Source of the DNA: Pegea sp. RAD2-039
Lineage: Eukaryota; Chordata; Thaliacea; Salpida; Salpidae
Length of the DNA: 64,000 nucleotides
Assembly: GCA_034620365.1 (NCBI GenBank)
Contig: JAQGEQ010000363.1
Location: 744,001-808,000, forward strand
Direction of reading: 5' to 3'
In this document: positions 1-64,000 of the stretch, one piece after another
Position numbering within the stretch: position 1 is the stretch's first letter
How the letters are laid out: each line of letters opens with the position of its first letter
Notes under the pieces: generated by a model
Database searches by the model: none
The model's input: only the letters and a program-made list of their open reading frames with translations
What the model was told of the DNA's origin: nothing
Position numbers and translations under genes: made by a program

Positions 1-3000
1 ATAAGTTAGATTTTAATTAGCTTCAGTTGTTTAGACAGAAATCGACTGATGATTTCTACTTTAGCTATGGTATTGTTGCGCAAAGTAATTGTAAGATTTT
101 AGAACGGAACAAAATATTTTTCCATTATCAATTACAACCAGTTTATTGTTTAACCGCTGATTTTGTGAAATATTTTTATGTTCTATCTGCAATGATCTAT
201 ATAATTTGTTTTTTATCTCTGCATTTCTAAAAATTTGGAAAAGGAAAAAAATCAGTTTTAAAACTTTGGAGAAGCTAATTTTAGATGGTGACGGTCAGGC
301 GTGGTAATTGTAACAAGTAATAAAGAGGAGTAGATAGCTTTGATGAGTTATGTAAGCAATTGGTTGATTTATCAGATCAACTGATAAACAAAGGTAAATC
401 ATTGTTACATATTTATGTATGTGTTTATCTGATATAAAAACTGCATAGTTTAGTTTAAGTCTCTACTACTAGCATCTACGTTTTAAATTTTCATTAAAAA
501 ATATCTTTCGAAAAATACTACAAATGAAATATTGTTTTGCATTGAGACTTTTTTTCTTGAGTTTTTATGCTTCACCAACAAAGTATTAAAGCTGTAATCA
601 ACTTTTATTGTTTCTACATGCTAAGCTCTTTTTAGCAGTATGGTATTTTGAGATGGTTTACTTTTATTACATCACCCTGTCACACCCTACTTTAAAGATA
701 TTTTAGTTAAAAGAATTTTACTTCAATGTCTGACGTTTTTACATGCTGGTTGTGGTTATAAAAGCTTAACGTTCTGATTTCCATGTTCAAGTCAATGAAC
801 AAAATGTGTTATTAAGCCTAGGGCTGAAATAGTTATAATGAAGAACCAATATTAGGGTATGGCATGATGTTAAGTTTTTTTTAAACATAATTACCAATAT
901 TAGTGTTGTTTTTAAACAAAATTAATCATATTGACTGTAACTTATTATTTCAATCGACGTTTTGTAACGCAATACAAAGTAATTACTTTACAACTATAAA
1001 ACTATAGTTTTGAAACATGAAGAATATTTTCGTTTATACTTTAAAAACATGTCCTCGGCTTAGAATCAAAATTCAAAACTCTCTTTAATTTAATTTTGTT
1101 TATAATTTTCATTTTTTAGTTTTTTTATGACAAATAATAAACTAAATATAATTGTCTAAGCACGATTTGTTTATTACTAAATTTGGTTTACAATTTGTTA
1201 GGACTGAAAGAAAATTTTGAATTAGTAAACAACAAATGATTATATAAACACACCTGAAACGTTAACTTCAATTTTAAGCTATTCAAATCAAGGCGAACAT
1301 CTATTGAATTTTATATATTTGCAAATAATCTAAATAAGAGCTTATAACAAATCTTCTAAAATCCAACCAAGTGATTCTTATTTGTTTTGACATCTTTTTT
1401 ATTCTTGGCGTATTTAATATTCACTTTATTTTGATGAAATTTTAGCTTCGTATTTATCTAAAGTCACTCAAAAAAGTATTACCAAAGTTTTAGGAGGGTT
1501 TCAACTAAAAGCAAATAATAAAAAGTTATTACTTCGTAAAAATATCATATAAATTTTTATAAATTATGAAATTGCTTAAAAAATTTGCAAAATTGTTTGA
1601 TTAAAATAGATTTGGCACAGAAGACAGCATTTAAACAATATTTTTTTCATTTAGATTTAAGAGGCTGAGTAAGTTATCTATTGAAAAAATCATCTTTAAT
1701 ATGTGGCTTCAATTATTTTAATCTGTTAGTAAATTTTAAATTTAAAAGATAACAATTATTGGTAAAATTATTAACTTTTATTTGAATTTCTGAATAGTCT
1801 ATACTTCTATTGTAAAGCTTTGAAAATGATACTTAAACTATTAATGTCTTTTAAGTTTTCTTTTTATATAGAGTATAATTTTAATCATTACAAGTAACAA
1901 TAGTTAACAATTTAGTTTAAACTATTTTATTATTATAAGCAAACTAATAAACTTTTTAAAGATTTAACAAATTGAAAATCCCTTTAAAGCTTTTGTTCAT
2001 CATTAATTCAAAAGTTATGATGAAAAACAACTGATTTTGCTTAAGACATTCTTTATGAGATTGTCTGAACTTGATTGAGTGGTCAGTAGCTTTAAGTGAA
2101 GCATGAAAAAATCTTTTAGAAAAATGTTTTAAACTAGAATTCTTTTATGAATGAAAATCATCAAAAAATTGAAACCTTAAAAAGCTTAAGTAACACGTGT
2201 TTAAATGTGCCATAAGCTTCTTAAGTTGCTTTATGGACTTTCAACAGTATGTTTGGTCTACTTGATACTAAAGCAAGAGATCTTTTCACAGTCCAGTATT
2301 GCAGTGTTATTTACTCTCAATTTTTTAAGTTTCAAAAGTCTCTCAGCTCATGTAATGTTTCTATTGGTGAAATTCAAAATGTGTATCTTTGTGAAAAGCT
2401 AATAAAAGTTTTATTCGTTGCTTTCTTCAAGTTTGAAGATCTATTTGCCTAAGTTTTGTTAAAAAGCGAAAAATTATCGTCAAATGTTACAAGCTAATTT
2501 TATAGTAATAATAAGATTAGTACCATAGGTCCTACAGATCAGAAGCTTGAAAATCATTGAAAATCAAACATTAAAATAAATATTAATAGATAATCTATCT
2601 TAAGATGTTAAAAACGTTTCATAGAAAAAAAGTTTTTTTAAGTAAATTTAAACGTAAAGTTTTCATCAAATTCTCTATCACCAAAAATCATCGATAAGAT
2701 GAAGATTATCAATTGATTAAAAAAGTCTCTACTTGCTGGTTACCACTGAGTTTTCTGTACATCTTACGTAATATTTATTTTGTATGTGTCAAACGAATTA
2801 ATTAAACGATTATATTTATTCAGCAGCCGTCAAATGTGGCTTACTGGCGCCAAGACTACGACAATAAGGTTTTAATATCTAGTTTCTCATGATACTGGAA
2901 GAAGTTGGCTAAGCTACAAAAACTATTTGAAATAAGTTTACTTATTGATTTAATCATGAGAGCTGATACTTAAATCTAATTTTAACATTATCCCATATGT

Positions 3001-4637
3001 CTGAAGTCAAATTTTTTTAAACATTTAATAAATTTGCTTTACTAGAATTTAAGAATTCTGCAATTAATTGAAAATTCTATTATGCATTTAAAAAATTCAA
3101 TAAGACAGCAACGAATGTTTTTAGAAACTTTTAATTCCAAATTTTTGAATTCATGTTTGAAATGTTATAGTAGCTGAAGTAGTTCATTTCAATCAAAGGG
3201 TTTTTAAAGAAATGTTTATTGTACAAAAACGACAAAAGGAAAAATTAACTAAGAATATAAGAAATAGTTGGTTTGACAACAAATGAACTTATTTATCTTT
3301 TATAATCAAAAAGTATTATTCTAGATTTAACTTCTAAGCTAAAAAGGCTTTCACTTTTGCAAACTTTGTTAAGAAAATAAATTTTTTAAATACATATCAA
3401 TTTTGTTTAAAAGTTTTCCAGCTTGTTAAAACGATGTCTAAGTTAACAGTAATAATCAATATCTAACTTTTAATACAAATTTTATAACTAACGACAAAAA
3501 TTGTTGTCGAAAATATTTTGAACAAAATAACAATTTTTAAAGTTATTAAGTAATAAAAAAATAAAAAGTTAATTTCTCTTTATATTACAATTGTTTGAAA
3601 AATTAAAAAATTCTTCTATTTAAACACTAAATAACTTTTGCAATATTAGAATTGAACAAACAATTTTTTAATTTATAAATGATAAAGATTATTTCTTTAT
3701 AGTTATTCTTAAGAAAAACGCTTTTAAAGAATATTTCAATTTTCTTTTCTAAAACTTCTGCTTATGTCGTTTTCTAGTTTACAGATTTTTACATAATTGC
3801 TAAGAATGCTTCAAATCCTATAAACTTATTCCACAATTTTGTCAGCTTAATAACATTTGGCAAGTTAAAAACTTGAAGTATTGAACTGCAAATCTTCTTA
3901 AAATCAATAATCTGAAAACATAGATTTTATTTGATACTTAATCAGCTTAAAGATTAAAATAAAGATAACATCTCTTATATATGTAAAAATCAAAGCTTAT
4001 CAAATCAATTTTCAAATGTTTAAAATATTTTTTAATATTTAGTATTTTTATTAGTTAAAACCAATTTGTTCATATAATTCAAATCTACTTTTTTACGCAT
4101 GTGTTATAAAATTTGATTTTAATTCATATAAAACTTACATAAAATAGATGAAATAGCAATCAAATAACAAAGGGCTTAGAATTTAATGTGAACATTGCTG
4201 AGTGTATTGTGTAAAATATGAAGAGATGAGAAAACTGCTAAAGCCTTTGCGAGTTAGTTAAATGGTATTCATTTAAGCTAGGCAATTAACAAATGGTTTG
4301 AAGTTTGATAACTGGCAAATAGATTTAATTACTTTCATAGTTTTTTTTTCAAACGGTTCATGAAATTTAGTTTTTATATTTATAAATGAAATGTAGATAA
4401 AACTAAACATAACATATAGTTGATTGCATTGGATAACAATAGACTATTACTTTAGTTTACCACCTAGGTAGAAACTTACTCAACTCACTTCTTTTATTTA
4501 TTATCTAACAAATCTTCAACTTTTTTAACAAATCAAACTTGCTTTTACAATAATTAAAGCATAAAATCTAAACGAAATTTTTTATAATTATACAATTTAT
4601 TTATATTAAAATAATGTTTTATTTACTTATTTTTCAG
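1..4637. other. Gene-poor A+T-rich region, no supported gene
   Basis: No open frame longer than about 67 codons is present and none resembles a known family. Runs of A, T and TTAA-like words dominate. A short stretch near 325-393 could be an exon but could not be placed in a model. The region may be intronic to the terminal exon called at 4638-4691. Confidence 0.5.
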
Positions 4638-4691
4638 GGTAAATTGTTCGGCAAACATAAGAAAGATGATTTAAAAGACATTAAAAATTAA
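4638..4691 (+). CDS. Candidate terminal exon of an unidentified gene
   Basis: A strong 3' splice acceptor (pyrimidine-rich tract ending TTTTCAG at 4631-4637) is followed by 17 open codons and TAA. The peptide starts GKLFGKHKKDD and is lysine-rich, like the basic cytoplasmic tail of a membrane or scaffold protein. No upstream exon with matching phase was found, so the gene is incomplete or the exon is fortuitous. The family is not recognised. Confidence 0.3.
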   Translation, partial: GKLFGKHKKDDLKDIKN

Positions 4692-7600
4692 AATAGTTAC
4701 TGAACTGTTTGTTTGTGCTATTCATAAGTCGAATTGGTAGACGAATTTCATGTTTGATTTTATTTTTTTCTGTAGTACAACTGTAGAACAGGTTTTCATT
4801 GATAACCAAAAATATACTTTAGAATTTGTAATCGCTCCCACTCATCACAAAACCATTATAGTAGAGTAATAGATAAGATTGTCAGAAAATACAAACAATG
4901 ACTTCTTTTAAAATCTGCATAATTTTTTGACTGACGTTTTCGTGTTTTGTAGGAGATATCTAAAACAGAGAAAGGTTAAATAAATCAGTATTTGTTAAAG
5001 ATTAACATTCAGTAGAAATATTTTTAAATTATTTAATAAATCACAATTTTCAATACAATTAATATTAAAAATACTGTTTTTTAACATTTTTGTAATTGCT
5101 TAATTTTTTTTATTTTATAAAACAATGAATGATAACTATTTGAAAAGCTCGTTTATCAAAGATTGAAAATGTATAAGAAATTGGTGAACACAAAGATATT
5201 TTTACAATTTTTCAGTTTAAACATACAAGTTTTTCTCTTAGGAACAGAAATGAATTTGTAATCCAACTTCTAAACAAATTGAAGTAATTAACGTTAAGCT
5301 TAGATCTTAATACAATCTTTTTTTGTTTGATGTAATTCAAAAAGATTGTGTATGAATAATATCAGCTTTCAGGTTAACGACCTTCACGGTAAAAGATAGT
5401 TAATTAGATTTATGATCTAACCTTTAGTAATAAAGTATCTTTTCCTAAGGGGCCTACCATTTGAATAACCTTGCATAGCTTTAATTGTTTCACATTAGAT
5501 TCACAATTGAAGATGATTACAACAGCTTATTCTATCAGAACTTGATACTTTTTAGTCAGTGTAATAAATATCTTCATAATACTTAAAAATACAGCAAACT
5601 CATATCTTAATATGTTATAAGTACCAAATATAGTCAGTCATCCACACCTAAATTGTCTCACTATGGAATGATCATGGAAAAAGTTTTTTATTAGTAATAC
5701 AAGCTTTACTGAATCATATAAGCAATCAAAACTAAAATGGGTTTAAATGTATTAAGTTCAAGTAATTTCAATTACGCATCTATTTTCAAAATCATAACAA
5801 TTTTATGCTAAATAATAATTTAATGAAAAGATACTTAATCTAGTCATAGTAAGTGCTTTTCTATATACTGCTAAAAAAGGTGGGTCTTAAGCACCCTTAA
5901 CCACAAAAGCAAGTAAGACAGATGACTACAAAATAAGATTTTCTTTGTACCAAGGTTTGGTTTTGTGAGAAATTAGCTGAGAAATTTTAAAGGTCAAGGT
6001 GCTCCGTTGACCTAAAAAACTTTTATTCAATCATGTGGGAACTGAACTAGTTTTATTAGCACTTTGATTGAAAGTTCTCATCACCTAGGTAGATGATTTC
6101 TAATAAATCAACATAAACTTACAGCAACATAAAAAAAAATTAAATTATATACCGTTCCCGAATATATTTTTTAAATTTTGCAATATTTAATGAAAACTTC
6201 AGTAAATAACCATAATTATTAAATCAAATACAACATTCGTACTTCAGCAGTACAATGTTTCTGCTTTTTTGAAGCACTTAACATTATAGCCAACACAAAT
6301 ATTTCAAACTTTTACATCTATTTTAAGCTATGCCTTATTTCCAAATCAACCTTAAACTCGAAAGTACAATCATTGCAAACATCAGAACCTTCCATTAACA
6401 TTTATAAAATGAATAAACACTGCAAATCTCTTGATTGAAGTTGCGGGTTGCATATGCTTAAACAAATATTAGTTGTGAAACAAAACCTGTTGTTGCAGCA
6501 AAATAGTTCAGAAAACGCTTTTCGCTGGTGGTTTGACAACTTTACATAAATCTTAATTTATAATAAATACCAAAAACAAGAAATGTTTTTAGTTTGATTG
6601 AGTCGATTGGAACGCGATTTTATTCATTATTAATTTAATAAAAGTTTTAACTTCAAAGTTAAGGCCCAACATTTGAACAATGTGATGTACTGATAAGTTA
6701 TAGGATAAATAAACGATATTTAATTTTTGCAAAACAAACAAATCCAGCATTTTACCAATTCTCGTTTTTTTAAATGTCTACCCTATTGCTAAGAGTTAGC
6801 TCATGAAGCTTCATCGTTTAAACTACATATTTTCTGATGTGTAGAAATACTTTAAGCAGATCATCTGTTTCTTGTTTGAATGATCTAAAGACATTTCGGA
6901 TTAAATGAGCATAAAAACTATCAATTTTTGTTTTAAAAGTTGTAGGCAATTTTTGGAAATAATATTGATGTTTAGTGTCTTTATGAAAATTTAATAGTTT
7001 TATTCAGTTAGTGTTTATCTAATGAGCTGACTGTTTTTATAAAAAGTCTCGAAGTCTTTTAAGTATTTAGTTGAAACAGTAATCTAATTATTTAAGAAAG
7101 CCGATTATGAAAAATGAAACGGAAATTTCATTGTGCAGTTATAAATAATTCTAGTTTTAAGTTTATTAGTTAATTGTTAAACTTTTTTGCTCTTCAACGA
7201 AATGTTTTCAACTGTTTGTAGAAGTAATCAAATTTACGTTGTATTAAAGAAAAAAAGTTCAAAGTTGTAAGTTTTGAAAGCAAACGTGAGCTGCTTAAGA
7301 AATCAAAAATAAAATACTTATTGAAAGTGGGCTTTCGGTTAGGACAACTTGTGAGCTTTAAGTTCTTGTCAATTATCTTCGAACTTTGAATGATAATCTA
7401 TAGTGTAGCTAAGTTTTAGAAGAGTATCATTAAACAAGCGCCCAACTTATTTTCTTTAATATTTCCTCAAAGTTTTATAAACAGCAATAAAACTCACAAG
7501 TTCTAAATATCTTTTTTCACCTTAAGCACAAACTCTGTCTTTAAGCAACTTCTTATTGACTTAGTTTATTTATTTTTAAGTTTTCCAACTCAAAGTACTA

Positions 7601-8455
7601 AATTGTATCAAATGTATGCACCTAATTTCTGTAGTCTTCAACTAATTTTGTTCCTTCTAAAATTCAACATTCTTTTTTCTGCTAAATAGGAACACAAATG
7701 TTTTCATTTACACATATTTGTTTATAAATTGTTTGTTTTATATACTTATGCTTAACAAATTGAAGTAAAAAGTTCCTTATCATTTAATAATGTCTTATAG
7801 ACGAATATCTTAATGAGGATTACTTTTAAAAAATTGATTTAATAAAATAAAGTTGTAAGCTGGTTTTAGTCTTTCTTGTAAAAATTAAGATTACGTAAAG
7901 CGCTGATGAAAAAATCAGGAATGTAAATACAAAACTTATGAATGTTCTTTCTGTTTTAATAAAACAAGTATTCACTAAAATGAAAAATTAAGTAAAAAAA
8001 TTAATGAAATTCTATAAATAAATCAAACAGAAAATATATTCATTCTAAATTTAAACCATTGTTTAGTTGATTTTGCGGCACTTTATTAAGATTAAAAATA
8101 GAATTGTGCTTAAAACTTTAGAGTATAATTTATGAGTAAGGAATGTAGATATATATAAAAGTTAATTAAATTATTATTATCATATAATTGAACAAAATAT
8201 ATCTAATATGTTACATAATAATTGCTTTATTAAATTTATATCTTTAAAATGACAATTTAGATTTAATTTGCAGATTACATTTCATTAAAAGCTTAGAAGA
8301 AATTATAAAGATAAATTTAGTTTAAATTATTCTTAATTCTCTAAATAAATTGTTAAATCATTTTTAACAAAGATTAATTTAAAGCTAAAAAGTTTTTTTT
8401 TACAGTATCATTAAAAAAATCAAAGAAAAGGCTAACTCTAAGTTAAATGGAACTG
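4692..8455. other. Intergenic or intronic, nothing recognised
   Basis: A+T-rich sequence with stops in all frames. No splice-flanked open segment, RNA gene or repeat copy was recognised. Confidence 0.5.
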
Positions 8456-8756
8456 AATTTTGAAGACCTAAGCAGTTGGTGGAAGGAAGTTTGCAGCCAT
8501 ACTTCAATAACAGTAGAGAATAACGTGCGCTGAACTGTTCCCTACTTCTTAGACCTGCTGTTTTATGATGCAACTCAAATAAGAATGACCTGAAATTGTG
8601 AAATAGGTCGACGGATTGTAGGTTTTCTGTTTGGATTTACTTCTATACCCTTTGCTTCTTCCGAAGGTAATGGAACTATTTACCAATAGTTAAGGAAGAT
8701 ACTTTCTGTGGTCATTAGCTCGTGACTTAATATAGCGCGAAATGGTTTCTATTCGA
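8456..8756 (-). repeat. Possible SINE body adjoining a tRNA-like head
   Basis: About 300 bases of visibly higher G+C than the flanks lie directly downstream (on the - strand) of the tRNA-Ser-like sequence at 8757-8822. A tRNA-derived head followed by an unrelated body is the usual plan of a SINE. Only one copy was seen in the window, so repetitiveness is not shown; the call rests on composition and adjacency. Confidence 0.3.
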
Positions 8757-8822
8757 TGACAAAGTAGGATTCGAACCCACTCGTGTTCAACACAATAGAC
8801 TATCGACTCGTCCATTTCATCA
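8757..8822 (-). pseudogene. tRNA-Ser-like sequence lacking the anticodon arm
   Basis: Read on the - strand, the ends TGATGAA and TTTGTCA can pair over seven positions (two G-U). A D-stem GGAC/GTCT and a T-arm GTGGG-TTCGAAT-CCTAC are intact, so the internal A and B promoter boxes are recognisable. The segment TTGTG-TTGAA-CACGA matches the long variable arm of eukaryotic tRNA-Ser, but the anticodon arm expected before it is missing. The total is only 66 nt, against about 82-85 for a serine tRNA. It is therefore a deleted tRNA pseudogene or a SINE head, not a working tRNA. Confidence 0.55.
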
Positions 8823-9885
8823 CAAAAGCCAAGCATAACCAACAATTAAACTCATATTTTTTTAACAAAATGACTAACATTAACGTTTTTAAAAGATCAT
8901 ATTCACATAAGCCCCTTTAACCGTATCAGGTCAAGCAAGTTTTATTAATTTTCGCATTTGAGTTTGCAGCTTTTTTCCATGTTTTTAATAAAATTAATGC
9001 TTTTCTTCTTTTTTAACTAAACTGTGAAAGATAATTAAATGATTGAGCATTTTAAAAAATAGATTGATTTCTTTTAAGGCTCGTATTTGTTTAAGGCTTA
9101 TGAATGATATCAACCAACCATGCTATTTGGCTAAGATGCTTTCCCAGAAATATGTGTTGATTTTTTTATAAGCCTTATTAGTCAACATTATATATGTTTG
9201 ATGCTAATAAATTAGTTATTCAAAGATAATAACTCAAAACAAACTATTTTTATTAATTTTTAAAGAACTAATCAATCTACATCTTTTACAATATATAAGT
9301 CGTCTCGGATTAAAACTTGGCTCATATAAAAGCTCTGTTACTATATTGAATTAGAAGAGAGATAAGTTGTCAAAATACACTCCAAAACCTCTTCAATTGT
9401 TATAACCTTTTTATCCGTTTTTTGAAATTGTCTATTTTTTATGAATAGAAACTTTGAAAATGTAGGTTATACAGCTTCAAAATATTTCGGATTAAAAACT
9501 GTACAATCATTATTAAAAATAGAAATAGAAATAGAATGCTTTCTTTAGATAATTACATTATTTTAGGAATGCATTCAAATCTAAAACTAGAAATAATTAA
9601 AGTATTTACTTTTCTATAATAGCATTATTGAAAATAAGCACTTATATTGAAATTTATAATCATTGCTTAGGCTATAGAAATTCTAATCACAACATTTAAC
9701 ATGCAGTAAAGATAAAATTACAAAATAGATTTTATAAAGATTATATTGTACAGTTGAATAATTGTTGTTTAAAAAGTTAAATAGTAAAAGTACATGATAG
9801 ATATTGTATCATAGATACAAGGTTTGGTATAACAGTAGAGTATTTTGCCGCTGACTTAAATGTGTCATTCTTCATTCTCCTATAG
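8823..9885. other. No gene seen
   Basis: A+T-rich sequence without open frames of note. It ends in the polypyrimidine tract of the acceptor used by the exon at 9886. Confidence 0.45.
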
Positions 9886-10013
9886 GCCTGGGTTATTCGG
9901 TAAAGGCTGTTTTGTGGGTAGCATGTATCGTTGGTATACTTATCACTGTTTTTAGTCGCCTTCTTACAAGTTTGTATAAAGCTCGATATAAAGAGTCATT
10001 ATCATTGCACAAG
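9886..10013 (+). CDS. Orphan internal exon encoding a transmembrane segment
   Basis: The exon is bounded by a good acceptor (TTCTCCTATAG) and a good donor (AAG|GTAAAC). One frame is fully open over 42 codons after two leading bases. It encodes about 20 hydrophobic residues (LWVACIVGILITVF) followed by RLLTSLYKARYKE, the layout of a membrane helix with a positive cytoplasmic flank. Neighbouring exons were not found; introns may be long in this repeat-bearing stretch. The protein family is not recognised. Confidence 0.4.
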
Positions 10014-11139
10014 GTAAACTCATTAAATGTAAAGTTGTTTGTTAAACAAATAAATGGGTTTATTGATTAATGAACAAATAAACACGAATCAAATTGTTTC
10101 ATGCTTGCTCAAGTTCATCTAAATTTCATCTAAAACACATCATTAACTTGAAATTAACTTGGGTAAATTTTATGCACAATTTGGAAATGGTACGAAACAT
10201 AAATTTGTTGAAACTTTTGCCTTAGCTTTGCATATTGCTACGGAAATTAGAAATAAATGAAGGTTTTCTCTGAAGAAAAATTTAGATTCAAATCTTTTGT
10301 AAATCTTTAAATGATTATCTAACGCTGAAAACGCATTCTTAATAAAACAAATTTCAATATATCGGTATTTAATATAACAAATCGAAATATTTTTTGTACC
10401 TTTTTGTTTAATAGCATAACACTAAGACAATAGTGTGTACTCAATTTTGATGATGATTTTTCATAGTTATGGAAATTAACAAAACCGACTGTTATCTTTA
10501 TTTTCATTAAAAAAATAACTTTTTGAAACCTGTTTTTCTATCATGATTTTCATAAAAAAGCTCTCAGCTTACCAACAAAGTTTATTTATGGAAAGCATTC
10601 AACTGTAAATGAAATATATCAGAACGAGTTTACGATGGTTTTATGTTAACAGGTAGAACTAACTCTAAGATTCGATTACAAGTATTTCAAAATTAGTAAA
10701 ACTATAAGACAACCCCTTAGACCTTTGGTTGTACTAATTTTGGCAAAAATGACAAAAGTTTATTGGTGAAAATGAAATTTAAAAACTAGAATTAGAATAG
10801 ATTTTATTTACTATTTTTTTATTGATGCAATAGCGACTTCTGAAGACAGCTTCTTTTTTAAACTGTTAACATTTAGTTAAGTTTAGAAAATTACTGCAAA
10901 CATTATAGTTTTAAATATAAAATGAAGTTAGAGCTATATATCAACGACCCTTACATCTTGAAGCAATTCCAGTCTTTGTTGTTTTTCAATTTAAAAATAT
11001 GAGTAACTTAAAAATTTATAAACTCCTTATTTTAAACTAAAAGTTTCTTGCTCTTGAGCCTGAGCAAAAAGTGTTCTACATCATGTGTTCATAAAGCATT
11101 TACATAGCAATTTTGAAGAAAAAAAGATTTAGTGTAAAT
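10014..11139. other. No gene seen
   Basis: No supported exon. The only open frames are short, A+T-driven ones. Confidence 0.5.
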
Positions 11140-11860
11140 ATTATTTATTACAATAAATGCGAAGGAGGGTGCCTAAAGAGAGCACCTTCCACTAACACAC
11201 ATTCTCACAAAAAAACATCTATTTAGTCAAAAATATAGAAAGTAAAAGATGTAACACATGGTATTTCGATAGTCCTCGAAGCATATAACAGTGAACATTT
11301 ACATAGAATTATAATAATATTAAAAAAAATGAAAAATTCACAGTTTAGTAATGGCAGTGTTAGCAATATTATAACGGTTCAACTTCTGCTTGAACAACGC
11401 GAGTGATTCTGACATGACAATGCCTGATGGCAGCTGGTTTCATGTACTAATTGTGCGGTATGAGAAAAAATTCGCTCTGATTAATGTACCAAGTGATATA
11501 GGCTTATTAAGATGTAATGTGTTTCGTCTGAGTTAACATAACTTGAGGGAAGGACTAATGGAAATGAAATCATCAAACTGAAGGTCAATTAAATTGTAGA
11601 TGATTTTTTAAATAAGTATTAAGTCGTATTTCATCCGTCAAATTTCCAAAGTATTTAAATTGAAGAAACTGAGACGATATTTATAACTATCGTATTTAAT
11701 ATAAAGTTTCCTGCATACTAATCTAGTAAATGTTGCCTGAACAGATTGGATTTCTTTGATATCACTAACTTGATATGGCATCCACGCACTAACATTGTAT
11801 TTAAGAATTGGACATACGTACAATTTGAAATGATAGCGTAAAATAAAATTCAACTACTGC
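11140..11860 (-). mobile_element. 5'-truncated non-LTR retrotransposon (LINE), copy 1
   Basis: On the - strand this copy encodes the end of a CR1/jockey-like reverse transcriptase. A thumb-like piece containing LYVCPILKYNVSAWMP and IQSVQATFTRLV (11853 to 11638) is followed by a decayed C-terminal region carrying the usual RTISTWNQLPS-type motif, better preserved in copy 2. It ends in a 3' tail of about 70 bases (GCTAACACACATTCTCAC when read on the + strand) close to an A/T-rich end at about 11142. Stops and frame breaks make it inactive. The 5' truncation is typical of LINE insertion. The family assignment is by motif only. Confidence 0.75.
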
Positions 11861-12727
11861 AGTAATTGTTTATATTAATGAAATTACACATTTAACAAAT
11901 GTTGTTTTAGTATTGCTTACTACTCCCATACACCAGGCCAAAGTTTCAATCATGTATCAAACTTTATTGACTCCAGCCAAATTTTCGTTTCAAATAAGTC
12001 TAAATTATGTTAAAATATACTTTGTAATACACAACGCTCTTAGTACTTTGACTTTGTTTTTGAATTAGCAAAGTACAATACTGATGACAATACTTATTTA
12101 GTAATTTTGATTGATTGAAAAATTTTATTTTTCTTTTACGTATGATCATCAATCTAAATGTTACAGTAATTTACTCAGAAATAAAATAAATAATTTTTAT
12201 ACATTTTAACAATTAATAAAAAAGATATTTAAAGTTATTCTTTCATGCGTTTGTTATATAGTCAAGCCCTGTAATTTTTGGAATTATTATTAATTTGCTT
12301 TCATATTATCAGATCTTTAGATTTCTTGAAAACTTTTCCCGAGTTTAACTATCCTCTTCAATTCTTTTTTTTATATAACTTTATCAATTTTTTTATCGTG
12401 AAAAATAATTTAGTATATAAAATGATAAAAACTCTTCAATAAAGATTTATTTTCTTACAAATTGAGCCTGAATGAAAACCCCTTTACTCACCAGCAGTCA
12501 CTAAAGTACATAAAACCTGAGCATACAATTATCATCATCTTGAGATTACTTATGGCGTGTAGTAATATTTTACTAAACCATTCAAATCTATTGCAGCGAA
12601 CTTTGTAATTGTATTTCTTCGAATCTATTTGTATTTGATTTTTTAGTAAGACCTAATAGATTTAAGTTGTTTGATTATACTAGATAGTCTCTTGTTACTT
12701 CTTAAGCTTGCACTTTAATTTTATTTA
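11861..12727. other. No gene seen
   Basis: A+T-rich spacer between a LINE fragment and an isolated LINE 3' tail. No supported coding or RNA feature. Confidence 0.5.
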
Positions 12728-12796
12728 TATATTTCAATAAATGCGAAGGAGGGTACCTGAAAAGAGCACCTCTCGCTAACACACGTTCCCACAAAT
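12728..12796 (-). mobile_element. Isolated LINE 3' tail, copy 3
   Basis: Sixty-nine bases match the 3' end of the LINE copies at 11140 and 20275 (ATGCGAAGGAGGGTACCTGA and CTCGCTAACACACG on the + strand). No reverse transcriptase sequence is attached. The match stops just beyond the CACAAAT word, almost the same point as the other isolated tail at 47938. Confidence 0.7.
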
Positions 12797-14242
12797 TTAG
12801 CTTTATTTTTCAATCTTTTTGCTGTATATTAATCCTTGAAAAGGTTTTAAAGAACTTTGTAAGATGTATAAATTTAATTCTAATTTAGTTTAAGGAAAAA
12901 AGTAAGTTTACACTAATTTACGAAAGCTGTCACTTAAAAAATACTGCAACGCTTTGAGATTTATTTCAAAATAGTTAGACAATATTTGTTTTGTTCATTA
13001 ATTTAACTTTTAATTTTGTTTAACATATGCTTCTATAAAAACCGCTATTATAAATTAAGATGTTTAATACGTTTCAAACAATAACAAAGTTAATAAATCT
13101 AGTCCAGTGTAAGTTTTATTAATGATTTTTATAAATCTGATGAAATAAAAAACAAGTTTCAATATTAAGATTAACTGAGACATTCTGAAAAAATAGAAAA
13201 TTAGCTTGTGGTACAAAAATAGCATAATTTGTAATTAATAGATTCTAAATAAGTAATAAAATGTTGAGTTAATTAAACCTACATCATTTAGTAAAAATAT
13301 TAATAAATTTAATTATTTTAATTTTACTTATATGCTTTACTATATAGTATTTGACTATTTAAATATTTGACTATTTATGCATGTAGTATTGTGTAAACTT
13401 TTATATAACTCTGTTATAAGGGCTTTTCCCTATTAAACAATTGTATCGCAATCTTTCTACAAATACTTAGTTGTTTCAACCTTGGTTCAAGCATGCGAAT
13501 ATTACTCAGAAGGCTAGTGGTTAATCTCTCAAAGCATGAATTGGTTAAAGATTAAAATCCTATTTGTATGTTTTCTTACTAAAGTTTATTTATGTAGGCC
13601 ATAATTTTTAACGCAATAAGTTTTTTTGAGAGTTTTTTTAAATATTTTAAATAATTTGGTTGATTTTTATAAATTAACCTATATCTCATAATTTACTTGT
13701 TTTGTTTGATTTTAGTTCTTTTCGTCAATAAATGACATTAGTTAATTAATATTTTTGCTTACTATACAAGGCTTTCATAATTAAATATAAATTTATTATA
13801 CAAAATTATTTGGTGAATTACATTTGTTCTAATCACTTCAGGCTGATTAATTACTCAAAATAATCTCATTATGTTGCAACTGTTGCTTCCATAAAAGAAG
13901 AGCTTTCTTTTATTTTGTGCTTATTCAGTCTGATTCTTCAACTTTTTAAAAAGTATATTTAATAATAAAATATTCGATACTATAGCAAGTCTTACTAAAA
14001 TTGATTACTTATAAATTAAATTATAAAATATTTATTCTTAATAATTCTTATTTTTGTTGTTTTAAGTTTTAAGATTCTTTTAAAGCTTCTTTTTTTAGTT
14101 AGCTTCAGTAGGTCAAATTACATTATTATAAACTCCTAGTTATTTCTCTTTAAAAAGATGAGGCAAATATTGATTTGTCTTATACTACTTAGATCAATTA
14201 AATTATGAATATATAAAAACTTGTAAAGTTTTCTATTTTTGC
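12797..14242. other. Intergenic region upstream of riboflavin kinase
   Basis: No coding feature. A weak tRNA-like stretch near 13516-13565 was considered and rejected. The region ends in the pyrimidine-rich acceptor tract of the RFK exon. Confidence 0.45.
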
Positions 14243-14261
14243 AGAATAAACAAGTTGTTTA

Positions 14262-14723
14262 ATGAAAATGAAATCTGAAAAAATGTCAGTTTTATTGCCT
14301 CATTTTTGTAGAGGTTTAGTAGTAAAAGGTTTTGGAAGAGGAAGTAAAGAGTTAGGAATTCCCACCGCCAACTTCCCAGAATCTGTTGTTGAAGAGCTAC
14401 CTGATGATATGCCAACTGGAGTCTATTATGGATGGGCTCAAGTAGATAAAGGACAAATCCATAAAATGGTAATGAGCATTGGTTGGAATCCGTTCTATCA
14501 AAACAAGAAAAAGTCGATGGAGACTCATATTTTGAATGAGTTTGATTCTGATTTTTATAATAGTCTATTGGGTGTAATTGTTATAGGTTACATTAGAGAA
14601 GAAAAAAATTATAATTGTTTACAAGATTTGATTGATGATATCAATAATGATATTTCAATAGCTAAAGAAAAGTTAGATGAAGAAAATGCTCAAGCCTTAA
14701 AGCAACATTCCTTCTTTAAATAA
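14262..14723 (+). CDS. RFK: Riboflavin kinase (flavokinase)
   Basis: Phosphorylates riboflavin with ATP to give FMN in the cytosol, the first step to all flavin cofactors. The 153-residue frame is one exon and aligns nearly end to end with animal RFK (about 155-160 aa). It shows PHFCRG at the start, the GFGRGSKELGIPTANF segment carrying the Gly-rich nucleotide loop and the PTAN Mg/ATP motif, PTGVYYGWA, and SIGWNPFYQNKKKS. There is no FAD-synthetase domain, as usual in animals. Three in-frame ATGs lie at 14262, 14268 and 14283; the third gives the length closest to vertebrate RFK, the first is nearest the leader. A splice acceptor (TTCTATTTTTGCAG, AG at 14243-14244) sits 17 bases before the first ATG, suggesting a trans-spliced leader or a 5' UTR intron. 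Confidence 0.96.
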   Translation: MKMKSEKMSVLLPHFCRGLVVKGFGRGSKELGIPTANFPESVVEELPDDMPTGVYYGWAQVDKGQIHKMVMSIGWNPFYQNKKKSMETHILNEFDSDFYNSLLGVIVIGYIREEKNYNCLQDLIDDINNDISIAKEKLDEENAQALKQHSFFK

Positions 14724-16019
14724 GTTTGTAGTGAACTTATAAAATGATAACCTTTCTATAATTTGTTTGTGTTTGAGGTGATGAAATTATCTTTTGGTTG
14801 TTGTACTTTCTGTTTCTTTGATTTTTTCATTTAATTCTATGTTTAAAATCTTTAGTTGGTTTGATAATTTCAGTGATTTTATTAATAAATTTAGATAATA
14901 CTCAACATTTTTAATTGTGTTTATTATTTTTACTAAATTAAAATAACATTTAGTATCTAACAAATAGGTTTAAGTTTAGAGAAGTTATATTTAAACCAAT
15001 ATATAAAATGATTAAAGATTCATTAGTTTTTTATATTAAAATGTTATCTAAAATAATTATTAATCTTATAATTATTTTGTCAATCTTTATAATTTTGAAT
15101 TTTTTTATAATCTGTATATTTTCATATGATAAGTCTCTTCACAAATTTCATCTTTTTTGTGTGATTTTTTACTTTTCTTTTATTCTAATAGAACTTTCAT
15201 TTCATATGATTTAAACAAACTTATTGTTAAAATAAGTCAGTTTTCAAACTTTGTATCAACTTTAGAATTATGTACATGATGATTTTATTTCTTGATCTAC
15301 TTGTATATAGATGATTATAATTTAGTTTGGAAACTATAAATTTTTTTATAAATGGAATTTTTTTAATAACAGTATTTCTTAATAGTCAACTGTCTATCTG
15401 TCGATCAATTTTCATAAATTAGTTAAATTAAAATCCATATAGAAATTAATTTATGTCTTAGATATTTTTTTTGTTAACTAGAAAAAAAATGCTTCTAGCA
15501 AAAAATTATAATTATTTATCTAAAGAAATTTATTGTGATTTTATAAATTTTAAAAGTTGATTATTGTTACTTAATATCTTTAATGTTCAATCATTTCAAT
15601 AGAATATATTTACTATTAGTTTAAAAATTTCCAAAAATATTTAAAATAATTTTATTTAATAATTTGTTCTATGCATAAGTCTAAAAACATGTTTGTATGT
15701 TTTTATGTCCAGGGTTAGGGTTAGTTTTGTTGTTGATGTAAATGAAATAACTTCACTACTTATAAATTTCATGTTAGAACAGGTAAATATGATTTTATTT
15801 AATGAAAATAAACCATAAAAAGTTTTTACTTCATAGATATCATTTTAATATTAATTATTCTGTTCATGAAGCTTCAAATATAATTGTTTATATTTTATGA
15901 CCATAATTTAATGTACAAGTTCTCAATATTATCCGGACTTCTCTAAATTGGAATATTTTTTAATTATGAAAAAAATTGTATCAGTTTTAACCTTAAGTTT
16001 TACAAATTCTCTATGTTAT
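14724..16019. other. Intergenic region between RFK and COQ8A
   Basis: Contains the RFK 3' UTR and A+T-rich spacer. A 68-codon frame at 15008-15214 is hydrophobic but has A+T-driven composition and no family signal. Confidence 0.5.
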
Positions 16020-16050
16020 AGACAAAGAAGCAAAGTAATAAGATTTAAAG

Positions 16051-19000
16051 ATGCAACGCATAAGTGATATCTCTTGTATGATTCAAGGAGCTGCTAAAGT
16101 TGGAAAGACTTCCTTGAAACTTGTTTGTGATGATGTATGCAGTGTTATGAAGAAAAGTAGCATCACCAGTCCTTTTCTGCAGAAGATTGAAATGGTAAAT
16201 GATACTTTGAATGATTGGAAGTTTGTTACAAGTAATATTCATTTTCTTAAATCAATCTGTTTCGTAGTTGTTGCAAAATTTTTTGTAATTATTTTGAAAT
16301 CAAATTTTATTTTATGATTTTTGCATCAAAGAAATGTTGACTTTTTTTATAGGTATGTCAAACAATGCCTAAAACTAATAAACCTGCTGATACTGGCATG
16401 GAACAATCTTGCAAAGACACAAATTCATCTTCTGGTGATTCACCAACTTTCCAACCTAAACGTCAATTTTCTACATTCACAATCCAGTCTCCGAATCAAC
16501 AAATCTTTCAAACTTCCAAACGCTTCCTTCACTTTTCTGTTTCATCAAACGGACTGACAACTGAACAATTAGCTAAACTGGCCCAGCTAAAAAAGGTTCG
16601 ACAAGTTCAAACAGAATCAAGTAAAGAGGAACTTCAAAAGAGTGTGGATAAGATGCAGAAGCAGTTAAACAGTAGAGCTAAAGAGAGAAGAGTCCCATCT
16701 ACAAGAGTTGAAAGACTTGCATCTTTTGGGGGTGGGTAGATCTTTTACAAAACTCATTGTTGAGTTGACTATAGAGATTTATCTTCTAACATTTTAAATA
16801 ATTAGTTTGTTTAATTGTATATAATTTGATTGTTAATTAATTTATAAAAATTGTTTCTAAATTTGGTTGTTGTTTTTTAGGACTAGCAGCAAGTTTAGCT
16901 ATAGGAACTGTTTCTGATGCAACAAAATCTGTTCTAGGTTTTAAAAATCCAGGTTAAAAAATCATTTATAAATTCAATCAAATTACAACAACAAAAGCTG
17001 ATTGAAATTGGTTGTATACTTGTAGATATATAATTGTAAAATTGCTTTTCAGACCAATCAGAGAACCAACTTTCTCATCCTTTACTAAATGAATCAAATA
17101 TGAACAAAATTGTTGAAACTTTGTGTAAAGTTCGTGGGGCTGCTCTTAAGTTGGGACAAATGTTGAGTATTCAAGGTGACTAAGTGATAGCTCATTAATA
17201 ATTTAGATAATTTTTTTTTATGAGTTTGAATAGTTTGTTTTCTAAATTTCATTTCTGATTTGAAATTTGGTTTGTTGTAGATGAATCAGTTATTAATCCC
17301 AAGTTATTAGAAGTTTTTGATCGAGTTAGGCAGAGTGCTGACTTCATGCCTTTTAAGCAGATTGAAGTAAGTTGATATTATCGATTTGTTAAATGTTTTA
17401 TTATATTACTTAAATAGATAAATTGTTTTTTAGATCTCACAAAATTGAAACAGTTTATTTTTCACTTTTAATAATTAGTTGCTTTTTTGAACAGGGAGTT
17501 TTAATCAACGAATTTGGAAGTGAATGGAGAAGCAAGCTAAAAAGTTTTGATGAAAAACCTTTTGCAGCTGCATCAATAGGACAGGTTAAAGATACTTTGA
17601 GCAAATACAATACCACAAAATCAGCGAGGAAATATTATTTAAAAACTTTTGCTGAATGTTACAAACTTCTAAATGTCAAATTGATAAAACCCATATATAA
17701 TCACTCATTTAAAATCATTGATGTTAAAAACTCAAATATTCTCATCAAATGATATTTTCAAAATCTTTAACTTTGTTTGATGTCACAACTAATTTTCAAT
17801 TTTAAAGATTGAAATTGTTTATATTAGGTTCATCGAGCGGTTCTCCATGATGACACTGAAGTTGCGATGAAAATACAATACCCTGGCGTAGCTAACAGCA
17901 TCAACAGTGACATCGACAACCTTGTTACTCTCTTGAAGTTCTGGAACTTCTTTCCTGAACGTGAGATCAGTTGTATGATTCAACAACACCTCGATGCTTT
18001 TAATCTGTCAACTTCTGTCTCATTTATGTTTGTTTCAAAATAAATGAAACATCTTTAATATGAGAAGTAGACTGACTTGTTGGCTGAACCAAATGTTTTC
18101 TGATCTAAAATAGTAGACGTCTCTGAAGTTCTTCTGATTCATTTTTTTTCAACTTTTCAGAATTCTACATCGACAAGTTCATCGATGTCACTAGATCGGA
18201 ACTTGCCTGGGAATGTGATTATGAGAGAGAAGCAAAATACTCCGAGGAGTTTAGGTCTTTACTCTTTTCAATCTCTTTTTCTTCTAAACTGAAAATTATT
18301 TATTGAATCAGACTTCGACTAAACGATGAAGAGATTTACGGAGTCCCTAAAATCTTCAAAGATCTCTGTGGAAAGAGAGTGATCACATCTGAGCTGATTA
18401 CAGGAGTTACTATCGATAAAGTTGCTCAATTAGATCAAGACACACGCAACTATGTGAGTGACGACTTCTTTTTTCTTGAGACTTTTCTTCACTTGATTAT
18501 AATTTTAATCTTCTCAAAATTCACTCTTCTTTGCTCCTCAATTAATCAGATAATTTGGAATTTTTCAAGAAAGCGAATCAGTTGCTAAAATTCGAATTTC
18601 TATGATGACACGTCTTACTACTAATCTCAAATTCACTTTCTTAAAACTTCACGAAAACTGATTTTGACTTCAAATAATCTTCTTGTAAATAAAGGTGTAT
18701 TTGTAGGTCAGTGCGGCAATTTTGCGGTTAGTTTTGCGGGAGCTATTTGAATTCAAAACCATGCAGACTGACCCAAATTGGGCAAACTTTTTCTACAACG
18801 AAAAACAAGCCAAAGTAACTGAAATTTATTTTAACAATCCACTTAATATTTCCAAACTTCTTTGCTTCTCATTTTGTTATAATCCTAATCTTATGGATGC
18901 TGATCTTTTAGTTGTGGCTTCTCGATTTTGGGGCGACAAGAACTTATTCAGATAATTTTGTGGACTCGTACATTGAAGTTGTCAAATCTGCTGCTGATGG

Positions 19001-19477
19001 TGACCGCGAGAAGGTTCTTGACCTTTCGATTACATTAGGTTTTCTCACTGGGTTAGAACCTCAGGTAAATCTGTTTTCATCGATTTTTTCAGTGTAATCA
19101 AAACTATTTATTTATTTTAAAGTTAACTTTTAAATGAAAGTTTTCAATCTTAAAAATACGATCTTTAAACGTAAATATTATCAAATGTGATTCAGGTGAT
19201 GAAAGATGCACATGTAGATGCTATCATGATTCTTGGAGAGCCTTTCGCTACAGAAGGAACATTCGATTTCAAACAACAGAGCACTTCAAATAGAATCATG
19301 AAAATTGTACCGACTTTCCTCAAACATAGATTAACTCCTCCTCCAGAAGAATCATATTCTTTACACCGAAAACTATCAGGAGCTTTTTTGATTAGCACCA
19401 AGTTGAAGGCAGAGTACGCTTGTAAAGCCATGTTTGATGATGTATATCAAAACTATCACAACAAATGCACCACATAG
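16051..19477 (+). CDS. COQ8A: COQ8A/ADCK3-type atypical kinase of ubiquinone synthesis
   Basis: An ABC1/UbiB-family atypical kinase-like ATPase of the mitochondrial inner membrane that supports the coenzyme Q complex. Twelve exons: 16051-16194, 16353-16731, 16881-16952, 17053-17175, 17281-17366, 17495-17584, 17828-17960, 18161-18254, 18312-18453, 18707-18814, 18912-19064, 19196-19477. They join in phase to 601 aa (human COQ8A 647). Hallmarks: [15 protein letters not shown] before a hydrophobic stretch; KxGQ motif at residues 231-234; the Ala-rich AAAS loop at 292-295 in place of a P-loop; VAMK lysine at 313; catalytic QTDPNWANF near 441-449; DFG at 462-464; and a conserved C-terminal [17 protein letters not shown]. 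The N-terminal ~170 residues are divergent. An acceptor (AG 16020-16021) lies 29 bases before the ATG. A candidate poly(A) signal AATAAA is at 19615-19620. Confidence 0.96.
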
Positions 19478-19620
19478 ACAACATTTGAAGATTTTATTCC
19501 TGAAATTTAGCTGTTTTTCTGATTTTATTTTTAGTTTGGTGATTGGTACAACATTATTTTTCTTCAGTTTCTTATTTATTTATCCACTAATAAGTTTTAT
19601 GAAGACATGGAACGAATAAA

Positions 19621-20274
19621 AGTACCTCTCAAACAGACTACTGTCTGTTGCAATGCCGAAAAAAAGTTTCTTATTTACGAACAAATAGTTGCGTTAAATT
19701 AAATAAAGTATTTACTAAAAGAAAACCTACTTCCAATTCATCAACCTGTATATAGGCCGTTTACATTAGATACCAACATTATACTTGAACTAATTAATAG
19801 TATTTTGACTAATCATGTATTACGATAGCTAATAGGTCCGTCTAATCGGTTGAGTGTTATTAGTAGCAGACATAGGAAAACTGATGCTTAGTATATAAGG
19901 AAGCTTACAACTGAACAAGTTGTTTATTGTGTCAATTGACTTAGCAAGCAAACCTTATTGTGCTGCTCTAAAATTCATATTTTTGTCTGACGTAGGTTAA
20001 AAAAAACAGTTCCTTAATCGAAGTTAGCATTATAAACTTTCATCACCTTTAAGTTACCATCGGAAAATAACTATAAATAGTTGCAAATTGCTGAATCATT
20101 AAATTTGAAGAAATTAGTAAGATTTTATTTCTAATTAATTAATTTGAATACTATCTTAAGATTATTGAATATAATCTCAAAAGAAATATATTGATGTTGC
20201 TAACTTATTAGAAAAAATATTAAATATTCATGACATACTCACTATACTAAAAAATACGAATCAATAATAGAATA
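19621..20274. other. Spacer, no gene seen
   Basis: A+T-rich sequence between the COQ8A 3' end and a LINE fragment. No supported feature. Confidence 0.5.
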
Positions 20275-20805
20275 TTTTTATTTATTTCAATAAATGCGAA
20301 GGGGGGTACCTGAAGAGAGCACCTCTCGCTAACACATTCTCACAATTAACATATATTTAGTCAAAAATATAGAAAGTAAAAGATGTAATACATGGTATTT
20401 CGATAGCACTCAAAGCATATAACAGTGAACAATTACATGGAATGTTAATAATATAAAAAAGAGAAAAAAAATCACAGTTTAGAAATGACAATGCTGGCAA
20501 TATTATAACGGTTCAACTTCTTTTTAAACAACACGAGCGAATTCGACATTGCAATGTCTGATGGCAGCTGGTTCCATGTACTAATTGTGCGGTATGAGAA
20601 AAAATTTGCTCTGACCAATGTACCAGGCGATATAGGCTTATTAAGATGTAATGTGTGTCGTCTGAGCTGATATAACTTGAGGGAAGGACTAATGGAAAAC
20701 AAATCATCAAACTGAAGGTGAATTAAATTGTGGATAATTTTAAAAATAAGAATTAAGTCGAATATGAACTTTTGTAGGATTAAAAAATTTAATAGATTCA
20801 AAATG
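20275..20805 (-). mobile_element. 5'-truncated non-LTR retrotransposon (LINE), copy 2
   Basis: The - strand holds an uninterrupted 109-codon end of a reverse transcriptase frame (20801 to 20472). It has the typical C-terminal signature of CR1/jockey-type LINEs: LILIFKIIHNLIHL, then RRHTLHLNKP, NFFSYRTISTWNQLP and LVLFKKKLNRY. A ~200-base 3' UTR follows, ending at the same tail as the other copies. It is clearly related to copy 1 at 11140-11860. The retained frame suggests a fairly recent insertion, but the copy is too truncated to move by itself. Confidence 0.85.
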
Positions 20806-22749
20806 AAAGTAATTAAAAAAATAATATAAAGTTCATTTGAAATTAATTAGTTTAATTCGAAAAGCTTTGTACAAACCTAAGGACGACTCAATAAATGGTT
20901 TAAAGAACTTATTACGTCAAAGAGGAAGTCATTTTTACTTTTTTAAACCTTTTCTCAGAAAAATCTTAAAACATTTTAATGCAACTGCTTCTTTGGATAG
21001 AAAGAGGTGGGTGTAAATTCAAAACTGATAAAACTATACATTTACAAAACTTTCCGATGGTCACCAAATATTAATTATCATTAAAACAAAATGTATATTT
21101 AAGATTACAACAAAACTGAAAGAAAAGTTTCAAAAAAATGCATGATGTACAAGCTGATGCAAAATTTTTAGTTCCTCTAAAACCAAAAGTTTCTGTAAAA
21201 AGGAAAAACTATCATCAAGTACGAACATAAAACCATTTATGGCCTTTTTGCACAACTTTTGCATCTATAAAGAGCTTGATGTTTGTAAGCAAAAGCCTTT
21301 TTGAATTACTAAATATCAGTATTAATTAAACTATGTGGAAAGTGTGTTACTTCCTCTTTTTAAAAGAAACGGTTGATAAATAGACAAACATGGTTAATTT
21401 GAACTTCAGAAATAGTAAAAACGTTGCTAAAATTTGACAAATTTAATAAAAATCTTGCTCTATAATTAAGTGGCGATTTGCATGATTTTACTAGATAGAT
21501 TATAACTTAATCAAAATGGTTTGGTACCAAACTTTTTTACTAATCTATCAATATTTTATTCATTTCAGCCACCAAATAACATCAGATGAAAGACAAAAGA
21601 AACATTATTCAGTTTTTATGCTAATATTCTATTATTATTAATTTTATTCATGCTGACGTAGTGCTGAAACTGTTTTAATCAAGTTAAGATGCTAATAAAG
21701 CTAGAGTTTTTCGCAAAGTATTTCTAAAAATTAATCAGATCTAAACATAAATTTTTAAATGAAAAATATTTGTAAATAAACTCATAGTAGTTGCTCATTA
21801 ATTTTGTAAAAGATAGTAAACTACTCAGTAAAATCTTTATGAAAAAGCTTTTGAGTTAATTTTATATCTTTATTTTGGTAGTAAGTCTTTTATCAAAAAA
21901 TGGAAAATATTTAAGCTTATCGTCTTTGGTGCATTCCCTTATTAGACAATTGTAATAAAAATATATTTTCCAATAAGCAACATTTTATATACATTTTTCA
22001 TGTATCTTATTTTAGAACTATTATAAGCAACTTTCACGGCTAATATATTAATAAATTATTTTAATTACAAATACCTAAATTAGAAAAGATCTTTCTTGAC
22101 CTTTAAATGTTTGTTGGAAATGTACACTAATCACTTTTATCAATAAATAATATTATAAAAAGGTATGAATGGTAACTAATTCAATATTGGGTTATTTTTG
22201 TTTATATAAAAGATTACAAGTTATTTAGTAGGTTTCGAATAGCTATAGATTTATTCTATAAATGTTACTTGATCAATTAAGGACTTTTATTCATTTTAAA
22301 TAAATTTGGATCTTATATTTTTATCAAATTGTATTTTAATTTTAAGTTGATTTTTGATAGAATTATGATTTGCTCATTATTTAAGATTTCAGATAAAATG
22401 TATCAATATTCAATCTTTTAAATATTAAGAATAAACTAGATATATGTTTTTAATTACTTATTTATTTAATTGAAGTAATTGTTCAATTGAAGTTACAAAA
22501 CTATTGCTCATTTATTTATTTTATTAGTATAATATGTCTTATAAACAGTTTTTTTTATAGTTCTTCTTTTTTATCTTTTACAAACTGATACATTTAATGT
22601 TTTAAATCAATTGTCATAAAAGTAATTTCAAAACAATATCTTTTTCATATCAAGATTTATTTAACTATTTTTAAATATTTACTTAATTAAAAATTATATC
22701 TTTAGAACCAATGAATGTCTTTAATCATAATTTTTTATTTTTATTTTAC
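20806..22749. other. Intergenic, nothing recognised
   Basis: Long A+T-rich stretch with no open frame or repeat copy identified. It ends in the acceptor tract (TTTTATTTTACAG) of the TMEM203 exon. Confidence 0.5.
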
Positions 22750-22775
22750 AGTTATGATCAATATTTTAAAGGATA

Positions 22776-23420
22776 ATGTTGACAGATTTAGTTAAAATAA
22801 CTGGACTTTCAATTTTTGAAATATTGATGCAAACTTTAGCTTTAATTTGTTTCTTATTCACTTTATCTTTAAAAATTGAAAATATTGTTGACTTAAGCTG
22901 GTGGAAAGTATTTTCTCCTTTATTCATCACTGATGCCTTGACAGTTTATTTCAGTTTTATTGTATTTATTCGTTCTTATCATAGCACTTCTATTAAGAAA
23001 GATGCTTATAAACGAGGGGTATGGAATTTGATAACGCTTGCCCTGCTTTCCACATTTGAAGTTAGAAGATTTATTTTATCTTATTTTAAATCTCCAGCAA
23101 TTTCATTTACTTTAAATTAGTAGTTGAATCATTTTTTAAACATTAATTATTTGCAAAAAATGTTTGATTTTGTTATTTGACATTTAGAACTGATAATTTG
23201 TTTAAGCATTTAAACAAATCATTTGTTTTAATTAAACTATTTATCAAATACTGATGATGATTAGTTTTGAAAAATCAAATAATTAAAAAATATTTATTTT
23301 TTTTAGCTGCTTCTTTGTTACAACCTACATGACTCTAAGAAGCCTCGTCTACTTTTGGTTCTCTCCCCTTTCCTTGTTGCTTGGATCTTTTTATTTTTAA
23401 GAATGTGCAAAATTGAATAA
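22776..23420 (+). CDS. TMEM203: TMEM203, ER four-helix membrane protein
   Basis: A small endoplasmic-reticulum membrane protein linked in vertebrates to calcium handling and STING signalling. Exon 1 is 22776-23060 (95 codons). The donor is GAA|GTTAGA, and exon 2 starts after TTTTTTTTAG at 23307 and ends in TAA at 23420, giving 132 aa (human 136). Diagnostic are SWWKVFSPLFITDALTVYF in the first half and, across the junction, STFE|LLLCYNLHDSKK matching the vertebrate FEMLLCQKL region. Reading straight through the donor gives an unrelated short tail, so splicing is required. Four hydrophobic segments are visible. The acceptor AG at 22750-22751 lies 24 bases before the ATG. An upstream ATG at 22754 opens a 13-codon frame overlapping the true start. 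Confidence 0.9.
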
Positions 23421-23754
23421 TGGAAGATGAAACTGACAAAACACTCCATCTAGACCAAAGCTTTGTAAAAGCACATTTTTTAAATTCAGTCTTATCTACC
23501 TGCAAACTGTCAGAGATACTTTATACCAACAAGGACTTTGATATTAAAAGATGCACATTTAATATCATTTGAAAGAACAAGATTATCAGTGGATTTAAAA
23601 ATAATCCTAACAAACAGTTATTTTTTATTTTTGTTGTTGTTAATTTGACGTTTTTACTTATTTTTGTTAATCAATTATTATAAATAAAAGCTTATTTGAC
23701 AAAAAAGTTTTAGTTTTTGTAGTTTTTTCGTTTATTTAAATAATTTTTTTTCAA

Positions 23755-24391
23755 ATGGATCAACTTATTCTCGATCCTAAGTTCCGAAGACTTACTGCTG
23801 TGTTCTTTGGGATAGCAGCAACTGGAACTGCAATTCTAAATCATTTGTACAATCAATCTTCAAGTTAGTAAAAATCAAAGTTTAATCTTTCAAGTTGCTG
23901 ATGCTTTTATATTTTAGAGGAACATAATAACGCAGAATATAGTCAAAATGCGTTTCTACTTTTAAAAGAAGATAAAAAAGCTGTACAGCTGCTAGGGGGG
24001 GAACCTGTAAAGTTAAAAATGTTGGATCTTGCAGATGTGGAGGTTACACCCCTGAAAGCTAAAGTGATCTTCTTCCTGATCCATAATTAGTGAATTTAAT
24101 CTCATTTTTTCTTAAAGATTAAACTGCGAGTTAAAGGAAATACAAGAAGTGGACATTTATACACGATGTCAAGCAGAGAAGATGAAACAAAGTTGGTTGC
24201 TGAAAATTTCATTGATTTTATTTTCTTGTAAAAATCGAAACTAATGATCAATCCACAGAAACTGGCAGCTTCAGTACGCGATAATGAGAGTAGAAACAAG
24301 AATAAAGTCCTGGAACTATTGGCTATTCCCTGAAGAAGGATTAGACAGCAAAGACACAATTGAAGATCTCCATCTAGGTCCGACGGCTTGA
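23755..24391 (+). CDS. COA1: Cytochrome c oxidase assembly factor COA1 homologue
   Basis: A mitochondrial inner-membrane assembly factor for respiratory complexes I and IV, of the COA1/TIM21 fold. Exons 23755-23863, 23918-24063, 24118-24191 and 24259-24391 join in phase to 153 aa (human 146). A single membrane helix lies near residues 12-32 (AVFFGIAATGTAIL). The C-terminal domain has the family pattern: KLRVKGNTRSGHLYTMSS followed by NWQLQYAIMRVETR. The first and third introns are short (54 and 67 bases). The stop TGA at 24389-24391 lies inside the last exon of TADA1 on the other strand. The acceptor TTTTTGTAG (AG 23721-23722) is 32 bases before the ATG, and the TMEM203 poly(A) signal AATAAA (23683-23688) is only ~65 bases upstream, an operon-like spacing. 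Confidence 0.82.
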
Positions 24392-26263
24392 AGATTTATT
24401 TGTGTTGTTGGAGACACTTTGACACGCGACTAATTTCAATTCTTTACTTGTAGGAGAGTCATGATCTTGAGAACACACGGAGTTCATCACTAGCTCATGT
24501 ATGTAAGAGTAGAAGTTGGACGGTGGAATCATCTGCCGTCGGTAAAACTGAAATCAAGATTTGATATTATTAATGATTCGAATAAAAATGATTAATGTAC
24601 TTGTAAGGAGTTTAAAAAATCTTCAAGAGTCAACTTGGTGATTTTCTTTTTGCAAATTTGACTTGATCTTCCAAAGTTCTGAAGTTTCTCTGATGCGTCG
24701 AGTCTGTGAAATGTTTGAAAGTTTAGTTTGAAATAAAAAGTTTCAATCATTTAGCAATCGAGAAAAGATCATTTTCAGTTTATAAAGACACAAATGATTG
24801 ATCTGTCTCAGAAATGCTTTTTATCAACAAACAGAACCCAAAAAATACAGAAATATGAAGCTTCTAGAAGCTTACTTCAGCGGATTCTCATATCGACGAC
24901 GTTTTCTCAGCAAATAAGGATTTTCAGCTTCTAACCCATGTGCTACTTGAAAACAACCAATAAGTTTGTGGGCTGAATGTCGAGATATGATTAGGGTCAA
25001 TAAATGCTTGAGAAACATCTACAATCAACGAAAGGAATAAGTTTGTTGAGAAATGTCGAAAACAAACTTACTCTTGAGGAAATCTCCAACACCTTCCCTA
25101 CACCGCTCTCAGCATCTTCTAACCCCATCTCCCACGTGACAAGAAACGAATAAGAATAGATCTCATTTGCATTTAGTAAGAATGGAGAAGCTCGTGGATT
25201 AGTGATGACTGGAGGTAAGTTTGAAGGATTAGGAGTTCTTGAACAAGGTTTGATGAAGATTTCTTGCTGAGGAGGTGGTTTTGAAAGATATCTATGCTAA
25301 AATATTCAATCAATGATTAAAAAATGAATTTATTTTCTCCAAGTAAACGTGTGATTAACAACAAATGATTCATCAATTTTTACAAAGCTTATAAATGGAA
25401 TGGATACAAAAGTAATTGTAAGTATGTACTGAGTAGTTAAAAGAGGAAAAGTTTGATTAAAAACAGAAATATCTTCGAGAATTTACATTTAAATAAATTT
25501 TGATAAATCTGTTGACTTTGATTTAGAAAAAAATCATTTAATCAAAATATCTATAAGATTTACTTACATCATATTTGTGCATCAAAGAGTCAAATCTTGA
25601 TTGAGTTCTCCCCTTGTAAGCAAGCAATGAAGGATTTGGAATAAAGCCTATGTCAAAGAAGGTTATAGTAAAGAGTTAAAAAAAAATTGAAATAAGCAAC
25701 AAAATAAATATATAAAACAAGATACCAAAAAATTGAAAGTGAATTTCTAGGTACAGAAATAAATCAAATCTAAAACTTACTTGAAAGTGATAAATGACAT
25801 TTTTCAAGAAGCGCAAGAAAGAATTGGTTATGAAGTTGTATGTCTGCAGGTTTCAGTAACCTTTGGGCAACTATATCGAATTCCTCTTTTGTCATTTTAT
25901 GCATAAGCCAAGCTTTAATGTTATTCCAATATCTAAAATGAAAATATTCAAAGCTTGCTCAATGTGATGAAAATTCTTACTCTTTTTCATGAACACCAAG
26001 AACTTTAACCAACTTCTTTTTAATTTGTATCAATTTTTCATTAGCATAAGTGGAATTCACATTTAAAAGATCTAGCAAACAAAAATTAACATTAAACTAA
26101 AATATCTAAAGTTTATATAGTTAAACTGTAACCAACTTTATAAAATTTTTTATAATGTTTCAAATATTTATTAATTGATTTTTTAGAGATATCTTAAATA
26201 TAAATTAAAACTAAATTTAGTTATTCAATTAATTTTATTTAAGTAACTTAAAAACTTACCCAT
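24374..26263 (-). CDS. TADA1: TADA1 (ADA1-type SAGA/STAGA core subunit)
   Basis: A histone-fold subunit of the SAGA histone acetyltransferase complex. Eight exons on the - strand: 26260-26263 (only ATGG), 25981-26071, 25781-25932, 25568-25647, 25072-25296, 24876-25018, 24601-24703, 24374-24547, totalling 323 aa (human 335). The N-terminal region EYWNNIKAWLMHKMTKEEFD and LLKPADIQLHNQFFLALL is the conserved ADA1 domain. Residues SYSFLVTWEMGLEDAESGVG mark the histone-fold region, followed by a LISRH segment like the human SVVSRRKAYR. The C-terminus (QMIPPSNFYSYIHELVMN) matches the family but the last ~25 residues are unconserved; an alternative donor CAA|GTAAAG in that stretch cannot be excluded. 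Three further 5' exons are A+T-rich, the 3' exons less so. No clear leader acceptor precedes the ATG. Confidence 0.88.
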
Positions 26264-26689
26264 AATTCAAGTTTTTCCAAATTCAATATTAGAGATCTAT
26301 TGATAATTTATAAATAATCATAAATTTGGTAGAAAACCTTAATTCAGAAAACTACTGAAATTCAAATGTATGATAACAATTTCTTAACAACAAAATTTAA
26401 TTATATAATTTGTAATAAAGGATGAGAAACATGTAGAAACAACCTTGCTAGTGCCAATGAAAGAAATTCAGATGAATTAAATCTTCTCATAATATCAGTT
26501 TTATAACAGTAGAATAAATACATACCACATAATAATTTATAGTTTATACCAGTTCAGTAAGAAACAAAAACAAATAGTTTCTAACCAATTAAAAACAAAA
26601 TCTACTTAAAAATTGAAATAAGTTAAATCAAATAGAATCTTTTTAAACAAATGATTGTTACTTTTTGAAGTTAATAACTTTTAAAGTAT

Positions 26690-27232
26690 TTAATCTTCTC
26701 CAGCAGGTAAAGCATCAGTAAGTCGCCTGACAAACTTGATACGAAGCTCTGTTATATCATCACCTTTAAGGACATCTTTTACAAACCATGTTACAACCTC
26801 CATTTGGAGCATTTCAAGAGCACCAGTAATCACACCACAGAGAATATTTGAGTAATTTAAATTTTTATGATTATCTGGTAGATCAACAAACTCAACTAAA
26901 GGATTATTGTCCATGAGAAGAGAAAACTCATCATTAGCAGGAGACCATTTAGCTACTGTAGGTGTAATGTTTAAATACATTTTAAAAGCAACCTTTGATA
27001 ATACTTCAGCAGTATCTCTTAAGTCTTGACATTTTCCAGTGTTAGAATGAGCCATGAAATCTTCTACCAGTCGTACTCCTATATTATATCCCATTTTTTC
27101 TAGCTGTTTGTTTACATCTTCATCATTTTCAAAGTCTTTAATCAACTGGGATACTAATGCTCCATATGTAAGAGTAAAGAGTTCGCCCACAATTTTTTTA
27201 CTTTCAAAAGATTTTGTTCCCTGCTTTGACAT
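26690..27232 (-). CDS. TRAPPC3: TRAPPC3 (Bet3), TRAPP tethering complex core subunit
   Basis: A core subunit of the TRAPP complexes, GEFs/tethers for Rab1/Ypt1 and Rab11 in ER-Golgi and Golgi traffic. The uninterrupted 180-codon frame equals the human length and aligns without gaps: ESKK near the start, LFTLTYGALVSQL, NDEDVNKQLEKMGYNIGVRL, FKMYLNITPTVAKWSP, DEFSLLMDNNPLVEFVDLPD, and the LPAGED end. Cys68, the residue palmitoylated in mammals, is conserved in GKCQD. The coding region is intronless here. A strong acceptor (CTGTTTTTTAACAG, AG at 27251-27252) lies 18 bases before the ATG. TADA1 follows on the same strand about 430 bases downstream. Confidence 0.98.
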   Translation of the reverse strand: MSKQGTKSFESKKIVGELFTLTYGALVSQLIKDFENDEDVNKQLEKMGYNIGVRLVEDFMAHSNTGKCQDLRDTAEVLSKVAFKMYLNITPTVAKWSPANDEFSLLMDNNPLVEFVDLPDNHKNLNYSNILCGVITGALEMLQMEVVTWFVKDVLKGDDITELRIKFVRRLTDALPAGED

Positions 27233-27252
27233 TATTATTGTTTATATAAGCT

Positions 27253-29007
27253 GTTAAAAAACAGATAAAAATTATAAGTATTCAATATGTAAAATTGATA
27301 ACAATATAACAAAAAGTAAAATAATAAAAATTATATTAAAAGTAAAATGATTTTCTAAAAATGTTACACTTTATTATAATCAAAGTAGTAGAATAATTTT
27401 ATAAATTATAACCTCTAAAGCCAAAATTCATATCAATTACTTATAAAAAAAAATTAAAGATAGATATTAAATTTAGTTAAAGTAAATCATGTCATTTAAC
27501 AAAAAATCTCAACAAATGATATTATTGGAGTTACTCTGAAAAATATATATTGATAAAAATAAATCCTTTTGAAGTAAATGCACTATATTTATCTATATCA
27601 TTTAAACATAAAGTAACTTATAATAAGATAATGTTCTATTAACACAAATATAAAATTATAATAATTATTATAATAAAATGTATATGTTTTCTGTGTACAA
27701 ATGTTTAAATCAAAACAAATCAGTCTAAATTTTAAATCTTTCTAAATTTATAAACAAAAGTTAAATAAGTTTAAAAGCTAAAATTTGTCAGTTTAACTTT
27801 TGCTTTCAGCATGATTTTAATGTCTACTACAATAAAATATTGAATAATTAGAAACTTTTGGTTATTGAAATTCGCTATTGAAATACTCACTAAGTTAGAT
27901 GAAGTAACTCATAATAACTCGAAAAAGAATTTTATACAAAAGATATCTTTAAAAAAATGTTTAATAGTTTTTTTTTTCTTTTGCAGTCTATAGACCATTA
28001 GTAAGGGCATTAATAAAGTTTACTGATAACAAATTTTACAATTATATCGAAATAAGTTTGTGACCTGTAGTTTTCAATTTCTTACAAATAATGTGCGAAC
28101 AAAGTACAGCAATAGTAAAACTTTTGTTTGCAAATAATATTTTCTACGCTGGTCGTTCTTTACTTCAAATAGTTATTTTCCCATCTCATCTAAAATAATG
28201 AGAGCTTTCTGAAACATCCCTAAAAATTCTATTGCTGTTGCGAAGTCCAACTTGGCTCATTAGCTGAAGAAATTTGATAAAATCTACTCACAACTTCTAC
28301 AAATTGTTTAGGTACTATATAAGAGCTACAGACACTTGGTAATGGCATCTAACTCCAATATCAAACACGAGTTCTAAACAATCAAAACTGCTCTTAGTTT
28401 AAAGTTAACTTTATAGCAACTATAATTGACTTTAATTCAAAAATTATTAGGCTGTTCTCAGTCAGCAACTAAATAAACTCTAAATGTAAGTTTTTGTATT
28501 AAAAGCAGGTTTGTAGGTTGAAAGAATATTGCAAGTTTGCATATATATTTTAGATTTTTCTATTCCTGGTGTAGAAGAGATAAAAAAAATCTTTGATTGT
28601 TATTTCTCAATTCAATAAACCTCGAAAAACAATGTATTCCAAAGAGCTGTTATTTATTTTATTTATGTCCAAACAATTAGCTAAACAAACCTAAAAATAA
28701 AATAGTTTGAAATATTCTACGAGTAATACAAGATGAACAGCTTAGAAACGTTAGCTTTTACTTTAGCAAAGTCTTTTCATCTCACCTCTAAGTAGCAAAG
28801 AGTCAATTTTAAAGTTAATTATAACTTTTTCGTGAAGGCTAATATAATAGCAAAATCCAAATTTACATGAAGTACCTTTTTTGTTATTTTTAATTTATTA
28901 TTTGATACTTTTTGTGGCGGATTGAAACAGTGAGAAATCAAAACGTCTAAAATATTCAGATGTAATTCAACTTAGTAAATTGCATCCTCGCTATAAGGGT
29001 TACCACT
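27253..29007. other. Intergenic, nothing recognised
   Basis: A+T-rich sequence upstream of TRAPPC3 with no supported exon, RNA or repeat copy. Confidence 0.5.
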
Positions 29008-29122
29008 AACCAGGCCGGTTTAAGCCGAAAAGTAGATTTAATTAATTCAGCTAAGATCAATGTTTTCCTGAATGGAGATCACTGGAAAGCTGACAGTAAA
29101 TCCATTTTTACGCTTATGTAAA
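29008..29122 (+). repeat. Third, partial copy of the Tigger-flank segment
   Basis: About 110 bases (from CAGGCCGGTTTAAGCCG through GATCACTGGAAAGCTGACAG) nearly repeat the sequence at about 30735-30840 and 33655-33760, where it leads into transposase. Here it runs into unrelated sequence with repeated ATCACGTGACA words. It is a fragment of the same element or duplication. Confidence 0.8.
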
Positions 29123-29446
29123 ATGAAATTAAATCACGTGACACAAGTGAAGCTGAATCACGTGACATATGAGAAATTGAATCAAATGAGAAAAAAGTGA
29201 AACTTCTGAAAGAACGAATGAAATGGAAGACAAAAAGTAAAAAATAATTCTATTAGAAATTTTCAAACTATTTTTTCGATTTTTTTTCTGAACAGCTGAA
29301 ATCGATTTGATAATATCTGAAAACCGGATGCTGAAGAAGATTCCAACAAGAGGATTATTATCTTCGAGTCATCATCTTCCCTAGAAGATGAAAACTCCGT
29401 CGATTTACAAATCAACAAAAAGTTCAAAAACAAGAAAAAAATCTAG

Positions 29447-29604
29447 CTAATGGGGTATTAGAAGATAATCTCATGGATGAAGATCAAGCGGATGTAGACG
29501 ATGGCGTGATAAAAATGGATGTTGGTCTTCCGAACTGTGAAGTAAGGAATCAAGAAAGACCAATGAAAATTCGAAGAAGAAGAAAGAGACCTCCAATTTT
29601 ATTG
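29447..29604 (+). other. Exon-like open segment in unit A
   Basis: 52 open codons after two leading bases end at a donor TTATTG|GTGAGA. The peptide begins NGVLEDNLMDEDQAD, is acidic, and then turns basic (MKIRRRRKRPP), as in a nuclear protein. In unit A the bases before it read ATCTAG, a poorer acceptor than in unit B. Not recognised; it may be a piece of a host gene or of the transposon. Confidence 0.35.
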
Positions 29605-29828
29605 GTGAGATAACTCTTCCAACTTTCAGACTTTTCATAATATAATGAAGCAGAAACTACCCAATTGCTGGAAACTGTTAATAAAAGGGAGAACCGTTTA
29701 TTACCATACTTAAAAGCTTACATAAGTTTCACTTTCTGTATTAACTGAAAATATATTAACAAAATTATACTTTGAAACCCATGAAATTATATAGCATGCG
29801 ATAAAATATATCTTAATGTATTAATTTA

Positions 29829-30005
29829 TTATTTATATAAAATTATATTTAACAACTTTGGAATAAATGAATTTATTTCACCTTTGTCAATACTGTCTAG
29901 AACAAACTTAAATAAATAGAGACATGGTATCTGTACGACATCATCATCATCAGATAATAACGTCCAGTTCCCTAACAAATCACTATACTTGAAATGAATT
30001 TGCTG
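29829..30005 (-). other. PB1-like exon fragment, unit A
   Basis: On the - strand an acceptor TTTGCTTTCAG is followed by an open segment to TAA. It contains HFKYSDLLGNWTLLSDDDD, which resembles the second half of PB1 domains (pattern Y-D-x-x-G-D-x-x-x-L-S-D-x-D, as in TFG or p62). A possible donor GACAAAG|GTGAAA precedes the stop. No N-terminal half of a PB1 domain was found nearby, so this is an isolated exon or a remnant. Confidence 0.35.
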
Positions 30006-30704
30006 CTGAAAGCAAATAAGTAAAGTTAGAAAAATATTTTTGTCAAAAAAATTGTCGCAAAATATTATTATCAATTACAATAGAAAAATTAAACCTAATA
30101 GTAAATACTATATTTATATAATAGATAAATACTATAAGTAAATTTTTGGAAACCATCTAAAATACAAAAAAAAAATTAGAATAAAGAGATTGAAGTAGAA
30201 ATAAAATTCAAAATATCAACTGAATATTAAATAGGAGCAAGAAATATTTATTACTTTTCAAGAATGGTTTTAAAAATATTACAAAGATAGATATGAAAGC
30301 TATTTATTAAAAACAATTTAAAAAGATTAATAAAAAATATTTATCTAATAAAAATTATTATAAAAACTTTTAGATTTTTGAAACTTTAAAAAAGCAAGTA
30401 AAAAACTAATTGAAGAATTTCTTTACTTGAAAACTTAATAAATTCAATTTAAAATTTAGTTATAAGGCAATTTTTTCAAATTTATTTAAATTAAAATGTT
30501 AGACTGAATTCCTTTTTATTGTAGCACAAAATCTATACAAGTTCAAAAACTGATACACGCAGCACGGGTTTGAAATAGAAAAAATAAGTAAACTTAAACA
30601 TATTGACTACCAATGAAAAGGACAAGATTAAATATTATAACACTAACTTAAAAGAAAAATTAAACGTCGCCAACTGACCGTGTGACGACATCCGAGCTAT
30701 AACC

Positions 30705-31660
30705 GCCACTACTAATCCGGCCTCTCGCTAATCCGGCCGGTTTTAGTCGAGAAGTAGATTTAATTAGTTCAGCTAAGATCAATGTTTTCCTGAATGGAGA
30801 TCACTGGAAAGCTGACAGTAAATCCATTTTTACGCTTATCAAAATCAGGCTAATGCTTGGGTCGACCGTGATGTTTTCCGAGATTGGTTTTTTAACTGTT
30901 TCGTTCCCTAAACGAAACAAAAGTTGAGAGAACTTGAACAAGAAGAAAGGGCCATTTTGTTCCTCGACAATTACTACCCATCCAAGTGAGGACGAAATTA
31001 TATCAGCTGATGGCAAAATCACTGCCAAGTTTCTACCTCCAAGTGTTACTGCACTCATACAACCAATGGATCTAGGTGTGCTCGAATCTATCAAAAGGGT
31101 TTATAGAAAGTCGATTCTGAGGGATCTTGTATCACAATCAACCTTCACCATACAGGACTTTTTGAAAAGAATTTACATGATCATATTGTCAATACCGTTG
31201 CATCCGCTTGGGATATGGTAACACCTACTGCTATAAGAATTTCAAAAAAGAAATTGATGCCATTACCAAGCTATTCCATGAAGAACAGTGACCCTTCAGA
31301 AGAAACTACAAACTGCGCGTCTATTCAGCAATTTTCGATGATGAATATAACATTTACAGACGATGATATCAACAACTGGATGAGTTGTAATGGTTCTAGG
31401 TATGAGCACATAGACGAGCGAGGACTTGTTGCACTGATTTCTGGATACAACTAAAAAGAGGCGGATGAAGAAGTTGAAGATGAAAATGATGTTCCACAAT
31501 ATTCAAAGTGTCCATCCTCTCACGGTGACTCTTCTCATATACAAATACAAAAGTAAAGTATTAACATGGGACTACACAAGTAAGTACCTACTGCCAACAA
31601 CTAAAGTAAAACAACAATTGTCTTTGTTCATCAAATGTTCAGCTATTAAAGCTAGCTAAC
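30705..31660 (+). pseudogene. Decayed Tigger/Jerky (pogo-type) DDE transposase, copy A
   Basis: Fragments of a CENP-B/Tigger/Jerky-like transposase lie in several frames. They include NQANAWVDRDVFRDWFF, then AKFLPPSVTALIQPMDLGVL and RKSILRDLVSQSTF, and a C-terminal DDINNWMSCNG/ISGYN region followed by an acidic tail. The LPP-VTALIQPMDxGV motif is diagnostic for DDE_1 transposases. The catalytic DN-APSHP-type region is broken here (the aspartate is not legible in frame). Frameshifts and stops interrupt it several times. The upstream sequence has two direct CTAATCCGGCC words. Nonfunctional. Confidence 0.85.
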
Positions 31661-32040
31661 TGAGTTTATAAATCTTTTTATCTATAACGTATACCACAAA
31701 AAGATTATGATATAGCTTATGATTAAAAAATTGTTTATTAGTAAACCTTTGGTATAAGTTCATTCTTATTTAGGATTTCATATGGAAACTTAGTCAAGTA
31801 AAAAATTACATACGTCAGTTCCAAATTTTGTTTGGATTTTAATTTACATAAAATATTAAAGCAGATTAAATAAATTTTGCTACTAGACTGGTACAATTCT
31901 TATTTAACAAATTTTTTTATGAATTTTATTTGATAATTTTATAATCTTTATATTATTGTGGAAAAGTTATCAGTAGGTTGTATCAATAAAATATAAGATC
32001 TCTTTAAAAGTTGAACTCTTTTACTGCAAATTAGTGCAAG

Positions 32041-32561
32041 ATTAAATGTGACAACACCTGATGCTGCCATCTGGAGCAAGTATCACATAAAAACTTATTA
32101 AGGAAACACAAGATCAGTTATAAATTGGATAAACTTTTATTTATTTCTCAGAAACAACATTGACTGTCGAAAGACCTTTGGAAGAGGCACAAGGAACAGA
32201 AGTTACTAATGTGTACAACTTTAAGCTGAAGAAATACAACAAAGTCTGTGAGAAGATAAATAAAGCTACTTCTTTTAACATCAAGAGTAGTTTTGAATAT
32301 GCACAGCGAGGGAGCACCATGACCTAGTAACCGGATGTAACTAACTTTCTACTTCATCTGATTATTGATGTTACAGTTACAGTATTGACGGTAATCAGTC
32401 GACAACCAATTTCTACCACTCTTTGTTAAATCGATGTATAATTACATCTGATAGAATTGATTGCAAGCCGGATCATCCGTCTTTAGTTCATGATGAAGAG
32501 TGACTCTTCTACAGGTAGAGATCTCAACATCCGGGTGGTTTTAATTAATTGATTTTTGTTC
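32041..32561 (+). other. Spacer between duplication units with an exon-like segment
   Basis: These bases are not shared by the two units. Within them an acceptor (TTTATTTCTCAG) at 32151 is followed by 57 open codons to TAG at 32327. The peptide contains ERPLEEAQGTEVTNVYNFKL and KVCEKINKATSF. It looks like a terminal exon and enters in the same phase as the exon-like segments of units A and B. The family is not recognised. Confidence 0.35.
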
Positions 32562-32563
32562 AG

Positions 32564-32736
32564 CTAATGGGGTATTAGAAGATAATCTCATGGATGAAGA
32601 TCATGCCGATGTAGATCTAGCGGATGTAGACGATGGCGTGATAAAAATGGATGTTGGTCTTCCGAACTGTGAAGTAAGGAATCAAGAAAGACCAATGAAA
32701 ATTCGAAGAAGAAAAAAGAGACCTCCAATTTTATTG
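32564..32736 (+). other. Exon-like open segment in unit B
   Basis: A good acceptor (GATTTTTGTTCAG) precedes 57 open codons ending at TTATTG|GTGAGA. It matches the unit A segment except for 15 extra bases that duplicate part of an Asp-Val-Asp acidic run (HADVDLADVDDG against QADVDDG), an in-frame change. Product not recognised. Confidence 0.38.
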
Positions 32737-32960
32737 GTGAGATAACTCTTCCAACTTTCAGACTTTTCATAATATAATGAAGCAGAAACTACCCAATTGC
32801 TGGAAACTGTTAATAAAAGGGAGAACCATTTATTTCCATACTTATAAGCTTACATAAGTTTCACTTTCTGTATTAACTGAAAATATATTAACAAAATCAT
32901 ACTTTGAAACCCATGAAGTTATATAGCATGCGATAAAATATATTTTAATGTATTAATTTA

Positions 32961-33137
32961 TTATTTATATAAAATTATATTTAACAACTTTGGAATAAAT
33001 GAATTTATTTCACCTTTGTCAATACTGTCTAGAACAAACTTAAATAAATAGAGACATGTTATCTGTACAAAATCATCATCATCAGATAATAACGTCCCAT
33101 TCCCTACCAAATCACTATACTTGAAATGAATTTGCTG
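32961..33137 (-). other. PB1-like exon fragment, unit B
   Basis: Copy of the - strand open segment at 29829-30005 with only a few changes (KYSDLVGNGTLLSDDDD), same acceptor and same stop. The frame is intact in both copies. See unit A for the domain argument. Confidence 0.35.
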
Positions 33138-33627
33138 CTGAAAGCAAATAAGTAAAGTGAGAATATTAAATAGGAGCAAGAAATATTTATTACTTTTCAA
33201 GAATGGTTTAAAAATATTACAAAGATAGATATGAAAGCTATTTATTAAAAACGATTTAAATAGAAGATTTATAAAAATTATTATAACAACTTTTAGATTT
33301 TTGAAACTTTATAAAAGCAAGTCTAAAAATAATTGAAGAATTTCTTTACTTGAAAACTTAATAAATTCATTTAAAATTTAGTTATAAGGCAATTTTTTCA
33401 AATTTATTTAAATTAAAATGTTAGACTGAATTCCTTTTTATTGTAGCACAAAATCTATACAAGTTCGAAAACTGATACACGCAGCACAGATTTGAAATAG
33501 AAAAAATAAATAAACTTAAACATATTGACTACCAATGAAAAGGACAAGTTTAAATATTATAACACTAACTTAGAAGAAAAATTAAACGTCGTCAAATGAC
33601 CGTGTGACGACATCCTAGCTATAATCG

Positions 33628-34583
33628 CCACTACTAATCCGGCCTCTCGCTAATCCGGCCGGTTTTAGTCGAGAAGTAGATTTAATTAGTTCAACTAAGA
33701 TCAATGTTTTCCTGAATGGAGATGACTGGAAAGCTGACAGTAAATCCATTTTTACGCTTATCAAAATCAGGCTAATGCTTGGGTCGACCGTGATGTTTTC
33801 CGAGATTGGTTTTTTAACTGTTTCGTTCCCTAAACGAAACAAAAGCTGAGAGAACTTGGACAAGAAGAAAGGGCCATTTTGTACTTCGACAATTGCTCTG
33901 CCCATCCAAGTGAGGACAAAATTTCATCAGCTGATGGCAAAATCACTGGCAAGTTTCTACCTCCAAGTGTTACTGCACTCATACAACCAATGGATCAAGG
34001 TGTGCTCGAATCTATCAAAAAGTTTTATAGAAAGTCGATTCTGAGGGATCTTGTATCACAATCAACTTTCATCATACAGAACCTTTTGAAAAGAATTTAC
34101 ATGATCAAAATTGTCGATACTGTTGCATCCGCTTGGGATATAGTAACACCTACTGCTATAAGAATTTCATAAAAGAAATTGATGCCATCAGCAAGCTCTT
34201 CCATGCAGAACAGTAACCCTTCGGAAAAAACTACAAACAGCGAGTTTATTCAGCAATTTTTGATGATGAATATCACATTTACAGACGATGATATCCAAAA
34301 TTGGATGAGTTGTAATGGTTCTGGGTATGAACATATAGACGAGCTAGGAATTGTTGCACTGATTTCTGGATACAACTAAAAAGAGGCGGATGAAGAAGTT
34401 GAAGATGAAAATGATGTTCCACAATATTCAAAGTGTCCATCCTCTCACGGTGACTCTTCTCATATACAAATATAAAAGTAAAGTATTATCTTGGGACTAC
34501 ACAATTAAGTACCAACTGCCAACAACTATATTAAAACAAGAATTGTCTTTGTTCATCAAATGTTCAGCTATTAAAGCTAGCTA
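33628..34583 (+). pseudogene. Decayed Tigger/Jerky (pogo-type) DDE transposase, copy B
   Basis: Same fragments as copy A. Here a 97-codon stretch (33879-34172) keeps FDNCSAHPSEDK, i.e. the second catalytic aspartate with its D-N-x-x-x-H-P context, in frame with GKFLPPSVTALIQPMDQGVL. A C-terminal piece DDIQNWMSCNGSGYEHIDEL follows after a stop. The stops before and after show it is inactive, but it gives the clearest view of the family. Confidence 0.87.
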
Positions 34584-35459
34584 ATTGAGTTTATAAAGCT
34601 TTTAATGAATAAACAGAAATTAGATGATATCAATTTTGCAACAAGATTTTATTTTACATCAAAATCTACAACTAACATATTAAAAAAGTCATAGGTATAT
34701 AACTACCAATAAAAGATTTATACAATTGAATCTATTTTTAAAAGCTGATTAATTTTATTGCAGAATAGATTTAATACATAATTTATAATAGTTCAGATAA
34801 ATTACATTCTACTAATTAAATGAGAAAATTGTTTTACAAATTATTCAACTAAACATCCTGAAGAAATAAACTAAAACTACAATTAGGTAAAGCTTTATTT
34901 TGACTAGAAATTTAAACTGTTTAGTCTCATATACTGAAGATTAGTAAACATTAATAAGCATATTACATCTAATATTTTTTTTTCATATTTTGCTTTTTGT
35001 TTGATATTTTAAGATATTCTTTAGCAACTGAGTAATTATGATTTTCAAGCAACGTACTTCAAACTGTTAAACTTAATTTTTTAAATGTTTATTTATAGAC
35101 ATATAACATATACCACAAAAAGATTATGATATAGCTTATGATAAAAAAATTGTTTATTAGTAAACCTTTGGTATAAGTTCATTCTTATTCAGTATTTCTT
35201 ATGGAAACTTAGTCAAGTAAAAAATTACATACGTCAGTTCCAAATTTTGTTTGTGTTTTAATTTACGTAAAATATTAAAGCTGATTAAATAAATTTTGCT
35301 ACTAGGCTGGTACAATTCTTATTTAACAAATTTTTTTATGAAATTTTTTTGATAATTTTATAATCTCTATATTATTGTGGAAAAGTTATCAGTAGGTTGT
35401 ATCAGTAAAAAATAAAATCTCTTTAAAAGTTGAACTCTTTTACTGCAAATTAGTGCAAG

Positions 35460-36806
35460 CTTGCATAAGATGATTGAAAAAAGAAATATTTTTGACAAAT
35501 TTAATAGAGAGGTATTGTGCATTTATCGGTCAAAATTCTGAGGATGTTTTGTGGAAATCTTTGAATAATTTTTGCCGAAACAAAATTGCTTGAAAAACTG
35601 TAAAACGATAAATCAATTATAATTAATTTTTATATTATTAATAAAAATATGATTTTTTAATATTCTAGAAGCTTTTATAACTTTATTTATAAAAACTCCA
35701 TCAAATAAGTAAACCAAAAATAGATAACTAAAGCAAAAAAGATATAAAAAGATTTTTTTCTCAAAATACAAACTGATATTTCTTCTTAAATGAAATCTTG
35801 ATATCGATTCTGGCTTCAAAAAGAAATATTTTTCATTTAATCATTCGTTTAGTAACTTCATAGTTTATTGATTGTTGAGTTTAAAAATAGAAATATTATT
35901 TACCACCCACATTAGTATGATGACTTAAAAGCTCAATAAATAGATAAATAAATATTTTGATGAGATAGATTTATAGTTAGCTATTTAACAACCACAATAG
36001 TTTTGTCAATCAAGTTTACAATGAAATCAACATTTGAAATTACTAACCCATGTAATTAGTCATCAAACAAGACCAAACATTTAATATTTAATTTTAGATA
36101 TTTCCAAAAACACTATCAACCATTTAAATAGAAAAAATCCACGAACATAAACTATCATTTATAATCGAAAATCTTTTAATAAGAATAATAATTTATATTT
36201 TAAAAGATTTATTAATAGCTTGTCAAGGTACTTTGAAAATTTTCAACTAACATTCTACATACACAAGAAATATCTTCAAATCTATGATTGTAATGAAATC
36301 AGTCACTAAAATGATGTCTTTTAATTAGCTCATCTTTCTAACAACTAATAAAAGACACACAAATGTAAATGATGCAAGCATCCATAATTTTTATTATCAC
36401 CTTGATTGATAAGTTATCTCCAATAGAAAAAAGAATAAAAAACGATTCGATTAAATATAGAAGAAATTGAAATGATTTTCAAACAATTACTGACCCGAGA
36501 ATAGATTCTATTAAAATGAATGAACATCTTTTATCTTAACTTCAATATTACTAAAAAATATAAAATAAATGTTTTAAGTTCAAAAAACCTTAAAATTTCT
36601 TACATTTGATGATTAAAAGAAAATTTAGAAAAAAACTTTTTTCGATTTGGAAGAAAATAGAAAACAGCACGATAATGTAGGATAAAAGCTAGTTGAAAAA
36701 CTGCTAGCAACTCGACAGTGAACATCACAAAACCCGAACTCAAAAGTTAGATTGATAAATTTCAAAGTAGTGCATGGAATGAAGAAGAAGAGGTAAATTG
36801 AAGACT
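35460..36806. other. Spacer and ADAM10 3' UTR
   Basis: No gene recognised. The part nearest 36806 is presumably ADAM10 3' untranslated sequence. Confidence 0.5.
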
Positions 36807-39800
36807 TCAACGTCGCTGCATTTGCATCCTTGTGCTTTGAGCAGATTGGTTGTGACGGTTGCGTCGGCGACGAAGTGTTTCAGCCCCTGGTATAAGTTTA
36901 GATGAAAAATGAGGAGTTTTTAACCAATCAGGAACTGACCTGGTAACTGACGGTGTTTAGGTAATTGTGGGTTGCTGGTTGGAGTGTGGACGCTACACAG
37001 CTTCACAAATCCAATCATAAGCAATAAAAGAGCAAGAACCATTAAAGCAACCGCCCACCAGTAAGTCTAAAATGAAAAAGATGAAGATGAAGACGAGATG
37101 TGGAAGCTTCCAGTCATCTTAGACTAACCACAATCCATTTTCTGATAGTATTATAAAGCTGAGGATTAAAAATGGCATCTTTCATTCGAGATAAGGGTCC
37201 TTCTGCATCAACACTTCGGCATTTCGAAAATACATCACAATATCCTTGAAAAGAAGTTTGAAATTTAGCGGGAATTACTAATTGTTCAAGTAAACTTCAG
37301 ATGTTTGTACCATTGTTGTTATCACAAGGAGAACCAGGTTGTAGGTAAATGACATCTCCATGGAAAATACTCTTTAAAGATTCACTTCCAATACTTACAC
37401 AATCGCTACCATTTCCATCTACAAATTACATCAGTTAGATTTGAAGTCGACTTGTTACTGAAAGTTGATTGAACCAACCTTTTCGTTGACAACAAGTGTG
37501 GCATAAGACTTCGCGATCTTTAGCATCTTTTGGCACTCTACACTCACACGCTTCATAGTCTGGATTAATTTCGCATCGTGAAGCTGAACATTCCTAGATT
37601 GAAAAATTGTAAATATCTTATCAGCTTCGCTACCAGCTTCGCTATAAAGTTCTTATCGTGAAATCAGACTTTCAAAATTTCACAATTTGAGCTTGTGAGC
37701 TGAAAGTTTGAAACTGTCCATTTAGAGAAAGATTCACAAAAATATTGAGACAGAAGAAATAGAAGAAATACCAACCCCTTCCTTGCATAACTTTGTCTTA
37801 TACGCACATTCTATTGGAGGGGTGTCCGGTTTAGCTGGTCCTGTGTGGCAGGAACTTGACGACCCAGTAATTAGTTAGTTAAGAAAACAAAATGTTTAAA
37901 AGAAAAGAAATAAAATGATAAAAAGGATATTTGCAAGTGGATTTTTGCCGACATTCAGTTGCCTCAGCACACATGTGACCAGATGGTTGGAAACGACAAG
38001 TGTTTCCATGACAACAAGGACCCTGAGAAGGACTGTTGAAAGGAAGAAAGTTTAGAAGGAAATAAATGAGAGATTTAAAAGTGAAAAAGAAAGTAAATTG
38101 TGATAATACCTGCACTGTTTACCAGGTAGCAGTTTGCAGGGGGTGCTACTACCTCCAGGTGAACAGCAAGTATCATTTGCTTGTTTACAATCATCTTCAT
38201 ACCCACAATCACACTCTTCACCCTTTTCAACGATTCCGTTTCCACAAATGATGGTAGTGCTCGCTAGAAACGAAAAGATGAAGTCGGTTGCCAACTGAGT
38301 TTGTTCAATTTACCTTTAAAACAAACATCTTTCCTCATACGAAGAACTTGGCTGATGTTACCGATACTACAAGGTGAAAAGAGGACGTTGTTGGGTTGTT
38401 CCCCGTTGGTGGCTTTTGCGTACATGATGTAATTACCATCTCCTCTGTTACCAGTACTATAGTCTCCTGGTGAACACAAGGACCCACTATCGTGCTGAAA
38501 TACATGAAAATCGGTTGGATAAAAATAGATTTTAAAAAAATAGTTTGAATTCAAGAAAATTAAATTCGAAAATAATAAAATATTTATTCAAACTAACTGG
38601 TGATCCAAAGTTGTGACCAATTTCATGAGCAAAAGTGATGTGACTAACAGCTGAAGGCATCATTCGTCCATAGTTCTTGAAAGTAACAATTCCAGTATTC
38701 AGTGACAATTTGCCAGATGACAAGGTTTGATATCTTTCACAAATTCCACCATTTTTACCTGAAAATCATCGATTACTTCGATTGACGTCATCAAGCGTAT
38801 TGATAACTATGACAGTTTATTTGTGCAACTACCAGTAAACATCAGCAGCACTTACGCGCTGGATCAGCGATCCAAGCAAGTCCTAAGACCCCATTTTCGA
38901 AATCGCGCGTAGTGAAGACGTAAGCGAGACAGTATTTGTCGTAATTTCGGGCAGACGCGTAATTGAGAAAGGTTTCAACCCCCACTTTTTCATGTCTAAA
39001 ATAAGGTCCGCTGTTCTCCTGTGTTTCATTAACCTGGATGAAAGATTCGATCTTTAACACTCCTCAATAAGGCTGGATTCGAAGACTCTTACTCGGAGTC
39101 GTTTCACGATGAATCCGATTCCTTTTATACCCTCAAAGTCAGTTCTATGATAGTATTGATTGACTACTTTGACATGTTCAGCAATTTTGCTGATGACTAG
39201 TTCCCGAGTGTTAGTCAATCCTGAAAAATCTTTGAACAAAACCCAATCAGTTTGTATGTAGAGTAGACAGTGAGTCTTCGTCTCATCTATTGATCGCTTC
39301 ATTCGGTAATGTCGACTTCTTGTTCGATTTTTCTGAAGAAAAGTTTTAAAAAGTAAAAAATGCCGAGTTTCATATTTAGGTTTTAATAACTGATATTTCA
39401 AATAAACTTTTTGAAGTTGTTTATTTTGATTTGAAAATGTTTATTTAATTTCAAATTTATTAAATGTTTGTTAAACATTTCAATTTACTACTTGGTAATA
39501 AAAAAAGTATTTCATGAGAGAAAAGAAAACGTCAAATAAAAAGTGAGACAGGAGATTACATCACACAGATTTTGACGTCATATTTTTAATTTCCAAACTA
39601 AATAAAACTTGATATACTTCAAAAGACGTCTGGATATTCTCCATCCTCTCATGGACACCATGATCAGAAGATCCACACGTATGTGGAGTTGCGTATCTAT
39701 CAAAAGTATTTTGATTGATTCAAATTGATGTTTAAATCAAGAAACTGAAAATGACTTTAAAGTTACAAAGTTATGAAATTGGAATAAAAGCTAAAAAGTT

Positions 39801-41036
39801 AATTTAATCAGCAAATGGATATTCAAACATAAAATACCACACCTTAATCTATTCTTGCTCATTTATAAGTTAAACAAAAAGATATTTAAAGTATTTACTT
39901 AAAACCAACCATATAAAGGAAATTTACAATTTTAAAACTTGCTTAGACACAAAAATAAGCAACATCAGAAGTAGAAGACATAAGATACCGGTTTGGATGT
40001 TTCACATCATTTTGATGATAAATTACAGAGTGTCCGCGATATCCAAGAATAGGAGTCACACCAGTGCTTAGACCATGAAATAAATGGTTTTCTTCAATAT
40101 AGTAATTTCCTTTTGTGGGATGGTATATGTGTCCACGAAATATTCCATCAATTATAGTTCCATGGACAACACTTTCAGGTACACCTGATGAAAATTTCAA
40201 TGAATGTTTAGTCAAACATGAATAAAAATATTTCTGAAGCTGAAACTTAATTAGATTTTAATGAAGATTTAAAAAGTTTTTTAATTTAAAAGTTTTTAAT
40301 TTGAAGTTCACAAACCATAAAGAACTCCAGCATATAAATGATTCAGGTTATGAGAAATAGGTGCGCCACTAGAATCTTCAAGAACAAAGTCTTTGTGAAA
40401 TACAGACTTGTCATGAGAAATCCGAAGATTAAACTCCCTGCGGTTCAATTTTTAATAAGTTATTAAACAGTTTTCACGATTTTCCAAAAAATTCAATTCA
40501 AAACTACAATTGTTCTAAATCATAATTAAATTACAGATTTTGTAAAGAAAGTTTTTAATTATACCACAAAAGAAGTAAACAAAAAACTAACTGATCAAAG
40601 GCATTAAACTTCAAATGAATTGGAGGTTTTGATCCAGTTTCAGCAAGTGATCTTTTAGCCTTGTCATGATGACTCGCAAGAATACTAGAGTCATAATTTA
40701 GATTTTCAAAATAGCTGACATGATGTAAGCTACCTTGAACTTCTAGAGATTAAAATATTTAGAATGTAATTAAGCTTTGAAATACTTTAATAATCGTTAA
40801 AAATATTAATTATTGATTAAATCTATAGATTATAGATATAATGAATATTAATGTAAATGAAGATCAGAAAACTTTTATAAACAAATAAAAGTAATAAATA
40901 AGTAAAAGCAAAAACATTTAAAATTGTTTCAAATAAATTAATTTTAGTTTTTCATAAAATTACCAAAATATGATCTTGGAATCTACTTACCAAAGAGAAA
41001 GTAATATAAAAAAATAAGGCATCCTCTAAATTGCAT
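36807..41036 (-). CDS. ADAM10: ADAM10 (Kuzbanian) membrane metalloprotease
   Basis: The alpha-secretase/Notch sheddase. Seventeen exons (41036-40991, 40742-40592, 40437-40316, 40184-39989, 39696-39609, 39332-39093, 39033-38856, 38758-38598, 38494-38314, 38263-38110, 38032-37931, 37866-37776, 37593-37479, 37418-37311, 37244-37129, 37066-36940, 36886-36807) give 751 aa (human 748). Seen: signal peptide 1-16; prodomain; furin site RMKR at 211-214; zinc site [11 protein letters not shown] (385-395) split by an intron before the third His; Met-turn NYIMYA; disintegrin EECDCGY and GPCCHGNTC; Cys-rich region; membrane helix about 686-706 ([15 protein letters not shown]); basic tail ending QRR. The tail lacks the human proline-rich SH3-binding run but keeps a basic RRRRN patch. 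The acceptor AG (41044-41045) is 7 bases before the ATG. One intron is U12-type. Confidence 0.96.
37867..37930 (-). other. U12-type AT-AC intron in ADAM10
   Basis: A 64-base intron with no usable GT or AG. Its 5' end reads ATATCCTTTTT, the exact minor-spliceosome consensus. TTTCTTAAC (8 of 9 to the U12 branch consensus) lies 12 bases before the 3' end, which reads AATTAC. Removing it joins ...KSTCN to GSSSSC in phase 2 and restores the conserved C-N-G of the ADAM10 cysteine-rich region. Confidence 0.92.
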
Positions 41037-41045
41037 TTTTCAACT

Positions 41046-43559
41046 AAAAAATTTTAAATAATTGTTACAAACTAATGATAAAAAAATGATTTAATATAAA
41101 TGTAGAATATTATATTAATACAATTGATAACTTTAAAGATAAAGTAGTATAGGCTGTAGATAGTTGAGCTATTTTTTATAGAAATAATCATATTTGATTC
41201 TAAGTGAAATTAACTTCTTTTCAGTTACAGCTGTTATATTTGAAGAAAATGAACAAAAACGATTATATAAACCAAAAATATTTCATAGTTTATATTACAA
41301 TAATTAAAGTTAAAATAAATAAATTTCAATACTTTTTTTAAATATAAAAACCAAGTTTATTCTATTTTTAATAAATAATACTAAACAAAGTAGTTATAAA
41401 TTTAAAAAAACTAATTTTACTATAAAGAGGTCATACATATATAATACTGAAATGAAATTCAACTTTTTCCCAAAAAAATAGACTTAATAATTTAAACTTA
41501 AACTTTAATATTATCTATATAATTTTTCACAATTTTATTTTAAATGAATTAGATGTAATATAATTATATTTATCTAGAAAATAGTATTTATTAATTTTTT
41601 GGTTTTTAATATATTAATTATTTTATTTAAAATTATTTTAAATAATAATTTCTATTTATTTCAAATATAGTAAAAAGAGTTAAGAAAAAACAATTTTAAA
41701 AAATATTGGCTTAAATTAACAATAATTAAATCATTGATAACAATTATCAATAAATGGTTAATTTTCATCTTTTAATATCTATAATGTAATTTTCAGCAAC
41801 AAAATGTTTTATTCTTTAAAAAAACAAACAACAAATTCATATGAAAAAAACAATACAAAAATTTTAATAAATTTACAATAATCGTTTTAAAAAGCCATTC
41901 AATTAAATCAACTGTTATATTTATCAATATACATTATTAGTCAACTCAGCTACAAAATTTATTAAAATATAAACGTTATACAATTTTGATTACCTAAAAA
42001 AACAATTAATAACTCTTATAGAGATTTCAGAAATTGAAATAAGAATCAAAAGTAATTAGGATAAAAAAAACAGAGAAAAAAAACTCAAACAAACAAAAAG
42101 CTCACGAAAAAAAAATATATAATGAGATATTATTTATTTACAAAATTTTTTTCAGTAGTCTATTTATCAATTGAAATAAACCATTTCTCAAACAATGCAA
42201 AGTTAACCCTAAAAAAGTATCTAAAATGGTGTATTTATACTGAGCCCCAGAGTATTATAAATAAATCAGTGATTACTAAGTTTACAAGAAATATATATTA
42301 AATTTGCTTTCAAATTAAAATTTAAATTCAAGCATTTAGCGAATAGAATTGAAAACTTTGCATTTTAAATACATTAGTACAGCTTAAATTATAAATATTA
42401 AAGCTATGCTTTTAAACATATTTTACGATAAATAAAAATAAATCCGTTTCAAGTTATAACTTTAATTAGTAATAAATATAAAATGTTCAAACTTGAGCTT
42501 GATTTATTTATAAAGACCGTATATTAAAAATTAACTTATTTTTTTAATCATTAGTTTTAACATCTTACAATTTTTTATTATTAGTTATTGATTTTTATGT
42601 CATACAACTTGCTTCGTTTTCTTCAAATCACGAAACGATCAGAATATAATAAATCATAAATTTTATTAGAAACAATCAGTAGTAACTTTTCAACTTAATT
42701 TTTAGCTTGAATCTTATAATAAAATATTTTTACTGAGTAAATCTTTTCAGCCTATGCCAACATCTAGTTAAAGTATATTCCTACCTTTAATTCTGATATG
42801 CGTAGCAACAAGCAATTATTCAAAACGAATCTATTATTTGTAATAATAATACTTTGATCAAAATATTACTAAACCTTTCATTTATTATTCAAATTGATTT
42901 TTGCAAACTTCAGCTATTTTATTGATAAAAATTGCATTGATAAAAATAACAAAAGATGTATTAGGTTATCAACCACTTTCATTTTATTAAAAATTCGGTT
43001 TTGTTTTTTCGTCAGTACAAGTTTAGATATGAGAAAATTAATTAATTAATATAATTATCTAATGTAACAGAATACTATAAACAAATTAAAAGACTAAACA
43101 TATAAACAAATTTGAGCCGATTTTATGTAATCTTAAGACACAAATTTGTGTAGATCTTTATTATTGGAAGTATAACTTTCTGTTTCAAATATAAAAGATA
43201 TATTTTATTTAAAACTCAGCTACAAAATAACTATGAAAACTGTTATTCTTGGTAACAACCACAAAATGTAAATATTATTTCTACTTTACTATTGTTGTTG
43301 ATTCTTTATTACTGTTTATATTGGTGTCAATTCTTTATATTTTATTCAAATATTACAATTAATTACGTGTTTACACACTAAAAACAATAAATTTACAAAT
43401 ATTCATCCAAAAATATTCAAATAAAAATTTAAAAAATAAGAGTAAAATGTTTTTTTTTGTCTCTATATTGAAAAAAAGTTATTAAGTAAAAAATGTACAA
43501 AATTGAAAGTGATATTTTCATTCAGTTATCCAATTACAAAATAGTTGTGATGTTTTAAA
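41046..43559. other. Very A+T-rich spacer, nothing recognised
   Basis: No open frames of note, no repeat copy and no RNA gene recognised. Upstream of ADAM10 and downstream of the coiled-coil gene, both on the - strand. Confidence 0.5.
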
Positions 43560-44898
43560 CTACTTTTTCCATTTTCTCAATCTGTTTGCTTTCATGCGTT
43601 CAATACTTTCTCGGTGGAAGTTTTCGCCTCTCTCTAACAGCTTTATAGCTTTTAATTGAGCTTCTTTATAATAAAAGTCATAAGCTTTCATTTTCATGTA
43701 TGACTGTAGAAACATTGATTTAGTTACACTAAATAGTAATTGTGATTGGCATAATTTTAAAACTTAATCTATTTGATCAGGAGAACTGGAACAATTAAAA
43801 ACTAATTAGCTTTCTACATGCAGCACATTTCTGGCTTAAAATAATTAACACAATTTAAAAAAAATATTTTTAACTTGAACTTGTTTACTTAAGATTTCTT
43901 ATATTTCAAAGACAACTTTCACAATCTAAATAAAATTTCTCTTTTTAATGTTAAATTTTCCATCACGTACTTCATCTTCCACTTGACACCCAAAATCACA
44001 TCCGTTCCAGGATCTGCATTCTTTCTAATCAAAATTAGTCTTACATTAATAACAGACTTATTTTCACTGAGAACATTCAGAGCTAATAATAATATTATAT
44101 ATAAATATGAATATCTATACATATATTGAATGAATGCATGTAATTATGTGAATATTTGTAAACGATTCGGACAAACCTTGTTAGGTGCTTTTTCAAAATT
44201 ACTTAATTCTCGCTCGTCACGATTGAATGACTTCTTGATATTGTTTAACTTTCAACAAAATTCGAAGTAAAATAAATATGGCAACAAAAAATAATTAAAG
44301 TTGTTTTAACTTTTTTATTATTGTTAAGTTAATTCATGATTAAATAAGATAAAATTATAAAGTTGTATATTACCGCGAGACAGATTATTAAGCCGGCCTC
44401 AAACAAGTTTTCTTTGAAACTGTTGCATAGTACAAACAAGTATAGACAAAAAATAGAATTTATAGAAAACTCAAAACAAACAGAAAAAGAAACATAAATA
44501 AAACGTTTCCTAACCTGCAGATCAGAAAAGTAATTTTCTCAAATTTTATCGCAAGAATGTGAGCAAGCTAATTGATAAGCAGAAAAACCAAAATACCTCT
44601 TGTTCAATTTTCAATTTTCTCCCTACTAGTTCACTATGATCTTTCTGAAGTAAATTCACTTCTTGTTTATAAGTTTCCATCTTTAAACAGTATTTAGTAA
44701 AAGTAGCTTTTTAAGGAGAAAATCACTTTTCACATACCTGTTCTTGAAGAATAACAACTTTGCTTTTGGTCATTGTCATCTCTTCTTGATTTTTCTTCAA
44801 TCCAAAGCAGGAAGATGCTTTTTTACGCCACACTTAATTGAACCAGAGTTTGTAGCGATTTCGCCATCGATAACTGCGTCACTATACTTTTCGTCCAT
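43560..44898 (-). CDS. Unrecognised coiled-coil protein, five exons
   Basis: Five segments with good splice signals join in phase 0: 44898-44738, 44680-44597, 44248-44177, 44024-43971, 43703-43560, about 171 aa. The middle is heptad-rich and charged (NLLQKDHSELVGRKLKIEQE, KSFNRDERELSNFEK), followed by a Cys-containing patch (KECRSWNGCDFGCQVEDE) and a basic helical end (RESIERMKANRLRKWKK). The ATG is chosen because a TCTTTCAG acceptor lies 14 bases upstream. Exon 1 shifts frame around an A6 run (T6 on the + strand at 44819-44824): one added base would keep the frame open, or a 32-base intron would bypass it. No family is recognised; a cytoskeletal or ciliary coiled-coil protein is only a guess. 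Confidence 0.55.
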
Positions 44899-44914
44899 TT
44901 TAAAAAAGTTCACT

Positions 44915-45680
44915 GAAAGAGGTGACTTTTTTTGTTGGATATTAGTTGTTAGTATATGACAAAATATACTTGATGAGTTATCACTTATTTGAAATATTTT
45001 TTTAAGTTGAAAAGTTTTAAAATCTATTTGTTAAAAAAATTCATATTTTGATAAATAATAGTAAAAAATCAGTTTTTGTGGGTACATTGAAATTGTTTAT
45101 CTTATTTATATCAGCTAATCATTATTATTTATCAGTTTCTTAAAGTATATACTCTCAATTAAGATAAAGATATAAATGAACAAATTAGTTGATGATAAAA
45201 TCTTGTGGAAAGTAAATTTTGTTTTTTGGAACTTAATACTTTTGAAATATTTTAGTTGGATGCTTCTGGTACAAATTACATCAAAAAATTTTACTAATTT
45301 CTTTGATCTATCTACACCTTTTTCATGACGTCATGCGCCTGATAGCAATATCTTACTATTATCTGAACAAAAATTTTAAAACGATCAAATAACAAAAGGT
45401 TGTAAATATTATTTACAGTTTATTAATGACGAGTTAAATAATCGCGCTTATTGACACTATTAAACGTATTAGATGTCATTTAACTACGCGATGACTCATA
45501 ACCAATACAACTTAACACTACGTTAAAACCTGGAAAATATCTAGATAAGGATTCTAGGCATAAAAAACGAATGAAAAGATAAGTATCAACATTAAAGTAT
45601 CATTCGTTAAACTATTTATATTTCAAACAAATTAGTTGGATAAAAAACAAATTTGTAAAGTTTTTGGACTGATAATTAAA
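44915..45680. other. Spacer, no gene seen
   Basis: Intergenic sequence between two - strand genes. A perfect TGACGTCA palindrome (CRE-type) occurs at 45326-45333; its use is unknown. Confidence 0.45.
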
Positions 45681-47441
45681 TCAAAACGAAAACTGTTTAC
45701 AGAAGTTCGCCAGGTTAGCGATTTGAGGTAAACTTTTAGTTTTCATTTCCGATTCTAAATTATAACGAGTTCTTTTTATTGTTCCACATGAATTCAGATA
45801 ACTATAAGTTAAGTTGTTCTTGTTGATGTCATCTGACATTACGATTGTTTCATTAACAGCTCTCTTTAGTTTTTCACAAAGTTCTAAGCTAAGCTCTTCA
45901 AAATCTTTTCTAATAGAAACATGGTTTCCATTTAAAGTTATCATTTTATTGATTACAACACTAACTCGCTTGCGTCGGTTAGAAGCAGTAAGAAATGTTG
46001 TCTTTATCTCTTCCTTATTTTTCATTGCCCGTTGGTATGCTATTTTTACATTTCTAGTATCTTCTGAAATATGAGCTTCAGATATTTCTAAAAACTTCTT
46101 AATATTGATAATGTGATCAATTCTATCTTCGAAAAATTGATGTCTTTGTAGCCATATTTCTTTGGACCTATTTAGCTGTAGTTTGGCGCCTTTATAATTA
46201 GGTTTTGTAGCTACTGTAAGAGCTGAGAAAATTAGTATAGGATATATTTGTTCTAGCTGATTTTTCGCTATCTTCATCTTTTCAACCTCATCCATATTTC
46301 CTGATAGCATTGACACACTGCTAGCAGCACAAAGCAGACCAGTGAAATAGTCGAAAAAGTTTATACTTTTGGAACCAACTTCCTCTGGGTGTCCAGCCAA
46401 AGCCGCCTGGACAATTTCTTCTACAGTGGATTGTTTGTTAGCAAAACAATCTGAAAGTTCCTCCTGCACAGCATCAACTAAAACATCCTTAAGTCTCTTA
46501 ATGATTTCAATTAATGATTTAAGTGTCCATTCATCTACATGTTCACTTGGTGTGCGATTAATGTGTGTCACAAACACCAGCTTTATATACGCTTCTAGTT
46601 TAATGCACTCTTTCTGAATTAAATTGCTTTTACATTGTCTAAAACGGCTTGAGGATAATAAATCTTTTGATTCTTTTACCACACTTTCTAATTTTTCTTT
46701 GAGGTGTATTTTATAGTAATTTTCTAGATACTTAAAAGGAATCTTGTTCAAAATATCTAGGCTCTCGCTGATATTTATCCACAAGTTTGGGGAAACTGCT
46801 TGTTGCGAAGCGGTGCATTTGATAGAAGACCTTAGATCTATTATCGAGTACAGAAAAAGCTTGTAAATATATTCAGAGTTTTCATGCGCTGGAGGTATAT
46901 TTGAAAGCTCGAGAGTGACATATTTAGCATTGTATAGTAGCTCATAGTTAATTCGCAATCTTCTTCTTGCTTGAACCAACTTACAGTACATTTCAGAGTT
47001 ACATAGATCCTTTAATCTGTAAGTAAGTAGGTGGTTCAGCTTATGGAATGGATCATTAAACAATGCCAAATTTCTGTTTAGTTCGTCAAGAGATTTAGAT
47101 TCATTAATTGTTGAAGCTGCATTAAGTGTATGACTTAATTGCTCTGCAACTGTTTTTCTTAAAAAATATTTATTTTCAGTTCGCATCAATATGTCTACTG
47201 TACTAAACATATTTGTTGACAATTCAATAAGCGTTCTTCGTTCGATCCCTGCATAGCCCTTGTTGGCAAGCTCATTAATTACTTCATCCAAAATGTTTTT
47301 TTTTTTTAAGTTCCCATTATAAATAGTATTCTTTGCTTCGTCGTGTAGATAAGCAGTATGTATGTTTGAGGAAATTTCAATAATAGCTGACAATCTAGCA
47401 TCGATTTCTGCCGAAACTGGATTCTCTTGATTGCGAGACAT
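45681..47441 (-). CDS. Divergent intronless vinculin/alpha-catenin family protein
   Basis: One uninterrupted frame of 586 codons, predicted almost wholly alpha-helical and charged, without signal or membrane segment. The stretch from about residue 375 to 500 follows the alpha-catenin/vinculin helical-bundle pattern: KIAKNQLEQIYPILIFSALT, then KEIWLQRHQFFEDRIDHI, FLEISEAHISEDTRNV and ASNRRKRVSVVINKMI, in the same order as the LSPRVLSAAK...NQWIDNVEKMTGLVDEA...DASEEAI...ARRANRILLVAK region of alpha-catenin. The N-terminal part (LVQARRRLRINYELLYNAK) is compatible with an earlier bundle. It is much shorter than alpha-catenin (~900) or vinculin (~1070), and a C-terminal actin-binding tail is not evident. 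An acceptor (AG 47465-47466) lies 23 bases before the ATG. Homology is inferred from pattern, not computed. Confidence 0.6.
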   Translation of the reverse strand: MSRNQENPVSAEIDARLSAIIEISSNIHTAYLHDEAKNTIYNGNLKKKNILDEVINELANKGYAGIERRTLIELSTNMFSTVDILMRTENKYFLRKTVAEQLSHTLNAASTINESKSLDELNRNLALFNDPFHKLNHLLTYRLKDLCNSEMYCKLVQARRRLRINYELLYNAKYVTLELSNIPPAHENSEYIYKLFLYSIIDLRSSIKCTASQQAVSPNLWINISESLDILNKIPFKYLENYYKIHLKEKLESVVKESKDLLSSSRFRQCKSNLIQKECIKLEAYIKLVFVTHINRTPSEHVDEWTLKSLIEIIKRLKDVLVDAVQEELSDCFANKQSTVEEIVQAALAGHPEEVGSKSINFFDYFTGLLCAASSVSMLSGNMDEVEKMKIAKNQLEQIYPILIFSALTVATKPNYKGAKLQLNRSKEIWLQRHQFFEDRIDHIINIKKFLEISEAHISEDTRNVKIAYQRAMKNKEEIKTTFLTASNRRKRVSVVINKMITLNGNHVSIRKDFEELSLELCEKLKRAVNETIVMSDDINKNNLTYSYLNSCGTIKRTRYNLESEMKTKSLPQIANLANFCKQFSF

Positions 47442-47464
47442 TATTAAAACTCAAAAATATGTAG

Positions 47465-47937
47465 CTGAATTGGAATCAAACATTTACTGTGATAGCTTAG
47501 TTAATATCTGTAATGTACAACGTAAAAAATCGAAAAATATCCTTAACAAAGCAAAGTTTTTGTCTAATTTTGAAGTATACTGTTGACTAATAACTAAGTA
47601 ATTAAAATATAAGATTATAAATAATTTCTTCCTAAGTAATGTTTTTCATACACTTCAAAAAAGTTTCTAATAAGTTCCTTAGATGAACTTTAAACAAAAG
47701 TAATACTATGAATCTGCTCTTATATAATAATAATTAATAATATTAATTAATAATAATTATATAATAATAGTTATATAACATTGATGAGACTCGAATGACA
47801 GAGTTACAAATTGCTCAGATTAAAAACACATGAAAAAAGAATTCGGTGTTATCTCCTCTTTAACTCGCGTATTTGATGTGTGTATGAACTCACGTGCCGA
47901 ATCTTCGTCATTATAAAAATTTTTGTAACATTTTTTT
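47465..47937. other. Spacer with A/T simple repeat
   Basis: Contains a degenerate AATAAT/TTAAT simple repeat at about 47726-47778. No gene seen. Confidence 0.5.
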
Positions 47938-48012
47938 ATTTATATTATTACAAAAAATGCGAAGGAGGATGTTTGAAGAGAGCACCTCTCGCTAACATAC
48001 ATTCTCACAAAT
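47938..48012 (-). mobile_element. Isolated LINE 3' tail, copy 4
   Basis: Seventy-five bases match the LINE 3' end (ATGCGAAGGAGGATG... and GAGAGCACCTCTCGCTAAC on the + strand) with no coding part. As at 12728, similarity ends right after TTCTCACAAAT. Confidence 0.7.
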
Positions 48013-48441
48013 AACAGATAGAAGATATCATCTTCTGGTTATGATTGATTAGTAATATTAGCTTTTGCTACTTAGGCAGTACATATACTAATTTGTTTTA
48101 ACTATTTTTCCCGCTTTTTTATTTAAGAAATAGATTTCATATTGTGCAAGGAAAAGTATGTAAGTATTAAATTGAAAATATTGAAATATTCTTTTAATCT
48201 AAATTTATTTTTTTTAATCTGTTCAATAATACATGATAAAGCGACAGAAAAACACAAGCCATCCTGTTGTGTAATTTTTTGTTGGTATGTCTGATTATAT
48301 TTATCAAATCAAAAAATTGATTAAATTTGATATTTATGGGTTTGCTTTGAGTATTATCTCTTAATCATTCTTTCTCTAAAGTGTCGAACTAGTAAAATTA
48401 CCTTTTAAATGTCATTGGTTTATTAGAAAAATAATGATTTT

Positions 48442-48614
48442 TTAGCTGATCCTCATAAATTGAAACAGTTGATGAGAGTATATTTCTGTCTGTATATTAG
48501 CTTTCATTATAAAAAGGGTGCTGGACCATTCATATATCTCTTTTCTTTTTCCGAAACAACCACAAGGCAGCGATACGTTAGCCACAGGTGTAAGAAAAGT
48601 AAAACAATTATCAC
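48442..48614 (-). CDS. Ambiguous terminal exon candidate
   Basis: On the - strand an acceptor ATTTTCTTTCAG is followed by 56 open codons and TAA. The peptide (DNCFTFLTPVANVSLPCGCF...) has three cysteines near its start. The + strand over the same bases also opens with an ATG at 48518 and reaches a donor ACAG|GTGTAAG, so strand and reality are both unsure. No family is recognised. Confidence 0.25.
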
Positions 48615-48745
48615 CTGAAAGAAAATTTGTAAATAAGTTACAAGTTTTTATCACTTTTTCTAAATTGCTATATTTTAAAAACATTTATCATATTTACAGA
48701 AGTATAATAAAAATTAAACTTTTTACAATTAAAGCCAATTTCTGA

Positions 48746-50019
48746 CATACTATTTTTGGCGTCTAATTGTTATGGCTAATTTTCTTACTTCAGCTAATAG
48801 GGCGGTACTGTCTAGTAGGTTTTAGGAAGCTGTTGAGAAAGCAAGCGTTAAAACTGAGTCATAACTTATAAAATTACAATCTCAACTTTTCAACTGCTAA
48901 TATTCATCATTAGGAGTTAATGTTCATTTGATATCTCTTTTTACCATTTTATTTTCTATGGTAAATCTAGTTTAATGACTATGTGATAATTAGATTTACA
49001 TTTATTTAAAAAAATGATATTTCTTCAATTTCAGAGGTTTTATGTTTGAAATATAATTTTGCTACAAAAAGAAACGCTTAAGGAATCTTTGCTTTTGTTT
49101 TACAAATGTTTGATTTTTTTATTTACTCTTTTTTTTGCGTAATTGTTATTTATTTGTTGAATATTTTGGCTAGATTTGAAATATTTATTATATTTTGTAC
49201 TTCAGTTGGAAGTTTATATGATCTGTAATGCAATCATCAATTTCTAACGTGATTTATTGTGATCTTATCAATGTTTATTTCTATTTTGTAGTTTATTTTT
49301 AAATTTCATTGAATTATATTTTATCTACTTCATATATTTAGTTTTTATTAAACAAATTTCTTATATACTCTCTTTTATCAATATTTTGAACCTTTTTTAA
49401 GCCAATTTAAAACTAAAGTTTTCACTTTATTAATTAAACCAAGTTTATTTTGTAATAATTTTGAATATTATTTATGATGTATATTAATTAGAAAAATTGT
49501 TACAAGTTTATCATTATATTTTATGTGGGTTGATAGCTCAGCTGAAATAATTATAGTTTTGAAGAATTTTTTCGAGTATTTTTTAAATTCTGTAATTATT
49601 TCCTAGTATGTTGATGTAGTTTGAAGCTTCTAATATAAAATAAATCTTTAATGACACCGCAGTATGTTTGCTTATAAAACATTATCTGTTTTGTGATAAA
49701 CATAGAAATTTAAAAAAACTTAAAAGTAAATTTATTTTAAATTTAAGTAGAAATGTTTAAATTTTCTTTCACCTTGGCTATTTTAATCATAATAATTTTT
49801 TTAGCAACATTTAATATTTTTAACTGATTTTGCTTTTTAATACATTTAATTATCTTATCAAAAATATATATTTAAATATAATTTTCTGTTAAATGTGTTT
49901 GAAGAATTAAAACAGATTTTATATTTGTAAATTAGTTAAATAAGAAATTATCAAAAGATTAAAAATCACATTTAACATTTTTAACTAAACTAAAATTAAT
50001 CATAAATAAATATATAAGC
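48746..50019. other. Region upstream of PALS1, nothing recognised
   Basis: A+T-rich with no supported exon. It ends at the acceptor (AG 50020-50021) just before the PALS1 ATG. Confidence 0.5.
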
Positions 50020-50025
50020 AGTTAA

Positions 50026-53000
50026 ATGAAGACTGAAATGCCATGTGCTTCTAGTAACATGAATGGAATAACTAGTACTATTCTACCACCTGATGAATTT
50101 ACTCAGGAGATGGCTGTAGACTGTCCTATTGCTTATACTATGAGCGATAAAACGTTGATGACCAGACATCCCAGTCCGTACCCTCCTGAGGATGACCCTC
50201 CCCCAACCCCTTTAGATGGCTCAGTGGTCAACGCCCAGCTGAGAAAGTCAGCTCGAAATATTGCGGTTTGTATTTTTCTAAAAACTAACAAAATAAATCT
50301 TTATAATTCCCCTAATTTTAGTTTTTTTATACTTTTAATTTGATAATATTTCAAAAATATTAACAAATTTGTAATAAATATAATATTTAGATAACTTATT
50401 ATAAATAATAGATAAAACATTTATGTTCTTTTATATCTTATATTCTTTTTTTGTCAAATCAAATTGTAAAGTTTTTTAATTATAAAGATATTTCATTTTA
50501 AGTTTAACAAAAAAAACTTTGAAGTTGAAGAAGGGGTTGTTTGATCAAACATTTTCATGAAGTTCTATTTGTTTATTTAAATTAAAAAATTTTATTTTCA
50601 AATGTCTGAATAAGATTTATTATTATAGTCTGTAGCTGAAGCAGCAGCTAACCTACCTCAACCTCCTATGAATTTCACTAGAATACATAACTTAAGAGAA
50701 TCTATAAGAAGACAGGAAGAATTGAAAGCACAAAATCAGAAATTAAAAGAAGGAATGAACAAAGAAGAAAGTTTTTTAAGACTTGAGAGGTAGTTGATAC
50801 TATTCTATGTTTACTTGTGGATAATTTAGTGATTTTTATAGAGTAAAGAATAACAAATACAAAGATAATAAACAACGAAATCTACAAGGAGTTGAAAATG
50901 TCGGATATGTTGATGAAGATAATCAAAACGCAGTTCAAGAAAGTATTTAATTTTTCTAAAATTTTCAAGATTTGTGATAATTTTTTAAATTTAATATTTA
51001 CCAGAATTTCTCCATAAAACTTATTTGAAGGTCTTTTGCAGGTATAGAAGATATGATGACTTTATTAAACACCGTCAGTCAGAATATCACTGATGAATCG
51101 TTGATTGATGATCTTGTGTTTGTGAAGAGTCTTGTTCAACAAGGAAGTTTCCATGTTAGTCCTTCGAAACTATTCCACCAATTTCTCACAATAAATTGAT
51201 TTTCTCAACTCTGTAGGAAGCTTTGAGCTTGCATCATGTATTAGTCAGCAGCACAACTTCCCAAACATCAGACTCTCTTCCTATATGTCCTGAGACGTTG
51301 AGTCTGAAGCCGCTATCTGACGAGGTAACAACTTTAATCAAACACTCGCCACTTGATGACATCTTCTCGCAGGTCGGCAAGGAGTTACAATTCTGTCATT
51401 TAGATGAAGCTAATGAATTGAGCAACATCCTCAAATCATCTACTCTTCAGGTTTCCTACTTCCTTCTAGTTGTCGTCGTCACACTCGGGTAACTTTGAAC
51501 AATTTCTAACAGAGCATGATGGGAACGCATGATACAGTCGCTCAAAACACAGTTTCAGCAAGCAAAAGTCTCGACTGTTTGCTCGAAACTCCTCCGCCAA
51601 AAATACCCAAATCTCCACAAGAAGACGAAATTGTCTTAAAGTACTCCGAAATCAGCGATAAACCCGTTCGTGTAGTAACCATCAACAAAACAAATGAAGC
51701 GTTGGTGAGTCTTTCTCCTTATTCCCTACTAATCACAATCTGACCACTTGATGGTGATAGGGAGCGACTGTGAAATGTGAAGAAGATCGAGTGATGATTG
51801 GACGTGTCGTAAGTGGAGGTGCTCTTCAGAGGAGCGGTTTGATCCGGGAGGGAGATGAGATCTTAGAAGTAAATGGAAGACAAGTAAAAGGATTAGATGT
51901 CAATCAAGTCGGTGACATGATCGCGGCTTTGAATGGTGATCTTGTCTTTGTTCTTGCTTCTCCATCTCAACCGGAGCTACAGACCACTGTCCCTCAACAC
52001 TCTAACAATGAAGTCATCAACGTAGTGGTCAGTGTCCTGTCCATGTGACCCACATTTAATCGTCTTATACAGAAACACGTGCGCGCGTTATTCGACTACG
52101 ACGCGTTTGATGACGCCTACCTACCATGCCGCGAACTTGGATTGTCCTTCCAGAAAGGTGAAGTTCTTAGGATCATGTCCACAGATGATGAAGATTGGTG
52201 GCAAGCTCATCACGATGCTGATGACGACACACATCTCACACTTGCCGGTCTTATTCCATCACATCGCTTTCAAATGAGGTCAGTGGTCACCATCATCTGG
52301 TCACTACTTTACTGTCTACATTCAGGAGGGAAGAGGCCCGCCTTGCTATGATGAGGGACACTCAGGTAGACGAAGTGGTCGTGAAAAGTTCCTTGTTTTG
52401 TCGCCACAAGAAGAAGAAAACATCCAAAGTGTCCACGCCAATCATCGAAGGTACTTATCCCTTTCAAGACTACGTGACCTTGACTTGTCCCCTGTTCATC
52501 TCAGATGAGATTGCCACTTACGAGGACATGGCCCTTTACCATCAACCTGAGGACAAGAAGCGGCCTATTGTGCTAATCGGACCAGCTAATGTGGGCAGGG
52601 CTGAGCTACGGCAACGATTAGTAGACAATGACAGCGAACGATTTGTCCGGCCCGTACCACGTGGGTTACATTGTGACCAGCCTGACTCGTTGTCATGACG
52701 ACGTCGTTGTATAGATACGAGCCGAGCAAAGAAGTCAAACGAGAATAATGGTGACCAGTACCACTTTGTGACCAGGGACACCTTCATGCAGATGAATAGT
52801 GATGGACAGTTCCTGGAACAGGCAACTTATCAGAAAGAGTTTTATGGGACTTCAATTCCCTGCATCCAGAATCTGATTCTTGGAGGCAAGATCTGCATCC
52901 TAAATCTTCATGCGGAGGTAGAATTTCGTTGAGATGTTGTCACTTGTGTGTGATCCGTTGATCTTTGCAGAGTCTTCCACTTCTCAGCAACACATCTTTG

Positions 53001-53516
53001 ATGCCTTACATCATCTTTATATCACCTCCACCTCTCGAAAAGTTGCGATTAAATACTGCTCGTGAAAGGAAGCAAGTCAAGGTGAGTGCTGGTTGTTACT
53101 GGTCCACTAGTGGTTGTTACTGGTCCACTAGTGGTTGTTACTGGTCCACTAGTGGTTGTTACTGGTCCACTGATGGTTGTTACTGGTCCACTAGTGGTTG
53201 TTACTGGTCCACTGATGGTTGTTACTGGTCCACTAGTGGTTGTTACTGGTCCACTGACGGTTGTTACTGGTCCACTGATAGTTGTTGCTGGTCCACTAGT
53301 GGTTGTTACTGGTCCACTAATGGTTGTTGCTGATTACAGGAAGATGAATTACGAGAAATTATCGACGCCGCTCGTGAAATGGAGATGAAATTCGCGCAAT
53401 ATTTTGATGAAACCATCCGTAACGTCGATTTAGATCGTTCTTATGCTGAACTATTACGACTAATCAACAAATTAGACACCGAGCCACAATGGGTACCAGT
53501 CCGTTGGCTTGACTGA
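50026..53516 (+). CDS. PALS1: PALS1/MPP5 (Stardust) polarity MAGUK scaffold
   Basis: Scaffold of the apical Crumbs complex, binding Crumbs and PATJ at junctions. Thirteen exons (50026-50265, 50629-50789, 50842-50942, 51042-51154, 51217-51450, 51513-51704, 51761-52027, 52073-52278, 52326-52450, 52505-52660, 52715-52917, 52971-53081, 53340-53516) give 761 aa (human 675). Domains in order: divergent N-terminus, two L27 (about 170-225 and 250-300, ending [15 protein letters not shown]), PDZ about 336-420 ([19 protein letters not shown]), SH3 437-505 ([22 protein letters not shown]), hook with an RHKKKKTSK basic run, guanylate-kinase-like domain about 555-755. The GuK P-loop reads [14 protein letters not shown], without the GKS/T of active kinases, as in other PALS1. 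The C-terminus [14 protein letters not shown] matches vertebrate PALS1 closely. The acceptor lies 4 bases before the ATG. Confidence 0.96.
53091..53339 (+). repeat. 21-bp minisatellite filling the last PALS1 intron
   Basis: Eleven head-to-tail 21-bp units, consensus GGTTGTTACTGGTCCACTAG plus T, occupy 53091-53321. A partial twelfth unit (53322-53339) runs into the acceptor TGATTACAG. Units vary mainly at the last three bases (AGT, GAT, GAC, AAT). Apart from the GTGAGTGCT donor, the whole 258-base intron is this array. Confidence 0.97.
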
Positions 53517-56245
53517 AGCAACTACAAGTCTTGATATGCAGTTATCAACTTCATCTTGCTTTCTAACCAATTCCCTCTCACCAAGCCACTTGTTGTTGTC
53601 TGACCATGTGACTTACTTTTTCGAAACTTTTTTAATCTTGCCTAGCTGCTCTTTCTGAACGATCTATCCTTTGTCACGTGACTTCTTGTATTTATTAATG
53701 TTTATTTTTATAATTTTGTATTAACAGTCACCAAATCTGACCTTGAAACACCAAAACCCTCCCGCCACCTTGTACACTTTTTAATCTTAAATCATTCGAA
53801 TTTTTGCTTCATATAAAAACTAAATCGTTTTTTTTTTGCTTTTTGTTTTGATTTCTTTCAACGCCGTCGTTTTCATCACATATTTTTCAAGCAACACTTT
53901 CCACTTCCTCATTTTCTGCATCACTTACTTCTACTTGGGCTCCAAAATTCCTCCCATTTCTTCCTCATCATTTGTGATTACTTATTTACTAATATCTAAC
54001 GATCAAACCACTATCACCTTACACTGCAAGTGGTTCAGCATACACGGGGCTACTTCCAACTACTCACAGTTGACTTTTTGCATCTTTTTGATGACACTCA
54101 TTCATTCTTCATCCTTATTATCAATAAAACGTCTGGAAATGATTCTAGAATCTAAAAACTTCAACAACAAACAATTTTGTTGGTTTTCTTCTCTGTAAAC
54201 ACCAACAACCTTCTGTAAATGCTTTTTTGTTTGTTTATCTGATGCCAGGGGACTCATTGTAACATCTTGTGATGCGGTACATCAGCTGATCTTGTTGAGG
54301 AATTTTTTAACTGAGTTGCTGATGTAATCTGTTTAAAAATAAATTCCTTTTTTTTTCAGCAACTTTGTTTCTACTAAAACTTCATTTTATTTTGTTCATT
54401 TCAAATTCATGTGCTTTAAATTTAGGCAAATAAACCATTTATAAAAATTTATTGAAGATGAGAAATTCTTCTTTTAAGTAAGTTATTTGAAGAATTTTTC
54501 AAAGAGCTTTCAACCAAACCAATATTTTCTTAGTTCCAAACAACATTTTTATTTATCTTCGCTAAAACTGATTTTCTCTTTAGTGCTTCACTTTATTTTT
54601 TTATACTCAGCACGAATTAAGAAGTAAAAAGTCAACATGAAAAAGTTGCTCATTTTTGCCAGCTCGAAAATACCTAAGATAGTTTCGGCATCTAGACAAT
54701 TCATCTTTAGTTCAAGATAAATATTTTATACTTCAATTTAAGTTCGAATTTAGTTCTGCTCTTATTTGCAGGTTTTCTGTCATTACTTTGCACTTGAAAT
54801 ACTTTCATTATAAAACCAACAAGTTTTCTTGGTATTGAATTTTCTTAATTCTTCAATAATTTCTAAAATTTAAGTTTTACATTTAAGTGGAATGCCCAAT
54901 GAAGGAATTGCAGCTAAAGGATTTTACTTCATTGCAAGTAATCGGTTGAATAAAGCTCTGTGGTTTTAGTTTAGTAAAAAAACAAGTTTAAATCTTTCAA
55001 CCTTTTATGAAGACCCAATATGTTGACATTAATATAGAATTAATCATTTGTTCACAATAGTTCGCTAACAGTAAAAATAAGAATATCTCAGTTAACAAGT
55101 TGTTCATCTCCAATATATATTTTGTGAATCAAATTATCAGTTTAAAAAACATTGTAAATATTTTTCCACACCAAAAACAAGTTTTATAAAAAAACATTTT
55201 GGTATAGCGTTATTTTGATCTTTAATAATAGAATGTTTAACAATTTTATCTTCTATTACAAGACTTTTTAATAAATTATTAAAACAGTTTTAAAAATTAT
55301 AAAAAAATCTAAAATTATTCAAATAAGCAACAAAAATGATGATAATAATTTAAAGATGTGAAAAATGATTTGACTAAAGGTTTAAAGATATTAGAATAAT
55401 TATCGGACTCTAATTAGTTCAAATACTGAATTTATTCTCTAACATTTTTATATTTCATACATAATACTTTAAATCTTCTATTTGCCATTGTTCCTTCTTG
55501 TATTTTGAGTTACTATTTCAAAAGGATACTTCCCTTAATCAATAATCTTCAAATATTAAAGACTTAAAATCGTTAAGATCTATTTTCTATAGAAAAAGAT
55601 ATTATTAAAATATTAATTTTACTTTGGTTGGTAATTTTAAAAATCTAGATAACTGTATAATTTTCAGAAAGGTTGTGCACAAAAATCAGGTAGAAGATGT
55701 TATCTTGCAGTTACACCAAATTTTTTTAGTTTTATCTACAACAAACCGTATTATCTGATATCCAGTTGCTACTTAATATTCTTTTTTTACAATTTAGTAT
55801 TGTTTTCAATAAAACATTTTTCAATTATGGAAAATAACTCCTCTTAAGAAAAATTCTACTATGTCAGCTCTTATAACTTTTTTTTGCAGAAAATGGTAGA
55901 TTTGTTTAACAATTGTAGTTTGTCAAGATTTCTTTCCATTTATATCATTAAAATATTACAATTTGTTGATTGAATCTTCATTCTATTATTTTCATATACT
56001 GTTTAAAAATGAATAAGTCTTAGAGAAAGTTCCTGTTTAATTAATTTAACTCATTTATAAACAACATCTTTTATAGACTAATTTTTTTGTTTGTTTTTTA
56101 CTTATGAAAGCTTTCGTTTTACAGCTTCATTGAAATTATTTTTTCAATTTGAGACATTAGATTTCTCCGATTTCAGTGTCTTTTTACTGTCATGTTGCCT
56201 TGATTTTAATAATTTATTATTATACCAATAAAAATTGAACATACA
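53517..56245. other. PALS1 3' UTR and spacer
   Basis: An AATAAA at about 54343 may end the PALS1 transcript. The 120-codon frame at 53836-54198 has no family signal and lies in presumed UTR. No other gene seen. Confidence 0.45.
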
Positions 56246-57054
56246 TTAGAATCTCAGCAATGCTATCATCAAACAAAATATTACTATACAAATGTTGGTT
56301 ACTTTACAAGCTAAATCATCAGCACTGTTGCAAAAATCTGAAAAAAGAATCAAATAGTTTAAAAAACTTGAAAAAGTTGTTAAAAAACTTTTTGTACTAA
56401 TCTTACAAAACAAACAATTATAAATAAATTAAACAAACAAAAAAGCTTAAGCTATAAAAAGTTTGTTTACTTATTTACAACCTGCAAAACAAACTGATCT
56501 TCCCTTGTCCGCACAACTCCTATGAGCAAGTCCAAGTACTTCTATTATAAGATACAAACTGATTGAAACTTACGTAAAAGTTTGGAACAAATTAATTTCA
56601 TCAAGTCAAATGTTTTAAACAAATGAGTACCTTGACTGTAAAAACAGCCCTGTCCGAACTCACATTCTTTTTCATAACTAGATTTAAGTGAGCATGCAAC
56701 CATTCTTATTGGGCATTCATAACACTTGAACGGTGTTGTTCTTTCTGTCGTTGCAAGTGTCGCCGGTACTGTTGTTGCTTTTCCATTTATCACAATTCCT
56801 TGAAAATAGATTTTCAAATTGTGATTTTTTTGAGGATGTTAGCTTAATCTTAAAGCATTAGGAGAAGTTTGTAAAAAGGTATACTTTCCTTCATTATCAA
56901 TTTTTAATTATTATTCTCAACTATCTTTAAGAAAAACAATTTTTGTACTAGCACTGGACAATTTTTGAAAAATAAAACTGAAATATTAAGAAGCTTCAAG
57001 AAACAAAAATTCACCTGGTATCAGAAGAATGTAGAAAAATAAAGCAGAACACAT
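56246..57054 (-). CDS. Ly6/uPAR (three-finger) GPI-anchored protein, gene A
   Basis: Four exons (57054-57015, 56798-56631, 56541-56482, 56337-56246), all joined in phase 1, give 119 aa. Order: signal peptide MCSALFFYILLIP; a short Thr-rich linker; an LU domain opening KCYECPIRMVAC, with ECEFGQGCFYS, HRSCAD, SVC and the closing FCNSADD (the canonical C-N end); then a hydrophobic C-terminus ending LMIALLRF, typical of a GPI-anchor signal. Eight domain cysteines are visible plus one after. Such proteins sit on the outer membrane leaflet and often modulate receptors; the ligand is unknown. It is a tandem paralogue of the gene at 57584-58498 with identical exon phases. Confidence 0.8.
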
Positions 57055-57060
57055 TTTTAA

Positions 57061-57583
57061 AGATTACTAGTCTCATTTATCAAAATTCTTAATAGATTTT
57101 TACAATCATCTAAACAAACAAAATCACTTTATTTACTTCTAATAGTATTTATTTATTTATAATAGATAAAAACAGGAATAATACCACTAATGAACACAAA
57201 CATATTTTACTAATTATTGAAAATAAACGATATCTGAAAACATTAAAAAAATTTCATGTTTTTCATCAGAACATTTGGATTCTGTAAACAAACATGTAAT
57301 TATTAGAAAAATATTGAAACTTTCTTATTTTCAATACGAATAAGAGACATAAATGTAATTAATTTAATTTCTAAGTTTGAGTCGATTTATTCAATTTGCA
57401 AAACTTACGATATAACTTCAAAAGAAGTCTTTTAATACAAACATGTTGCAATGAAAGTTTATTTTGGGTTAGTATTTTCAAAATAAAAAAAAACATATTT
57501 AAATACTATAAGAAATAAATAAATATTATTTATTACATTTAAATCAGAAGCATTTTATTTTTTGTCAACTTGTAGGAGCAAAT
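57061..57583. other. Spacer between the Ly6 genes
   Basis: About 520 A+T-rich bases with no supported exon or RNA feature. Confidence 0.5.
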
Positions 57584-58498
57584 TCAGATTAGTAAATAAA
57601 TAGTAATAGCAAAAAAAAGATAGATTGAACCAAAATTCACTTTTTGGGAATCAGCGGCATCGTTACATAAATCTGAAAACAAAATTTATTTCAAACTATA
57701 ATTAATATAGACACAAAAAACAAATTAGTAATTTGTAAGCATACTTTCAGCATTAAAACTGACATTCACTATATTCTAATATATGTAATGATATAAGTAA
57801 AGGTTAAAGTAATTAGCTCAAATCAAAAATTGTTAATAGAAGATCACAATAGTTAAGTAAACCTACGTGTATCACAATACCAGTCATCAACATCGCCACA
57901 TCTTCTAAGAGCCAGTCCTAAATCTTCTGCAAATTACCAATTTTCTATATTCAGTTAAACAATTTAATATTTATTCAAACTTATAACAAATTAAATCATT
58001 TTGAATACAATAAAAACAGTTTACCAATAGACTGAGAACACCCTTGAGAAGTTGAACAATTTGTTTGAATACTTTCGCCTACAAAACATGGTACTCCACC
58101 TACTGGACACTCATAACAGAAAATTGTCGCTCCTATATAAATAGGTAAAATATTTCATATATCATGTGATAAATACTATTTTTTATCTAACAAAAAATTA
58201 ATCGTTAAGAAATAAGTATTTTTCATAATACCATCAATAAAATCTACAATTTACTGATAAGCTCTCAATTAATGCCTGCTAAATAAAATTCAAACTGCGC
58301 AGATTGAAATTTATCTCTTAAACATTTAAAAAACCGATTTAATTTAAGAAAAAATATTTTCAATTGCAAAAAGTTAATTACATTTAATGATAATATCTTT
58401 GAAAAAGTGAAATGTTTACCAAGTTTAATCATTGTTAGTAGTAGAAATAAATGTAACTTTACATTTGAAATTTTACATCTTTTATCAATTTGAAACAT
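57584..58498 (-). CDS. Ly6/uPAR (three-finger) GPI-anchored protein, gene B
   Basis: Four exons (58498-58420, 58132-58025, 57926-57867, 57672-57584), phases 1-1-1, give 111 aa. A signal peptide (hydrophobic core LHLFLLLTMI) leads into an LU domain: IFCYECPVGGVPC, TNCSTSQGCSQS, LALRRCGDVDDWYC and the closing HLCNDAADS. A hydrophobic tail (IYLFFAITIYLLI) marks a likely GPI anchor. The eight-cysteine spacing parallels gene A, and exon 3 (ExLGLAxRxC) is the best conserved. The start at 58498 is preferred because an acceptor (AG 58511-58512) lies 12 bases upstream; an ATG further 5' is also in frame. Function is unknown beyond the family. Confidence 0.82.
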
Positions 58499-58513
58499 AT
58501 TTAAATAAAACTG

Positions 58514-59723
58514 GTTAAACGTTCTGATATTCATCACAAAAAGAAATTGTTTGAACTTTTATAGTGAGCAAGCTTAATGTTTATGTAATAAGCTTTTGCT
58601 ACTATAGCAACGCACAGCTGGACATCTTCTGATTACTGAGATGGAACAGCTCTTGAAACGTTCTTGCCATGATTACAAAGTTCATGGGTTTTTATTGAGT
58701 AGAGACTAAATCAAATATTATTTAGAATAAGTTTGTCGTTTATTTTTATTCTATTGCTCGACATTTATTCTACTGATAAATAAGTTAGCCTATACTAATT
58801 ACAGAATATATCAAAGCCACAAAATCAAATGTTGATGCTCACTTAAATAAAATAATTATAAAAAATAAAGAAACATATTTGTTCATATAATCTACCTCTG
58901 AAAATACATCTAGAAGTGATTTAGAGCTTACCAGAACAAGTTTGTAGTCGATTTTATAACGATGAAAAATCATAAGTCTGCTTACAAGAAGAATGTTGGC
59001 AAACTTTATCAGATGTTGGTACAGTTCAAAATATGATGTGATAACTAAATATTCCCTTATTTAACCAACTCTTTTTGAATTTGAATAAAGAAAAATTTAG
59101 ATCTGTTGCAGATACCACAAGACACAATCCAACCGTTATCATTACAAACATTTGCGAAGATTGAAAAATATTTCGCTAACCTTTATTATAGTAAAAGTTG
59201 TTAGATTATCTTTTAGGTATCTATTAGAAATAAAATTGTTTACACAGAATATATCTTTCTACAAAAACTAGTGAAATATTAAAGTGTCAGAGTTGTTGCT
59301 TACATTCAACTAGCTAGATTCAAGCATCTAACGTAGCTGACGTAAACTGAAATATAGATTTTATACAAAAGTAGTTTTACGTTCTACAATCTTAACTTGA
59401 TAGTATCACTATTGTTTATCTTTCTATTTTTATCATTAAAACTTGAATTCTTAGACATAAGCTGTAATAGAATCTTCTTGTTTGAAAAATACTGAAAGGT
59501 AAAAGTTTAGTTTTAATTTTTAATGGTCAATTTACTATTTATTTACTGGTAGTCATCTTTCTGATTAATTGACAAATGAAATTAAAAAAAGTAGAAGTGA
59601 AACAACTATTTATAAAGCGAAGCAGGGATAAGGGTGTCAAAATAGACAAAAATGCATCAATATAAAATATTTAATGAATTGAAAGCCGTAGAAAGAGAGA
59701 TGTAAGTATATATCTGGAAAGCT
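58514..59723. other. Spacer, nothing recognised
   Basis: Between Ly6 gene B and elongin B. A lone donor-like site near 58931 was not developed into an exon. Confidence 0.45.
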
Positions 59724-60327
59724 CTACGGCTGTTCAACAACATCAGCTGATTCGTGAGTCTTCATCACATCCGGAAGTTCCGGGGGTGCGGAATAATCGC
59801 TGATATCAAACTTTTCATATCCATCTAAAATTTCAAGTAATTAGATGATGCTGTTGATGGTTTTTGAATAATGATTGAGATTTATTAGATGAAAGAACAA
59901 ACCTCCTTCTCGGTAAACTAGTTTAAGGCATGCTGGCAAATGTGCTTTAGCATTGGTTGGGTTTAATCCGTTGGCAGAAAGTGTTAACTTCTCTTCCAAA
60001 AGCTAAATAATTAAAAATAAAAGAAACTTTTTCTAACATAATTGAATATATCTCAATTATAATTATAACCAAGAAGGTGATTGTCTACTTACTTTGTTTG
60101 TGTCCATAAGAAATAGAGAAAACTCATCAGGAGACTTTTTTATTATTCCTTCAAGAACTTTTTTTAACTGCATCACAGTAGCTGTATCCTTTAAGTCCAA
60201 AAATATTGTTGTTGTTGCTCGTCGGATACATAAATACACATTCTATATAAAAGGATTTACATTAGCAATAATCATAAATTTGTTAAGATTTTTCATAAAT
60301 CCTAAAATTTAAAACTTTTACCTCCAT
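59724..60327 (-). CDS. ELOB: Elongin B, ubiquitin-like adaptor
   Basis: A ubiquitin-like partner of elongin C in elongin A transcription complexes and in Cullin2/5 (VHL, SOCS-box) ubiquitin ligases. Four exons (60327-60322, 60242-60093, 60002-59903, 59824-59724) give 118 aa, exactly the human length. Exon 1 codes only Met-Glu. Conserved: the opening MENVYLCIRRATTTIF, the ubiquitin-like LKKVLEGIIKKSPDEFSL, LLEEKLTL, and the C-terminal SAPPELPDVMK, which is nearly identical to human SSPPELPDVMK. A strong acceptor (CTTTTTCAG, AG 60360-60361) lies 32 bases before the ATG. Confidence 0.96.
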
Positions 60328-60361
60328 ATTGGCAAATTCCAAAAGGTTTAAAACAAGGTCT

Positions 60362-61808
60362 GAAAAAGTTACAACATTTGGTTAATTATTTTATAAGACA
60401 TAAAAATTAAAAAATATATATTTTATAGTTTTGTGATTAAGGCTATAAAATTATAATTAAAGCTTATTATGTCATTTAAACCTAAATTTTAACAAAATAA
60501 ATGTTAATTATTTCAAGAATATATATTTTAGTTGTCAATTGTCAACAGTTGGCACTGTACAATTAAAGTTTCTTTTATCTAAAATGAGCAAAATGATATA
60601 AGTAAATATTTATTTGTCTTGATATTCGTTTTAATACTATTAATAAACTATTAAAGTAAACTATTAAGATTTTCAAAGATAAATATAAAATTAACAAAAG
60701 TAAAAGTATAATCAAATACTAAAAAGTTGAATAGGAGCAAAAGTCTTTATAAGAGATTCCAAATAAAATCAGAAAAAAAACAATTTATGATAATAAGGAA
60801 ATATCAGTAAAAGCTGACTAATAATTTCTATTTAAAAGTTTTATTACCAAAACATCAACATTTGATAAAAACAGAAAAAACTAAAATTTTCTTTTATATC
60901 AATTTAGAAGTATTTCAAATATTAGATAAAGTATTATTCACAAAACTTTCATAATACATATATGACACAAATTTGTACCAATAATATCACCAGTAATGCA
61001 CATTTGGATCAGATGTTGGCTAAATTTTGCAATACTTTGAAATAATTGTTACAAATATACAAAGAACTTAGTAGTTACAATAAAATAAGATTTATCTGAT
61101 AGATTAGAGGGATAATGTAAACTAATCTTTTAAAATAATATCAATTGCTACCGATTAATAATTAAAACAGTAGTGAAATACGAATGATTTTTTGGAAAAT
61201 TTTTAAGTGGCGATACAAGAGTTAAGTTGCAGTATCTATTCTAAAAGTTTATATTTTCCGTGGCAACTTTAATAAAAGTAGATGTTAGCAAAATACAAGA
61301 AGAGTTCAAACTAACCGATCAAGTCAAGATAGGTACAAATAATAGTAACGATGCAACAATTTGGCTTATTTGAGAAATGCCTTGGGTTGAGAAAATATCT
61401 TATAAAACTATTTAGCTACTGATTTATGACTAAATAAGTTAATAATTAAATCATTAATGACTTCTAGCATCCTAAATTTAGTCTTTTGTAAAGCTTAAAA
61501 TTTTATGCATCTCGAAGCACTTATCGAAAGACCCGCTCGACAACTTTAATAACAAACAGTGGACTAATAACTTTTTCAATGGGTGACTCCATCACTAAAT
61601 TAAATTTCTCATCTATTAGGAAACTAGGTTAAAAATAGGATTCAAGTAATTGTATGTATACATTAATATATTGCTGCCATTTTCTTCATTTTCTCCACTT
61701 ATTTTGTATTTGTGATTCATAACTTGAATTTAACTATAAACTCTTTAGCTCTTGAAATCATCCTTTTGAGTAATTAGATCTAATTTTTTTATCACCCTTA
61801 GCTTATTT
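60362..61808. other. Spacer, nothing recognised
   Basis: A+T-rich upstream region of elongin B; no supported feature. Confidence 0.5.
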
Positions 61809-62243
61809 TTACATTTTTTCAAAACTTCTTTTAGTTTTTACCTGAGCAAAAACTGTTTTTGAAACTTTTTTAGCTACTTCATTCAGTATAAACTTTTTTG
61901 TATCTCTTGTAGATGCTTTTTTACTATGATTATATAACTTAAACTTACAATTTAATAATAGTTGTAATAAAGCCCACTTTACGAGTACGGTCATGCTGAA
62001 CATGCTCCTAAAAAGATTTTGTTTAAACTTCTTTTCGCGGCCAATTAGTCATCTCTATCTTTCAGCTGTTTGCAGAGAAGAGGGTGCTATTTGGAAAGAT
62101 CTGCTGATGTTAAGTAATTTTATATCGACCCTGCATGCATTCTTAAGTCCAAGAAAAGAAGAGCCGATGATGCGTATGCCTTTTGATAGCTCTTTATACA
62201 ACAAATCCTTTGGGTCGTCTTTTATCCAACAGACATAATTCAA
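61809..62243. other. Unresolved open region, strand uncertain
   Basis: Between about 62050 and 62240 both strands are open for 60-80 codons and G+C is higher than around. The - strand reads DDPKDLLYKELSKGIRIIGS and then a second frame to 61809. The + strand reads FLSPRKEEPMMRMPFDSSLY and contains an acceptor CTATCTTTCAG (62065) and a donor-like TTAA|GTAATT (62112). No family is recognised on either strand; it may be an old mobile-element fragment. Confidence 0.25.
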
Positions 62244-64000
62244 CAGTAGAATATATGTATTTATAATTTTAAATTATTTAAAACTATATTGTTAATAGTT
62301 TTTTGAGAACTTATAATTTATGATTTGCTAATTAATTAAAATATACAATTAAAAATGCCACTTTCTCTTGTTTGTTTTTTTATGTCCTCATGACCACTGA
62401 GCAAATGAAAACATTAGTCACCTGTTTTGCAATAAAAAGCTACTGTTTATAGTATAAGTGAAAATATTGTAGTGTGTATGATACATTGATAAATGTGTAA
62501 AGTTAATTAAAAAAATTATTTTTTTAAATATTGTACTATAAAATAATTTCAACAATTTTTTGAAGGAATTAGATTTTATTAAATAAGTTTTATAAGAAAT
62601 GCTAAAACTTGAAACATTAAAAAAAATGAAAATCTGAATTTCTTGATTTATTAAGCACGAGGATCAACAATTTGATTATGTGGAAATATCTTATTTATAA
62701 GATTATAATTGTGTCATGTTTTACAAGAAGTATTTTTTACACAAAATAATATGTTGACTGTAATTTGTAGCTTATATAATTGTAGCTTTAAGTTTCATAT
62801 GAATAATATGTTTATTGATATTTAGTTCTAAAATTTATTTTATAAAACGAGCTGAAGATTTATCTAAACTTTTATCTCTTTAATATTACTTTTAATGAAA
62901 GATTAGTTCATAAAAGATCTAATTCTTGTTGGTTAACTTGAAACAAAATATTTAATAAAGTCTATTGATTAAATTTCATATAATACTGTTTTTTATGAGC
63001 GTTCAGTTTTCTGATATGTACATAATATATGTTTAATATTTTATGTAAAATATAAATATTTATAAATAAATATTATATTTTATTAAAAATTAATTTGTTC
63101 TTTAACTTCGACTTTTAGTTTTAGCGATTTTGTTTTAATTCTTTTTTATTTTTGACTTCCATTTATTATTGAGGGCAAAATGCATTATTATCTTAAAATC
63201 TTGGTTTACTAAAATTTTTTATTATATTATGCTTTAATATATTTATTCAAAATAGATTATGTTTAATTTTTAACTCTTATAAAAGCTTTCGCTTAACCAA
63301 ATTGTCATATTTGTTGTTTGTTTACTATTTATGATTTTCTTCCTACCCAGCATTGTTAATTATTTGCTGTCTTTAGTTTATGTATTCAACTAGATGTTTA
63401 TTAGCTCATATGCATACAATTATGTTGTACAAATAAATTCCTAAGTGTTATTGGAAATATAAAAGTTTGTTTTTTGTTGATTACTACTTTGTGTTTTATT
63501 GCAGGTTATATCTGCTTATTATATTTCTGTTTTTTACCTCAATAATGTACTTCAACTTAGTATTTTTTTGGTGTGTGGAAATTAGTTTGATTGAAAGTAA
63601 ATATCTTCGCTTGCTTTGTACCTCATTTTACTTTTAGTTGAAAAGATTTATTTAACTAACTTTAAATATTGTTTCTACATGTAGTAGTTGAAAATAAAAT
63701 GTTTGAAAACAATAATTCTGAGAAATATATCAAAAGAGCTTAATAACTTTTTTAATTCATATACTTTTTGAATTTTAAACTAACTTAGATTCATTGATTA
63801 GCTAAATGACTAAATCTTGAGTTTACTGAATCTGATCACTTTTTTCTAATAAACTTTGAAACTACTTATTAATATACTTTATATAATGTTTTCATATATG
63901 ATCATAGTTTTGTTGAAAATTTGTTGTATGAATTTTAAACAACTCTTAGCCGTCAGAGCAAATTTCTTTATTTTTTTACTTTATTAGTTTTTAATCTTTA
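62244..64000. other. No gene seen
   Basis: A+T-rich sequence to the end of the window with stops in all frames. Confidence 0.5.

Follow-up and report, generated by a model that had tools for sequence, protein, structure and literature searches.

Splice acceptors close to start codons and a candidate spliced leader RNA in the genome of the salp Pegea sp. RAD2-039

The 64,000-nucleotide stretch of DNA analysed here (hereafter, the window; contig 21, positions 744001-808000, from an assembly of 105.7 Mb and 387 contigs) raises the question whether the AG dinucleotides that lie shortly before the start codons of its unrelated genes are acceptors for spliced leader (SL) trans-splicing. The answer to which we incline, if only slightly, on the evidence of sequence, is that SL trans-splicing is used on part of the genes of this genome. 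Under this scheme, the pre-mRNA would lose its 5' part, the outron, and receive in its place a short leader, donated by a separate small RNA, at an acceptor some 10-35 nt upstream of the ATG. In a compact run of genes, TRAPPC2L-CLPB-PRPF4, the messages of the downstream genes would be released in this way too, and the leader might, tentatively, come from an RNA encoded in five copies on contig 8.

The window is AT-rich, with a G+C content of 22-35% in 4-kb steps. A Pfam scan of ten proteins or protein pieces agrees with the names given to RFK (Flavokinase, 3.7e-36), TRAPPC3 (TRAPP, 1.3e-41), the vinculin relative (Vinculin, 2.8e-35), COA1 (Coa1, 7.8e-8) and EMC6. In the same scan, ZMAT5 is matched through zinc-finger types, the match of TMEM203 is to a related family, and the pieces of ADAM10 and PALS1 and the start of PRPF4 have no match; the names of COQ8A, ELOB, Ly6 and the coiled-coil gene, which lay outside the scan, are those of the earlier note. 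Introns abound in this genome; reading by eye gives 15 for ADAM10, 12 for PALS1 and 11 for COQ8A. COX1 was looked for and not found, and a stretch of 18S could be read.

Because AGs are frequent near ATGs in AT-rich DNA, a position matrix was built to score acceptors. Its source is a set of 49 internal acceptors (COQ8A, 11; COA1, 3; PALS1, 12; ELOB, 3; the Ly6 genes, 5; ADAM10, 15), the introns having been called by eye from the reading frame and GT-AG ends, with sequence as the sole guide. The leave-one-out median of these acceptors is 6.0, against -0.1 for all 6,642 AGs on both strands of the window. The test statistic is the best AG score within 35 nt upstream of an ATG, and the background consists of 1,296 intergenic ATGs; for half of these, the best AG in that range reaches about 1.5 or more. 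The earlier note had pre-selected 11 sites and set TADA1 and Ly6A apart as lacking one; for Ly6A, indeed, no good acceptor is found within 35 nt, and TADA1 was left out of every count. All 11 AGs are present in the sequence at the positions and on the strands claimed:

14243..14244, plus strand: acceptor AG of RFK, 17 nt before the first ATG; score 9.9, equal to or above 92% of the 49 internal acceptors; p=0.006
16020..16021, plus strand: acceptor-like AG of COQ8A, 29 nt before the ATG; score 4.3; p=0.23 alone
22750..22751, plus strand: acceptor AG of TMEM203, 24 nt before the likely ATG; score 8.6; p=0.013
23721..23722, plus strand: weak acceptor-like AG of COA1, 32 nt before the ATG; score 2.7; p=0.38
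27251..27252, minus strand: acceptor AG of TRAPPC3, 18 nt before the ATG; score 9.3; p=0.011
41044..41045, minus strand: weak acceptor-like AG of ADAM10, 7 nt before the ATG; score 2.0
44913..44914, minus strand: acceptor-like AG of the coiled-coil gene, 14 nt before the proposed ATG; score 4.9; p=0.19
47465..47466, minus strand: acceptor-like AG of the vinculin relative, 23 nt before the ATG; score 3.9; p=0.26
50020..50021, plus strand: AG of PALS1, 4 nt before the ATG; score 0.7; p=0.57
58511..58512, minus strand: AG of Ly6 B as originally named; score 1.5; a better AG lies 13 bases farther upstream
60360..60361, minus strand: acceptor-like AG of ELOB, 32 nt before the ATG; score 4.8; p=0.19

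The quality of these sites, whose median matrix score is 4.3, is uneven. Three of them, at RFK, TMEM203 and TRAPPC3, are excellent (p from 0.006 to 0.013), those of COQ8A, the coiled-coil gene, the vinculin relative and ELOB are acceptor-like and individually not significant (p 0.19-0.26), and the poor scorers are PALS1, Ly6 B (at the AG as named), ADAM10 and COA1. COA1, ADAM10 and PALS1 are unremarkable (p=0.38, 0.34 and 0.57, respectively). In ADAM10, the p value belongs to another AG, the best within 35 nt (score 3.1 at -35), and the PALS1 AG is probably not an acceptor. For Ly6 B, a good acceptor does lie near the ATG, but it is the AG at -25 (7.1, p=0.046) rather than the one originally named. 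The vinculin relative has a stronger AG (9.4) located 66 nt upstream of the ATG. The likely start of TMEM203 (MLTDL...) is 24 nt past the AG, and an ATG 2 nt after the AG opens a short out-of-frame ORF. The start of the coiled-coil gene is doubtful because, as read by eye, the frame from the proposed ATG ends after 33 codons. Taken as a set, the 11 starts exceed the background in their best score within 35 nt (Fisher p=3.6e-4, Mann-Whitney p=3.3e-4), and seven intervals farther upstream yield p values from 0.058 to 0.875.

In 90 kb of flanking sequence of contig 21, seven starts were judged clear, namely, those of ATG2, TRAPPC2L, CLPB, PRPF4, GTDC1, EMC6 and a receptor (GPCR1) with a sub-threshold Pfam match to 7tm_1. 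The background here is 2,062 ATGs; the upstream sequence of the first five genes had already been read before scoring, and the start position of PRPF4 was set by eye. Within 35 nt, the Fisher and Mann-Whitney tests give p=0.013 and p=0.13, respectively, and within 70 nt, p=0.0011 and p=0.004. Good sites within 35 nt precede CLPB (8.7), EMC6 (9.4) and PRPF4 (6.3); those of ATG2 (8.4) and the receptor (8.0) are found only farther out, at -40 and -54. The 35 nt upstream of the TRAPPC2L ATG are free of AG, with one scoring 4.8 at -37, and GTDC1 lacks a good site.

Pooling the window set with these seven starts, Ly6A and ZMAT5 gives 20 starts, of which 11 reach 4.2 or more (background 0.232, p=0.0021) and 8 reach 6.0 or more (background 0.103, i.e., 10.3%; p=0.0005), with a Mann-Whitney p of 0.00046 within 35 nt. 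Across seven intervals from -36 to -335, the Mann-Whitney p values are 0.245-0.99; one interval, -144 to -179, contains a marginal excess (5/20 at 6.0 or more, p=0.0475 uncorrected), and another, -72 to -107, is a gap (0/20). At 35 nt, COA1, ADAM10, PALS1, GTDC1, GPCR1, Ly6A and TRAPPC2L are unremarkable. Thus, a share of the genes, but not almost every one, does have a true acceptor near the ATG: 8 to 11 starts out of 20, where about 2 to 5 are expected by chance. A score below 4.2 is seen at 9 of the 20 starts.

From these acceptors, we infer the joining of a common leader. Acceptors near the ATG are, however, also expected of introns in the 5' UTR and thus are not specific to SL trans-splicing. 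The proposal that they reflect SL trans-splicing is favoured by the excess over chance, by the gene run and by an SL-RNA-like gene, but the acceptors alone do not separate it from 5' UTR introns. What shifts the balance toward SL trans-splicing is the acceptor between TRAPPC2L and CLPB, in a compact run, together with a small RNA driven by an snRNA promoter; neither constitutes proof.

The TRAPPC2L-CLPB-PRPF4 run is located on the minus strand of contig 21, just outside the window. Pfam supports the three names with Sedlin_N (9e-31) for TRAPPC2L, AAA_2 (3e-52) plus ankyrin repeats for CLPB, and a PRP4 motif (2e-12) in the gene body of PRPF4. The TRAPPC2L stop and the CLPB ATG are separated by 53 nt that include TTGTAAACTTCTTTCTACAG (score 8.7); its AG ends 30 nt past the stop, which leaves 23 nt to the ATG. 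The distance from the CLPB stop to the PRPF4 start is 214 nt; an acceptor-like site (6.3) lies 18 nt before this ATG and 196 nt past the stop, with an AATAAA about 64 nt upstream of the site (hand counts). Given that the CLPB acceptor is inside the 53-nt gap, a donor in cis would have to sit in or beyond TRAPPC2L, the cis alternative being a first exon common to TRAPPC2L and CLPB, joined by alternative splicing. Within the window, neighbouring genes of one strand are, as we read them, separated by about 0.5 kb or more. A search for ORFs lying close together on one strand, filtered by codon score, was dropped: as we read its output, it returned mostly exons of single genes, and it missed TRAPPC2L-CLPB.

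The spacer of 5S rDNA is a common place of SL genes; examination by eye of four 5S copies with their spacers on contig 1 reveals no conspicuous arrangement of leader, donor and Sm site, and Rfam names 5S only. Sixteen leaders, i.e., 14 of the 30 consensus leaders in Table 1 of PMC3795323 (the dinoflagellate, 14 euglenozoan and one nematode leader being left out) and two others, were searched against the genome as one concatenated query; at E up to 10, 0 of 16 matched, although an empty result of this search proves nothing unless a positive control accompanies it. Likeness to known leaders is not required because leaders differ between phyla, as described in PMC3795323. The U1 and U2 genes (19 matches each, one U1 match being below the cut-off) share the element CCCACAAACACWAAACTT about 58 nt upstream of the RNA, and the pattern MCCRCAAAYNNNAARMT occurs at 499 places in the genome versus 34 for the reversed pattern. 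Forty promoter places of about 410 bases were examined (39 among the 100 listed of the 499, and one from a geometry search), and Rfam names 21 of them: U3 (six), U5 (five), U6 (four), and further U4, U8, U11, RNase MRP, tRNA-Sec and one snoRNA. The geometry search, for the promoter element followed by GGT and TTTTG at the usual spacing, gave 9 matches versus 6 in the control, which was taken as chance. Two families of RNAs (a and b) that occur in multiple copies on contig 60 had been considered as SL RNAs but were dropped because no Sm site was seen in them.

These searches yield one SL-RNA-like gene that combines a leader, a GT donor and an Sm site, but with a weak donor and in five copies. 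It was first met at two unnamed promoter places on contig 8, downstream of the promoter element that U1-U6 also have, and consists of RTGATTACTGMGAAGTATATCATCGAACACATTTAR followed by GTATCKTAATTTTGGAGGATTGCTAAATGCAGTCC; the geometry search had missed it because of the short distance from donor to Sm site. When the genome is searched with a 23-nt part of the leader, allowing up to 3 mismatches, five places are found, all exact and on one strand of contig 8 between 18 and 46 kb (two for the reversed control), and no leader remnants elsewhere in the genome. The five tandem copies align over 378 columns with a mean identity of 96% including the flanks; as this includes the flanks, more than the RNA has been duplicated, and the conservation of the copies says little. 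With the RNA start predicted from the spacing of the U1/U2 element, the RNA would be about 76 nt long and the predicted leader, GTGATTACTGCGAAGTATATCATCGAACACATTTAG, 36 nt, free of ATG and ending in TTTAG. The leader-donor junction reads AG/GT in four of the five copies and AA/GT in the 18-kb copy. The donor, which matches CAGGTAAGT at 6 of 9 positions (4 of 9 in one copy), lies 7 nt before the Sm site AATTTTGG, itself flanked by two predicted hairpins. The predicted fold surpasses that of shuffled sequences by only a modest margin (z -2.2 and -1.6); as the loop of the 5' hairpin, four copies have GCGA and one has GAGA. By sequence or predicted fold, the candidate combines a leader, a GT donor, albeit a weak one, an Sm site, a 3' hairpin and an snRNA-type promoter; the copy number of 5 is under the level that is usual, albeit not defining, for serving many mRNAs. 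The leader string has no occurrence in the literature searched.

Probably, this gene encodes another Sm-class RNA (SmY-like, U7-like or other), with or without SL trans-splicing in the same genome. Such an assignment is in line with the few copies, the weak donor and its very short distance to the Sm site, the lack of leader remnants in the genome search, and the content of the one unit that was read, which also carries a C2H2 zinc-finger gene and retroelement-like ORF pieces. Against it, Rfam detects no family at gathering score, and relaxed searches with three of the five copies gave chance-level hits or none (best overlapping the RNA, E 1.7); also counted against it are the ATG-free leader and the AG/GT that precedes the canonical Sm site in all copies but one of the five. 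A role of the contig-8 RNA as the SL donor appears unlikely on these data. Similarly doubtful is the more specific proposal of an undescribed leader, GTGATTACTGCGAAGTATATCATCGAACACATTTAG, that would be placed on a large share of the mRNAs and separate the messages of compact operons; it would be carried by a minimal 76-nt Sm RNA in which the leader hairpin is GNRA-capped and 7 nt lie between the donor and the Sm site. A better SL RNA may be among the promoter places, 100 of the 499 having been listed.

To return to SL trans-splicing on part of the genes, the observations counted against it include the 9 starts of 20 with low scores and the missing near-ATG AG of TRAPPC2L, the first gene of the run; the Mann-Whitney result for the outside starts at 35 nt, the empty search for known leaders and the 9 versus 6 matches of the geometry search; the candidate's five copies, weak donor, short donor-to-Sm distance and modest fold; and the wide gaps between other neighbours. 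The strongest competing explanation, which we consider less probable though far from negligible, invokes ordinary cis-spliced introns in the 5' UTR whose last acceptor is near the ATG. It is compatible with the intron richness of the genome, with the low-scoring starts, which are expected if only some genes have UTR introns, and with a shared leader that is a candidate only, but it has to place the donor for the CLPB acceptor in or beyond TRAPPC2L. Finally, it is improbable that these are mostly chance AGs in T-rich, AT-rich DNA plus a few true UTR introns, with the enrichment a small-sample effect: half of the intergenic ATGs do reach a score of about 1.5 and seven of the starts are unremarkable at 35 nt, but the p of 0.0005 over 20 starts, the upstream intervals that are flat save for one marginal count, and the partial replication outside the window argue otherwise.

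Among known systems, the nematode SmY RNAs are short Sm-class RNAs with two hairpins around the Sm site, a layout shared by the contig-8 candidate, which nevertheless has no Rfam family at gathering score; SmY RNAs are not known from outside the nematodes. Flatworm SL RNAs have consensus leaders of 36-37 nt, a length shared with the 36-nt candidate, and at least one of these leaders also starts with a self-complementary segment (our reading of Table 1 in PMC3795323); in contrast, four flatworm consensus leaders, all without a match in this genome, end in ATG, whereas the candidate ends in TTTAG. Operons are described for flatworms, too (PMC12582326). In Hydra vulgaris, the leaders are 24 and 46 nt long and the RNAs 80 and 107 nt, similar to the approximately 76 nt of the candidate, and an Sm site like AAUUUUGA is present in both (PMC7986045); the donor-to-Sm range used for Hydra is 10-35 nt, the candidate's distance is shorter, and the two Cnidaria consensus leaders have no match in the present genome. 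The SLIDR default for this distance is 20-60 nt according to PMC7986045, compared with 7 nt here. The Ciona intestinalis SL RNA (16-nt leader, 46-nt RNA) resembles the candidate in being very short and in having the Sm motif near the donor, the range searched in Ciona being 2-25 nt; it differs in the leader length, 16 versus 36 nt, and in a gene family of at least 670 copies versus five, and SL pseudogenes are described as abundant in Ciona (PMC7986045). Ciona has operons with short gaps (PMC2481426), and the close spacing of TRAPPC2L-CLPB-PRPF4 likewise resembles operons resolved by SL trans-splicing, such as RpS14-PCNA of chaetognaths, with three bases from the polyadenylation site to the acceptor (PMC2481426). 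SL trans-splicing has been reported for flatworms, bdelloid rotifers, nematodes, tunicates, cnidarians and copepods, as well as for the ctenophore Hormiphora (PMC8527503), chaetognaths (PMC2481426) and a glass sponge (PMC10282587), and ESTs of Brachionus are reported to be without a leader (PMC1925144). Given that the process is already known in many animals, the present case would be another member. The distribution is patchy, the leaders are unrelated, and one versus many origins is debated. The present genome, with its compact run of genes and with a candidate SL RNA that was reached through a shared snRNA promoter rather than through reads, adds a data point and suggests a route to SL RNAs in genomes without transcriptomes.

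The reading frame from the start proposed for the coiled-coil gene (window 44898-44797, minus strand), as judged by eye, runs for 33 codons and then meets a stop, so that both this start and the acceptor that the earlier note placed before it are doubtful. One of the PALS1 introns is filled by a tandem repeat of ggttgttactggtccacta-like units (window 53080-53340).

Further along the same contig, an apparent ZMAT5 intron houses a second gene on the same strand (exon calls by eye; L numbers denote genomic places outside the window):

L091 (contig 21, 855742-857494; relative to the start of the window, 111742-113494): GTDC1, Pfam QTMAN_N

With the exons read by eye, the ZMAT5 donor is AG|GTTAGAATG, and the ATG of GTDC1 begins 6 nt inside it. 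A GTAAGT close to the end of GTDC1 could be joined, by the same reading, to the last ZMAT5 exon in a different frame and, because of this possible join, the two genes may have a common 3' end.

Elsewhere in the genome, partial or altered rDNA copies are present on contigs 125 (L012), 1 (L014) and 278 (L015), the one on contig 1 following a satellite near the contig end; the copy on contig 27 (L013) is fuller than these three.

A single promoter element, CCCACAAACACWAAACTT, lies upstream of the genes for U1, U2, U3, U4, U5, U6, U8, U11, RNase MRP and tRNA-Sec. Genome-wide, it occurs at 499 places, compared with 34 for the reversed pattern used as a control. Two RNA families without an assigned name are clustered downstream of this element.

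L016-L059 and L062-L081, genome-wide: the promoter element
Contig 60 (L060, L061), contig 36 (L070) and one place on contig 254: the two promoter-linked RNA families

These families may represent a large share of the 499 places beyond those listed. In one of the two families, a 26-nt 5' part ends in GTG|GTAAGG; the other forms a near-perfect hairpin (z -6.6) that resembles a pre-miRNA.
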